Origin: Omphalotus guepiniiformis
Lineage: Eukaryota > Basidiomycota > Agaricomycetes > Agaricales > Omphalotaceae
Direction: 5' to 3'
Length of the DNA: 64,000 nucleotides
Assembly (NCBI GenBank): GCA_028554645.1
Contig: JAQOOI010000068.1
Coordinates: forward strand, 62,001 to 126,000
The position numbers and the translations under genes are program-made. The notes below the pieces were generated by a model, which had not been told where the DNA came from, did no database searches, and saw nothing but the letters and a program-made list of their open reading frames with translations. Below, piece after piece: positions 1-64,000 of this stretch. Within the stretch, counting starts at the first letter, position 1. Every line of letters starts with the position of its first letter.

Positions 1-920
1 CCATTGGCAACTTCATCTATCTCGTAGTCATCATGCCACTTTCCATAAGCCACTCGAGGCAGAGCCTGAGGACCGTGAGCTATGTTGATGTGGCCGGTAC
101 GCCATCGGTGTGAATGTGCACAGAATATCTTGTACAGCTCCAAGAGAAAATGGTTGCAGACACATTCTGTTGGTGAGAGCTCAACAACATACTCAGGACT
201 AGACTCGAATTCTGATGGGCAGTACAGAGTTATGTCAAGAGGATGAGCGTGAGAGCGTTCGAGATAGAGCTCGACTACATTCTGGACAGGGTGAGCCTCC
301 ATACACTGTGCAAGCTCGTCAGAACCTTGAAGCTTGCCACGATCCTCAGGCAACATCAAAATAGGTCCAAGCTCGCGGTGGCTGAATATCGAAACATTGA
401 TATATGACCACAACTCCGGGATATCCAATGCCACGCTCCTCCACCGCGAGCAGACCAATGCCAGCCGAAGAGCTGTCCGACCGGCTGGGTACATCAGACT
501 GACACCTCGCTCCCTGTGATGCGGGCCCTCGCTATCATCGGGAATGCAGCTCAGATGTAAAATCATCTGCAGCACCTCAGTGGGCAGACGAGCGACAGGT
601 GCGACGAGCGATGCGTGACGGTCAATGCGCTCCTGCAGACTGTCTCGCATACCCTCGAGTCTAACGAGACGCGACCGAAGACGGTTTAATTCCCTAGTAT
701 ATAGCGTGAGGTCGCGACGCGCCTTGGGCAACCACTCGGAGATCACAGACGCGTCCCGTGGTGTCACTTCACCTGGGAGTATAGATGAAATATCCACCTT
801 CGGAGCCTTGAACCTGTTCATGAGTCTACTAGGTGCAAAAACTGTGGCATAACCGCATTCCTCGCAGAGCGGAATAGGTGGTATTGGAGCTTTGGTAGTC
901 CGACGGCGTCTAATTGGCAT
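1..920 (-). CDS. F-box-like protein, copy 0 (partial, runs off the left edge)
   Basis: An open frame starts at the ATG at 918-920 and continues without a stop to position 1, so the C-terminal half lies outside the window. The N-terminus is basic (MPIRRRRTTKAP), followed by a CxxC pair in LCEECGYATVF, an acidic/basic helical stretch likely to form a coiled coil (around residues 60-95), and then an F-box-like motif (LPTEVLQMILHLSCIP, about residues 110-165) ending with CSRWRSVALDIPELWSYI. F-box proteins normally recruit substrates to SCF ubiquitin ligases through Skp1; that role is inferred from the family. The same protein family recurs at 46.75, 54.58, 57.21 and 63.45 kb. Copy 0 is closest to the 46.75 and 54.58 kb copies at the N-terminus but shares SDELA and PEYVVEL with the 57.2 kb copy further on. 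The frame is intact as far as it can be seen. Confidence 0.85.
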   Translation of the reverse strand, partial: MPIRRRRTTKAPIPPIPLCEECGYATVFAPSRLMNRFKAPKVDISSILPGEVTPRDASVISEWLPKARRDLTLYTRELNRLRSRLVRLEGMRDSLQERIDRHASLVAPVARLPTEVLQMILHLSCIPDDSEGPHHRERGVSLMYPAGRTALRLALVCSRWRSVALDIPELWSYINVSIFSHRELGPILMLPEDRGKLQGSDELAQCMEAHPVQNVVELYLERSHAHPLDITLYCPSEFESSPEYVVELSPTECVCNHFLLELYKIFCAHSHRWRTGHINIAHGPQALPRVAYGKWHDDYEIDEVAN

Positions 921-990
921 CCTTGCAATGAACGTGCAATGAAGATCTTGGGAAAGCTTCAGAAAGAAGACTCGGGTTTGAATGAAAATC

Positions 991-1073
991 CTACAAATGA
1001 AACATGACGAGCACAGAAGTAGACAAAAGTGGATTCAGAAGAAATTTGAAGTCTGTGGGCAGTATGAACGTAC
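991..1073 (-). other. 5'-UTR intron of F-box copy 0
   Basis: On the minus strand a GTACGTTCAT donor and a TTTCATTTGTAG acceptor bound 83 nt, about 70 nt upstream of the F-box start codon. The equivalent intron occurs at the same place upstream of the other four F-box copies, with the most constant bases at the splice sites. This makes a spliced leader exon likely. Confidence 0.55.
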
Positions 1074-1710
1074 CAGTGAGAAGTTGATGTTTAAGGATAC
1101 CAACTCTTCGTGATATTCCAAGAATCCCCAGAAAGTGTTTTATGAGGAGAAAGTCAAGAGCCACCAACCGAGATACCGTTTTTAAAAGCCATTGATGAGT
1201 CATCGAATACGGTCATGTGAGCGTGATCAAGCGAGCGCAGTGACTCAGCGCTAATGAGCTCACCTTCTAAGGCTCCAACCGTACCGTATAGTATACTGTA
1301 TATACACGGTTAATACCGTATCCGTAAGCGTATGTGTCTAGGCTCCAAGACCGGATTTAAATATACTGTATATACTGTATATACTGTATATATGGATGAC
1401 ACCTTCACTCAACGACGAAATCGCGAAAGTTTCAAATCTTCATTCGGGCCTCACGTTCCAGCCCTAACTCAACGAAAACTATCAGAGGAGCGTGCTACAA
1501 AGCTCAAGTCAATATCACTTACAGAAAGTCCATGGGCGAGATCGTCCTAGCAGCAAGAATGCAGGAAATTGCTTGTTCCAAAGCATACATTCACTGATTA
1601 CGTGCCAAAACGCCGAGCATATTTATCATAGCAAAGTCCATACAACATCGTAATCATCAACAGAGTCCATTCAAGGCTCAACTACAATCCCAAACACTCT
1701 CTTCGTTACT
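1074..1710. other. Intergenic region without a supported gene
   Basis: The first 180 nt match the upstream leader region of the other F-box genes, including a shared stretch around 1190-1230 (reverse strand ACTCATCAATG and CACATGACCGTATTCGATG). The rest holds an imperfect inverted repeat (ACCGT at 1283-1287 and ACGGT at 1306-1310) and a 9-bp tandem repeat. Short open frames here show no recognisable protein. Confidence 0.6.
1363..1389. repeat. Tandem repeat ATACTGTAT x3
   Basis: Three perfect adjacent copies of the 9-bp unit ATACTGTAT are visible, flanked by further AT-rich half units. A related TATACTGTATATA string lies about 65 bp upstream at 1293-1304. It is probably a simple minisatellite in the F-box upstream region. 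Confidence 0.85.
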
Positions 1711-2850
1711 TCACTCCTTAATCGGATTACCCCACGCATCAAAAGGGAACATCAACAACGCAGGCCCAGCAACAATCGTCTCCTTCTTCAAATCCTCCGC
1801 ATCATTGCAGGTAGTAACGATAGCGAACACTGTACCACGAAGGTTATCGGGGAGAGGTACAGTCTTCTTTCCTGATTCGATCGGGACGAATTCTGCACCG
1901 TCAGACGTCAAGAACACGACGTACAGAGACTTGGAACCGAGCGAGGAGGGGTAATCGAATGTCAGAGTCACTTCTTCTCCTGGTTGGGGGTTTGAAGGGG
2001 TGACAACGAGTTCGGGAAATGGCTTTGCGATCAGAGGCGGGTTCGAGGGAGGACATGAGACGATGAAAGGTTGGGCGAGGGTGATTACTTCATCTGCGGT
2101 GAGAGGAATCTATAGGAATCAAAGCTTTAGCTTAAGAGCTGAATTACAATGTTTATGCAGCTCACCTCGAACGATCCACTCCACGGGTTAACATGCTGGG
2201 CAAACGACTGGATCCAAGAAGATTGACGAGCCTCAATAGCTAAAATCGACGCAGCAGCGGTAAGAATATCCTTCATGAAAAGATCCAGATTTAGTCACAT
2301 ATTAACTAAGTAGCGGGCAAACCCAAACTAACCTTTGAGTAGATCAAAGCCGCAGCGCCAGCGTACGCCGACGTACCAACAGTCTCAAAAGCAGCACTCA
2401 ATGCTACGAACGACTTTGGGTCCTTAGACGCGCTACTGCAAAACGCCAACGCGAATCAGTACTCATAACGTTCAAAAAAGCCAACTCGGGAACTCACAAG
2501 TCATAAGTACAAGGCTCAACAGCCTTCGCACCCAGCGCCTCCAAAACCGCAGTCAAGAACTTGACATGCGTAGCTTCATGTTTCGCGATCTCTACATACC
2601 TCCCTCTAATCTCATCACTATACCCAGCATCTTTGAACGCCTGATCAGAGAAATTCGCAAGACCCTGCGTGTAGAACGTGTTCTCCAAATGCTCGAGCGT
2701 TAACGCAAAGTTCAACACGTCCGCGTCGGTTATGGAGGGTTGTGAATCTGATCTAGTAGCGTAGGTGGAGGATGTACCGGATATCGCAGCTCCGAAGACG
2801 GAAGAGCCCAAGATCAATGGGATCGCGAGAAAAGTGAAGGAGGATTTCAT
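1711..2850 (-). CDS. Secreted ferritin-like (Rds1-like) protein
   Basis: Four exons read 2850-2498, 2435-2333, 2270-2166 and 2109-1711 on the minus strand. They join in frame into about 319 residues. The N-terminus (MKSSFTFLAIPLILGSSVFG) is a clear signal peptide. The next 120 residues carry the helical pattern of the ferritin-like domain: FALTLEHLENTFY, then IAKHEATHVKFL, with Glu and His in the E-x(2)-E/H-E-x(2)-H spacing that binds di-iron in this family. The C-terminal 110 residues look like a beta-rich tail. Fungal members of this family (Rds1, Ferritin_2) are secreted and linked to stress or starvation; the exact role here is inferred. Gene and splice sites appear intact. A TTTAAA element lies about 100 nt upstream of the start. 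Confidence 0.82.
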
Positions 2851-3620
2851 GATTGTGGGGGTGCGTTCTGATCGGTTCTAAGAGCGCGTTGGATGTCTAT
2901 CACTAGGAAAGAAGAGACGTAGGATAAGTGAAGGAAGGTGGGGTGTTTTTAAAGCTCATCCCATTCACGTCTCACAATCTTTATACGGTCCCAAGCGCCA
3001 AGGTCTTGGGTTTGCCTGTTTGCCTGAACAAAAGCGATGTCTTGGCTATCCCGAATCGAAGACATCCGCCGCCGTCAACCCTTCAGAATGTGGGTCAAAG
3101 CTGAATCGGGCCCGTCCGTTTACGCCCTCTCATTCCCGCTCAAAGTGTATGTGCGCACCCCGACTTGTCCGAATGTAGCATTGCATTTCATTGCATATTG
3201 TTCTCTTGTGTGTCCTGCTTGTCACGGTGTGCTGTACGCGGAACTTCACAAGAGCGGAAGTTAGAAGTGTGGTGGCTGTGGTAGTAACTGATAAGCTGTT
3301 TTACACATATCCCATATACGTAGGCTACATATGTACGTATTGTGCATAGAAGAAAAGATCCTCCTAGTGAAACTTTCACTTGAAGCTAACAAAAGTCCAT
3401 GAAAGTCCGTGAGATTCCCTCAAAATCATACACCCTGGCATAGGGACACCGTGATTTGTTCGTCGTAGATTCCAATGACATGAATGACTCGTATACATTC
3501 CTTTTTTCGTGTGCTGAGATCTGTCATTGACATTGACATTAGCACCACCAAAAATCTCACAACAAAAACGTTCATACTCACCGTGACTAATGAAACAACA
3601 GAATGAGCGCACAGACTTGA
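2851..3620. other. Intergenic region
   Basis: This is the promoter side of the ferritin-like gene and the 3' side of the F-box/LRR gene. The short open frames at 3037-3264 and 3376-3642 do not resemble any protein I recognise and overlap on opposite strands. I see no repeat or RNA gene. Confidence 0.5.
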
Positions 3621-5162
3621 TCAGACGTTGTCCCCCGTACAAGGCGTCGATCCATCCGCCGTGATTGGTTCACCTCTGAGGTGCCCCAGCTCAGGCTGTA
3701 GCTCTTCCCTTTCCGCAGAGCCACCACCACCACCACCTCCTCCCGACATCCCCGAGAGCATCGCCGTCCTACGCCACACAATCGACCTCGAAAGCGGATA
3801 CCTCCCATACCTTATCCTCACAATCTTCAACCCATCACAAGCCTTCGCGCACAACTTTACATACGCCAAAACATTCTGTCTCGGATCATCATCCTCTATT
3901 TTTACCCCAAGGTTTATACTCTCAAGTCCAACAGGCAACACCGCAGTCGATAACGCGTGTTTCACTTGTATCGGTCTCGAGAACGGTTCAGTGTAGAACG
4001 GGTAACTGTTGATTGAGAGCGTTTTGAGGTAAGGGAAACACGTCGATATCGTACTGATTAGGTGTTCGGTCATTACTGTGCCACCTGGGATGTCTAGTGA
4101 CTCTAGATCCGAACCTCTCAATCCGACGAGACATTCACATATAGACTCTGGATCGTCGAATTTCGGGGATCGAGGTTGGGAAGGTTTGAGCGAGACATGG
4201 CGCAGGGAATGATGTTTGCCGAAAAATGACGCGAGGGTGTATGGTCCTTCGTACTCTGAGAGCTTTGGAAGGACAGACAAAGGAAGAGCTTCGAGTGGGA
4301 TATCGTACACCGTCGAATCCCAAACTGGTTGGTGAAGACAAAGCCGCGTGAGAGAGGGACACTGCGCAAACGCAGAGAGTATAACTTTCTTCGGTTGAAT
4401 CATCACGTCTATCCCGATATGCAATACTGTTAGCGAAGAGAATGGTCTTGGCGACGACGCGAGAGCAGAAAGAAGCGATCCAGCACGGTATTGAGCCGCG
4501 AAGAGGCGCTGAAGAGTTGTGGGGTTGAGAAATACCGCAAGTGCTGAACCGGACAGCTGACTTGAGCTGTACGGCATGTTACGATCGAAAATGAATTTCC
4601 GAAGAGAGAGACGATTTTCGAATTCTGGTATGATCATGTCCTTTTCGTGACCCAAGCTAGAGTGATTCTCGCGCTCGAAGGATTCTTTTCCGCCCTCGTA
4701 GCCTGTGTTCTTCCCATCCTCGTAACACGAGAGCACCTCGAGCGTCGTCAAAGGTAAAACCCGCAGCGTAGCCAACACCTCTCCAGTGAGAACGATTTTA
4801 CGCAGAGTCAAACTGCGTAGATTCGGAAAACGCGTAAGACCTTGCAGTACCATCATCACGGGTAATTCAGCCATATACATCTGTCCTGGCTGTCGATACG
4901 GGCGAACGGTGCATGCTTGGATCGCGTTTATGATACGAGGCTGAGTTAAGAATTCGAGATAGTTTGTGATTTCCTCAATGCATTCTGCATCTGGTTTGTC
5001 TTGATCAAGCATAGGATGGAAGGATACATGGCGAAATAGAAGTGGCTGCACCAGGAATTGTAGAGACTTGCAAGCTAACGAAAGCTGCGGTAAGCATTGA
5101 TCACTGAGATACTTTGCGACTTCTAGCCAAATCTCTCCTGGAAAACATAGTTCTTGGGGCAT
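3621..5162 (-). CDS. F-box-like protein with leucine-rich tail
   Basis: This is a single long exon. The start chosen is the ATG at 5160-5162 (MPQELCFPGEIWLEVAKYL), because the F-box-like motif follows at once and the extra ten residues from the upstream in-frame ATG at 5190-5192 look unlike a conserved start. The motif covers about residues 4-45 and includes CLPQLSLACKSLQFLVQPLLF. After it come loosely spaced leucine-rich segments such as FPNLRSLTLRKIVL and CPSLTRLCLHQPV, as expected of a degenerate LRR solenoid used for substrate binding. Near the C-terminus is a run of eight glycines (3722-3748 region, CCA/CCT repeats on the plus strand). It is not closely related to the F-box copies at the right of the window. 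SCF substrate adaptor is the family-level inference; the target is unknown. Confidence 0.75.
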   Translation of the reverse strand: MPQELCFPGEIWLEVAKYLSDQCLPQLSLACKSLQFLVQPLLFRHVSFHPMLDQDKPDAECIEEITNYLEFLTQPRIINAIQACTVRPYRQPGQMYMAELPVMMVLQGLTRFPNLRSLTLRKIVLTGEVLATLRVLPLTTLEVLSCYEDGKNTGYEGGKESFERENHSSLGHEKDMIIPEFENRLSLRKFIFDRNMPYSSSQLSGSALAVFLNPTTLQRLFAAQYRAGSLLSALASSPRPFSSLTVLHIGIDVMIQPKKVILSAFAQCPSLTRLCLHQPVWDSTVYDIPLEALPLSVLPKLSEYEGPYTLASFFGKHHSLRHVSLKPSQPRSPKFDDPESICECLVGLRGSDLESLDIPGGTVMTEHLISTISTCFPYLKTLSINSYPFYTEPFSRPIQVKHALSTAVLPVGLESINLGVKIEDDDPRQNVLAYVKLCAKACDGLKIVRIRYGRYPLSRSIVWRRTAMLSGMSGGGGGGGGSAEREELQPELGHLRGEPITADGSTPCTGDNV

Positions 5163-5192
5163 AATGAGTGCGAGAACAAAAAGAGCGTGCAC

Positions 5193-5609
5193 TGGGACAA
5201 GAGTTGCACGTAGTGTTCAAGCAGGAACTCACCGGAGAGCCCAGGGTAAAGTAAGTTACTAAGTTATATTGTAAATATAATTTGTATAGCGTAATACACG
5301 CGATCGACTCGCACTTTTGGCCCGGCACTTTTTGCCTGCCGGAGTTACACTGACTATATCTGCTTTTACCACCTCTCTTAAAATTATTCTTTCTCTTCAA
5401 CACTGACATACTCGAGCTCTGGAAACACTGGAATTGTCACATAGACCGCTACTGACAAGTTTATAAACGTTTTGAACACATATCAGACTCCGAGGCTCAT
5501 GGCATTCCATGCGCTATCATTCATATTCCAGAAGTTTCAGAAGTGTACTCTGGTACGTACGCAATGGAATGTCCCTATTCATGAACTGATGATCCGACAG
5601 CAATAGAGT
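5193..5609. other. Intergenic region
   Basis: This is the promoter side of the F-box/LRR gene and the 3' flank of the next minus-strand gene. A 102-codon open frame at 5101-5409 overlaps the start of the F-box gene in another frame and shows no recognisable features, so I treat it as chance. Confidence 0.5.
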
Positions 5610-6305
5610 CTATTCTGGATCACAGAGTACGCAGTTTTGTGTTACCCAGTCCTCTAGCATCTTCGCTCTTTCTCTCCCGCCGACACCTCTAAGCTCTCTG
5701 ATAGGGAGACCACCTATCGGGGGCATGTACGGAGGGTATGTTATCCCGGGAAGGTCTGTCATAGTCACTATGACTTCTCTAGATCTAGACGCAAATGCCC
5801 AAGTAGTCATCCGCCCATTCACCGACACCTCATGCCTCGAATTGACGTCAATATCTGCCAATACGCAGAACGCTCTGAACGACTTCAACGTAGGAAACTG
5901 CGGGTATTTCACTTCCCAGGAATAGTAGTACGGTGCTCGTGAACTCGTCTCGTTTTCGATGAGCAGTCGGCACGACGAAGGACAAGGGTGAGCAGCTAGT
6001 ATGCGTTCATACTGCTCTACCGCAACTTCGGACCTCCGACGAATGTCCGTTGCTTTCCACATGTTTTGGAAATACCGGCTGGTGAGATGTAGCGTGTTCT
6101 GCGTGCGGTAATCTGCGACTTCGAAGATGGTAGGCCATAGAACGTCGAAGAATGGGGATTCAAAATTGAGCAGCTCTATGCCATCTAGGCAGAATGCGAC
6201 GATGAGTTCTGTGGTCATTTGGAGATCTCCGGTTGAGATATGCTGACCTAGAGCTTGGTATATATATGCTTTAATCTTAACGCCCGCACTGCCATTCAGC
6301 AACAC
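5610..6305 (-). CDS. Hypothetical protein, possible degenerate F-box-like
   Basis: A single uninterrupted frame encodes 231 residues from the first ATG, or 202 from the ATG at 6216-6218 (MTTELIVAFCLDGIELL), which I think more likely. The segment FFDVLWPTIFEVADYRTQNTLHLTSRYFQNM has the hydrophobic spacing of an F-box-like helix bundle, but the usual LP-x-E core is missing, so the assignment is weak. The C-terminus ends in CVLCDPE. There is no signal peptide or membrane segment. It lies downstream of CTR9 on the same strand. It could be a species- or genus-level gene. Confidence 0.5.
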   Translation of the reverse strand: MLLNGSAGVKIKAYIYQALGQHISTGDLQMTTELIVAFCLDGIELLNFESPFFDVLWPTIFEVADYRTQNTLHLTSRYFQNMWKATDIRRRSEVAVEQYERILAAHPCPSSCRLLIENETSSRAPYYYSWEVKYPQFPTLKSFRAFCVLADIDVNSRHEVSVNGRMTTWAFASRSREVIVTMTDLPGITYPPYMPPIGGLPIRELRGVGGRERAKMLEDWVTQNCVLCDPE

Positions 6306-6582
6306 GTTTTCGACGTCTTCACGTACATATTCTCATGTTTACAATGTCCAAATTGATACACATCTTCGTCTAGTAAAGACTGTTGCTTTTGAATGCTAGG
6401 AGATACCTGCATTTACGGTCAATGCAGATCTTTACTCGCAAATACATTGAGACAGAGTCAGTCAGTGTAATATGCATTAGTACACAGAATAGATCAACTG
6501 AAAAGAAATACTACATGCCACATAGATATGGTCCGACAGCGAAAGAAAGAAGGAAAGAAGCTGAAAGTTACTACCGCTACCA

Positions 6583-9500
6583 CTACCCCTCCATCTCATC
6601 ATCAGTATCAGAGAGCATCTCCTTACTTTTACTAAGAAAACGTCGTGTCCATCTCATTAGCAGCGTTCGAGAACCCAAACCAACGCAAAGAGGTACTCAC
6701 AATTGTTTTTTCCGCTGAGGTCCAGCAGGCTCATCCTCATCTTCTTCATCTCTGACGACTCTCTTCTTCGTACGCTGTTCCATTCACACTTAGTACAACC
6801 ACGACCCCCACACCAATCAAAAAACACCCGTACCTTCTTCGTAGGCTTCTCCGTCTCGTCCTCATCCGAAAACACAGCCGCAGGTTCATGATCTCCCTCA
6901 ACCTGCTCACCATCAACACCACCTTTCCTAATCTTCCCTCTCCGTTTCTTCTTCGGCGCATCCCCTTCGTCACCGCTCACAGGTGCCTCACCCTTCGGTC
7001 TTCGAGCCTTCTTGGGTTTCTTCTCCTTTTCGTCATCACTGTCCATCCGTGCTTCACGCGTCCACTCCTGCGCTTTCTCCCTCGCCAAACGTCGCTCTTC
7101 AGCTAACTTCTCAGCTTCCTTACGAATCTCCTCCATACGTTCACGCTTTTCACAAAGGTTGAGAATGACTATTGTCCATAAAACGATGTAGCAAGTCTCA
7201 CCTCTAATGCTTCCTGACGTTGCCTCTCCTCTTGACGCTTTTGCCTAGCAGCATCAAGTTTAGCTTGTACTTCCTCCTCAAACTGTGTTTGCGTTGACAG
7301 ATGTTCTTCTTTCTTCCTGAGCATGTTTTCACCGTACTTGCGTCGCTGGTCTGCTATGTCTCGGTTGTACGGGACAATTTCTGAGGTGTCGGAAGCTAAG
7401 AAACCGAAAAGTCTTGAAAAGGTATTAGTAATGTCTCTATCAATATTAGAAGATAACATACTTGTGGGCATGCTGAGCTAATTGTATAACGCGTTCCAGA
7501 TCTTTGAGAGTTCGTTTCGCTGGTGGTAGTCCGAACATCATTTCTGCCGATTTCTGTTGAATCATGGCAATGTTATACAGAATAGCCTTGTCGTTTGGTT
7601 GTAAATGAAGAGCCTAACATGCGAGTTTACCAATAAGACAACATAGAGTAGATGATTCTCATACCTTCTGACCATACCGTAGAGCAGTCATCATAGCCGC
7701 ATAGGATTGATCTTTCATTGCTTTGGCGTACCAAGAACGGCAGAGACATAACAAAACAGGTACATTATGACCACGATAGAATCGTTCCGAAGCAGTTTCG
7801 TACTACAGGGAGCTTTACGTCAGCCTTTTGAAAACGTTTGAGAGAGTAGTCAAGACCTTACACTTTCAATAGCCCTATCAAACTCATCTCGAGAATAGTA
7901 GCAGTGACCCATATTAAGATACACGCTCCCATCAGGAATCGACTCGCGCACTTTCGCAAACACATCCAACGCATCCCGAGAATTCTTCATGCGTTTCTGC
8001 GCTTCATCCGCACTTGACGTCGGGGCCATTACACCACTTAACGAGCCTAGCGCATCCTCCGCAGTCACAATAGCAAGACCTTGTGCAGCGAAAGCACATA
8101 ACGGGTCAAGTTGCAATGCCTTTTCATAAAACTCTGCTGACCGCTGAAACCCCTTTCGACGGTCATCAACGCCCTTGGAACTTGTATCACGGCTTTCACG
8201 AGACTGGTGATACATAATCCAACCAGCTGCACACAACGAGTAAACGTCGTATTTGTCGTGGTCTTTTAGCGTAGCAAAGACAAAGTCTTTGGCGAGTTTG
8301 GGCGAATTGAGGTGAATGAGGAAATAGGTGTAGAAAGCGCGAAGGTTGAGGTTGCCCGTTTGTGAGGCAAGAGCTTGTTTGAGGAGCTCATGAGCCTCGT
8401 TGTTGCGGTTGACGTTGGTCAGTAACTGCGCTTGACGGATTTTAGCTAGGAGTACCGGTGTTAGTTATGTCTGACAGGAATAGCGAGGCAAAAACAGACC
8501 ATCAATATACTCTGGATGTCGCGATAGAAGTTTCTCATACGCATCCCTAGCCATCTCATCCTCCCCTTGGTCCTCATACACCCTAGCGAGATTGAACAAT
8601 ATAGACGTAGAAACGTTCTCAGCATTCTCAGCACCCATACTCGACGTCAAAGCACTTTCGTAAAGTTGACGAGCATCCGAAAACTTGCCATCAAGGTGGT
8701 ACAACGCGCCAAGATTATTCAAAAGACGCGGTTCAAGCTTGCCCGAATCTTCACTTATCCTAAGAGCCTCTTTCAATGCCTTTGTCGTACGATCGAGATT
8801 TTCCCCTTGCCATAGACGTGCGATTTCTAGATACATGCCCATATCATCACCGATAGTTTTTGAAGCCTTGCTTGGTCCATGACCATTCGCTTTGCCGTCC
8901 TCGATTTCTAAACCTTTCAAGACGCGATCAAAAAGCTCCCGCGCACGGTTGCGTTCTTGAGCGGCGTCGTTACTCGATACACCCGGTCGAGGAAACGATC
9001 GGAGAGAGGCCAACATGACTGTGGCTTCCAACGATTTTTGAGGATTCGGAGGTTGGAGGAGGGTGTCCAGAGTGTGTATCGCGCCAGTAATTTCGTCTAA
9101 ATAGCTCTACTCAGAGAATGAAACGTCTGTCTTGCCAAAGAAACACACCATTATGAGCTTGCATCTGAGCGAGACCTATGGCTGCAATTGTATGCTTGGG
9201 TTGACCTTCAGTGGCCGAGGTATAGTACCGCGTGGCAGCTAAAGAGTTGCCTTCAGCATGTGTCACACGAGCTGCACGTATATATCCTTCAGTGAGCACC
9301 GTCAGTGTATCTGCGAACTGTATCGTTCGTTCAGCTAATTTGAGGGCCTACCAACGAAATTAGATGTATGAGAGTGACAGTCAGCACAGATACACTCACC
9401 CGTTTAAACGTTCCTTTTTGAATGAAAAGCTCGCACAATGCGTTGGCGGCTGATGCATTCTTCTGGTTCGCCTTGAAAGCTCTTTCAATCATCTTGGTGC

Positions 9501-10769
9501 CATTCGTAAAGAGGGTCGTCCGTTCCGCATCAGTTCGTTGCAAATCTTTACTGGCATTGACAGAATCAAGACCCAAGAGTAACAAAGCAGACCATTCCGA
9601 TGGATTCTGCGAAAATAGATTGAGATATGTTCGGTGTGACAGTAGTATGACCCATTCTTACCAGTTCCAAGCTGCGTTCCCAAGCAGCCTTGGCCTTGGC
9701 CTTGTTATCCATAGCCCAAAGACATAACCCAATACCTATACGAGGATCTGGTTGACATTGAGGGTTATATCGTAGTACGAGCTGGAACGTTTGAAGAGCC
9801 TGAGAGTAATTTCTTCGCGAGTAAAGAATCCTAGCCTGAAGAACGTCAACAACCGGTCCATTTTCATATTTCCGAATAGAAGAACCTTTCCGAGCAAAGC
9901 GACGAGGTTAGTGGGCTTCGCACTGAGGACACCTTCGAAAGAACGCAGGGCGTCGTCCAACTGGCGTGTTGCCAGTTGTTGGATGCCTGGACATCTTCAA
10001 TCAAAAATCATTGACATGTAGAGTAATCACCGAACTCACCTCGGGTCAAAAAAGCCAGTTCCGAGCTTTCTGTCTGTTCTCCTGACTCTGTACTAGATCT
10101 CTGGCCAGCATTCATCAACTGCGCAGCTTCCTTATAATACTCCTCTTTAGATTTTTCCTTCGTCATTATATCCTCCCCTAATTCAAACGTCAGAACAAAC
10201 GCAACATTGGCGGAGCGGACAGCAAGACTAACGAGCGGATTGTAAAATGAGTTTTGGAGCATTACGCGCATGAGCAATCTGAATATTCGCAAGTAAAGAA
10301 TATATCGGAGGTAGAGAGGCAACATTTCCGTTCATTCTAAAAGCTAAAAACGAACATGAAGTCATTAGAACTTTAAGAACTACAAATTTCGGAGGAACCA
10401 CGAACATTCAATAGCGGCATTCGCAATCTTCTCCGCGGCTTCAAGGTACCCTCTTCTCCAATATTCACCAGCAAGCTTCGTCCAGACCCAAATCTTGCAT
10501 TGGCCATCCTTCAAGAGATCAAGTACATCTTCAGGGTTTGGGTCCAAGTTTTCGAGGTCAATTGTAATGACTTCTTGTCCGCCTAATTCAATATCAACCG
10601 TACGGCCGGTAGGGAGAGCGTCTTCATAGTCATTCATGGCTGTCAGATGGGTTAGGGTCTTCTCATGTGTTGGCCCAGGTTTCGCGCGAAATGAAGGTAA
10701 AGGGACGTGTTTTACGTCGAGTTCGTCGTAGTTGACGGTGAGCTCGGCGTGTTGTCGGCTGTTGTTCAA
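6583..10769 (-). CDS. CTR9: CTR9, TPR subunit of the Paf1 complex
   Basis: A long multi-exon gene with more than ten introns runs from the ATG at 10767-10769 to a TAG at 6583-6585. The N-terminus holds the conserved IELGGQEVITIDLENL followed by DVLDLLKDGQCKIWVW and the first TPR helices. Exon 1 ends at 10402 and joins in frame to MNGNVASLPPIYSLLANIQI (exon start 10336), a hallmark of CTR9. TPR-like helices follow for most of the protein, for example AFAAQGLAIVTAEDALG and DGSVYLNMGHCYYSRDEFD. The last 200 residues are a highly charged coil rich in Glu/Arg/Lys, then a KKKRRGKIRKGG basic patch and an acidic SKEMLSDTDDEMEG end. CTR9 scaffolds Paf1C on elongating RNA polymerase II and supports H2B ubiquitination and H3K4/K36 methylation. 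It starts head-to-head with DIB1. Confidence 0.93.
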
Positions 10770-10874
10770 AGCCGTTTTCCGAAATGGACGGCAGGCATTT
10801 CACTGTTTAGTAGTTGCGTCCACTCCTGCCACCACCTTATCCTTCTCCTTCTTGTCCTTCATATCTACCAGGAA
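10770..10874. promoter_or_regulatory. Shared CTR9/DIB1 divergent promoter
   Basis: Only 105 nt separate the CTR9 start codon (minus) from the DIB1 start codon (plus). Both leaders and both core promoters must therefore lie within or overlap this stretch. I see no TATA box, which fits two housekeeping nuclear genes. Both products act in RNA polymerase II gene expression, so co-regulation is plausible but inferred. Confidence 0.6.
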
Positions 10875-11582
10875 ATGTCTTATTTCCTCCCTCACCTTCC
10901 CTCTGGTTGGCACGTCGACGAGGCCATCAAGTCCGAAGAAGACCGTGTAGTCGTCATAAGATTCGGCCATGATTGGGACAGTCAATGCATGACGATGGAC
11001 GAAACGTTGTACTCTGTCGCTGAGAAGGTTCAGAACTTTGCAGTGATCTACCTTTGCGATATCACCGAAGTTCCTGACTTCAACAAGGTGCGTGTGTTTC
11101 TCTTTGCACTCCGCACCTTTGCTCACCAGGACACCCGATGTAGATGTATGAGTTGTACGATCCTTGTACAGTCATGTTCTTTTATCGGTGCGTCACACCT
11201 CCTGGTTCCTCCGCTATCCTCTGCTAAATCCAAACTCTACATGCAGGAATAAGCATATCATGATCGATTTGGGAACCGGTAATAATAACAAGATGTGAGT
11301 TATCTCTGAAAAACGTCAAGAACTCTCGATATTCACCTTTTACCCTCATCATCAGAAATTGGGCTATGGATAATAAACAAGAGGTTCGTTTCAACTTCTG
11401 CACTCCTTCGTACGAAGCTCACACCACCTCCCAGTTGATTGATATCATCGAAACAGTGTATCGAGGAGCGTCGAAAGGACGTGGTCTCGTAGTATCGCCA
11501 AAAGGTAGGATATTTGCTCGTTATTAAAAGGGACTGCTACTGACTACTTTTATCAGATTACTCTACTCGTTACAGGTACTAA
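10875..11582 (+). CDS. DIB1: U5 snRNP thioredoxin-like protein DIB1/Dim1
   Basis: Six exons (10875-11087, 11144-11187, 11247-11294, 11356-11383, 11435-11504, 11557-11582) join to exactly 142 residues plus stop, the universal length of this family. Diagnostic stretches are SEEDRVVVIRFGHDWD, KVQNFAVIYLCDITEVPDFN, MYELYDPCTVMFFYRNKHIM, DLGTGNNNKINWAM, VYRGASKGRGLVVSPKDYST and the terminal RYRY. The protein has a thioredoxin fold without a redox CxxC motif. It sits in the U4/U6.U5 tri-snRNP contacting Prp8 near the 5' splice site before activation. Exon 4 is only 28 nt. All introns are GT-AG and 50-62 nt long. The open frame that begins upstream at 10707 in this phase is fortuitous; MSYFLPHL is the conserved start. 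Confidence 0.96.
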
Positions 11583-11899
11583 GGGCCTGTTCTGTTCCCA
11601 GGACTACACCGGAACAGGCCCAGAAGGTATCAGTAGTCTTTTTAATGTGTATCGATGAGTTTTAGTCTGTCCTGTATATGACCGTTTTTAATGAAAGCTT
11701 TGAGAACGCAATGTTCGTGTCAACTCATTTGTTGAACGGCTCGCGCTTTTGCGGTTCTCAGCACGGAGTGCTGAATTTGCTACGACATATTGCCTTGATG
11801 TCATAAGTTACCGAGGCTCGCTGGTTCAACGTTGTCACAGGTTGTCACCCATTCAAATCTAAATTATTGGTACAATTTCATTATAATGCCATAAATACA
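11583..11899. other. Convergent intergenic region
   Basis: This separates the 3' ends of DIB1 (+) and the secreted-protein gene (-). It contains an imperfect GTTCTGTTCCCAGGACTACACCGGAACAGGCC segment near 11588-11620 with short self-complementarity (CTGTTCC/GGAACAG), which could fold into a hairpin at the DIB1 3' end. Nothing else is evident. Confidence 0.4.
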
Positions 11900-12642
11900 T
11901 CATGCAGCTAGCACCTTCAATGTCTTGAGGTACAAAGAACGTCTCTGCGCGGTCACCGTAGTACCCACACAATTCGTAATATAATTCTCCCATCCTTTCT
12001 CAGTCTGCGCTTGTAATCCCTTGACCATGCCCGCAGTCTTAAGACACCCGTTCTTCGCAGATCCACTTTGAGTGTAAAACCACATTGCACTAGCAAAGCT
12101 GAGGTCATCGCCCAACACAAGGTCTAGTACGGCGTTCTGTTTAGCAGAAGTGACCGATTTAGCGTTAGGATTCGGGACTAATGTGAGGGCCTGAGCTGAT
12201 ACACCCGGGGAATCCACAGCGTATTGGTATACGAAGGGGAAAATCATCAAATTCCGAGTACCTTGACCTGGATTGCCAGGTGCTGGATTACTATGCAAAA
12301 AGAAGTCAGAATCTCCGACCCCCCCACTGTTATCCCAACCAATAAGACCTACTGATTAATATTAAACTGAAATCCTCCGGACTCAAAAGCCATCAAACTC
12401 AGAAGCGCAGCTTTCTCCCCAACCGTGGTGATATTATAATCACTAAAACCCTTGTTGATAAAAGGTAAAGCTTGAGCAGCAGTACGACATTCATCAGCAA
12501 ACTGCCCTGTGGCAGAACATGTTGTCCCTCCGATAATCTGCTTGAGTTGTCCCAAGGTGATGTCCGTCGAAGGAGCGCGGGGTATAACGAGGGCATGCAC
12601 TGCAGCCATGTACAAAAGAGAGAATAAGACCAGCTGGAGCAT
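11900..12642 (-). CDS. Secreted protein of unknown function, lysozyme-like candidate
   Basis: Two exons (12642-12353 and 12290-11900) join at N-H-N-P to give about 226 residues. The N-terminus (MLQLVLFSLLYMAAVHALVI) is a signal peptide. The mature protein has a Cys pair early (GTTCSATGQFADECRTA) and another late (KNGCLKTAG ... ITNCVG), suggesting two disulfides. A central LLSLMAFESGGFQFNINH followed by GNPGQGTRNLM resembles the catalytic-Glu helix and following loop of lysozyme/lytic-transglycosylase folds. This comparison rests on pattern only, and I do not know a named family. A TTTAAA element lies about 110 nt upstream of the start. Confidence 0.75.
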
Positions 12643-13487
12643 GGTTACTCGAGACTAGCTCTGGGAAACGTGAGGGAAGCGCTCAGCGACTTGCGCAAAT
12701 TCGAGAAGGTGAGGAGATAGAGAACAAATAGCGATATACCACGGGCATTTAAAGGATTCATTGTACGGTGTACCCCTCGAAGGGCAGAGACAATGCCGTA
12801 AATGAGGAGCCACCAGGTTCAACATTGTCCGAACATTTTGTTTCTATTGTTCTTGAACCAGGAACAACATTCAGATTCTCGGAACTAAAAATAGGAAGGA
12901 CAGAATAGGTTGACGACCAGAGCAGTGTGTCATCAGCGCCGTCACCTTGACTTGTTGGCAGTCGTGTAAGTGTAAGGTATGCGAGGCTTGAGCTTGAGGA
13001 GGGGAGGAATGGGTGGAACTATTTGGCTTGATCTTGCAAATATGTGCCGAACCATATCAGAGCCACGAACGGTTCATAGGAAAAGCAAAGTAAAGCTCCA
13101 GAATACATACATGATCATGAAGGCGAGTTAAAACTCGTCCATGGCGGTCTAGGTGCAAGTCTCATTTTACTTGAAAGTATTCGGGTCAATAGTTACTATT
13201 TATTGAGGAGGACCGTTTATGTAATCCGGAGACTTCGGTCCACGAAGCGAGGCATATCGTACTGCACATTCTCACGCCCTCAACACTCCTCGACACCAAA
13301 AATCGACCGTCAACGTCGACACACTCGCTCCGCAAGCTGACAAGAGCTTCACGGTGAGATTATGCTACTTCAAAGGACCTTTCATGCGAAAGATTGGCGA
13401 AAAACAAGCGTTTTATGAGCTGGATGGGTCCTTTTCACTTTGGATGTTGCTGATACCAAATCTTTGCCGTAGGTCAAGGCTGCAAAT
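12643..13487. other. Divergent intergenic region with likely RPS0 leader intron
   Basis: This is the shared promoter region between the secreted-protein gene (-) and RPS0 (+). Near the RPS0 end, a GTGAGATTATG donor (about 13351) and a TTTGCCGTAG acceptor (about 13471) could bound a 5'-UTR intron, which is common in fungal ribosomal protein genes. No other feature is supported. Confidence 0.45.
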
Positions 13488-14497
13488 ATGGCTTCGAAAC
13501 TACCATCTGTGCTGAGTGCCACTGAGGAGGAGATCCAGCTTCTTCTCGCTGCTCAATGCCACATTGGAACCAAAAACTGCGATAAGCAGATGGAGCCTTA
13601 CGTCTGGAAGAGGAGAGCTGATGGTACGGTGGCAGTAGGACGATTTGGAGAATGTTCAGTTTTGTTAACGCAGAGTTATTGCAGGCATTCACATCTTGAA
13701 CATCGGCAAGACCTGGGAGAAGCTCGTTTTTGCTGCACGAATTATCGCTGCAGTTGAGAACCCGAATGACGTTTGTGTCATTTCTGCCCGTCCTTACGGT
13801 CACCGTGCCGTCCTCAAATTCGCCGCCAACACTGGCGCTCAAGCAATCGCAGGTCGTTTCACTCCTGGTTCCTTCACGAACTACATCACCCGTTCGTTCA
13901 AGGAGCCGCGTCTCATCATCGTTACCGACCCCCGTGTCGACCACCAAGCTATCCGGGAAGCTGCTTACGTTAACATTCCCGTTATCGCTCTCTGCGACAC
14001 CGATGCTCCCTTAAAATTCGTTGATGTCGCTATTCCCACCAACAACAAGACTAAGCACTCTATTGGTCTCATTTGGTGGTTGCTTGCCCGTGAGGTGTTG
14101 AGACTCAGGGGCACTATCCCAAGAACCAGCGACGGCTGGAATGTCATGGTTGACATGTTCTTCTACAGAGACCCCGAAGAAGTGGAGAAGCAGCAACAGG
14201 AGGAGGCTCAGGCCAAGCTTGCTGCTCAGCAGGGAGAGGAGCCCCAAGCTGGTTTGTCGGAGTGGGATGTTACAAGTGGTCCTCAGGCTGGAAGTATCAA
14301 CCCTGCGTTGGTTTCTCAGGAAGGTGGTTAGTAGTTTAATTCCTCCTATGTCTTTACGATTTACTAACATTTGATTTACTTTAGGAGCTCTCGACTGGGC
14401 TGCCGACCCCGCTGCTGGTCCCACCGATTGGGCTGCAGAGCCTACAGGTGCCAGCTGGGGAGCAGAAGCACCTGCCGGCAACTCTGGCTGGGATTAG
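13488..14497 (+). CDS. RPS0: 40S ribosomal protein S0 (uS2)
   Basis: Three exons (13488-13623, 13685-14326, 14385-14497) join to 296 residues. Diagnostic stretches are [89 protein letters not shown] and [10 protein letters not shown]. This is the eukaryotic uS2/laminin-receptor-precursor family, needed for 20S pre-rRNA maturation and 40S assembly. The C-terminal tail has the short tryptophan repeats of the family (ALDWAAD, TDWAAEP, ASWGAEA, SGWD). There is a single copy in the window and all splice sites are canonical. Confidence 0.97.
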
Positions 14498-14884
14498 GGT
14501 ATCTATATGTGTGGTTTTTTGGGAGCTCAAGCTTATGCACTACCTATATCATATGCCCAGATGCTTCCCCATATATTGACGCTCGCAAAAAATATGATAT
14601 CCATGATTTTCTCTTTGTTTCGCTACTACCTCTGAGCCCGTCTGAATATGTATACTAGCGTCTATATAGCAGCATAGCTTCAGTCTTAATGCATAATGCA
14701 TAATGAGTGAGGCGAGGTGTGACAGCCAAGACAACTGCAACTGCAACCGCAGAGCAAAACGTTTACGTCTATAATTGTGCAGCCTGTCTGACATCGCGAA
14801 ATCTGGATCACTGACCCTTCAAGGAGATCGTCTTTCTACTGTCACCATTACCCAGCCATTACCACCCTCGGCCTTCAACACGAT
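14498..14884. other. Intergenic region
   Basis: This holds the 3' end of RPS0 and the promoter of the acyltransferase gene, both on the plus strand. The sequence is AT-rich around 14540-14620, consistent with a terminator region. No gene is supported. Confidence 0.5.
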
Positions 14885-17392
14885 ATGGCATCTGGAGAGG
14901 ACTTCTTCGTTCTCCATCGAATAATTCGTTCTATCTCTGGTTTAGCAGCCTCCTCTTTTTTCACCGAAGTAAAGGTTATTGGGGATGAACATGTGCCTCG
15001 GAAAGGACCTATTATTGTTGTGAGCACTCACGAAACACCTTTGAATTATCGACTGAACTAATGTTCTGGTCACTTTAGTGTGGCTACGCATCACAATATG
15101 ATGCTCGACCCCGTCATTCTATGTGCGTCGACGCGGTAGTACTTCCCCTCCATATAGCACGGTTTCATGAACAACATGATTTACAGCGTCACATTTCCCT
15201 GATGGTAGAATATTGAATTACTGGAGTAAAGGTACGTTCCCTACCCAATCTACCCAATTCAAAACCTTTGAACAAATAAATGTTCATGATCATGCAGCTT
15301 CATTATTCGGAAACCCCGCCGTTCGGTATGTCCTCCTGTCTTCCGGTAACATCCCGGTCGACCGCAAGTCAAAGGACCGTCAAGTTCTATTCAAGGGAAC
15401 ATTTGAAGCATTATCTAAGGGTTATGCTGTGGCGCTTTTCCCCGAAGGAACTAGCTATACTGAGCCGAGGATCATGCAAGTTAAGGACGGAGCTGCTTGG
15501 GCTGCACTGGAGTACACTCGATGGGCGAAGGAAAATCCTAGTAAATCTCATCCCGCGGATGTGGTTGTTATCCCTGCTGCCATTGTGTATACGAACAAGT
15601 CCAAGTACAGAAGTAGCGTGAGTTGTGTCTCTTTCTCTGGTCTGACGGGGGGTGTGTTCAAACTGAAATATCATGGTATCTAGGTCATCATGGAGTAAGT
15701 GACTGGGCTTTTTACTGCGTACTTACCATTGAATTTGGGGGTAAAGGTTCGGTGCACCTATCACAATGGATCCCTATAAGGAGCAATTCTTCTCGGATGC
15801 GGAGGGCGCACCAAGGCTTGCAGCCAAGCGGCTCACTCAAGTAATAAGGTCCAGACTGGTGGAGGCAACAGTAAATGCTCCTAATTGGTAGGTTGGCCTA
15901 TACATCCTCCCGCTGCTTATGGACTCATATCGAAACAGGGATACCCTCTATGCTGCTCGAATGGCACGCGAATTATTATGGGAGAACGAGGGTTCCATCA
16001 ACCTCGAAGAATTCGTTGTCATCTCCCAAACGTATGTACTATATTTTTTCTCCCCTTCGTACCGCCAGCTTACGTGCGTATTCACTTTTACAGACTCGTA
16101 GACTTATTCTCTACATCCGAACCTACCCCTCATTTCAATAATGTCAGGCGTAAACTCCTGGAGTACTACTCTCTTCTCCAATCCACCAACCTTTCCAATT
16201 CTGTTTTATCTGCACTTCCTCTACCTCGGTCTCTAGACCCAAACACTCCCGCCACTGTACCCAGTCGGCTAAAAACGCTTGTCATTTTTGTCAGTGATTC
16301 ACTTGTCACCCTTGTACATCTTCCATTCTTCCTTTTCCCCCTAATTGTGCACATGCCCGTTTATATCATGGGACGGATCGGTGCTCGGTTGGTCGAAGAC
16401 GAAGAAGAAACACAAGCCCAGAACAAAGTGGCGTTTGGTTTACTTTCGATGTTTTTGATCTATCCTGCTACGTTTTTCTTCCTTTGGGCTCTGTTCTGGT
16501 ATACACCTGTTGGCGCTGTTGTTGCTGCGTTGACGATGTATACGGTTGCGATATATCACAATAGAATGATCAACGGTAAGATTGTTTTACCCTTTTTTTT
16601 TTTTCATTCAAGTTACTGATCATCTTCGCTATTCCTAGCCAACTATGAGCGGTAGGTACCAAGCCCTGATCTAAAAACGCCATGAGTATTGACGATCATG
16701 ATTTTAGTGCGAAGCGGTTCATAGCAGCGTGGCGTATTCTCATTGGAGTTTGGGCACCAAAGAAGTGGGATTTGTCTCTCGCAGCTCTCTCACAGTACAC
16801 CACTCCAAGTATCCCCTCACCGGCTGAGAATCCATGGATAGATAAACCCAAGACTCCCGTCCAGGAAACATCCCCAGAGATCTCGTCAGCCCTGAAGGCA
16901 CAGTCACCAACAAAAGACATTCCAAATATACTACCTTCTACTCCCGCTATCGCCTTGCCCAACCAGCGAGAGCCCCCAGTGAAAGCACGTCCCAAACGTC
17001 GACCGTCAACACGCCGAATCATGCGACATGTTCTACGTGCGCGAGTAGAAGCTCTGAGGGCACTCGCTGGTTTCTTCGATGAGCTCGAGCGGACAGCAGA
17101 CGGTAAGAAGCTTCAGGTTCGTGCGAGTAACCACTTGGCGAGGATTTATGGCGGGGTTGATGCTGTGTCGAGTACGAATGGTGAATTTAAAGGTACCGAT
17201 GGTCTAGAAGAACCTCAGGGTTGGAGGTATGCCACCGAGGTCATCGGGTTCTTGAAGAAGCGCGGGGCGAAGATACCTTCGTTGAAGAATGGACCTATAA
17301 AGGAGGACTGGGCGTTGAGTAGCGATGCTGAGTGGGAGCCAGCTACTCCTACGGATGAGAAGGATGATCTTGTGTGGGTCACTGGATCCTAG
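14885..17392 (+). CDS. Glycerol-3-phosphate/DHAP O-acyltransferase (PlsC family)
   Basis: A multi-exon gene, start ATG at 14885 and stop TAG at 17390-17392. It has the acyltransferase block I THHNMMLDP (H-x4-D), a middle block NIPVDRKSKD and block III ALFPEGTSYTEP, then a central domain ending in DTLYAARMARELLW and ISQTLVDLFS. Two or three membrane segments follow (LVTLVHLPFFLFPLIVHMPV; FGLLSMFLIYPATFFFLWAL; GAVVAALTMYTVAIY). The C-terminal cytosolic tail is rich in Ser/Pro. This is the fungal Gat1/Sct1-type enzyme that makes lysophosphatidate at the ER, the first step of glycerolipid synthesis. Most exon joins keep frame (for example N-A-P-N-W-D-T at 15893/15949). The first one does not: the donor after GPIIV (15020) and the only acceptor (15078) leave one extra base before GTG GCT ACG CAT. 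This is a possible indel or an unrecognised splice. Confidence 0.88.
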
Positions 17393-20300
17393 AAGGGTTT
17401 CTGTCTTGGCACCAGAGGCTTATAGGGACATGTGATACGGCAGACTGGGACAACAACATCCTTTTCAGTATTTTTCAGTATCTTCATTTCCTTCATGCGC
17501 TTGCTTTTTCTTCTTCTTCTTCCGGCTGGATATACATGTACAGTCTATAGTTTTTTACGTCTCCAGTTAATCGTCGATTTGTTCTGTACTGGTGTCTTTC
17601 TTGAGTACGAGGTTCAAATAAATTCTATTGCATTGTCATATCGGGTAACAATCAGATGGGGGTGCAGGGGTTTGAACAGGCCCGTATCTCATTTCCAACA
17701 TGAACAAGCACCGACCGATACTTCTTATTCCGAGTGTCGGCGACCTCGACACACGCACGTCGAATCAAGTTGGGCTTTGTTAGCAGACTGCTGACCCAAA
17801 CGAGCTCATGCCCCAGAAGAAGTGATAGCACGAGCTACTGTGATATAGAAGCTGTCGAATAAGCTTTTGCGTGTATGTGTCGAGCATTAGGTTCGGTCTA
17901 TACATGGAATTGATTTGGGAGATTTTTGGGAGATTTTTTCTTACTTATATTATTTGCACGTACCATCCAGTGGAAAACGACGCCCCTTGTGTACATAGGA
18001 TTACTGAGTGATCCCACATTGAATCATTGCAATTTCCGGGTCTCTGGCTCTCCGACTCAACTCCCACTCGTTTACCGCGCAAGATCAGAACCACCTCGCG
18101 GCTCATATACAACGACGTAAGTTTCCGGACCACTTTGCGAGTGAATTGACGATGACATGAAGGATGTACGACTCAATCCGGGGTAGAACGTGACCACTTG
18201 GGGATACCTTGCTGACCACCATGACAGGATCTATAGTACTGCAGAACCAGTAAAATGCCTCAGTGCCCTGCATGATGAACGAATATAAAGCGAAAGAGAG
18301 AAAACGACGCAGCTCATGACAAGCCCGTTACGGCAGCTCAAGCTTCAATAAGCCGTCTTCGAGACGATGGCCCTGGGGGTGGTCGCTTCTAACTTACGGT
18401 GTGATATTCAGAATACAGACCTGACCGCGTGCCCCACCGAGATATCAGAAACAATTCAGATATCTCAAGATTACATGCTCGGTCAACGCTTCGGCACTGC
18501 AGCGCGTAGCAAGCCTGCATCGTAAGCTATCATTAGCTTTTTTCACCTATAGACACCAGGTATCACATAAGTAAGACCATGGAGTTGACCTGTTCCCGTG
18601 GCATGCTTCTGTCCACACTCGGATGTTTATGACCCATTCATTTGATTCCTGAGAAGATTGAGTCGAACGCCCAGTCGCCAATTGGGAAGTTGACAATACC
18701 TTGTTTATACACCGTCACCCTGTCACCGTCAGGCTGACGCATACGACCGGGTCTTGAAGAAGTAGCGGAGCCCACTTGAACAGCCCTTTTCTTCTTTCGA
18801 GAGCGAGCACCACATCTGTTCAATATAGAGAAAGAAGAGGGTATCACGGTGATCATGACGCAAGGAACCATGAATTAGAGCCTTTTTGCGTCAGAGGACT
18901 AGGAGGAGAAAACCTGAATATTAACTGTCTTCACAGCGAGGAGGATCATCTGCTTTAGCTCGGCGAACGCTACCTCGGCGAACGCTACCTCGGCGAACGC
19001 TACCTCTGCTACATAGAGATTCGGGAATATTAGAAGCAGACGTTCTCAAGTACAGCATGCAAAAGTACGCAAGGCCAGTCCCTTGCAGGAGCTTTGGGTC
19101 ATGAAAATATCTAGAGTTACTAGATTTTGAGCAGACCCGCCCCCGGCTTTCTGGGTTCCTTCGAGGATTTTCCAGATGTGGTCCGGGGCCAATTTGCGCT
19201 GCAAAGAAGTCAATAGGGTTCACTATCAATAGCGTGGTCCCAGAATAAAAGCAGAACTCATTTTGATCATTAATTGCTGAGTGCTGGTCCGGTGCGGGTT
19301 GACTTCAACGAGGCTTTGTTATTGGAATGCTCGAGTCTTAAGTCCACTTGGGTATCAGTAGCTGCTTTAGGCCACGAGTTCGCCGCACGATAGATGCTGC
19401 TACCTACAGAATTTGTGAGACTTGCCTTCAGACGATACACCTCGAAGAACTTGATGGTGAATATTAAGAATGACCTCCATCGGTAATTGCCGAGTAGTAT
19501 GACTCAGCCATTTTTCCTTGTCCAATAACCGTGTCATGATCTTCTTCTGATACCAGTCGAACATTGAACGCTCGTAGTGAAAAAACGCTTACGATTCACC
19601 TATGTTTTGAAGGGTGAGATTAGATCTGGACTGTTCTTGAACTGCGGACGTTCTAACCAATATTGTCAGGCGTGGGTCTTCGTGGGTTCCTAAAGTATTT
19701 TCTCTGTCGAAACGAGCGTCTTTCCTTTTGAGAGAGCAAGCTCGTAGCAGAAAGTAGCGTTCGGCACGTATTGTTATAGAGAAGGTGGTAGCGATCAATG
19801 ATAGTCAAATCTGTTGGCCTTCCAAAGTTTTGCCGCAAGTGAGGCCTCACTGAGTCACGAAGAGTCTTGAACCGAAGAGTCTCGCCCTGTCTCGCCGGGA
19901 CCGTGCACTCGCATCTTTTCAAAAAAGGTTTTTGCCTTTGCGAGGGCATGGAAAACACATGTACGAGAATAGCTTAGGCTGCGCGCATCATTCGTGTGTG
20001 TACGTGTGAGCTCACTGGCGAATTAGCAGCCAGGAGCTGAAGCTTACAGGTCGCTCTTCGTTCTTCTCTGGAGCAGGTACGTATATAGCGCTCAGATTGT
20101 AAATGTACATGTTCTGATGGCTGACGCGTATCCGACAGACATATTCAGCTGCGATCCCGAGTTTTACACGGTAATATGAATGAATCCAAGATATGATATT
20201 ATTACTGCCCAATGACAATATGATATGTCAGACTGCCCACTGCCCAGTCTGCCGCGGTGCTAGCTAGTAGCCTCTGCTCGTAAGCATCATGTCTTCATTA

Positions 20301-22329
20301 CTACCTTACATTTTCTCTGATATTGAGATTGCCGCCGGCACTCCTGTACCATCGTGCAGTTTTTCTTATCAAGGCCTGAATTCAATCGTTGCCGCAGTTT
20401 CTAGATCATCATATCGCCTTGGGGGCAGTTGATTGTTCCCTCAATACCCAGGGGTTATGTTTTCTCAATATGCCCTAGTGAGTCTCGCTTTGTTTTCTGA
20501 ATTGTGATCACCCTGATCCTGTACGCTTGGAAGGGTTTGTGTGATGATGGCACTACGACAGCACTACGACAGATGAGGAAACCCAGCATTCATATGGCTT
20601 TCGATTCCACAAAACAGAGCCTGATTTGTTACAGCGTCAATCCCGTAGAGTCATCGAGCGTCAAGGCATGGTCTCTCGTGTAAGAACTATGGACAACAAG
20701 GAGGTAGGAATTGCATTGTAAGGTGAAAAGATTTGTTTCCTGTTTTCAGAAGATGCTTAAATCCATGATAGGGATATTCACAGCCGGCGGTACGGGAACG
20801 TCGGGAAGCAAGATCATCAGACGCTCGATCATTCAATTATTCAGGCTCTAACGCCACATACTTACTGAGCAGTGTCCGTTGAGCATTACAAACTCAGCGC
20901 ACTAGGTTATGCCCTGTTATGCCGTCGGCTGTCTCTTATGGACTTTATGGATCATCCAATGACGCTCCTTCGAATAGAGCATACAACCACATTCATACGC
21001 ATGGGTATGATCGGGTGCTCTGGCGTTCCGTGCCTTCTACATATATCTAAATTACTGGTAACGCGCCATTTATTTCTGATTTCAAGCTCTCATTCACTCC
21101 ACCTGCTGTAGAACTATGTGCAAGTGTCGAGGGTAGAAATGCCGGTGCACAATGCCACTGAATGTACCACGCCTGCCCCATGCCCAATGCCCCAACAAGT
21201 TTAGTGCATGTACGAACAGATGACGGTCCGGTATGTTTACAATTCACTTCGCCAGATATAATCAAAATGAAGCATGTCACGGTTAGATCAATCACAACAG
21301 CGTTCGTGAATTCCGAGGAATTACTTGTATGTTCCGGTAAGCCGTTCGTTGGGGAGCCAACTATCTCTGCTGAAACTTAAAGCATTATCTGATTCTAGCT
21401 TAATTCAGCAAGGCTTTGCAGGGTCGACAAAGGCGTATCTAGTTGTTTTCTGTTATCGTTTCCAAACCTCATGAGTGTTTGTGTATCACTCTCAATATGA
21501 CCCATTTGGTTCGAGCGAAACTAATCCAAAGGCGATCTTCGAATATGGAGGGCCTAGGTCCATTTTTCTGAAGCCGGCGGCGGATCTGCCCGGGTTCGCA
21601 GGATCGTTATTGGGAAGTGATGCATGTTTTCGTTTGCAGTCACTTATCGGATATTCTGTCATCTGCGCAAGCCCCTGCCTGAAAGCGAATAAAGTTCGCC
21701 CTTCGTATTGTACGAAACAAGCAAAAACTCCCGGCTAATTGTTTACGAAATTTCTCTGCCAAGATATGTGAAAAAATTTCGACCTTTTTCATGGACCCGA
21801 CAGGATGGCTAGAAAAAACCCTGGGTCAAGTAAGCAATGTGACTGCCACAGACCCTCATAAACCGGAAAGTCGAACCGTATGATCGAATAAATCCTCTTG
21901 GGATTCTGTAAAAGCGTGAGTTCATGAATCGATTCTACTAGTCATTACTGAATCCCAAAGTAGAGGAAGTTGGTGCCCTGTGATGCTATCATGACAACCT
22001 TTTAGAGATGGCCTGTACTGACAAAGCGCTAGTAATCAGAAGAGAAACATCAAAGGCAAGAACACGTTGGGGCTATGTATGTATATGGAACCTAATTTAG
22101 GTCCGAGTACACTTCGCAGATTACGGCAAGGCTGCTAACTCGTTTTGTTCAGTCAGATGATGCGTTGTATTTTCAAGCGCTTCAGTGTAACCGACCCGAT
22201 CCTAGCCAATTCTATATAACTCGTCAACTAGAATCCATGGTGATACCCTCTTCCCGAATGATACTGTCTTCCGGCGCACACAAAAGCTAGTAGAGCGGCT
22301 CTCCTTCAATTTCCCAACCTATTTTTGCT
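17393..22329. other. 4.9-kb gene-poor stretch
   Basis: No open frame longer than about 120 codons occurs, and none shows a recognisable domain, codon pattern or splice structure. There are no terminal repeats, reverse transcriptase, transposase or target-site duplications that I can see. The only clear structure is a 15-bp tandem repeat at 18961-19005. Short minus-strand frames rich in Arg/Ser (18638-18871, 19653-19958) look like decayed sequence rather than genes. It may contain long regulatory DNA for the downstream transcription factor or remnants of an old element. Confidence 0.5.
18961..19005. repeat. 15-bp tandem repeat x3
   Basis: Three perfect adjacent copies of CGGCGAACGCTACCT. On the minus strand they would read as repeated GSVRR pentapeptides inside a short open frame, but nothing else supports coding. 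Confidence 0.9.
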
Positions 22330-23994
22330 ATGAATTCTGGCACTGCGTATCTGCACGATAGCTGCCCCGCGCATTGCGAGCACTCCGGGTACGACCCGTT
22401 CATTGCGGATGCTTTCGACATCGGGTCAAGTGCAAGCACAAAGAACTTTGACCTAAAGCCTGACGCGTATGTGCCCACAAGCTGTCAAGTTCTACAGTAT
22501 GTGGCGCGACGAGAAGGTCAAGGGGATTGCTATTGGCAAATACAGGTATGTAAAGTTACCCGAGTATTCAAAGTTTTTGAGTTTAACCCCACACATCACA
22601 GTACTATATAGATCCTCCGGACTCTCCCAGTTCGCCATCGACCGTCTCCTCCTTCGCCCAGACTCAAAAGGAAGCTGACGAAATCTTCTACAATACCTTC
22701 CCCGCTGCACGGTCCTCGGGTCGGAACTGTACACCCCAACCATGTCCTCAAAGCACGAGCTTTGACGGGATGGGATTCTCCTTTCACAGTCCTGGTGGTG
22801 ATTGCAGTTTTGATGCTGCTGCGGGTTCTTTACCTACAAAAACCGAAGGGTACATGAAGCGGACGAGCAGCGAGTTGATGATTGCTATCAACTTCTCCAA
22901 CGGTAAATCCGCTGGAGAGATTGATAGCAATCTATCCCAACCCCTGTGGAGAGAACAAGTTGGTATCTATACCTCTTTTCGTCGAAGAAATGCCTCTGAT
23001 GTATCATGCAGGCGGGAGGATCTGCCAGACAATCTCATTCCCCACCGAGCACACCAACTCACGACGAGATGATGATGCTGGAGGAAGTCGGAGACATGCC
23101 AGTGTCGCCACAGCACCGAGTTGTCGGTAACCCTACAGACATTCAGTATGTCAACGATATCACGATGGACAGCTGTTCTCTTCATCGACATCATGCCTCT
23201 CCAAACGACCCTGTTTGTTTCGGATGTGGGTCCGAAAAGAATGGAGATGAGATGGTACAAGACTTGAACTTGCTGCCGTCGCCTACCGGTACTTGGCCAA
23301 GTCTCCGAACGAGGACGCACCCGGGACCACATCAGTCCGCCAGTACCAGTCCGTGTGTCAGTGGCATAGTCAAACTTGAAGATGATAATCATGTCATACC
23401 ACATTCTCGATCAAGCATGGATCCTCTTGCTGGCCCTAGTGCAACCTCAGCAGCATCGTCCTCAAATGCGCCTGAGCAAACAGATAGTCCAGTGCATTTC
23501 GAACCTCCGGCTTTAATGCGCCTCAGTCCACTACCAGCCCACCGAAGGCCCGCTGAGAAGAAGAAGGCTCAGACATTGGCTTGCAATTTCTGTCGCGCTA
23601 GAAAGGTCATGCCCAATTCCATGGTACCTATCAGAACATGACTGATACCTCTTTCTCGAATATTAGATTGCATGTGGTCCGCCACTTCCTGGAACGACAG
23701 AGAGAACATGCAAGTGAGTGATTAGCTCCAGACCGAGATTGACGTTGTATTGCCACGTCTCTTTTGTACTGCGACACCGGGTGGCAGATGATATGATGCA
23801 GGTATTCCTGACCATCAGCTTCGTGCCTGCTGGCGTATCTCGTGTCTTGCTAGAGCGCTCTGGTCCCTTGTACTGATCTCATGTGTTTTCTCTCTAGTCA
23901 ATGCCAGCGGCGCTCTTTCAAGTGTGTCTTTCCTACTGAGAGCCGGCGTGGGATGCGGAAGAAGAAGACACCCTCAAAAGATTCGCCGAAGTAA
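22330..23994 (+). CDS. Zn2Cys6 transcription factor with C-terminal zinc cluster
   Basis: Exons starting at the ATG at 22330 join through short GT-AG introns to a TAA at 23992-23994. The first exons give MNSGTAYLHDSCPAHCEHSG and end ...KPDAY; a short exon gives ARREGQGDCYWQIQ; then YYIDPPDSPSSPS follows. The long exon beginning at 23013 (after a catgcag acceptor) reads AGGSARQSHSPPSTPTHDEM. The last three exons assemble ACNFCRARKIACGPP, TERTCNQCQRR and SFKCVFPTESRR. Together they give C-x2-C-x6-C-x11-C-x2-C-x6-C, the six-cysteine binuclear zinc cluster of fungal transcription factors, placed at the extreme C-terminus. This layout is common in mushrooms and unlike the N-terminal Gal4 type. The rest is Ser/Pro-rich and probably disordered. 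No fungal_trans middle domain is visible. The target genes are unknown. Confidence 0.78.
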
Positions 23995-25272
23995 CGGATG
24001 CTGATTCAGCTCCACAGAAGAATTCTCCATGTTCTCATTTGCGAGAAGGATGGGGTGTTATGTTCAACTAGGATTAATTTTGCTTTCGTATTGCTTTCGT
24101 GCATTGTTCTCGATAAGTATTGTCATATTGTCGTGTTGATAGATATAGCGTTGACGACCTTAATGTTCGCATGATTTCATTGATACCCTCAGCTACATCA
24201 TAATGGTCTTTAGCAGTTTCCAGTAGGACCTCAGGCTCAATACGATTTCTTACTCAATTCGATGTCGTGTGCCTCAAGTACCACGGGAACATGAATGAAT
24301 GGTTCAAAGCCTGTCGGATATCCGGCCACGAACTCAGGCTGAACTTCTGGAGGATAAGTATGTTCCGCCCGATGACCCTGCTTCAATACTGCGTTGTGAC
24401 AATGATACCCAGTCTAGTATCGTCGAACAACGGAGGCATTTCATTTTCCAATGGAGTCGTCCTTAGGATTAGGGTTTTCTCATTCAATCGGAAGGTATGC
24501 CCTATGTTTATACATCACCCTAGTGTTATATGTTGTTAATGATGAAACAAATGCTAGCAGATAGAATAGAAGCGCCTTAGCGCTCATCCGAATCGCTTGA
24601 AAGTGAAGAATACAACCTTCAAGGCTTTCGGTCTCACAAGCATAGTCTGATCTCTTCAAGTATTACGTTTGATGCTTTGAAGCACTGCCCTTCTCAGAGG
24701 TATTCTCTGTACGCTTAGCGGTCCCGGCTTGCTCGGACTCATTTGGGCGCAGTTTTGGGCAATTCGGTCGTTTTACCCCGTAGGTCCCTGGAGGTCCCAG
24801 TGACTTTTGAAGAGTCAATATGCAGGGTCCTACGACTTGGGAACAGTCGGTTGCTGATCCTTCCCAAGGTTGATCGACTATCTGGAAGGAGCCTGACCTT
24901 CGACATCACCTGTTCGTGGAGTGTGAACTCTAAAAACGTCAACCTGTGAAGAATTCAACAAAGTTCAGTTGCGAGCTCAGTGTCACAAGAGCTACTACCC
25001 TCGCGATCAATTGTTAACTACCAGGCGAGACGGCGAGGGTCGTGTGCTAGATAATGACAATATACATCATATTCGTGATAATAGCGCATGGCAGATAGCA
25101 AATCGGATAGGTATATACGTAGGACGGGAATGAGATACAATAATGCAAAAAAGGAGCGTGTGGGTTTGTGAAAGTTAATGCTAGAGAGTACGTTAAGTTC
25201 AAGATATGGCATACATATACGTTAATATATTCATAAAGTGCAGCTGCAGACGAAGACCAGATGCAGCGCCAC
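23995..25272. other. Convergent intergenic region
   Basis: This separates the transcription factor (+) from the FHA kinase (-). It contains short, unsupported open frames only. AT-rich sequence around 24060-24160 follows the transcription factor stop and may be its 3' UTR. Confidence 0.5.
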
Positions 25273-27950
25273 CTAGTGCTTCTTCGCAGCGGCGCGACTG
25301 GATCGCCTGAGACCATCGGTATTGGTATTGGGATTGGGGACTGTCGACTCCTTACCCTTTCGAGCTTTCTTTGCTGGCGTAGGCTGAGGCTTCGCGGCTT
25401 TCGGCTCGACATCCTTGTCGATACCACCACCATTGGACCCTCCACCATTCGCCATCGGAACATCATTAAGGGATCCCTCCTCAGAGAGCGTGCTCAACTC
25501 ATGATGCAGCCTCTTACCAGCCTGCTTCTCCCCCCAGCTGCTCGGACCCGCCTCAGCATTTCCCGCAGCTTTGTTGTAGCGGTCCTGTTCGATACGGGCG
25601 AAGTGACCGATCATTTCAGGCGTGGGCTCAGGAATGACGGTGTTGGGATCACCCTCTGCGGCCTGAGCAAGGACGTTGCTTCGACGCCTGAGTACTCGCG
25701 AGCTGGCACGCTGGGCACCATTTGCCTGAGAGCTTGAAGGCGGCGGCGTGTTTGAATCGGACGGTTGGCTGCCGTCTGGCTGCTGATTGTGGAAACCCAA
25801 TCCAGGAATACTCGAGCCTACGGCCGCCGGCGCACCAGAGGCATCTCCAGCCGAGGTTGTGGCTTGACCATTAGAGCTGGGCCCGGCTTCGGAGTTGATA
25901 TGAAGGTTCCCGAAACCGTGAGACATGCTGCCTGACTCCTCCGAACGAAGGATGATATCGCCGCCAGAGGATGTCATGGAAGAAGTGGACGGGATGGTAC
26001 TGAGATCGGCATGTACACCTTGCGCTCGGGAAGCCACTTTATCAATACCCGCCCTGTCGGTGTATTCGATGAGCCAGGGATGATCGAGAGCACCGGTAAG
26101 TGTCATCCGAGCGCGAGGATCTTCGGTGAGAAGACAACGAATGAAGTCTTTGGCTGAAACGAGACGGGTAGCTCGATGAGTGAGGTTTCGCTGCTGCGCA
26201 AGAAGCCCTACTTACCCAATTGAGAGACTCTGCCGTGCTCGAGCAACGCCCAATCGACGGTGCGTTCAGCTATGCGAACGCGGATATCTGGTTGAGTTTC
26301 GTCTTCGATGAAGGGACTCGCATTGGCCAGCCTGCAAGAGCGCATATATTCAGCTGACATGTTAGAGTGAAACAACCCAAAGCAGACTCACATCGAAAAC
26401 ACAATGACTCCGACGCTCCAACTATCCACCAGATTGTCATAACCTTCCATGTTCTCTTGGCGAACGACTTCAGGAGCGAGGTATGAGGGAGTACCACACA
26501 TAGTCTAGAGATAAGCATGGAATGAGGACGGGTCATAGCATTAACAAATGACGATGAAGTACCTTGAGCATAGTGACACTGTCAGCAGCTTTGGCGAGGC
26601 CGAAGTCAGCGACTTTCACGTTGGGTGGGTTTTCGTTGGTGAGAAGGACGTTCTACAGCACGCGCATTAGTGTGGAATCTTAATGATGAGAGCTTATGCT
26701 TTACATACTTCAGGCTTCAAATCACGGTGTGCAATACCGGTGTGGTGTATGTACTACAATATCTGGAGGTTAATCACGGAACAAGAAGACAATGTACATA
26801 CTCACACTTAATGCAAGGCATAATTGATACGTGAGGTGTTGAGAAATAGCTTCATCTGTTGACGTAGTTCAGATACGTCGAAAAGGACAGAAAACAAAAA
26901 TAGCATACTCAATCCATTTCGACTAAGAATATATTCCAGGAGATCACCACCTTCGACGAGCTCAAGAACCAAACCTATGAGGGAAGCATCAGAGGAAAGA
27001 CACGACAGCTAATAAGAAGATACACAGACTCATAGAACCGTCGGCGTTAAGGAAAACATCCTTAAGTTCGCAAATATTGGGATGTTTGAGCCGGCGCATA
27101 ATTTCAATTTCTCGAGTAATCATCTTTTCTCGTCTCTCATCGCTGGCCGTAGAATTTTCGCGCGTATGGCGTTCCCTGATCATTTTTACAGCGTACCACA
27201 TTCCAGTTTTTCGTGACATAGCTTTCATCACAGTGGCGAATGAACCTCTTCCCAGCTCGTGAGCCACTTCGTAGAACGCGAGTAAGCCAGTGGTGGGACG
27301 ACCGCCAGCGTTATGTCGGAAAATGAACCCTATTCCGAGATGAAATTGGAAGGGAACGATGCCAAGAGACCAACGTACTGTAATCTTCATCCGGTTTCTG
27401 TGCAGAAACAGACCCAAAAGCAATCTCTTGACCGTCACGAAGAATCCGGTGGTTTCCTCTGCCAATTTTCACACCGTTGATCTTTGTGGGGGGCACGCTT
27501 AGCTATCAGGAACGCGGTACGGACTCGAAGTTAAGAATCACATACAAATGTGCCATTACTAGAGTTATCGATAATCGTGATACTAGACTGGTCTGTTTCA
27601 AGCCCGTCCCAACGAATAGTCGCGTGCTGGTTGCCTGTGGTGGGTCGAACGAGGAGTGTGGTCAGAACGTAAGGAAGCAAAAGCAGAACAGTGGCGCACT
27701 CACTAATTTTGAAACCAGGGAAGATTACTTGGTTCCCTTCAGTGTTACGACCAATTTTATACACCGCTTCAGGCTTCATGAAATCGATCCGCCTCAAGAC
27801 TGAAGAGCATGGAGTCATGTACGCCCACAAATGATCATCAGAGGATGGTGCGACCTGAGACGCCTCTTGAGTTTCCTGCAGTTGAGTGGGCTGTACACTG
27901 TCGTCTGTCGTGGTCATGGCATTAGCCTGGTCATTCGCGACTACGTCCAT
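25273..27950 (-). CDS. Chk2/Cds1-type checkpoint kinase with FHA domain
   Basis: A multi-exon gene whose preferred start is the ATG at 27948-27950 ([12 protein letters not shown]). The N-terminus has TQ/SQ sites ([15 protein letters not shown]), as expected of an SQ/TQ cluster phosphorylated by ATM/ATR kinases. The FHA domain follows: [31 protein letters not shown] and [14 protein letters not shown]. The kinase domain has [10 protein letters not shown] (P-loop), WYAVKMI (VAIK lysine), [34 protein letters not shown] and a terminal [12 protein letters not shown]. These are complete catalytic residues. The C-terminal 250 residues are low-complexity and end in a basic NLS-like stretch ([19 protein letters not shown]). 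By family it acts in the DNA-damage and replication checkpoint. At least seven short introns interrupt it. Confidence 0.9.
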
Positions 27951-28612
27951 AGTTGTAGAGTGAGATATAGAACTTGTAGGGGTTGTGAGAGGTGAAATTC
28001 GGCGATTTTGCGAGTAGAAGATGAGAGATGAGAGCAAGAATGAAGCCCTGAAAGCTTATTTATATATATGACGCGTAATGGTGCGCCGATTGTTCGTCAA
28101 GAGCTTTGGCCAGGTCAAAACGACAATACAGAGTCGTTCAAGAACAATAGAATGACCACGATACGCTTTCTTTGGGCGCTTTGATAGGGGAAACGCGAAG
28201 AAATTGATCCTAAAGCAACAGAAATGGGAAGAAATGGTGAAATTTTCGAACGCTTTGGCCAGTGCTTTGGCCGTGACCTCGAGGTTCGATGGTCCACTGT
28301 TCTTGTTTTTCTCAGAAAGGCAATGCTATTCAGGTTCGGGCCAAAGCTTGCTTAGTCATACCCCTATGTTTGACGCCCGTCGCTTGTCCGTACTCATGCA
28401 TCCATGGTTCGGGTTCGGGAAGAAGATACAGATAGTTTTCTTGTAATGAGCACATTCATGAACCAGATACACAGTTCTAGGAGATACAGGAAGCTAAAGT
28501 GTATAACCAACCCCCAGCGAACTTGCAAACAATGTAAGTCCAGTAAAGGTTATCAAAGGGCCCTGGGATCAATGAAGTCGAAGGTCAATGCAAAGTTCCA
28601 ATGAAGTCTAAA
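27951..28612. other. Intergenic region
   Basis: This is the upstream region of the FHA kinase and the 3' flank of the MFS gene, both on the minus strand. A TATTTATATATATGACGCG stretch at 28056-28074 may be a TATA region for the kinase. The word GCTTTGGCC recurs at 28103, 28253 and 28263, too short to interpret. No gene is supported. Confidence 0.45.
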
Positions 28613-30594
28613 TCAGAAAATGAGGATTCTTACATATCCCTCAAGACCATACGCTAACGATGACTTGTCTGTGAATGCCCAAGAGTGGTTAAGGCCAGCA
28701 GATACCGGGGCCGAAATAACACTTCCTATACCTCTTCCTAAAAGTCACAATCAGCGGCGTACAATGTACCCCCACGCACAAGTCCGAGCTCATACCTGCA
28801 AGAAAGATCGATAAGAGCGAGGCAGACGAGCGAGGGTCATCTGTCTTGTTGGTCACCGACGCGAATCTCGGATACAATGCAGCCCAACTCGGCGCTAGAA
28901 ATCCGTACAAGCACGAGAATACGATATATGGTGCAAGGCTTCCAGACATTCCCCAGATGAAAAACACCGAAAACGCTGATCCCAACGAGGAGATCAGGAT
29001 CGAAATGCGCAGATCAAAATGGTCCGTGAGCCAGCCAAGACAGACGAGGCCAGCTGCGTTGGTTACTGATGAGGAACATAAGGATCTAGGAACACGGAGA
29101 GCTTGAGGTTTGCTTACCGTTCAGAAGAGATACGCCTAGTGTACTAGCGGTCGAGCTCAATTTCAAAGACGATGCGAATACTGTGAGTCGCTGACGTGTC
29201 AGCCATAGCCTGCTGAGAGCTAAAGAACGAAGCGTACTCGGAAGATAGAGATATGGAATGAAATTCCCCAGACCCTGCAAAATATTTGCGAGGAACAGGA
29301 TCCAGAACGCGCGATAAAGCAGAAACTGAAAGTTCATAGACCTCGGATTCGCAACGATGTGTGCTACTGGCAATCGGGGTTTCAGGAAGAAGAAGCATGG
29401 TGCAATAATGACCGCAAAAGCAACTGCCTGTAATCTTTGTATTAGGCGAAAAGTGAAATCCGAATCCAAAAAAGTCGTGCTTAACCAAAGCAAGAAGAGT
29501 AAGTTTTTGACCATGCGTTTCCAGCAGGACCTCTATTACGAACGGCGCTATCGCACCGCCGATACCTCGTTTCATAAACGTTAGCGTTTCTTTCGCATTT
29601 CCGAATATGAGACTTGAACATACTAGCACCAGAAAACAAAACGCCGTTTGCCTATATATGTCAGAGATCGATAATCACGCTCAGCATGCTGTAACGTGGA
29701 GTCCAAAATCAATACACACCAGGCCTCTTTTCGCAGAGAACCACTCAAAAAGGTATGTCATCATTGGAAAATACAGTAGACCTAGATCGTTCGGGTCAGT
29801 TCCCAGGCGAAGCGATTGAATAGAGACTAGGAGCGGAGAATGGAGAACAGACGAAAATTTCAACCACTCACTTCCACCGACGGCGAACATGACACCCTGA
29901 GTCAATATCAACACCCCAGAGCTACGCGCATATGCAGCACCAACTAAGCCCATTATACACACGACATATCCTAATATCATTACTTTCGTCTTTTGGCGTG
30001 GGTATCTGTTCATCAATGGCATAAGGATTGGGCATGACAGGTAAAGTATTCCCGTAGAGATCGACCCGACGAGAGCGAGAAGACTCTCGGAGGTCCCTTT
30101 GAATACCGGAGAAGAGGAAAGGTAGTATTTGAGAAATACACCATAGGAAAACGGAAGACCCCTATCAGAGAATCACTGTAATTACAATCGGGATGCTAAC
30201 TGGAAATGACATGCTCACCAGACGAGAAAGTCAAGAATCCAAGCGCTAGCTAAATACGCCCAAGCATGAAATCCCGCATCCTGTGACCACGTTGGTTTTC
30301 ATGGATGAACCGCCAAGAGTGAAGGGCCGCGGAAAGACGCACGACTGGAGGAAGCGATGCAGCATTTAAAGTTTCTTCTCCTGAGCTTTCTTCCAATTCT
30401 CCAGGTGTGACTATGCTTTCGGGCACGGGTTCGGGCGCATCTCTTCCTTTCATACCTTCGGCATCTACACCGTCCAACACTTGTGGTCTGTTTTCAGTAT
30501 TCGTCAGCTCCAAAACACAAGTCGAAATGATGGTGGTAACATACGATGGCTCAGACAATCCTCCAAGTTCAATTTCTGGCTGAAACGAGGACAT
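28613..30594 (-). CDS. MFS transporter, monocarboxylate-permease-like
   Basis: Exons from the ATG at 30592-30594 (MSSFQPEIELGGLSEPSYV) to the TGA at 28613-28615 assemble a polytopic protein. A cytosolic acidic N-terminus (about 80 residues) leads to PVDAGFHAWAYLASAWILDF, matching the first helix of fungal MCT-like transporters, then GLPFSYGVFLKYYLSSSPVF, SLLALVGSISTGILYL and a loop MNRYPRQKTKVMI. Further helices include GVLILTQGVMFAVGGS, YLFEWFSAKRGL, AFAVIIAPCFFFLKPRL, YRAFWILFLANILQGLGNFI, FSVFFIWGMSGSLAPYIVF and CLYGFLAPSWAALYP. Family members move monocarboxylates or related small acids across the plasma membrane; the substrate here is unknown. An alternative upstream ATG at 30661-30663 would add 23 residues. 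Several short introns occur and I see no disruption. Confidence 0.82.
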
Positions 30595-31568
30595 TGACAC
30601 TGAGTCTCTGAGTAGAACAAAGCAGCGTGTTTGCTTGGCGAACCAGGTCTTATACGCATGCACCGATGACTCGATATCATATCATATAACAGAAGCAATT
30701 GATTCCGGAAAATCTGAACGAAAATGGGGTAAGAAGATCCATAGCCGATAGGTCGATAGCCACGAGAGGCCACGATCTCCTACAGAATGGATCTATGTAG
30801 CATTCTTGAGGATATCCTTCAGGAGAACGAGCATGTTCGAGTTAGGAATTTACGGCCAGCAATGAACGCGTTACAGCCAACAACGCGTTGATTCCATCTG
30901 ATTAAAAGGTCTTTTCACTTCGATTCGATTTTGTCGAGATAATTTGGTATTTTTGACCAGAAAAGAATGCCTGCATAGCGGCAGGTTGAAGATGGATGGA
31001 TGGAGGATAGTAGAAGCCGGCGGCAATATTTGCCGCTCACCGTTGAGTACAGATGATGTAATCAGCATTACTATAACACACTTGAATCTCTTACACTCAC
31101 CGCAATCCACCGAACTCGCCCGTTTGTATACATTTTGAGCGTCTTGGCTGACTATGCGCAATGCGCAAGACGACAAGGACCCTATTCTTACTGAATTTCT
31201 GAATGGCAAAATTTTCTTGAATGAATCATTGTGGAGGCCCTAACTAATGTCCCCTCACTATCATACAACTAACCTTGAATCCAGGTAACGAACTCCACGA
31301 ACTCCACGAACTCGAAATTTTTCTTGATGCTTGCGCAGCCTTTTCTGCTTTGCGTAGTGATTCGCTGAACATATGCCCGAAGTCACTTCGGTCGACATCT
31401 AATGTCTTTGTAAACGGATGACAAATGCTGGCGCTACTAGCCGCTACTAGTACTCCCGTGAAGACGCAATGAAGCTTGTAGGCGACGCAAACATCAGGTT
31501 GTCGTATAAATCGAAACAATTCAACCATCCATCCCATTTTCAGGTACTCGCGTCGGATTCAAGCAATC
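30595..31568. other. Divergent intergenic region
   Basis: This is the upstream region shared by the MFS gene (-) and the hydrolase gene (+). Small overlapping open frames on both strands show no recognisable protein. A small inverted repeat GCCGGCGGCAATATTTGCCGC lies near 31016-31036 (GCGGCAATATTTGCCGC is self-complementary apart from its ends). Otherwise nothing is seen. Confidence 0.45.
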
Positions 31569-32758
31569 ATGTTCCCCACTGAGGTTTCCACTGTCCAAGC
31601 AGACGGCGTAAAAATATTCTATCGTGAAGCTGGGGATAAAACAGCCCCTGTGGTACTTCTACTTCATGGATTTCCTTCGTCTTCGTTTCAGTACCGAAAT
31701 TTAATAGGTATACTTGCAGCCAAGTATCGCGTCATCGTGAGTAGTATCTCTTAGATTGTAACAAATGATGAATGTATCATACTGACCGCTACTTGCAGGC
31801 TCCAGATCTACCAGGTTTTGGTTTCACCGGTACGTGCTTCTTTTCCCTACTGATCTTCCTAAGTTGAAGCTCACAGAGTGAGCAGAAGTGCCTGAGGATC
31901 GTAAATATGAGTATACCTTTGACAGCATCGGCAAGACTATCGAAGCGTTCACTCGAGTCTTGAACTTGAACAAGTTTGCGATTTATATCTTTGACTATGG
32001 CTCCCCAACTGGTTTCCGGTATGTTACTGTATAAGCATCATCGCTGCCATCCGACCAACAACTCATCTCCTGTATGGTTCGTAGACTCGCATTGGCCCGC
32101 CCGGACGCTATCACTGCTATCGTATCACAAAATGGCAATGCGTTCGAAGAAGGCCTAGGACAATTCTGGGACCATCTTCGGTCATACTGGGCAGATCCGT
32201 CTTTGAAGAACCGCGAAACAATTTCCTGGTTGACCAAATTTGATGCTACTAAATACCAGGTGCGTATAATCTAACTGTTGTGAACTCCTACAACGTCTGT
32301 CTGTAAAACTCTGTACTCATAAAGTCTCTTGTTTGCACCGTACAGTACACCGAAGGCGAAGCTCACCCAGAGAAAATTGCTCCGGAAACCTACTATCTTG
32401 ATCAAGCCCTCCTCGACCGCCCGGGGAACAGTGACATACAACTCGATCTACAACTCGACTGTAGGCCCTCTTTGTCTTTCCTCTTTCCTCTTGCCCAAAA
32501 CTGACCCGATCCACAGATCGTAAGAATATAGCTCTATATCCAGCCTTCCACGAGTATCTGCGTACTCACCAGCCTCCTGTCCTTGCTATCTGGGGCAAGA
32601 ACGACCCCATATTTATCCCTCCTGGTGCAGAGGCTTTCAAGAGCGTGGTACCTAAAGCTGAGGTACACTTTGTTGATGGAGGTCATTTCGCGTTGGAGAA
32701 CCATGTTGAGGAAATTGCGAGTGAGATTTTGAGATTCTTTGAGAAGAATGGAATTTAA
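31569..32758 (+). CDS. Alpha/beta hydrolase with Asp nucleophile
   Basis: About six exons assemble MFPTEVSTVQADGVKIFYRE, VVLLLHGFPSSSFQYRNLI (oxyanion HGFP), YRVIAPDLPGFGFT, FAIYIFDYGSPTGFRLAL, a cap region, then HQPPVLAIWGKNDPIFIPPG and VHFVDGGHFALE before the stop at 32756-32758. The nucleophile elbow has Asp (FDYGSPTG), with a downstream acid (NDPIF) and His (GGHFALE). This is the layout of epoxide hydrolases and haloalkane dehalogenases, and is also seen in many uncharacterised fungal hydrolases. There is no signal peptide, so it is probably cytosolic. The substrate cannot be told from the sequence. Donor and acceptor sites seen at each join are GT-AG. Confidence 0.85.
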
Positions 32759-33162
32759 TAGGTGTAGTGTTGTACTCGTAAAAAAATGAAAGCGATGTAT
32801 CACTTCTGTTGTACTCAAACGGCGTCTGGCTCAGGAGAGGTTTGATCTTCACTCTGCATAGCAGGTAACCGTTGAAAATTGAAAAGCCCATCTCGTTTGC
32901 GAAATCGACAACCTTGTGAAGGGCTTGGCCTCTAGGTCTGGGACTCCTGGTCCCTATGTGTAGACACCGCAACAGCACTAATGTCCAAGCTCAACGAGTC
33001 CGACACCAGAGGAGATTCTTGTCAGGTAAAGACCAGGGTAAATGGAAAAGGTACAAGCCAAGAAGCAGAGAACTCTATGTATATCTTTCATCTATATTGG
33101 GTTCTTGGTCCGCAACAAGCGGACACGCGCTGTACCACAGAAAGCCCCACCCAAACTTGAAC
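32759..33162. other. Convergent intergenic region
   Basis: This lies between the 3' ends of the hydrolase (+) and the homocysteine methyltransferase (-). No supported gene or repeat is seen. Confidence 0.5.
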
Positions 33163-34568
33163 TCACGTACGTATAGACTTCGCCAACAGTTCAACATGAC
33201 CAGGACCCGTCCGACAGCAACCACCAATAACAAGACCTCCCCACAATTCCGAATGGATCTCTAGACGAGCCAGCTTCTCCGCCCATTTAATCTTTTCCTC
33301 CTCCTGATCGCCGTTTCCCTTCCAAGTCTGGGTAATTGGGTCATATACGTCTCCTCCATTAGGATACACGATCAACCAAGGTCGTTCTCGATCATGATCG
33401 TTACCCCCTAGGAGAGTGATAATGGCTCGTTCCATCCCAATTACGAGTTCGGGGACAAACTCGATACTTGTACAGTTGATTCCTATACCAGATGGTATAC
33501 TAGAAGAATCTCCTTCGTCTTCGTTTGTCTCCACAGCGGCGGACACGACATCTGAGATTGTCAGTCTCGATTTACCGTCCCTTGCCGTCTCAGGAAATAC
33601 ACCGTCAGGAAAAACTATACTAATCCACCAAGGTTTAGTTTCTTTACCGCCGCCTTTCGCAATTCTTTCCATCAACCATCCCATCGCCTTTCGAATGGCT
33701 TTGATTTCCCTGACCAAAGGAACCGTTTCGAATGCCAAGCAGTCAATAGTAGACCACGCCTTATCGTCATCCAGCACGATCATAAGTCTGTCAAAATGGA
33801 ACTCGGCCAGAACTTGTATAGATCGAAGAATCTCCGTATCCCCATGAATTCCTTCGGGGTAAGCATTACAGTTGTCATCATCGAATGAGAACATCCTCGG
33901 GCCGTAAGGAGGAGGGTAATAACCATCGAATTCGTGAGCAGGAGACAAACTCGCTCCGAAAGGACCCAAAGAAAGAGCTATCCGAACATTTGGAATACTC
34001 TTCCCTTGCTGTAACTGCTCCTCATTGAATATTTCCCGAGCACGGCGTGCCAAATCAACAGATTTAAGTGTTATTTCTTTGGCCTCTGCGACGGTGTATC
34101 CAGCCCGTTCGAATGTATGATATGAGCATTGATATCTGTCAATTGAATGGGAGTTTTTTTTTTCGTCATGATGACACGGGGATGCTGCGGTTTGACTCCA
34201 TGATATGAAGAAACTTGGCACACTTACGTTGAGGTAAGGATGATCTGAGCTCCCGCACGAAGGAAGGCGAGGTGAGCTTGAACTATCACATCGGGTTCTT
34301 CCACAACAGCTTTGGCGGACCAGAGCGGGGTGTGAGAAATATCTAGATGAAACACTTGTTCCAACGTTGTACCCTGCCGAGCTAATACATGAGTACTGAG
34401 TATATTCAAGAAAACGGGAAGTAAGCGGGAAGGTGATGAGAAAGAAAGTGGTTTTTTGGTTCAGATTGTGATGTGTTGCCTCCCGTAATGATAAGGCAGT
34501 CGAAGACTCACGAAACCTCCGTCGGTCGTTACCACAGATGATTTGAACAGTGAGGAGAAAGAATTCAT
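33163..34568 (-). CDS. Homocysteine S-methyltransferase
   Basis: Three exons. The first starts at the ATG at 34566-34568 (MNSFSSLFKSS) and ends TDGGF. It joins, using a CTCGGCAG acceptor, to GTTLEQVFHLDISHTPLWSA, restoring the conserved DGG-GT-LE start of the fold. The second exon ends ILTST and joins to YQCSYHTFERAGY. The third carries ALSLGPFGASLSP, AFETVPLVREI, GINCTSIEFVP and GGLVIGGCCRTGPGHV. The Gly-Gly-Cys-Cys and the earlier Cys in INCTS are the three zinc-binding cysteines of the BHMT/Mht1/Sam4 family. These enzymes transfer a methyl group, often from S-methylmethionine or SAM, to homocysteine to form methionine. The gene is intact. Confidence 0.88.
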
Positions 34569-34766
34569 TCTTTCAATCGATGTAGTAATAAACAAGAACT
34601 AGAGCAACACAAATCGTGGGAAGCAACAAAGTCCAGTCCATATACCATAGTACGGTCATCATCTATACATCTACATTACGCCAAACCCTGAAAATAAACG
34701 AGCAAGCAGGTAATACTAATCATAGAGCAAAAGCAAAGCGAGTAAAGCATATGACACAAGCTACAT

Positions 34767-36493
34767 CTAATCCCGATACCTGTTCTGCATGTCAATCTCT
34801 TCTATATCATCATTGGAAGAATTCGAGGGAGCCTTCCGATGACGATACTCCTTTTCTTGTTTGAATTGTCTGGGAAGTAATGCCAATCCCGCAAAGTATA
34901 GAACCGGGAGAAGCTACACGAAAGAAAATCAATGACATATTCTAGAAAGGCCAGCCAAAAAGTACTCACCACAACCCAGACATACCAAATGATATTGGCA
35001 CTGTTCATGATTTCTCCACGTCCAGTGGTCCTCGGCCACTCAGTTTTGTATCCAGTGCGAACTTGATAGAGAGCGAGCGCGATGATGAGGAGACCCAATA
35101 CGGCATGGAGGTAATTTTGCGGAGGGCGTCCCGCACTTTTCGGCTTTACCCAGTGAATAACAGCACCCAAGCCGCACTGAACGAGGTATAGGATGAATAT
35201 CGCTAGTCCCCATTTCTGATGATCAAGGTCAGAGGTACTCATCAATACGAACGCTCTAATAGTACCTTGTGGTCATCGTTGAATTGGGGTGCGCCGGCTT
35301 TGACAACAGCCTGCACACCCAGAGCGAAGCCGATGATGATAGTAGGTCCGGCTGGGAAGGAAGATAAGCAAATCGCTTACAACATATCGTCGTCCACTCA
35401 CAGACTACGAACTGTGCGATCCAGTGGCCAGTGAACCACACAGGAGTGAACGTCCTTAGATATCTTGCAAGCAGGGCGCCTGCGGGGAGGAAAAGCAGGA
35501 AACCAACAGTACAGAAGATAGCGTGTGCAACAATTAAGCGTTGATATGGAAGAAGAGGGAGGCTATCATCATCAGAAGATGACGAAGACGAAGAACCCGA
35601 AGAATCAGGTGTCGAGCCGTTTGACGATAGGGCTTTTGTGAGATCAAGTTGCGCATTGCCCATGTCATAGTGTTGCTGAAGGTCTGCATCTACGGCGTCA
35701 CTATTTGGATTCTGAAGACCGAAGGCCCAAATTAAGTTGACGGTGGTGGAACCATCCGACTTCAACGTGTACCCCGTCAGATTCAATCGAAAAGTGATAG
35801 AAGCCTTAGAGGAAAACATACCGGAATGGAAAATGCATACTGCCCGTCCCCGGACGTCTTACGTTTGATATTAGACACACTCCACGATCAAAACCAAAAG
35901 GAGACCTCACCGTGCTGACATTATTCAGTAGAGTAGCCACCCGAGGAGGGTTATCGACGACTGTAGGCTCTACTTCTGAAGGAGCCTGACGTTGGGAAAT
36001 AGTGAAACTGCCATCTGAGTTGGACCACATTATGACCATTGGAGTATTGCCCATTTGCCGTCCGAAGCCTCTGTCGAAGAGTTTTAGCGACCAGCCTACT
36101 TCCAAACAACCGAGTTCTCTCTCACATGCCCATCCATCCAGGTGTCCTCTTTCCAGTGCTTGACATAACATATTCTACTCTTTCGATAAGTAGCTGTCGA
36201 CAGAGCTTGTATAATCAGACTCACATTCTACTGTCGAGCCATTCAAGGTCGCAGCAATACACATGTACTAGGGCCTATGTGAGCCAAAAATAAGTTAAAC
36301 CCGACTCAACCTCAACTCACGTTAGAGCATGATGAATCCCCCGTCGCCGCCGTCGTTTGGCGCGATATCAGCCCCTGAGCAAGAAACGATGAATTAGTTG
36401 GTTCAGTCAAATCGCATTGCTCAACTTACTCACCTGAGAGGCAGAGGCGAGGTTCAATAGAGCTAACGATAGAATGGAGGTTAACACCTTCAT
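34767..36493 (-). CDS. DOMON-cytochrome b561 membrane protein
   Basis: Exons from the ATG at 36491-36493 to the TAG at 34767-34769. The signal peptide is MKVLTSILSLALLNLASASQ. The DOMON-like domain includes MCIAATLNGSTVE, STGKRTPGWMGIGFGRQM (Met is a candidate heme ligand) and NTPMVIMWSNSDGSF, ending near LTGYTLKSDGSTTVNLIW. A Ser-rich linker (SSGSSSSSSSDDDS) precedes the cytochrome b561 core: YQRLIVAHAIFCTVGFLLFL, FTGHWIAQFVV, TIIIGFALGVQAVV, LAIFILYLVQCGLGAVIHW, NYLHAVLGLLIIALALY and a last helix LLPVLYFAGLALL. Conserved His residues fall in helices 1-4 (AHAI, GHW, DDHK, IHW/YLH). Such proteins move electrons across a membrane; partner and direction are unknown. An apparent frame break at MHFPFR is resolved by a 58-nt GTAAGA...CTCTAAG intron. 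It is the intact relative of two relics at 44.8 and 53.1 kb. Confidence 0.85.
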
Positions 36494-36539
36494 GGTTGTG
36501 GACAAGTTACGACAGGGGTTAAAAAGTGAAACGTACCTC

Positions 36540-36665
36540 CAGGTTTTATATAGCCAACAGCCTCACTCTGATTGGTCCAATGGTCGTTACTTCGACACCT
36601 GTTCTTCCCGCAGCAGCAAGATCTAAGTCAAGAGGCGAAGAAGGCAACGTAACACACCTAATCCC
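36540..36665 (-). promoter_or_regulatory. Promoter of the b561 gene, copied at 44.8 kb
   Basis: On the minus strand a TATATAA box (GGCTATATAAAACCTGG, about 36540-36556) lies some 50 nt before the start codon. The preceding 110 nt (GCCTTCTTCGCCTCTTGAC, GTCGAAGTAACGACCATTGG, ACCAATCA) recur with few changes at 44793-44925 in front of the relic. There the TATA box has become CTATACATATAAAAA. Confidence 0.65.
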
Positions 36666-36960
36666 CTTTGAACTGATAAACTGACATGAGATGTAATTAA
36701 TGTTGATGGTGGAAGGTCGGGAATCATCAGCTTTCAGTCAGCTTCCCACGGAATCATTTCTGTTTTGAAAATTGAAACTCCCCGACAACCCCGCAACCCC
36801 ATTGCATAACAAAATGCTCGGCTGAAATGAATACTATTGTAACGACACCGTCTTCAGACTAAAAACCCGTTAAAATACAGATGTCTCTGCAGTGCTAAGC
36901 GCCCCAAATTCTGGCGACATTAAATACATGCATCTGCGCACGAAGAAACATTCACCGTGC

Positions 36961-39200
36961 CTATCTCCTCCACTTTTTCCTACGACCGACGGACTGCTCT
37001 TCAGCTCCGTTCACCGGTGTCCCACTGTCCAACCTGACCATTAAAGAAGTCTCAGCCGTCTGCCGTGGACGACCTTGACCTAGATCAGTATCTGGTGATG
37101 CTGAGCGTTTTTGTTTGGAGGCAGCTCCCTTGACTTTCAGTTCTAATCCAGCAGACGAATTACCCGATTGTCGCTGCGCAGCACCGTCTGATATCCCAGT
37201 ACTTCTTGAACTAGCTGGTGAAGGTGCCTTCGAGGTGCCAAGTCGACTCAGTAGTGAAGGTACAGCGTCTGATTCACCACCACCTTTCTTCGCCTTCTTT
37301 GGGGGTCGAGGTGATTCCGCATTGTTGGATTCATGCTTCCGAGATATAGCGCTGATATTGTCCGCAGGAGTGGAGACCGAAGCTAAATTGCCTCGACTTT
37401 GCCCGTTGGCTATTGGTGCCGATGGTAAGCGTGGTCCACCGACAGTAACAATTGATGATCTCGAAGCAATGGAAGATCTCGATGTTTGTCGTAGCTCAAT
37501 CTTTTTTGATGCTATAGACTGGTCACAAAAGGAATATCGTTGAAAACAAACGGAGATCAGATAAAAGAGGCCCACTGCGAACCCTCACGAGCTCTTGAAT
37601 GTCTTGATTTTGTCGGTCAGTGGACTTCTGGCCAATCTCTTGAATAGCATAGGTGATCTGCGATGACATTTTCCAACCTCTATCTAGGGCCTAAGAAGAG
37701 GATTAGTTGAAGGCTAGACTACTTGCGCGTACCCAGAGTAAAAAATCTTACGTAGAATATTGCTTGCAACAATAGAACACACGATTTGTGTGATTGTTCA
37801 TGGGACAAGTCAGATGTAGACAAGCACTACAAAAAGAGTGTGAGCGGCGAGTGAGGTACGTAAATGAAGACAGCCACCTCAAGACAAAACTGGGATACGC
37901 CGAGGATGCTCTGCACCAGTGATAGATCCTGCAGACATGCAGCTAACGTCTCAGCAAGATGATAAATAACCAAGCCTTGATCTTGGGTTGGAATTCTTTG
38001 AAGTACTGGCTTTCCGATAATCGGATGGTAGAATCTCAATAAATCCTCCGGTGCGCCCACTTTCTTGTCAATAATAAGGTCACTCATCAGGCTGAAGTAT
38101 GGGCGGGTATTCGACAGCGGCGCAAGTTTGTCGGCGGTATCTAGGTCAGCCACAAGAGATCTCTTGGCTTTTGCTATGACAGCTTGACATAGTGCGATTC
38201 CATGAGAAGATGGTTGACTGAAAGAGTTTAGTTGCAACACAATGTCTTTCAGGATAAATTGCACGTCTGCGTCTTCCAGTTTTGGTATTGCCTATAAACA
38301 AGTTGAATATCAGTGACCAGACGAATCCTTTCAGGTTTAAAAAAACGCACGATTGAAAGTCCTTGGATAAGAGTGTTTTCGGCTTCGCTGCCATGCGGGA
38401 TGTATTGCAGTAGATGCCCTTTCTTGAGTTCCCCAGATACAAAATTCAAAACGAGTGCTCGTAATCTGCTGTCTCGTATTGCTGACTCCTCATCACCGGC
38501 GGAAGTTTCGCGCGGTACTAGTTGATCACAAAGGACACTTAGAGTTACTTGAGAATCCATGTGTAGATGTTCGATAAGAGTCTTCCTGACTACGTTCACT
38601 TCGTTGGGCTCGTCTGTGTATTGAAAAAAAAACAAAATTTCCATAAAACCAGGGTGAAACGATTTGGACACAAGCGAATACAGACCACTTTGTAGCAGCT
38701 GAACTAAAACATCAGCATTCCTTTTAACCAACTTCTTCTCCTGTCTCGAGATAGCAGCAAGCGTTCGGTAGCCATCCATACGGACCTGTATACAACGACT
38801 ATGAGGAGACAATACCCGAACAGAAAATCAGAACTGTCATGCACCTGAGACGATTGATCTTCACATAGATCGTATACGGCGTTAATCGCATCCTCCTCGA
38901 GATCCGGAAAGTCTTGAAAGAATTCTGGAATATTGTTCGCAGCCAAGGATTTAGAACTCGTATTGGAAGAGTGGGTCGCATCAATAAGTTGTCTTAAAAC
39001 ATTGCGTCGCTAACAAAGGGTCAACCTTCGACCAACACGCGTACGATTCCGTAAATTAAAACTGACCAGAGCTCCAGTTTTATCTGAATTAGATTTCGCT
39101 CGTCGTAAGAGAGCTAGAATATATATTGACAGTCAAGTTTTTCGAAGCCGAGTAGGATACAGGAATACTGACAAGTCAAATTCTTGTAGGCGTCTTCCAT
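36961..39200 (-). CDS. API5: API5 (apoptosis inhibitor 5 / AAC-11) homologue
   Basis: Exons from the ATG at 39198-39200 (MEDAYKNLTS) to the TAG at 36961-36963. The joined N-terminus reads SLLRRAKSNSDKTGAL, RRNVLRQLIDATHSSN, then AANNIPEFFQDFPDLEEDAI and NAVYDLCEDQSSQVRMDGY. These are the diagnostic first HEAT-like helices of API5. Further alpha-helical repeats follow (VVRKTLIEHLHMDSQVTLSV; LVLNFVSGELKKGHLLQYIP; DVQFILKDIVLQLNSF; LVIYHLAETLAACLQDLSLV). The C-terminal 200 residues are disordered, with basic patches PRPPKKAKKGGG and a final GRRKKWRR that may be nuclear signals. Animal API5 is a nuclear HEAT/ARM-repeat protein with anti-apoptotic and mRNA-related roles. The fungal function is not established. 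Confidence 0.82.
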
Positions 39201-39582
39201 ACCTTGACTCTTGAGCTCGATGCTCTCAGTCAAGAAAAGAATGTGTCATGTGCGTATGGTAAGACCCTATACGCTAAGGTTAGGGCCTACAGGCTATTCT
39301 CCAGAAACACCCCATTCCAGCAACGTTCCTGGTTACTCTTGCTGCTTTGTATGCAAAAGGTTTGCAATCGATGACATGTGTAAAAACATTAATACACTAC
39401 ATACAAAATAGAAAGGGTCGAACAATGCATATGCTAATTTAAAAAAAGGTATCTCAATATGAAGGGGAAATATATGCGCATGCTGTTTCCGAAGGTAATC
39501 CTTGTCTCGTTACGAAAAACTAAATCGTCAAAATCAATGCGTTCATGAAAATGCTAGAGTGAATTCATCGCCACACTTTGGT
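39201..39582. other. Intergenic region
   Basis: This holds the API5 promoter and the 3' flank of the next minus-strand gene. AT-rich runs occur around 39395-39470. No gene is seen. Confidence 0.5.
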
Positions 39583-42500
39583 TCATGCAATATGATCAAT
39601 CCTCTGACGAGTATCTTCACTGTCCATGAAAAGCGCTTCAAACTCCTCCGGTGTCTGTCCAATCACACCAAAAGCATCTTGCAGTATTCGTCCAAGAACA
39701 TGCAGTTCCTGCGTCACGCCCTTCATCGTCATTGCATATGCAAAGAAGAGGAGCTGTCTTGATCCTTTGACATCGCGATTTCTGACCACCTCTAATCTAC
39801 GGATGGCGTCGACCTAGAAACAAGCAGTCGTTCAGGGGTGCTGGAACTCACTATAGCAGTTCACACTCACTAGTCGTTGTCGGGATTCTTCTGCAGGTGG
39901 AAGATACGGAGGTAACGGAGCTTTTAGCCTGAAAGCCGAAGCCAACGTTGAAAAGAATAGGATGATGTTGCCGACCATATCATGTCGTTCCTTATTCACG
40001 GGTATGATGAAGTCTTGTCGGACACTCTACGTAAAGAGAAACCCTCCGTATCAGAATGGGCGTTCTAGATTCACAGCTTTGAAATAAATACTTGCCGTAT
40101 ACCTATTGATCATACGATTAGTAGCGTAATGAAAACAAAAAAGTGAAAGACTCACCATTCCTCTCGAGTAGTAACACATCGCATGCTATGGAGCTTGTCA
40201 AGAATAGTCTGCAGACTCGTCAGGACCCCACGATACAGCTGGACTGGGAACGGTCCTTTCAATCGAGGTTCATGCTGTGTCTGAGCAAGCAGACCCTGAA
40301 GCTCAATCAACTTGATTTGTAAATGTAATTCCCTTCAGAAATGTCCATTAGCCCGAACAGATAGAAGAAGAAGCGGCCCTTAACAGCTTTCAACTAACAT
40401 AGCCATGAACTCTTCAATAGAATTATTCAATCGCGTACGTTGAAAAGACAACGATGACGAGTCTTCCGAAGATCGCTCATCTCCTTCTTCGTCCCGATAC
40501 TCCGGTGCAAACGAGTTGGACGCAACTAAGCGCGTGTACAGCCAACCCATGTTCAAACAGAACCTGCGAAAAAGCGCTGATGTCAGGACTAATGTCATAT
40601 CAATGAAGCGTTCCGTTTGTAGATACTCAACTCGCCGAGGGCTTTCCCAAGCTCCCGCCGAGCTTCTGCAGGCCACCAAAACCTCGAAACTATCGCAGCC
40701 CAAACAACACCAGCAATGACGGCGATTGCACGATGATACGCTACATGCGTCACTGAAAGATCTCTTTGACGAACATTGTAGCTGAATCCCGATCAGCCAG
40801 GCATGCGTAAGCAGACAAATATAGATCTTAGCAGTATAAGCAAGTGAGGTTGTATGTCAACAACACGAAGCGTGCAGAGGAAGCATACGCTGGTTTTGAA
40901 ACCAGATAATAGAAGCAGGGAATGGCAAAGAAAAATCCAAAAGCAGCCAACACGGGGGCGTTATCAGGGAAGAGGGAGTAAATGCCTACAGCTACAGTGG
41001 CGCCAACTCTTAATCGTCACAATCAGAACTGCGGAATGAGAAGACAAAGGACGTCATATGAAATCACATACAGTGTTCCCATAACACGATGAAGCCCAAG
41101 GAAATTTGTCTATCCAGGAGAGTCAGTCGGACCGAATGCGGGAGAAGAAACCGAAGAACACGTACAGCACCAATCGTTGGAGATATCACTACGAAGAACT
41201 TAATGAAAAATAAGAATCAATCAAACATCCCAGCGAGATGGCGCAAACAACTCACTGAAATCAACGCCCAATCCCCCCAATATTCCACAAACATCGGTCT
41301 AGTTGAATCAAAGAACGCAGGGGCAGCCAAGATAGCAGTTGCCATCCCAGCTTTTACAGCGTACTTCGTATCACGTTCGTTCATGCGTTTACCCAATGCC
41401 CACAACGTCTGTTTTATTCTGCCTATGAGTGTGAGATTCCTCCACGAAGGTGTCTGGATAGTATCCGGTGCATGAGGTTTTACTTTCGGGAATGAGGGGC
41501 GAGGACCACGTCTTTGCGAGTTAAGGTACTTAGCTATTATATTGAACGCCGTATGAGCTCCGGATTCTCGGAGATGTAAAAGAATCATTTACGCACAGAG
41601 TTTCTTTGTCAGTGTACCAGACTTTTTCCCTTCAGTTTTATGCCGTGCAGGCTTCCACAAACTCGTAATTCGTTCCCCAAACGCACGGAACACTCGACCA
41701 CACCAGCTGCGCCACGTCAAGTGCTGTTGTTCGACTGTGTATATCCTCTCCATGGCATCAACCAGCAGCACCATCTCCCTCGCAAACTCTTGCAATGTAA
41801 AGATAAAGCTGAGAACAGAAAGACTGTCATCGAAGTAACCGCGAGACTTCAAAGTACCATACGCACAAGTAGACCAAGAAAACATGTTCATGCTCGCCAT
41901 GTGTGAGGAAAGCATTTTCTGATCTTGCCATTGAGAGTACGTTGGTCGATCGATCCCCGGGAGTTGCTAGCGAATTTCTATCCAAAAACTGCGAAAATTG
42001 CGAAAGATGGGTCAAGTCGCTCTTTCTGTAGACCCTCAGAAGCGCATGATTCGAAGTGCTCTCAAACCGAAGCAGCGCCGCCTCTATCCCTTCGGCAAGC
42101 TCAGCAAACTCCTGCGGCTGGAATGCCCCGTTTCGTCTCCGATTGCGATGCTTTGGTTTCATTTGTGATTGTACGAACGACTCCCGTAGACGTTTGAGCG
42201 AGTTTGTGCACGTTGACTGTGAATGAAAGATATGTACTCGCGATGCGCTTCTGATCTAACAAAAAAACTCACTGAAAGAGCTTTCAACGGCGGTCCAAGA
42301 TCGTCGACCAGATCACCGAACATCGCAGCAGCAGCCTTGAGCAAAGCAGTCTCCTCATCGTCCTCTACAGCTGACTGAGGTATACCCACATCCACCAGCG
42401 TAGCAGTGTCTCCATTTTGCCCGGACTCAGGCTGCTTTTTACCCTTTTTCGAGCTTTTCGCTTTCCTCTCAACCACACCCGCCGTGGTGAGTTCATACTG

Positions 42501-44348
42501 CAATCTAGTCCCGCTTCTCAAGCCATTCAAATGCTGCGCCAACCGATTCAAGCTGTCCACGGTATCTTCATATGCCCCCTTCCTTCCGGTGTCTTGTCCC
42601 TGATGACCATAGCCATTACTCCGCATAGATCTTCTCCTACCACCCTCATCAGAACTCGGTGACTTGAACCCACCCCAAAAAATCCACTCGCTTCTCGCCT
42701 CCTTCAAGCTTTTCTTCAAGCTCGTGAAGCTCGCTTGATGACCCTCCACCGCTCTTTGAATCTTTCCGGAGCTGTGATTGTGCAGCGGCTCTTCAAGGAG
42801 AAACGTGTCGGTCAACATACTGAGTATCGTAGAGAATGAATCCAGAGTTTTGGTCATGTTCGACTGAAGGTTGGTGGTGGCGGACTGTGGCCAGACAAAA
42901 TAACAGACGAGATTCGATATTGTTGAACCACAAAGAATGATGAACGATACTTGTAAAAGGGTTTGTATTCCACCCTCCTTCACTAGACTGGAGGATTGTC
43001 ATGATTAGATGTATGGAGAACGATGAATGCGAACTCACACGACAAAGATGATAATTGCCATCATACTACAAGCTATGAAATTACCCCATCAATGCGAAGA
43101 ACTCCAGTGGCAAATTGAATACCATACCGGTGTTAAATTGAGGATTACCCTAGAGAGCGGTTCATAAATGCGAACGTTTCGATTGTCAGGGAGGGCTCAC
43201 CATGTAAACTTTCATCCACGCCAAGAAGCTCATGCCGACACCAATCCACACGATCGCAAGCGTATCAGCAAGCCATTCCCATCCAGGTTTAACATCCAGC
43301 CACCAGAACATTGACATACTGGACAAACAGATGAATGCCGAATAGAAAACTCCGAAGAGACAGAAAAAGTTGGCTTCAACCATCGCACCCATGGTTTTGG
43401 CGGGATTATAGTATACTGCACTGTAGACATGATCATGAGGATTAAAGACTGAAAGAAAATGTCAAATAGAAATTAGGCGTACACTGTTGCCACCATATGT
43501 CCACTAGGCAATGGCGTATGCTCTCCGGGGCCATAGGAGGTTAGATCACTTATAAATCCTGAAAGGTAGGGGGAGAATGTGAATAACGACCCAAGGAAGT
43601 ACGCTAATACGCATTTGAAGATATTACGGTAAAGTACGGGCACCGTAGAAAGGCGCTGCCAAAACGCGTACCACCTAGGTGGTGGTTCATCGTCTGCAGG
43701 TTGACTTCGCCCAGTCGAGACAGACTCGTCAGAGTCCGAATCAGAGTCCGAATCACTAGAATCATGTTCAGAGTCGGAAGCATCTCTGCTTGCCGCAGCA
43801 GAGGGGAAGTTATGAGGATCTTCTTCGACGACAGGAGATTGAATGTCCACCCCAAAGTAGGAATCAACCACGCTTCCCCGAGGAGTCGACGCCCCGCTTC
43901 CTCCAACGCTCTGCGCCCTTCTCATTGATATCCTCCGAGTAGGGGTGGCACTTGACAATTGTCCTTCATTCTCCATCAACTGCCCAAACACCGACCACTC
44001 ACGGGGCTGAGGCGTGTGTAATGCAGTGGGTACACGCTGAGTGGTTCTTCTACGGACCGGACTCGGATGGTACGATGACGCGCTGCGGGCAAGAGAAGGA
44101 CGACTGAATGAACCCGCAGGCATGGTAGTACCGAAAGAATTTAAACTAGTGGATACCCTTGGCGTAATGGGAAGCGTGCGAGACCTGGACTCCGAACTAG
44201 CATTGAATGAAGATTCGTTCGTGCTGCTCTCTGTTCCGGTTACATCGACACTTTGACTGGCGATGACAGAGGTGGCCGCAGGGGGGGTTGATTGAACGGA
44301 TAACCAAGATGAGCTTGGCTCAAGTTCTCTTGTACTATCTTGGGGCAT
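39583..44348 (-). CDS. Bre4-like / aromatic acid exporter-like (FUSC) membrane protein
   Basis: A large multi-exon gene from the ATG at 44346-44348 (MPQDSTRELEPSSSWLSVQS) to a stop at 39583-39585. The N-terminal 230 residues are Ser/Thr-rich and disordered, with an acidic SDSDSDSDSDESVS run. A first membrane block follows: YRNIFKCVLAYFLGSLFTF, VEANFFCLFGVFYSAFICLS, LADTLAIVWIGVGMSFLAW, CSMMAIIIFVV and TLLQVSFIILCGSTISNLVC. A long cytosolic helical region comes next, including MTKTLDSFSTILSMLTDTFL and a basic KSSKKGKKQ loop. The second membrane block includes KYAVKAGMATAILAAPAFFD, PVLAAFGFFFAIPCFYYLV and HRAIAVIAGVVWAAIVSRFW. The C-terminus (GSRQLLFFAYAMTMKGVTQEL) matches the DUF2421 end. Fungal members relate to brefeldin A sensitivity and plant/bacterial exporters; the substrate is unknown. 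More than ten introns. Confidence 0.8.
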
Positions 44349-44554
44349 CTTCGAGGAATAATAGCATCCAGGTCATGAATTATTGATGTTCCGAAGAATT
44401 ACTAGAAAGCCTCAGCAGCGAAGAAAGCCGTTTCTAGTGAAAGTAGGGGGAAGCAATTTGCCGGCAGGCAAAGTATACATTGTTGATTGACAATGCTCAC
44501 TACGGGTCTCAAGCGGTCTCAAAGCTCTAATTCTCGTCCAATCCATGCTCCAAA
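44349..44554. other. Boundary between conserved genes and duplicated region
   Basis: This is the upstream flank of the Bre4-like gene. Past about 44555 the sequence matches the kinase 3' ends at 48.9 and 59.4 kb, so the duplicated region begins here. Confidence 0.5.
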
Positions 44555-44790
44555 AATACTACTTAGGCTCTCGGAATTGCAAGTACACGAGTAACTCTGG
44601 CGAGCCCAATGTGTGGGTGCACGAATCATACGTTCGATTCAGAGAATCGTATCGTCAGCGCGAATTCGACACGAGAACGTAGTTTGACCCAACTTAGCCG
44701 CTTCACGATGAGCTCAAAGCGGGACACGACTTGATGATAGGTTGCTTGGAGGATGATTGTCCTGGGTCCATACATCTCATCTCATGCCAT
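44555..44790 (-). pseudogene. Kinase-like gene fragment (C-terminus and 3' flank only)
   Basis: The plus-strand words CTTAGGCTCTCGGAATTGCA, GCGAGCCCAATGTGTGGGTG, AACGTAGTTTGACCCAACTT and GATGAGCTCAAAGCGGGACA match, with scattered changes, the 3' flank and last exon of the two intact kinase genes (48924 and 59403 onward). Extra bases (ATTCAGAGAATCGTATCG, GCGAATTCGACACG) break the frame. The match stops near 44790, where the b561 promoter copy begins. It is a relic left by an earlier unit of the tandem array. Confidence 0.75.
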
Positions 44791-44792
44791 CA

Positions 44793-46270
44793 AAGGGTCC
44801 GGGGATTAGGTGCCTTCTTCGCCTCTTAACTAGATCTTACTGCTACGGGAAGAATAGGTGTCGAAGTAACGACCATCGAACCAATCAATGTGGGGATTGG
44901 CTATACATATAAAAACTGCACATTTACTTGTCCAAGAAGTAGAGCTGACAGTCGTCAATAACTCTCCACGTTTGGCTACTCTTCTGAATAATGTCCGCAC
45001 GGTGAGGTCTCCTTTTGGTTTTGATCGTGAAGCATGTCTTATACTATCAAAAAGCCCTCGAGAGATGGTCAGTATGCCTTTTTCATTCCGGCAAGTTTTC
45101 CTTTGAGGCTTGTATCACTTTTCGATTGAATCTGACGGGTACACGTTGAAGTCGGATGGCTCTACTATCGTCAACTTGGTTCGGAGCTTCGGTCTTCAAA
45201 TTCCAAATAGTGACGCCGAAGATACAGACCTTCAGCAACACTATGGCATGGGCAATGCGCAACTCGAGCTCACATGGGCAATGCGCAACTCGAGCTCACA
45301 AAAGCCCTTTCGTCAAACAGCTCGACACTTGATTCTTCAGGGTCTTCGTCTTCTTCATCATCTTTGGACGATAGCCTCCCTTTCCTTCCATACCAACACT
45401 TATTATTGCAGATGCTATCTTCTGTACTATTGGTTCCCTTCTTTTTCTCCCCGCAGGCGCCCTGCTTGCAAGATATCTCAGGACCTTCACTCCCATGTGG
45501 TTCACTGGCCACTGGATCGTACAGTTCGTATTCTGTGAGTGGAAGATGATATGTTGTGAGCGGTGTGCTCATCCTGCCTTCCAGCCGGACCTACTATCAT
45601 CATCGGCTTCGCTCTGGGTGTCCAGGCTGTTGTCAAAGCTGGCGCACCCCAATTCAGCGATGACCACAAGGTACTTTGATGAAGCGTTCATGCTGATATG
45701 AGTACCTTTGACCTTAATTTCCAGAGATGGGGACTACCAATTTTCATCTTGTACCTTGTTGAGTGCGGTTTGGGTGCTGTTATTCACTGGGTAAAGCCGA
45801 GAAGTGGGACGCCCTCCGCAAAATTACCTCCATGCCGTATTGGGTCTCCTCATCATTGCACTCGCTCTCTATCGAGTTCGCACTGGATATAAAACTGAGT
45901 GGCCGAGGACCACTGGACGTGGAGAGATCATGGATAGTGCCAATATCATTTGGTATGTCCGGGTTGTGGTGAGTATAGTACTCTTTTGTTGGTCTTTCCA
46001 GAATATGCTAGGGATTATAGCTTCTCCTGGTTCTGTACTTTGCGGGCTTAGCATTACTTCCCAGACAGTTCAAACAAGAAAAGGAGTATCGACACCGGAA
46101 GGCTCCCCCGAATGCGTCCAATTATGGAACAGAAGAGATAGGCTTGCAGAACGGCTTTACTCGCTTCGATTTCGCTCTATGGTTAGTAGGCACTGCCTTG
46201 CACGTTTGTTTCAGCTCTATTGTAGATGTAAGATGATGGTACGGACTGTGGACTTGAACCTTCCCACCAT
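44793..46270 (+). pseudogene. Cytochrome b561 gene relic A
   Basis: This is a decayed copy of the gene at 34.8-36.5 kb in opposite orientation. It keeps the promoter (44793-44925), then jumps from the TATA region straight to the middle of the DOMON domain (GAAGTAGAGCTGACAGTCGT at about 44936). The signal peptide and first exons, about 550 bp, are therefore missing. The 58-nt intron donor is destroyed (ATCAAAAAGCCCTC in place of ATCAAACGTAAGAC) and a 26-bp tandem duplication at 45248-45299 shifts the frame. The b561 core is still readable in pieces (LYLVECGLGAVIHWVKPR; LHAVLGLLIIALALYRVRTG; GLALLPRQFKQEKEYRH). Loss of start, signal peptide and frame argues for a pseudogene. Confidence 0.85.
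45248..45299 (+). repeat. 26-bp tandem duplication inside relic A
   Basis: The 26-bp unit beginning ATGGGCAATGCGCAACTC occurs twice back to back (45248-45273 and 45274-45299). The intact gene and relic B have it once. Because 26 is not a multiple of three it breaks the frame. Confidence 0.92.
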
Positions 46271-46605
46271 TGTGCTGCTATAGTCCTTGTTTATATAAAC
46301 TGTCCCTAGTCTAGTATATCGCATTTAAAGAATGAGAACGAATTGTTCCTCTTCACTATTCGAAGCATCTGTGGAGTTGACGGAGGTTTCGCGAGTATCA
46401 ACTATCTTACCAATGACGGGAGGCAACTCATCTAAGTTCGGTGTCGACTCAAAGTCAACGACCCAGAGCTCACGCTCACATGATCGTATTCGATGACTCA
46501 TCAATGACAAGCTTAAGTATCCCCTTGACTTTCTTCTCATAAAACACCATTGGATTCTTGAAATTTCACGAAGAGTTGGTGTTCTTGAACATAAACTTCT
46601 TACTG

Positions 46606-46689
46606 GTACGTTCATCCTGCCAACAGAATTCAGTTTTCCCTCTAAATCCAATTTTGTCTATATTCGTGGCGTTCATGTTTCATTTGTAG
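46606..46689 (+). other. 5'-UTR intron of F-box copy 1
   Basis: Donor CTGGTACGTTCATCC and acceptor GTTTCATTTGTAG bound 84 nt, some 60 nt before the start codon at 46750. The position and signals match the other F-box copies. Confidence 0.55.
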
Positions 46690-46749
46690 GATTTTCATTC
46701 AAACCCAAGTCTTCTTTCTGAAGCTTTCCGTTACACTTTCATTGCAAGG

Positions 46750-48804
46750 ATGCCAATTAGACGCCGTCGGACTACCAAAGCTCCAAAATCACCTATTCCG
46801 CTCTGCGACGAATGCGGCTATGCAACAGTTTTTGCATCTAGTAGACTCATGAACATGTTCAAGGCCCCGAAGGTGGATATTTCATCTACACTCCCAGGTG
46901 AAGTGACACCACAGGACGCGTCTGTGATCTCCGAATGGTTGCCCCAAGCACGTCGCGACCTCGCGCTATATACTAGGGAGTTAAACCGTCTTCGGTCACG
47001 TCTCGTCAGACTCGAGGGTATGCGAAACGATCTGCAGCAGCGCATTGATTGTCACGCCTCGCTCGTCGCACCTGTCGCTCGCTTGCCCACTGAGGTGCTG
47101 CAGGTGATCTTCCATCTGAGTTGCATTCCCGATGATAGCGAGGGGCCCCATCACAGGGAGCGAGGTGTCAGTCTGATGTACCCAGCCGGTCGGACAGCCC
47201 TTCGGTTGGCATTGGTCTGCTCGCGGTGGAGGAGCGTGGCATTGGATATCCCGGAGTTGTGGTCATACATCAATGTCTCGATACTCAGTCACCGCGAGCT
47301 TGCACCTATCTTGATGTTGCCTGAGGATCGTGGCAAGCTTCAGGGTCGTAAAGAGCTTGCACAGTGTATGGAGGCTCACCCTGTCCAGAATGTTGTCGAG
47401 CTCTATCTCGAACGCTCTCAAGCTCATCCTCTTGACATAACTCTGTACTGCCCATCAGAATTCAAGTCTACTCCTGAGCGTGTTGTTGAGCTCTCACCGA
47501 CAGAATGTGTCTGCAATCATTTTCTCTTGGAGGTGTACAAGATATTCTGTGCACATTCACGCCGATGGCGCACCGGTCACATCAACATAGCTCACGGTCC
47601 TCAGGCTCTGCCTCGAGGGGACGTTTATGGAAGGTGGCATGATGACGATGAGATGAATCGAGTTGCCAATGGGTACTATCGCTGTAAAGAACTCAATGTT
47701 CCCCTGCTCGAAATTTTAGATATATACCCCGGGCCTGCCACAATAAAACTCTCAAAAGCCCCGCGGCTTCATACACTACGAGTAACTGCGACGCCGGAGT
47801 GGAGCCGTTTTCCCATCGAAAAAGAAATTCTCAAAGCCCCCGCGCTTCGTTCATTGATTTTACGCAATTACGATGCTTCTGATTTGCAGAGTATCCTCCC
47901 AAAACTTGCAGTTCATTCTGGAGTTGATTTTGTCTTTGAATTGCCCCGCAAGGATAAGTGTTTCTCATTTTATGCCGATCACACAGCTCCAGCGGTGAAA
48001 TCGATTTTGGTCGACTGTAGTGTTTCACAATCGCTCAAATCCCTCGATGGGCTTTTAGAGTCGTTGACCGCGCCGAACGCTACAAACATGGAGTTTGTAC
48101 TTGATCAGAGAAAAGAAGCAACAAGGTTTCCTCGCGACCTTCTAGTTGGGATGATCAAGCGTTCAGCAATGCTGCTGACGATTATGAAGTTGGACGGGTT
48201 TTACATGCCGATTGAGGCGCTGGTGGATATCTTGAAGCTTTTACCGACCATTGAGGTGCTTGAACTGGGTGAAGGTTCTATCCGGAAGCTCAAGCGTGCA
48301 GTTAGGAAGTACCTCGACGAGCACGGCTCACAAGTGAAAGAAGCCAAGAGTGAAGGATCTCAGTGGAGAAAGTTGAAGATACACAATTTTACGTTTGTTG
48401 AAGAAACGTTCATCTGTTCCAAACTCATTCGGGAACTCACCCTCTCTTCCTTCTTGAATGGCTCGCACTCGGTCACTCCCCTCCTACCCAACCTAACATC
48501 CCTCAAATTGAGGTTTCGCCCTACATGTGATTCTCAAGATTTGAAGAACATGGTGTACTCCAGGCGGCGTGATCTGGATTTCCCTGCGTCGCATGCTGTC
48601 CAGTCTGGATCGAGCCCTGAAGCCGTAAGATTGGACTCGCCTCGAAGCACAGGAGGTCTGATATCACTAAAATTGGTTCTCATAATGGATACGCTTATAC
48701 TTGACAATCGAGCAAGCAGTATTTATGATGAATTTGAGGATGTAATGAAGGAGTTGAAGGATGAAGGATTGGATGCACAGATCAGCAGTAAAGATTACTA
48801 TTGA
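46750..48804 (+). CDS. F-box-like protein, copy 1 (full length)
   Basis: A single coding exon of 684 residues, and the most complete member of the local family. The order is: basic start MPIRRRRTTKAPKSPIPLCD with CDECGYATVF; SVISEWLPQARRDLALYTRE and RLRSRLVRLEGMRNDL (likely coiled coil, residues 60-98); F-box-like LPTEVLQVIFHLSCIPDD to CSRWRSVALDIPELWSYI (residues 108-165); then a long LRR-like region with LLEILDIYPGPATIKLSKAP, RLHTLRVTATPEW and LRSLILRNYDASDLQSILPK. The end is IYDEFEDVMKELKDEGLDAQ. No signal peptide or membrane segment. The family inference is a Skp1-binding SCF adaptor with a variable LRR-like substrate face. It faces the kinase-like gene, with 119 bp between stop codons. 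Confidence 0.88.
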   Translation: MPIRRRRTTKAPKSPIPLCDECGYATVFASSRLMNMFKAPKVDISSTLPGEVTPQDASVISEWLPQARRDLALYTRELNRLRSRLVRLEGMRNDLQQRIDCHASLVAPVARLPTEVLQVIFHLSCIPDDSEGPHHRERGVSLMYPAGRTALRLALVCSRWRSVALDIPELWSYINVSILSHRELAPILMLPEDRGKLQGRKELAQCMEAHPVQNVVELYLERSQAHPLDITLYCPSEFKSTPERVVELSPTECVCNHFLLEVYKIFCAHSRRWRTGHINIAHGPQALPRGDVYGRWHDDDEMNRVANGYYRCKELNVPLLEILDIYPGPATIKLSKAPRLHTLRVTATPEWSRFPIEKEILKAPALRSLILRNYDASDLQSILPKLAVHSGVDFVFELPRKDKCFSFYADHTAPAVKSILVDCSVSQSLKSLDGLLESLTAPNATNMEFVLDQRKEATRFPRDLLVGMIKRSAMLLTIMKLDGFYMPIEALVDILKLLPTIEVLELGEGSIRKLKRAVRKYLDEHGSQVKEAKSEGSQWRKLKIHNFTFVEETFICSKLIRELTLSSFLNGSHSVTPLLPNLTSLKLRFRPTCDSQDLKNMVYSRRRDLDFPASHAVQSGSSPEAVRLDSPRSTGGLISLKLVLIMDTLILDNRASSIYDEFEDVMKELKDEGLDAQISSKDYY

Positions 48805-48923
48805 GAAGTCCAGAGTTATGCCTCTTCAGATATATGACGATGCGAACAAAATGTACGTAGATACTCTTGTATATCCATCCAAAAAGATATTGTTGTGCCC
48901 TTTGAAAGTAGGCAGTCAACTAC

Positions 48924-50330
48924 TCAGGCTCTTGGAATTGCAGGCACACGAGTAACTATGTAAGCCACCTGGCGAGCCCAATGTGTGGGTGCCCGGATCA
49001 TTCGTTCGAGAATCGTCTCGTCTGCGCGAATCACACGAGAACGTAGTTTGACCCAACTCAGCCGCTTCAGGATGAACTCAAAGCGGGACACGACCTGGTC
49101 CATAGTAGGTCGCTTGGAAGGATCGTCCTGGGTCATATCTGAAATGAGTTCATGCATGAAGCTGAAGCAAGGATTGAGCTTTCCGTGCGGGCCACCCTAT
49201 CAGTGACGCTACCATTAGTCAAGGATGCACGGATTTAGAAAGCGAGGAGCAATACCCCAGTGAACTGTCGTCGGACGACGTTTCCGATACGGTACACGTC
49301 CACGAGAAAGGGATCGCAAGGCCGGATAGGCTGCAGCTTGAATTCCGGAACTGAAAGGTCACCTCCATATTGCGGAATCTCTTGGGCTAGACTAGAAGAA
49401 TCGTATTGACGACATAGATCAAAGTCTATGAAGTAGTACTTCACAGGTCGTTTTGAGCGAGACTTGGGATGGGCTTTGATTTTCCAGTCGTATGAGCGGA
49501 GGTCATAGATCGGATGCATAGGCTGGTCGAAAAGCGGCCTTGCATCCATCATAATGTTGTCCAGTTTGATATCGCTAGAACGCAGACGAGGACCGTTGTA
49601 TTCAGTGTCGTGATTGCGGGATGGAATATTTACTTATGAGCAACGCGATGACTATGCATGAATTGAAGACCCTGATCCCTGGAATGAACATCGCGAACAA
49701 AAACAGATAAGAGCCACAGACCAGACCTCGAAGATTTGTCGGCAAAACTCAACCACTTCGCCAATAGTGTAAAACGGAGGCGTATCCAAGAACCATTCCG
49801 AAAGAAACGGCATGACCATGAGAGTTTGTTCACTATATGGGAGTTGAAGAGTCTCATATATAGGAATACAATGATTGCGAGAGTCCGAAGCGTAAGGTTG
49901 TGATGAAAACAGAAGGCTCATTTCAAGCTCCTTTGAAGTTCCGTGCGTCACCTTCTTGAACAAAACAACCGAATCATCAGAGACGCGTCGCGCATCCATG
50001 ATATGACGAGCTTCCTAAGTATAAAACTTTAAGTCAGTTCCAAAACAATGATAATACATGTCCTACCGGGCCAAGATGACCATCCTCGCAGTCAAACCGG
50101 CTTATGTCCTTGCCCTTCCAAGATGGAACCCAACCAGGAGAGTATCGAGGTCGCAGGGCATATCCATGCTCTCGAAGCCACGAACAGTGGTCGCGCCAGA
50201 ATATTTCGTGATGTGACAGACCACCCTCTCTCTGCGGAAGCTCCCCGTCGACGCTACCTGCTGCTTGTGTCGGAGCAACGACTTGAGGCGTATCTGCAGA
50301 CGAAGTAGACATGGAAAATTGACGATTCAA
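48924..50330 (-). CDS. Kinase-like protein, copy 1
   Basis: Five exons. The first holds SREGGLSHH-type sequence then FWRDHCSWLREHGYALRPRY and GWVPSWKGKDISRFDCEDGH. It joins at GPEARHIMDARRV to the second exon. Other segments are NHCIPIYETLQLP, LMVMPFLSEWFLDTPPFYTI, GLQFMHSHRVAHNDIKLDN (joined across an intron), KYYFIDFDLCRQYD, DPFLVDVYRIGNVV and SDMTQDDPSKRPTMDQVVSR. This is the reduced protein-kinase fold often found in mushroom genomes. The catalytic Asp, Lys and Asn of the loop are kept (HND-I-K-x-D-N), but HRD is HND and DFG is DFD; I see no classical glycine-rich loop. It could be a weak kinase or a pseudokinase. The start is at 50328-50330 or 50310-50312. It is tail-to-tail with F-box copy 1. 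Confidence 0.8.
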
Positions 50331-50742
50331 ACCATGAACGTTTGAATAGCGAGCCTAGAAGACAATGTGGAATGGATTTACACCGGGACAGCCATGGACC
50401 CACAAATGATCAACCGTGAGAAGGAACGTGAAGCTGCAACAATAAGACCCCTTTACTTCTGAGGTAACCGTCAAAGAGCTAACGCGGATTCCTATTCAAG
50501 AGTTATTGTAGCTATTGTACTTTACTCTCTTCCGATGTGAATTCAGATAGGATTACTTGCATGTGTCAAAGCGAATTCATTCGCAACGGCAACGATTAAT
50601 ATTTGCTGCTTTCGGCATGCCTTGTCTTCAATGCATATCAGCTCAGTATGTATTTAATCCTGCCCGGAATCCTAACGGCGTTCTGGTTAGCTTCATCTCA
50701 GCGTACAGAGTGCTTCATTTACTCCTCCTTGACTTGTCGACC
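50331..50742. other. Divergent intergenic region
   Basis: This lies between kinase copy 1 (-) and the coiled-coil gene (+). An open frame continues upstream of 50743 to 50557, but the sequence before MEVLGAVANGAQ has no conserved look. No other feature is seen. Confidence 0.45.
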
Positions 50743-51766
50743 ATGGAAGTTCTTGGTGCTGTTGCCAATGGTGCTCAAATTACGACCGCGACCATGAAGG
50801 TCAGCAACGCCGTGGTCAAAGGGTTCCCAAGCCGCGGCGAAATATTGAAAGAATGCCAGTCAAGACAAGAATCAACCCTTGTCTGTCTTCAAAACTACTT
50901 CCCGTATACCCTGCATTCGTTGGAAAGACTAGAGGAATGGAAAGGCATGTATGACCGACTTCAAGAGTATGTCGCTATCACCTATCACAGTCTCTTATTG
51001 ACCTCAGGCTTAAAACTTACAGAAACGCCAGCAAACTGTCTGACCAGTATCAAACTCATTCGAAACTAAAAAATAAAGTTTGGCCTATCTCTATGCTCAG
51101 TCGCTGGCAAAACCGGGACAGCGCTGAAAAATTACGCTCGGCTTTATCACAATTGAACAACCGTGTTGGTGTAAGTGCCACCTTTATAAATTTATGCCAT
51201 GGATCTTTAACCTTGAAATGTAGGAGGCAACAGGCCGAGCTATTCGCGAGAAACTGGATCGCGATCTCGATACTGCCATACAGAACTTGAAGGATTTAGA
51301 TGAGGAAGTAGATTCCGCTAGAAAGGTAAAGCATTCTGCTGTAGTCTAGGTGAATTATACTCACTGACATGAACAGCAACTTGATGTCGGAAACGAAGAT
51401 CAGTTCGGAAAAATTCTAGAGGTTAGATCCTGCTCGTCATCATCTATAGACTTCTAACGCGGAGCTTACTAGATAATAACCCGAGACCTCGCCAAAGCTC
51501 GTCTCCCCAGCGAGGATGCAGTGGAAGCGTATGTCAGAGCAAGACGCCAGATGATAGGTGAGTACGTGAAAATGCCCATTTTTTTTACTTACTTAGCATA
51601 CGCAGATACCACTGGTTCTTCTCAAACTTCAGGTTCAACAGCAAACTCGACAGTACCATGCGTGCCGGCAGACCCTACAGCAACGAGTTCAACGAGTCCG
51701 ACAACTCCACCTCCCCTTGAGAACCCTTTCACGGTTGACATTATGCTCGAGGAAATCCCAAAATGA
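50743..51766 (+). CDS. Helical/coiled-coil protein of unknown function
   Basis: Exons join in frame: MEVLGAVANGAQITTATMKV to ...MYDRLQE; then NASKLSDQYQTHSKLKNKVW and WQNRDSAEKLRSALSQLNNR; then EATGRAIREKLDRDLDTAIQ and NLKDLDEEVDSARK; then QLDVGNEDQFGKILE, TRDLAKARLPSEDAVEAYVR and a Thr/Ser/Pro-rich end, stop at 51764-51766. The middle is strongly heptad-like, so a coiled coil is likely. There is no signal peptide, membrane helix or catalytic motif. I do not recognise the family; it lies between the duplicated blocks and occurs once in the window. The splice sites are canonical. Confidence 0.6.
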
Positions 51767-53094
51767 GAGGAATCCGTTATAGGCGAACGCGAGTTTAATG
51801 CATTCATTCACCGTACCATATAATATCCCGCAATGGGTTGTAGAAGTCATTACACCATGGACACCACGCACTGTATACCGTCATATTTTCTTGTATTTTT
51901 GATTATTTAATGTCTAGTATCGTCTCGTTCGTGTCGAAAGTTTAATCATATACATACCTTCAGCAATACAACACGTACGACGCAAAGCAATTGTTGCAAT
52001 CGACGCGGAGTCCCTCACTCGCGGAGGACTGGGCGATATGCTGTCTCCAGGGCCTACGATGGACCTCTATGGACCCACAATGACTCGGTGAGAATTGCCT
52101 GCGTGAACCTCACTCATGACTGCCGTCCCTTTTGTTCTTTGTTCTTTGCGTTGATGACCCCGTGAGCTTATGGACGTAAGAGACGCCGCAGTCAAGCCTA
52201 GTTTCAGCATTAGTACACAGAAACACGACTCGGAAGAGGCACGGTCGACCCACTAACTGGGCACCTGAGGATGTTAAGATGGTGAAGTGTTTTAGGGAGA
52301 CAATGAATACGATATACACGCTGGGCGAACCCGGAAAATCGTCCATACTTGCGAGTCTACAGTTCTCCATTCTCGATGACCGCGAGTGGGGTTCTTTGCG
52401 ACAATTGCTCTTTGACGTTGATAGCTCTGACTCGGAGCCCTAAGCCGAGTTGAATGCCAGGTTGCCAGGTTCTAATCCGAGTCGTCTTCTGTTGAGTTGA
52501 CCGTAAGATGAAAATTTATAGTCTGTTCAGCAATCGCCGGATTCTTGTGATCGCTGTGAGGGCCGGCGCTTGAAAGCTTGACTCGGCGCTCGTAAATCGT
52601 GCCGATGACCCTAAGGTTAAGGTTAGTATCATTGAACTGAACTGCCGTCTTGCCCGTTTGCAATTAACGTTCACGTTCAAATTACAAATTTTCATTCCCT
52701 GTACATTACAGTACCTGCACGCAAAGAACCAGTATCACCTAGTAAGCTAGTAACTTCTTTTTCTTCATTCAAAGCTAATTTTTCTACGAATTGCTAGTAT
52801 ACCCCTTACATCGGAGGGTCAGCCGGAACGGCACATTCTATAGTCGTCATACACTACTTGATATGCGCGAAGGTCGTGGTGGTAGTATGACTTCTCGACA
52901 ACTTAAACTAGCTCAGCAGACGACCAAGTCGTCTCCTGAAGCTACTCATGGCTCCGAGGATGAAGACGAGGGATGGAAACATCCTGCGGAGCTCATATAC
53001 AGCGTCGGGAGATACTGGACTGACAAGAAATCATCTTCTATCTCATCAGTAACGCACTTGCGGTTAACCCGACTTCTGGAGCTTCTCCTGGCGT
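51767..53094. other. Intergenic region before segmental duplication copy B
   Basis: No supported gene. A short frame at 52791-53094 (DMREGRGGSMTSRQLKLAQQ ... AELIYSVGRYWTDKKSSS) ends exactly where b561 relic B starts and may be a fragment of an unrelated gene truncated by the insertion or duplication. The breakpoint is near 53092-53095. Confidence 0.5.
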
Positions 53095-54110
53095 GTAGAT
53101 GCAGACCTTCAGCAACACTATGACATGGGCAATGTGCAACTTGATCTCACAAGAGCTCTCTCGTCAAACAGCTCGACGCTTGATTCTTCGGGCTCTTCTT
53201 CGCCTTCTTCGTCATCTTCTGATAACAGCCTCACTTTCCTTCCATACCGACGCTTAATTGTTGCACACGCTATCTTCTGTACTGTTGGGTTCCTTCTTTT
53301 TCTCCCCGCAGGCGCCCTGCTTGCAAGTACTCCTATGTGGTTCACTATCCAGTGGGTCGCACAGTTCGTATATGTTGTGAGCGGTTTGCTTATCCTCCCT
53401 TCCAGCCGGACCTACAATCATCATCGGCTTCGCTCTGGGTGTCCAGGCTGTGGTCAAAGCCCCCCAATTCAACGATGATCACAAGGTAACCTTGATAGAG
53501 CGTTTATGCTTGTATGAGTACCTCTGACCTTACTTTTCAGAGATGGGGACTAGCAATTTTCATCTTGTACCTTGTTGAGTGCGGTTTGGGTGCTGTTATT
53601 CACTGGGTAAAGCCGAGAAGTGTGGGACGCCCTCCGCAGAATTACCTCCATGCCGTATTAGGTCTCCTCATCATTGCACTCGCTCTCTATCGAGTTCGCA
53701 CTAGATATAAAACTGAGTGGCCGAGGACCACTAGACGTGGAGAGATCATGGATACCAATATCATTTGGTATGTCCGGGTTGTGGTGAGTATAGTACTCTA
53801 TTGTTGGTCTTTCCAGAATATGCTAGGGATTATAGCTTCTCCTGGTTCTGTACTTTGCGGGCTTAGCATTACTTCCCAGACAGTTCAAACAAGAAAAGGA
53901 GTATCGTCATCAGAAGGCTCCCCCGAATGCGTCCAATTATAGAACAGAAGAGAAAGGCTTGCAGAACGGCTTTACTCGCTTTGAGTTCGCTCTATGGTTA
54001 GTAGACACTGCTTGCACGTTTGTTTCAGCTCTATTGTAGATGTAAGATGATGGTACGGACTGTGGACTTGAACCTTCCCTACCATTGTGCTGCTATAGTC
54101 CTTGTTTATA
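53095..54110 (+). pseudogene. Cytochrome b561 gene relic B
   Basis: This holds only the part of the b561 gene from the end of the DOMON domain onward; promoter, signal peptide and most DOMON exons are absent. It has independent deletions: CTTGCAAGTACTCCTATG lacks about 15 bp of the parent, and GTCAAAGCCCCCCAATTCAA lacks 6 bp. Pieces such as LYLVECGLGAVIHWVKPRSV and LHAVLGLLIIALALYRVRT remain readable. Shared 3' changes with relic A (for example CCAGAATATGCTAGGGATTA) show that A and B descend from one degenerate copy. Confidence 0.85.
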
Positions 54111-54425
54111 TATACTATCCCTAGTCTAGTATATCGCATCTAAGAATGAAAACGAATTGATCCTCTTCACTATTCCAAGCATCTGTGGAGTTGACGGAGG
54201 TTTCGCGAGTATCAACTATCTTACCAATGACGGGAGGCAACTCATCTTTCGGCGTCGACTCAAACGACCCCCCCAGAGCTCGCGCTCACATGATCGTATT
54301 CAATGACTCATCAATGGAGTATCTCGGTTGGTGGCCCTTGACCTTGACTTTCGTCTCATAGAACATCCTTGGGTTTCGTGGAATATTACGAAGAGTTAGG
54401 ATAGTTGAACATAAACCTCTCATTG

Positions 54426-54513
54426 GTACGTTAATACTGCCCAAAGAATTTGGTTTTCTTCTAATCTAAATCCAACTTTGTCTACATTCGTGCTCTTCAT
54501 GTTTCATTTGTAG
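54426..54513 (+). other. 5'-UTR intron of F-box copy 2
   Basis: Donor TTGGTACGTTAATAC and acceptor TTTCATTTGTAG bound 88 nt, about 60 nt before the start codon at 54577. Confidence 0.55.
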
Positions 54514-54576
54514 GATCTTCATTCATTCAAACCCAAGTCTTCTTTCCCAAGATATTCATTACACTTTCTTGCAAGG

Positions 54577-56448
54577 ATGCCAATTAGACGCCGTCGGACT
54601 ACCAAAGCTCCAAAATCACCTATTCCGCTCTGCGACGAATGCGGCTATGCAACAGTTTTTGCACCTAATAGACTCATGAACATGTTCACGGCCCCGAAGG
54701 TGGATATTTCATCTACACTCCCAGGTGAAGTGACACCACAGGACGCGTCCGTGATCTCCGAATGGTTGCCTCAAGCACGTCGCGACCTCGCGCTATATAC
54801 TAGGGAGTTAAACCGTCTTCGGTCACGTCTCGTCAGACTCGAGGTTATGCGAGACGATCTGCAGCAGCGCATTGACTGTCACGCTTCGCTCGTCGCACCT
54901 GTTGCTCGCTTGCCCACTGAGGTGCTGCAGGTGATCTTCCATCTGAGTTGCATTCCCGATGATAGCGAGGGCCCACATCACAGGGAGCGAGGTGTCAGTC
55001 TGATGTACCCCGCCGGTCGGACAGCTCTTCGGCTGGCATTGGTCTGCTCGCGGTGGAGGATCGTGGCATTGGATATCCCGGAGTTGTGGTCATACATCAA
55101 TGTCTCGATACTCAGTCACCGCGAGCTTGCACCTATCTTGATGTTGCCTGAGGATCGTGGCAAGCTTCAGGGTCGTAAAGAGCTTGCACAGTGTATGGAG
55201 GCTCACCCTGTCCAGAATGTTGTCGAGCTCTATCTCGAACGCTCTCAAGCTCATCCTCTTGACATAACTCTGTACTGCCCATCAGAATTCAAGTCTACTC
55301 CTGAGCGTGTTGTTGAGCTCTCACCGACAGAATGTGTCTGCAACCATTTTCTCTTGGAGGTGTACAAGATATTCTGTGCACATTCACGCCGATGGCGCAC
55401 CGGTCACATCAACATAGCTCACGGTCCTCAGGCTCTGCCTCGAGGGGACGTTTATGGAAGGTGGCATGATGACGATGAGATGAATCGAGTTGCCAATGGG
55501 TACTATCGCTGTAAAGAACTCAGTGTTCCCCTGCTCGAAATTTTAGATATATACCCCGGGCCTGCCTCAATAAAACTCTCAAAAGCCCCGCGGCTTCATA
55601 CACTACGAGTAACTGCGACGCCGGAGTGGAGCCGTTTTCCCATCGAAAAAGAAATTCTCAAAGCCCCCGCGCTTCGTTCATTGATTTTACGCAATTACGA
55701 TGCTTCTGATTTGCAGAGTATCCTCCCAAAACTTGCAGTTCATTCTGGAGTTGATTTTGTCTTTGAATTGCCCCGCAAGGATAAGTGTTTCTCATTTTAT
55801 GCCGATCACACAGCTCCAGCGGTGAAATCGATTTTGGTCGACTGTAGTGTTTCACAATCGCTCAAATCCCTCGATGGGCTTTTAAAATCGTTGACCGCCC
55901 CGAACGCTACAAACATGGAGTTTGTACTCGATCAGAGAAAAGAAGCAACAAGGTTTCCTCACGACCTTCTAGTTGGGATGATCAAGCGTTCAGCAATGCT
56001 GCTGACGATTCTGAAGTTGGACGGGTTTTACATGCCGATTGAGGCGCTGGTGGATATCTTGAAGCTTATACCGACCATTGAGGTGCTTGAACTGGGTGAA
56101 GGTTCTATCCGGAAGCTCAAGCGTGCAGTTAGGAAGTACCTCGACGAGCACGGCTCACAAGTGAAAGAAGCCAAGAGTGAAGGATCTCAGTGGAGAAAGT
56201 TGAAGATACACAATTTTACGTTTGTTGAAGAAACGTTCATCTGTTCCAAACTCATTCGGGAACTCACCCTCTCTTCCTTCTTGAATGGCTCGCACTCGGT
56301 CACTCCTCTCCTACCCAACCTAACATCCCTCAAATTGAGGTTTCGCCCTACATGTGGTTCTCAAGATTTGAAGAACATGGTGTACTCCAGGCGGCGTGAT
56401 CTGGATTTCCCTGCGTCGCATGCTGTCCAGTCTGGAGGCGAGCCCTGA
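54577..56448 (+). CDS. F-box-like protein, copy 2 (C-terminal frameshift)
   Basis: It is near-identical to copy 1 through 620 residues. Near 56440 the DNA reads CAGTCTGGAGGCGAGCCCTGA where copy 1 reads CAGTCTGGATCGAGCCCTGAA. One extra base puts a TGA in frame, so the protein ends SHAVQSGGEP (623 residues). The lost tail remains open in the next frame to 56630 (SPEAVRLNSPRSTGGLISLK ... YDEFEDVIKELKNEGLDAQI). About 62 C-terminal residues are therefore missing; the F-box and nearly all of the LRR-like region remain. Replacements against copy 1 are spread along the protein (for example ASSRLMNMFK to APNRLMNMFT, RWRS to RWRI). It could be functional but shortened, or at the start of decay. It is not followed by a kinase gene. 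Confidence 0.8.
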   Translation: MPIRRRRTTKAPKSPIPLCDECGYATVFAPNRLMNMFTAPKVDISSTLPGEVTPQDASVISEWLPQARRDLALYTRELNRLRSRLVRLEVMRDDLQQRIDCHASLVAPVARLPTEVLQVIFHLSCIPDDSEGPHHRERGVSLMYPAGRTALRLALVCSRWRIVALDIPELWSYINVSILSHRELAPILMLPEDRGKLQGRKELAQCMEAHPVQNVVELYLERSQAHPLDITLYCPSEFKSTPERVVELSPTECVCNHFLLEVYKIFCAHSRRWRTGHINIAHGPQALPRGDVYGRWHDDDEMNRVANGYYRCKELSVPLLEILDIYPGPASIKLSKAPRLHTLRVTATPEWSRFPIEKEILKAPALRSLILRNYDASDLQSILPKLAVHSGVDFVFELPRKDKCFSFYADHTAPAVKSILVDCSVSQSLKSLDGLLKSLTAPNATNMEFVLDQRKEATRFPHDLLVGMIKRSAMLLTILKLDGFYMPIEALVDILKLIPTIEVLELGEGSIRKLKRAVRKYLDEHGSQVKEAKSEGSQWRKLKIHNFTFVEETFICSKLIRELTLSSFLNGSHSVTPLLPNLTSLKLRFRPTCGSQDLKNMVYSRRRDLDFPASHAVQSGGEP

Positions 56449-56632
56449 AGCCGTAAGATTGAACTCGCCTCGAAGCACAGGAGGTCTGATATCACTAAAA
56501 TTGGTTCTCATAATGGATACGCTTATACTTGACAATCGAGCAAGCAGTATTTATGATGAATTTGAGGATGTAATAAAGGAGCTGAAGAATGAAGGATTGG
56601 ATGCACAGATAGAGGGTATAAACTCGTATTGA

Positions 56633-57211
56633 GCCTACAGTTAAGTACGAGTGTATAGTATATACGACAGATTCAATACATGAAATCCCTCCCTGAATAC
56701 CCTGGCGCTTCATTGATATGCCAACCCACAACTGTCATTTGTGAGATGACTCGCGGCTTCGGAAAAAAAAAAAGCAAATATCGCGGTCAAAGTTCAAAAT
56801 ATTTGGCGACAATACTATTCCGGAAAGCGGAGTACTGATGATTGATATGTATCAGCGCTCAGCTCAATGTTTTGTTCTCTCTATTCAATTCAAGTCGTTC
56901 ATTGAATGAGACTGCACAGTCCGAGTCGTTGTTCGGCTCACATGATCGTGTCTTGCTGCATCCTGAACGTTGATTGCAACGTTGAACCTTCGTAAGGCTC
57001 TTCAAGGTTCTCATACTACATTGAACATCATTGGAAGGCTTGGTGCTTTTGAACAAAAGTTCACTCGACGGGTACGTACATAGTGCGCATATACTCAGTA
57101 GCCTTCTAATTCACATTCGTGCGCATGCATCATGGGTTTCCCTTGTAGAACTATCCCTTTTCACCACTGCAGTGCTGCTTTCCGAAGTCATATTCCTCGT
57201 CTATCGCAAAT
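56633..57211. other. Spacer between F-box copies 2 and 3
   Basis: It contains a 12-nt poly-A run at 56762-56773 and the leader region of copy 3. The sequence between about 56640 and 57000 has no match to the spacer upstream of copies 1 and 2, so copy 3 sits in a different unit. Confidence 0.5.
57072..57148 (+). other. 5'-UTR intron of F-box copy 3
   Basis: Donor CGGGTACGTACATAG and acceptor GGTTTCCCTTGTAG bound 77 nt, 63 nt before the start codon. The sequence inside is unlike copies 1 and 2, but position and splice signals are kept. Confidence 0.5.
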
Positions 57212-59284
57212 ATGCCCATTAAACGCCGTCGAACTACCACTGGCAGATCTCGAAAAACACCTCCAATCCCACTCTGCACACGCTGCGGCTACGCAACCAT
57301 TTTTCCGACTAATAGGCTCTTCAACAATTTCAAGGCTCCGAAATCGATTAATCCGTCTACACCCCCAGGTGAAGTGATGCAATGGGATGCGTCTGTGATA
57401 TCCGAATGGCTGTCCAAGGCTCGCTGCGACCTTGCCGAATATACTAGAGAGGTAGATCGACTTCGATCGCGTCTCGTCAAACTGGAAGGTGTTCGAGACG
57501 GTCTCCAGGAACTCATTGACTACCATGCCGCGCTCGTCGCGCCTGTTGCTCGCCTACCAACTGAGGTGCTGCATATGATCTTCTGTCTGAGTTGCATTCC
57601 CGATGATAGCGAGGGGCCCCATCACAGGGAGCAAAATGTCAGTCTGATGTACCCCGCCGGTCGAACAGCCCTTCGGTTGTCCTTGGTCTGCTCGCGGTGG
57701 AGGAGCGTGGCATTGGATATCCCGGAGATGTGGTCTTATATTAATGTCTCGATACTCAGTCACCGCGAGCTTGCACCTATATTGATGTTGCCTGAGGATC
57801 GTGGCAAACTTCAAGGTTCTGACGAGCTTGCACGGTGTATGGAGGCTCACCCTGTCCAGAATGTTGTCGAGCTCTATCTCGAACGCTCTCAAGCTCATCC
57901 TCTTGACATAACTCTGTACTGCCCATCAAAATTCGAGTCTACTCCTGAGTATGTTGTTGAGCTCTCACCGACAGAATGTGTCTGCAACCATTTTCTCTTG
58001 GAGGTGTACAAGATATTCTGTGCACATTCACGCCGATGGCGCACCGGTCACATCAACATAGCTCACGGTCCTCAAGCTCTGCCTCGAGAGGACGTTTATG
58101 GAAGGTGGCATGATGACGATGAGATGAATGATGTTGCCAATGGATACTATCGCTGTAAAAAAAAACTCAGGGTTCCTCTGCTCGAAGTTTTGGATATATA
58201 CCCCGGGCCTGCCACAATAAAACTCTCAAAAGCCCCGCGCCTTCATACACTACGAGTAACTGCGACGCCGGAGTGGAGCCGTTTTCCCATCGAAAAAGAA
58301 ATTCTCAAAGCCCCAGCGCTTCGTTCGTTGACTTTACGCAGATACGACGCTTCTGATTTGCAGAGTATTCTCTCAGAACTTGCAGTTCATTCTGGAGTTG
58401 ATTTTGTCTTTGAATTGCCCCATAAGGATCGGCGTCACGCAATTTATGCCAATCAGATTCACCCAGCTCCAGCGGTGAAATCGATTTTGGTCGACTGTAG
58501 TGTTTCACAATCGCTCAGATCCCTCGATGGGCTTTTAAAATCGTTGACCGCCCCGAACGCTATGGACATGGAGTTTGTACTCGATCAGAGAAAGCAAGCA
58601 ACAAAGTTTCCTCACGACCTTCTAGTTGGGATGATCAAGCGTTCAACAATGCCGCTGACGATTCTGAAGTTCGACGGGTTTTACATGCCGATTGAGGCGC
58701 TGGTGGATATCTTGAAGCTTTTACCGACCATTGAGGTACTGGAACTGGGTGAAGGCCCTATCTGGGAGCTCAGACGTACAGTTACGAAGTACCTCGACGA
58801 GCACAGCTCACAAGTGAAAGAAGCCAAGAGTGAAGGATCTCAGTGGAGAAACTTGAAGATACGCAATCCCACGTTTGTTGAAGAAACCTTCATCTGTTCC
58901 AAACTCATTCGGGAACTCGCCCTCTCTTCCTTCTTGAATGGCTCGCACTCGGTCACTCCTCTCCTACCCAACCTAACATCCCTCAAATTGAGGTTTCGCC
59001 CTACATGTGATTCTCAAGATTTGAAGAACATGGTGTACTCCAGGCGGCGTGATCTGGATTTACCTGCGTCGAACACTGCCCAGTCTGGATTGGGCCCTGA
59101 AGCCGTGAGATTGAACTGGACTCGAAGCACAGGAGGTCTGATGTCACTAAAATTGGTTCTCATACTGGACACGCTTATACTTGACAATCGAGCAAGCAGT
59201 ATTTATGATGAATTTGAGGATGTAATAAAGGAGCTGAAGGATGAAGGATTGGATGCACAGATTAGCAGTAAAGATTTCTATTGA
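57212..59284 (+). CDS. F-box-like protein, copy 3 (full length, mosaic)
   Basis: A single exon of 690 residues. Residues 1-130 (MPIKRRRTTTGRSRKTPPIP; CTRCGYATIFPTNRLFNNFK; DLAEYTREVDRLRSRLVKLE; LPTEVLHMIFCLSCIPDD) agree with copy 4. From about residue 128 (DDSEGPHHRE) to the end (IYDEFEDVIKELKDEGLDAQ, then ISSKDFY) it agrees with copies 1 and 2. The switch falls inside the F-box coding region near 57590. A local insertion (CKKKLRVPLL in place of CKELNVPLL) comes from a run of A residues at 58159-58166. The gene is intact. It faces kinase copy 2 with 118 bp between stops, the same arrangement as copy 1 and kinase copy 1. Confidence 0.88.
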   Translation: MPIKRRRTTTGRSRKTPPIPLCTRCGYATIFPTNRLFNNFKAPKSINPSTPPGEVMQWDASVISEWLSKARCDLAEYTREVDRLRSRLVKLEGVRDGLQELIDYHAALVAPVARLPTEVLHMIFCLSCIPDDSEGPHHREQNVSLMYPAGRTALRLSLVCSRWRSVALDIPEMWSYINVSILSHRELAPILMLPEDRGKLQGSDELARCMEAHPVQNVVELYLERSQAHPLDITLYCPSKFESTPEYVVELSPTECVCNHFLLEVYKIFCAHSRRWRTGHINIAHGPQALPREDVYGRWHDDDEMNDVANGYYRCKKKLRVPLLEVLDIYPGPATIKLSKAPRLHTLRVTATPEWSRFPIEKEILKAPALRSLTLRRYDASDLQSILSELAVHSGVDFVFELPHKDRRHAIYANQIHPAPAVKSILVDCSVSQSLRSLDGLLKSLTAPNAMDMEFVLDQRKQATKFPHDLLVGMIKRSTMPLTILKFDGFYMPIEALVDILKLLPTIEVLELGEGPIWELRRTVTKYLDEHSSQVKEAKSEGSQWRNLKIRNPTFVEETFICSKLIRELALSSFLNGSHSVTPLLPNLTSLKLRFRPTCDSQDLKNMVYSRRRDLDLPASNTAQSGLGPEAVRLNWTRSTGGLMSLKLVLILDTLILDNRASSIYDEFEDVIKELKDEGLDAQISSKDFY

Positions 59285-59402
59285 GAAGTCCAGAGTTACG
59301 CCTATTCAGATATATGACAATGCGAACAAAATGTACATAGATACTCCTGTATATCCATCCAAAAGATATTGTTGTGCCCTTTGAAACTAGACAGTCAACT
59401 AC

Positions 59403-60798
59403 TTAGGCTCTTGGAATTGCAGGCACACGAGTAACTATGTAAGCCACCTGGCGAGCCCAATGTGTGGGTGCACGGATCATACGTTCGAGAATCGTCTCGT
59501 CTGCGCGAATCATACGAGAACGTAGTTTGACCCAACTCAGCCGCTTCAGGATGAGCTCAAAGTGGGACACGACCTGGTCCATGGTAGGTCGCTTGGAAGG
59601 ATCGTCCTGGGTCATATCTGAAATGAGTTCATGCATGAAGCTGAAGCAAGGATTGAGCTTTCCATGCGGTCCTCCCTGTATCAATCGACACCATTAGCAA
59701 GGCATGGCAGGGTCTAAGCAAACGAGGAGTGATACCCCAGTAAATTTTCGTCGGACGACGTTTCCGAGACGGTATACGTCCACAAGGAACGGATCGCAAG
59801 GTCTGCTTGGCTGCGACTTGAACTCAGGTACTGAAAGGTCACCTCCGTATGGTGGGATCTCTTGGGCTGGGCTAGAAGAGTCGTACTGCCGGCACAAGTC
59901 GAAGTCTATATAGTAGTACTTCACAGGCCGCTTGCTGCGGGGTTTTGCACGGGCTTCGACTTTCCAGTCGTAGGATCGAAGCTTATACACTGGATGCATA
60001 GGCTGGTCAAAGAGTGGCCTCGAGTCCATCATGATATTGTCAAATTTGATGTCACTAACTCGTAAAATTCAGTACTCATTCGATATGGCAAGAGATGAGA
60101 CTCTTGAATACATACTTATGGGCGATGCGATGACTATGCATGAATTGAAGACCCTGAATAACTTGGCTTAGTACACCATTCAATGAAAAAACTGATGTCA
60201 CCAAACCTCGAAGATTTGCCGACAGAACTCAACCATTTCACCGATGGTGTAGAATGGAGGATTATCCAAGAACCAAGTTGAAAGGAAAGGCATTACCATG
60301 AGAGTTCCTCCACTATTTGGGAGTTTGAGCGTCTCGTATATGGGCACACAGTGATTATGAGGTTCTGACGTGTAAGAAGAAAAGAGAAGACCCATTTCGG
60401 CTTCTCTCGAAGGCTGCGAAGAGTTGTGGACCAGTCTTTTCAGCATGACAATAGCACCGTCAGAGACCCGCCGCGCGTCCATGAGATGATCTGTTTCCTA
60501 GAAATAGTTAAGCTGAGGTCCGAGCATCCTTTCAAGCTGAACTCACCCATCCAAGATGACCATCTTCGCACTCGAAACGACTAATTTCCTTGCCTTTCCA
60601 AGACGGAACCCAACATGAATGATATCGTGGTCGCAGCATATATCCATGTTCCTCAAGCCAAGATTTATGGTCCCGCCAGAACTTCTCGGTACATGACAAC
60701 CCACCCTCACGTTGCGGAAGTTCCAGGTCGGTTCCTGCATTCAACGGCACAGGCTGAGGTTGAGTGGCCTGGTTCGATTCTGCGGAGGATGAAGTAAC
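59403..60798 (-). CDS. Kinase-like protein, copy 2
   Basis: Same five-exon layout as kinase copy 1. The preferred start is the ATG at 60796-60798 (MVTSSSAESNQATQPQPVPL), which matches the MSTSSADTPQ start of copy 1; an upstream ATG at 60873 would add a hydrophobic lead with no counterpart. The segments are FWRDHKSWLEEHGYMLRPRY, SWKGKEISRFECEDGHLGW, HCVPIYETLKLPNSGGTLMV, GLQFMHSHRIAHNDIKFDN (across an intron), KYYYIDFDLCRQYDSSSPAQ and the identical end WARQVAYIVTRVPAIPRA. HND and DFD replace HRD and DFG, as in copy 1. The last exon is nearly identical to copy 1, while the N-terminal exons differ more, fitting partial homogenisation. All frames are open, so both copies look functional. Confidence 0.8.
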
Positions 60799-61421
60799 CA
60801 TATAGAGAATCAACTCAAAGTAATGAAGACATGCAAGCCCTCGCAGCAAAAAAGGCAGTGAACGAGGACCCACGGAGGTTCATAGAGAAAAGAAGACAAG
60901 AGGATTCGTTGGTAAGTTGTACCACAAGATCTGTAACATCAATCCGTATTGTATTGTTCACGAGTTGTGAAGATCATCGCAATCTCCATGAGAGCTAGTT
61001 CACTATGCGCTGTATCAGTAATGCTCTCTATGCATTGGCTTAAATTAATCACCAACGCTAGCACGAATTGCTCCGAGTCTTGAACGTTGGAGACCGTCTT
61101 TTGCACTGTTGAGATGACCATACAGCTAAATATTGGTATCTGTTCAGCAATCAAAGTCATTTTTTGTTGAACCGAGAACCCCAAATCACTGGAAGCACAG
61201 GGAAGAAATACGCAGGAGAGGCGCCTTCGAAGGCCGTATTCTTGTGGTCGCTGTGAGAAGCATTCTTTCATCGGGCCGCCGCTGCCGGCCAACCTGGTCC
61301 TGAACAGTGAAAAGTGGCGCCTGCATTCCTATCAGTGCAGTATTTTATACTGTATAACGAAGAGAATCATGTATTAATTAGACATCTCAAAGTACTACTT
61401 CCTTCAATTCAATAATACTTC
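60799..61421. other. Intergenic region
   Basis: It contains a 117-codon open frame on the minus strand (60939-61292; includes FSVQQKMTLIAEQIPIFSCM and LVINLSQCIESITDT) with no recognisable family and no splice context. I cannot support it as a gene. Short words (CTGTTCAGCAATC, ATTCTTGTG-TCGCTGTGAG) also occur near 52525-52560, hinting at a shared old sequence. Confidence 0.4.
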
Positions 61422-63449
61422 TTAGCCTTCATCTGTGCATCGATTCCCATATCCTTCAGCTCCTTTATCACAAGCGTCAAATTCATCATATACTGTCTTT
61501 GCTCGATTCTCAAGCCTAACCAAATCCATTATAAGAACCAGTTTGATTGATTTAAGTGGCGCTACACCTCCTGCGCTTCGAGTCAAGTCAGTGTTCGAGT
61601 ACAAGACTACGGCTTCAGAGTCCGATTCCTGAGACTGGACAGTGTCGGGTGCAGCAGCTAACCGCCTAAAATATACCATTTCCTTCAAGTCTTGAGCGTC
61701 ACATGTAGGGCGAAAGGTCAATTTGAGGGATGTCAGGTTGGGTAGGAGGGGGGTGGTATCAGCATGCGAGCCATTCGGGTAAGAAGAGCGTGTGAGGTCC
61801 CGAATAAGTTTGGAACAGATGAAGCTTGTATTAATGTGCTCGGCCCTATACTTGCTGACGTAGAAACTCCATTGATACTCTTCACTATTGGGCCCTTTGA
61901 CTTCAATTCCCTTCGAGCGCATGTTCTTAATTTCACGCCTGAGATCTGGAAAAGAGGCCTCAACCACTTCAAGCACTTCAATCGTCGGCAACAGCTTCAA
62001 AATCTCCACCAGCGCGTCGTTCCCCATGCAAAATCCCTTAAACTTGAGAACCGTCAGCGGCATCGCTGATCGCTTGAGCATCCCAATTAGAGCCCTCTGC
62101 GGAAACAAGCTTGCTCCCCCATTTAACTGCATTTTTGTAGCGTTTGGGAAACTGAACTGATTTAAGATGTCCCAGAAGGACGTCCACCAACCACCATCAA
62201 CTGTAATTGACTTCACCGCCGGAGCTCTGAAAGCACTTCTCACGCGGTGATCGCACTCCTTACCACTGGGCGTTTCGAAGAAGACATCAACTCTCGAATC
62301 GACTGCAAGTGCCGGGAGAATCCAGGTCAGATCACAGGTTTGATATTTGCGTAATGTCAACGAACGAAGACAGGGCGCTTTGAAGATAGCTTTGTCAAAG
62401 AGAGATTGGCCCCAAGGCGTCGCAGTTAGACGTAGCGTATGGAGGCGCGGGGTTTCTGCGAATCGAATTTCAGCAGGCCCGGGGTATATGTCCAGAACTT
62501 CGAGGAGGGGTACATTGAGAGTTTCATAGCTGTCGTCGTCTTCATCAGAATCTTGGAGATCATGCGACCTTTCATGAGTGACTCCTTGAGTCAGAGGCCC
62601 AGGACCATGAACTAAGTTGACGTGAGCGGTGCGCCATCGGTATGACTCATCGCAGAGTATCATGAACACCTCCGAGAGAATATGATTGCAGATACATTCC
62701 GTCAGTTTTAGATCAGCGACACGTTCTGGAGTGGGAAAGGTTTTTGAACGACAGTACAGACGTATCGCAAGAGGGTGATTTTGAGAGCGTTCGCAATAGA
62801 GGTCGACGATATCCTGGATAGGGTTAACATTTTCGTAGTCCAGAAGTTCATCACGACGGTAACGGGCATGTTCATCAACCAACGCCAAGAACGGTGCTAG
62901 CTCACGGTGTTTGGATATCGAGACATTGATATAAGACCACATTTCCGGGATACACAATGCCACGCGCCTCCACCGCGAGCAGACCAACGCCAACCGAAGG
63001 GCTGTCCGACCGGCAGGGTACATCAAACTGGCATTGTGCTTCCTGTGATGGGAGCCCTCGCTTTCATCTGGAATGCAACTCAGACAGAAGATCATGTGCA
63101 GCACCTCAGTTGGTAGGCGAGCAACAGGCGCGACGAGCGCGGTATGGTGGTCAATGCGTTGCTGCAGACTATCTCGAACGCCCTCGAGTTTGACGAGACG
63201 CGATCGAAGTCGGTCTACCTCTCTGGTATATTCGGCGAGGTCGCAGCGAGCCTTGGGCAGCCATTCGGATATCACAGACGCATCCCGTGGCATCACTTCA
63301 CCTGGGGGCATAGACGGATTCATTAATTTCGGAGCCTTGAAATTGTTGAAGAGTCTAGTAGTCGGAAAGATGGTTGCGTAGCCGCATCCTGTACAAAGTG
63401 GAATAGGTGTTTTTCGAGCTTTGGTAGTCCGACGGCGCCTTATGGGCAT
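61422..63449 (-). CDS. F-box-like protein, copy 4 (divergent, altered C-terminus)
   Basis: A single exon of 675 residues on the opposite strand to copies 1-3. The N-terminus matches copy 3 (CTGCGYATIFPTTRLFNNFK; DLAEYTREVDRLRSRLVKLE; LPTEVLHMIFCLSCIPDE). The LRR-like part is the most diverged of the family (LVDEHARYRRDELLDYENVN; YCERSQNHPLAIRLYCRSKT; DESYRWRTAHVNLVHGPGPL). At the end the frame reads VYDEFDACDKGAEGYGNRCT and stops. One base fewer at about 61470 would give VIKELKDMGIDAQMKAKKYY, the family-type ending, so a 1-nt insertion has replaced the last 20 residues. The rest is open and probably functional. Confidence 0.85.
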   Translation of the reverse strand: MPIRRRRTTKARKTPIPLCTGCGYATIFPTTRLFNNFKAPKLMNPSMPPGEVMPRDASVISEWLPKARCDLAEYTREVDRLRSRLVKLEGVRDSLQQRIDHHTALVAPVARLPTEVLHMIFCLSCIPDESEGSHHRKHNASLMYPAGRTALRLALVCSRWRRVALCIPEMWSYINVSISKHRELAPFLALVDEHARYRRDELLDYENVNPIQDIVDLYCERSQNHPLAIRLYCRSKTFPTPERVADLKLTECICNHILSEVFMILCDESYRWRTAHVNLVHGPGPLTQGVTHERSHDLQDSDEDDDSYETLNVPLLEVLDIYPGPAEIRFAETPRLHTLRLTATPWGQSLFDKAIFKAPCLRSLTLRKYQTCDLTWILPALAVDSRVDVFFETPSGKECDHRVRSAFRAPAVKSITVDGGWWTSFWDILNQFSFPNATKMQLNGGASLFPQRALIGMLKRSAMPLTVLKFKGFCMGNDALVEILKLLPTIEVLEVVEASFPDLRREIKNMRSKGIEVKGPNSEEYQWSFYVSKYRAEHINTSFICSKLIRDLTRSSYPNGSHADTTPLLPNLTSLKLTFRPTCDAQDLKEMVYFRRLAAAPDTVQSQESDSEAVVLYSNTDLTRSAGGVAPLKSIKLVLIMDLVRLENRAKTVYDEFDACDKGAEGYGNRCTDEG

Positions 63450-63504
63450 CCTTGCAATAAACTATCTTCGTCAGAAAGCAATACTCCGGTATTAAATGAT
63501 GATT

Positions 63505-63569
63505 CTATAAATGAAACACCCATAAACACGAATGTAGACAAGGGTGAATGGGCTAAAGGATGAGCGTAC
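63505..63569 (-). other. 5'-UTR intron of F-box copy 4
   Basis: On the minus strand donor CTGGTACGCTCATCC and acceptor GTTTCATTTATAG bound 65 nt, about 55 nt before the start codon. This is the shortest of the five equivalent introns. Confidence 0.5.
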
Positions 63570-63780
63570 CAGTGATGTTATGTTCAAAAACCAGGCCTTC
63601 GTGAGTGTATCCCAGTATCCCAATGGTGGTGTTTTAATGAGAAGAGTGAAGAGCCGCGGCCACCGACCTACTAGACCGCGGCAATTTAGAAACACGATCA
63701 CGTGAGCTCGCCTACTCGAACCACCAGAATCGAAAGCAGAAAACCGAGTTTCACCTTCGACAACGACCTCAAAATCTCTC

Positions 63781-64000
63781 TTGCTGGAAACTATGCTTAT
63801 CAGTCGTCCTATCTCGCGCAATGGAGAAGGAAACGTACATCGTCAAGTTATGAAAACTCCTGGTCGACCTCTTCAGGGACGAGGCGAGAATGCCATTCGA
63901 TACGCGCCAGGTACTGTCAATGGCAAGGGAAAGAATAACATACTCCAGACTCCATTTCAGGCTCAAAGCTCAAGTAAGTAAGCTACGTGCTCGTTGTCAA
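63781..64000 (+). CDS. Possible 5' end of a plus-strand gene (partial)
   Basis: An open frame enters from 63781 and contains MKTPGRPLQGRGENAIRYAP followed by GKGKNNILQTPFQAQS, up to a likely donor (TCAAGTAAGTAAGC) at 63973. The basic, proline-containing pattern with KTPGRP and QTPFQ suggests the disordered N-terminus of a nuclear protein, but I cannot name it. The true start could be the ATG at 63781, 63793 or 63850. Confidence 0.4.

What the first reader, a model, noticed from the sequence alone, without database searches (positions are those of the whole stretch)
44555..63449. Young tandem array of F-box genes with interleaved kinase genes and b561 relics
Four near-complete F-box copies, two intact kinase-like copies, one kinase fragment and two b561 relics lie within 19 kb, and a fifth F-box copy lies at the left edge of the window about 45 kb away. 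Two different unit types overlap (b561 relic + F-box; F-box + kinase), so at least two rounds of unequal crossing-over or segmental duplication are needed. The conserved genes from 1.7 to 44.3 kb show no such copies. Rapid local birth and death of F-box genes is known in fungi, but this combined unit is one I do not recognise.
Basis: partly seen in the sequence, partly recalled or inferred. Interest (0 to 1): 0.75.

Follow-up and report, generated by a model that had tools for sequence, protein, structure and literature searches.

The report
Mosaic mushroom F-box gene cluster
A mushroom-type fungus carries a local cluster of related F-box genes (probable selectors of proteins for destruction) that have copied and partly overwritten one another and trapped broken pieces of neighbouring genes; it is a clear example of a known kind of gene-family evolution, not a new system.

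Summary
Mostly a real observation, partly misread. Four F-box copies (one frameshifted), two complete kinase genes, a kinase fragment and two b561 relics lie at 44.6-63.4 kb, with a fifth F-box gene at the left edge. Corrections: (1) the b561 parent is inside the window, 34.47-36.65 kb, opposite strand; (2) the cluster has nine F-box copies over 107 kb of the contig; (3) 'F-box + kinase' is not a young unit. K1 and K2 differ at dS 1.2-1.6 in exons 1, 2 and 4 but 0.08 in the last exon; F3 and F5 differ at dS 0.74 N-terminally but 0.06-0.13 beyond residue 200. A 2.1-kb tract (47,077-49,177; 94% inside, 71% outside) spans both convergent 3' ends: interlocus gene conversion. F5 is a chimera (AU p 2e-5 and 9e-6, opposite trees). 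The kinase is absent beside 0 of 5 homologous F-box genes elsewhere. Best reading: a lineage-specific F-box cluster evolving by birth-and-death plus conversion, with kinases as neighbours and b561 pieces as dead passengers. New member of a known kind.

The parts
3..920 (-). F2: 5' part of an intact F-box ORF cut by the window edge (full ORF C68:60872-62920, 684 aa)
34470..36646 (-). Parental cytochrome b561-domain gene with promoter and 3' flank; source of both relics
   Evidence: PF03188 E 9.6e-12 on a hand-spliced protein
44558..44768 (-). K0: fragment of the last exon of a K1/K2-type kinase, next to the b561 relic
   Evidence: 80.5-81.9% to K1/K2; tblastn 61 residues
44811..46432 (+). b561 relic 1: inverted copy, keeps a piece of promoter and the inferred introns, lacks about 570 bp of the gene's 5' part
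   Evidence: 79.5% over 1572 columns to 34470-35977 plus a 98-column block to 36549-36646; sequence
46750..48804 (+). F3: intact intronless F-box ORF, 684 aa
46747..48746 (.). F3/F4 high-identity tract (98.5% inside, 91.1% outside)
47077..49177 (.). Conversion tract shared by F3-K1 and F5-K2 (partner about 57550-59657): 93.8% inside, 70.9% outside; most of the F-box ORF, the intergenic DNA and the last kinase exon
48927..50312 (-). K1: five-exon protein kinase-like gene, 387 aa (exon borders by eye), convergent with F3
52562..53095 (+). Dead 5' fragment of a neighbouring gene (other copy C68:131669-131140, 97%), fused to relic 2
53095..54246 (+). b561 relic 2, 5'-truncated, inverted relative to the parent
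54577..56448 (+). F4: F-box copy whose frame ends at 623 aa; homology continues to about 56617
57212..59284 (+). F5: intact chimeric F-box ORF, 690 aa; N-terminus F6-like, remainder F3/F4-like
59406..60801 (-). K2: five-exon protein kinase-like gene, 390 aa (exon borders by eye), convergent with F5
61422..63449 (-). F6: divergent F-box ORF, 675 aa, last ~20 residues unlike the other copies

Best explanation
A lineage-specific F-box gene cluster in an Agaricales-type mushroom. Its members probably serve as substrate receptors of SCF ubiquitin ligases: an N-terminal stretch, an F-box, and a faster-changing C-terminal part (function inferred from domain content and constraint). Shown from sequence: copies lie in both orientations and arose at DNA level; an old split gave two F-box sequence types (A and B) and two convergent F-box/kinase pairs; a 2.1-kb stretch was later homogenised between F3-K1 and F5-K2, which made F5 a chimera (B-type N-terminus, A-type remainder) and made the two pairs look like a young repeat; F3 and F4 are homogenised too, by conversion or by recent duplication. 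Pieces of two flanking genes (b561, 8-10 kb to the left; another gene 16 kb to the right) lie in the cluster in inverted orientation and are dead. Inferred: the repeats act as a local hotspot for ectopic recombination or template-switch repair, and kinases and b561 pieces are neighbours and passengers, not parts of one module.
For: Nine homologous copies on C68 and five more distant ones elsewhere. F-box segment dN/dS 0-0.34 against 0.27-1.17 in C-terminal segments, 21 pairs of seven copies. K1-K2 dS 1.22, 1.56, 1.45 in exons 1, 2, 4 but 0.084 in exon 5 (5 synonymous changes in 89 codons). F3-F5 dS 0.74 for residues 1-110 against 0.06-0.13 for 200-684. Two-sided tract. F5 trees conflict: AU p 1.99e-5 and 8.98e-6 in opposite directions; MaxChi 0 of 2000 permutations for 4 of 4 F5 triplets. 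b561 parent and relics align through inferred introns. The 97% gene fragment ends where relic 2 begins. Kinase beside 0 of 5 outside F-box genes.
Against: Uneven identity is found in 6 of 6 pairs scanned, controls included (each 0 of 300), and 11 of 12 MaxChi triplets gave 0 of 2000, so those scans alone are not diagnostic; the size of the effect (chi2 346 and 105 against 21, 34, 22 in the three controls and 55 for F6/F7) and the dS steps carry the case. dS also varies along pairs with no proposed conversion (about 2- to 3-fold: F1-F2 0.08-0.19, C65 pair 0.50-0.96, F3-C20 0.18-0.50, F3-F6 0.32-0.84), against about 12-fold for F3-F5. F3-F4 could be a plain recent duplication with a replaced promoter. 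Conversion direction, SCF binding and expression are not shown. The structure model failed (pLDDT 38.9), so a leucine-rich-repeat C-terminus is not shown.
Confidence: 0.83

Rival explanations
1. Two rounds of unequal crossing-over duplicated whole young units (b561 relic + F-box; F-box + kinase).
For: Collinear matches 45272-48782/53123-56610 (93.5%) and 46741-50250/57203-60730 (84.6%).
Against: Kinase exons 1, 2 and 4 are at dS above 1.2 while exon 5 and most of the F-box ORF are near 0.1; identity steps on both sides; F5's N-terminus belongs with F6-F9 (AU p 2e-5). The b561+F-box half of the proposal is weakened by uneven identity but not excluded.
Confidence: 0.09
2. F-box and kinase are a co-selected functional pair (for example a recognition or signalling module) duplicated as a unit.
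For: Two convergent pairs plus a third kinase fragment; both kinases constrained, dN/dS about 0.23, 0.12 and 0.06 in exons 1, 2 and 4 (computed).
Against: No such kinase by 0 of 5 outside homologues, and none next to F1, F2, F7, F8 or F9 on C68; the other kinase matches do not lie next to the C20, C65 or C71 homologues.
Confidence: 0.1
3. Retroposition or transposon carriage spread the F-box gene.
For: F-box ORFs are intronless; a retroelement with 99.6% identical flanking repeats lies beside copy F8.
Against: F1-F4 share about 290 bp of upstream DNA; b561 relics keep inferred introns; distant homologues also have long open frames (704-722 aa in four of five, 557 in the fifth); no shared terminal repeats seen by eye in the flanks printed (no systematic border search was made).
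Confidence: 0.06
4. Assembly artefact (haplotigs or mis-joined repeats).
For: The contig is only 176.7 kb and holds near-identical copies F8/F9 (99%).
Against: Window copies differ by about 1.5-30% with different flanks, and the b561 parent region has one full-length match in the assembly.
Confidence: 0.04

Closest known systems
Expanded F-box (F-box-like, PF12937) gene families of Agaricomycetes
   Same: Many F-box genes per genome: at least 111 F-box-like matches here (a lower bound); 210 F-box genes annotated in Flammulina filiformis (PMC7567395, passages read).
   Different: Only 2 distant protein relatives (30% identity over 16-18% of the query) among the 7998 scored candidates (capped); local conversion and trapped gene fragments are documented here.
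Agaricomycete protein kinase-like family (PF00069), here K1 and K2
   Same: 414 homologues at E <= 0.001, best 120 listed; the named ones are mushroom-forming fungi as far as I read them; the Marasmius, Stygiomarasmius and Paramarasmius hits among the first 13 are 50-55% identical.
   Different: Nothing unusual found; a DFD in place of DFG is shared by three of the nine homologues aligned beyond doubt in form (P0005, P0006, P0008, P0009, P0014 read DFD; motif name recalled).
Birth-and-death evolution with gene conversion in clustered families
   Same: Intact copies, broken copies and homogenised tracts side by side.
   Different: One tract crosses two unrelated convergent genes at once and so mimics a recent composite duplication.

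Membership tests
F-box-like (PF12937) proteins | F-box-like domain above the curated cut-off | tested here: met
   4 of 4 window copies scanned, 26.8-33.6 bits against 24.3
F-box-like (PF12937) proteins | Purifying selection on the F-box | tested here: met
   dN/dS 0-0.34 in residues 108-176, 21 of 21 pairs of seven copies
SCF substrate receptor | Binding to Skp1/Cul1 and to a substrate | not testable with these tools
   Needs interaction assays
SCF substrate receptor with LRR C-terminus | Leucine-rich-repeat fold | tested here: inconclusive
   No LRR family among Pfam hits at E <= 1; structure model unusable, pLDDT 38.9
Protein kinase (PF00069) | Kinase domain above cut-off | tested here: met
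   46.9 and 51.9 bits against 31.7, 2 of 2 hand-spliced proteins
Young duplication of an F-box+kinase unit | Even, low synonymous divergence across the unit | tested here: not met
   dS 1.22, 1.56, 1.45 in exons 1, 2, 4 against 0.084 in exon 5; F3-F5 0.74 against 0.06-0.13
Interlocus gene conversion | Two-sided step in divergence and conflicting trees | tested here: met
   shown for F3-K1/F5-K2; for F3/F4 suggestive only
Retroposed copies | Loss of introns in the copies | tested here: not met
   b561 relics align through inferred parental introns; not informative for the F-box genes, which are intronless throughout

The most novel reading that the evidence does not exclude
The cluster is a diversification locus: conversion shuffles the constrained N-terminus/F-box adaptor module against a fast-changing substrate domain, so that new SCF receptors (for example for self/non-self recognition) arise, and the same break-repair activity copies inverted fragments of flanking genes into the array.
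Probability: 0.1. Interest if true: 0.65.

Novelty: new member of a known kind. Interest (0 to 1): 0.33.

Why it matters
It shows how one conversion tract across two convergent genes can mimic a recent composite duplication, and it gives a mapped case of F-box chimera formation in a mushroom genome. If the chimerism proves polymorphic among strains, the idea of F-box clusters as recognition loci becomes testable.

Tried and rejected
A conserved F-box/kinase module was rejected: kinase beside 0 of 5 outside F-box genes (C20, two on C65, two on C71). Retroposition was rejected for the b561 relics, which keep inferred introns. Subtelomeric position could not be judged: no TTAGGGx4 in the assembly. 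A repeat-family origin of the segment 52562-53095 was rejected: two places in the genome, the second being the 5' part of an open frame. Positive selection is not shown: whole-gene dN/dS 0.32-0.59 in 45 of 45 pairs of ten sequences, F4 truncated and F5 chimeric included. Some segments exceed 1 (F1-F3 residues 1-60 at 2.35 on few changes; pairs with F7 at residues 1-60, where F7's start differs; F3-F6 residues 176-300 at 1.17) and none was tested formally. AlphaFold with four sequences gave pLDDT 38.9, so no fold search was made.

Work on FunK1 kinase expansion in Coprinopsis is recalled, not read.

Results that weaken single tests: 11 of 12 MaxChi triplets gave 0 of 2000 (F2 against F1/F3 gave 362 of 2000). 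Four of the breaks (110,737-110,786) lie at the 3' end, where the alignment runs into unlike flanks, and are not used. In one search the first and last rows likewise mix unlike flanks.
Full report
Setting. The window is contig C68:62001-126000 of a genome of 42,492,304 bases in 80 contigs; C68 has 176,695 bases. Two protein searches place it among mushroom-forming fungi: the kinase's Marasmius, Stygiomarasmius and Paramarasmius relatives among the first 13 hits are 50-55% identical, although the two highest-scoring hits are longer Lentinula and Mycena proteins at 46 and 43%; a homocysteine methyltransferase in the window is closest to Stygiomarasmius (52%) and Dendrothele (50%).

What is there. 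Self-comparison of the window and of the whole contig, with a genome search, gives nine homologous F-box copies on C68: F1 from 52,375(+), F2 60,872-62,920(-, cut by the window's left edge), F3 to F6 in the finding's interval, F7 up to 136,460(-), and two broken copies F8 and F9, 99% identical to each other. Further homologues lie on C20 (70% identical protein), C65 (two, 40-41%) and C71 (two, 40-41%). Four of four window copies carry an F-box-like domain above Pfam's cut-off. The genome has at least 111 F-box-like matches, nine of them on C68, so F-box genes are abundant here in general.

The kinases. K1 and K2 are five-exon genes (borders by eye) convergent with F3 and F5. Both hit PF00069. 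A fragment of the last exon of a third lies at 44,558-44,768.

The b561 relics. Both are inverted copies of a gene in the window at 34,470-36,646(-). Relic 1 keeps a piece of promoter but lacks about 570 bp of the gene's 5' part; relic 2 is truncated at 53,095. Inferred introns are kept, so the copying was at DNA level. Relic 2 is fused at 53,095 to a 0.53-kb, 97% identical copy of the 5' part of an open frame at C68:131,669 and leftwards. Pieces of genes on both sides of the array thus lie in it in inverted orientation. The relic 2 junction shows 1-2 bp of shared sequence at most (by eye).

Conversion. Along F3-K1 against F5-K2 (150-column bins) identity is 70-81% up to about 109,137, 88-97% from there to about 111,227, and 66-81% beyond until homology ends near 112,260. 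A segment scan places the tract at 109,077-111,177 (93.8% inside, 70.9% outside; 0 of 300 permutations reach it). The scan was significant for 6 of 6 pairs, controls included, because constraint differs along the genes, so I rely on synonymous sites. K1-K2 dS is 1.22, 1.56, 0.35 (13 codons) and 1.45 in exons 1-4 and 0.084 in exon 5 (five synonymous changes). F3-F5 dS is 0.74 for residues 1-110, 0.22 for 110-200 and 0.06-0.13 for 200-684, while F5-F6 goes the other way (0.34, 0.28, then 0.50-0.69). Pairs with no proposed conversion vary about 2- to 3-fold along their length (F1-F2, the C65 pair, F3-C20, F3-F6). Trees of the two parts place F5 with F6-F9 (N-terminal part) and with F1-F4 (middle part); the alternatives are rejected at AU p 1.99e-5 and 8.98e-6. 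F5 is therefore a chimera, and the last kinase exon lies in the same tract. F3 and F4 are 95-100% identical over the ORF but 76-85% in the promoter, and identity falls to 87% at the end of the ORF and about 41% beyond, where F4's downstream DNA matches F2's instead (89%). This is suggestive of conversion but a recent duplication with later replacement is possible.

Order of events. Old: the split of A- and B-type F-box genes and of K1/K2. Intermediate: the A-type copies F1, F2, F3 (dS 0.12-0.15) and the b561 copies (mostly 8-14% diverged from the parent over the gene body, with a 19% bin near the 5' end of relic 1, and 22-32% toward the 3' flank). Recent: F3/F4 homogenisation (dS 0.039), the 97% gene fragment and the 99% F8/F9 pair. 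The array is layered, not one young burst.

Function. The F-box segment is constrained (dN/dS 0-0.34, 21 of 21 pairs) and the C-terminal segments less so (0.27-1.17). That is what one expects of SCF receptors with a stable adaptor and a changing substrate domain; this is inference. In Flammulina filiformis 210 F-box genes were annotated, 80 of them developmentally expressed (PMC7567395, passages). Young genes of mushroom fungi are described as being under weaker constraint (PMC8893723, passages). The kinases are constrained but are not found beside this F-box family elsewhere in the genome, so I read them as neighbours caught in the same recombining stretch.

Verdict. It is a good example of a known process.

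Noticed in passing
C68:139253-153619 (right of the window; loci L039, L040): An LTR-type retroelement (judged by eye from its long frames, no family scan) with 1.24-kb flanking repeats 99.6% identical, beside F-box copy F8; a recent insertion next to the array.
   Followed up: partly
C68:153.8-157.2 kb (loci L040, L041): Dense minisatellite-like repeats between the LTR element and the broken copy F9.
   Followed up: no
window 50557 to about 51770: A spliced-looking gene between K1 and the 0.53-kb gene fragment; no Pfam hit at E <= 0.1 for its first 170 aa.
   Followed up: partly
window 3621-5192 (-): An unrelated F-box-like ORF below Pfam's cut-off (19.0 against 24.3 bits).
   Followed up: no
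C9:406.3-407.6 kb, C26:37.9-39.2 kb, C36:12.3-13.5 kb: Three places with the same or nearly the same scores for a kinase of this family; perhaps haplotigs or a recent triplication.
   Followed up: no
C68:54640-54946 and 127643-127963: A 0.3-kb segment beside F1 recurs inverted at 89% just right of the window, another local inverted copy.
   Followed up: no
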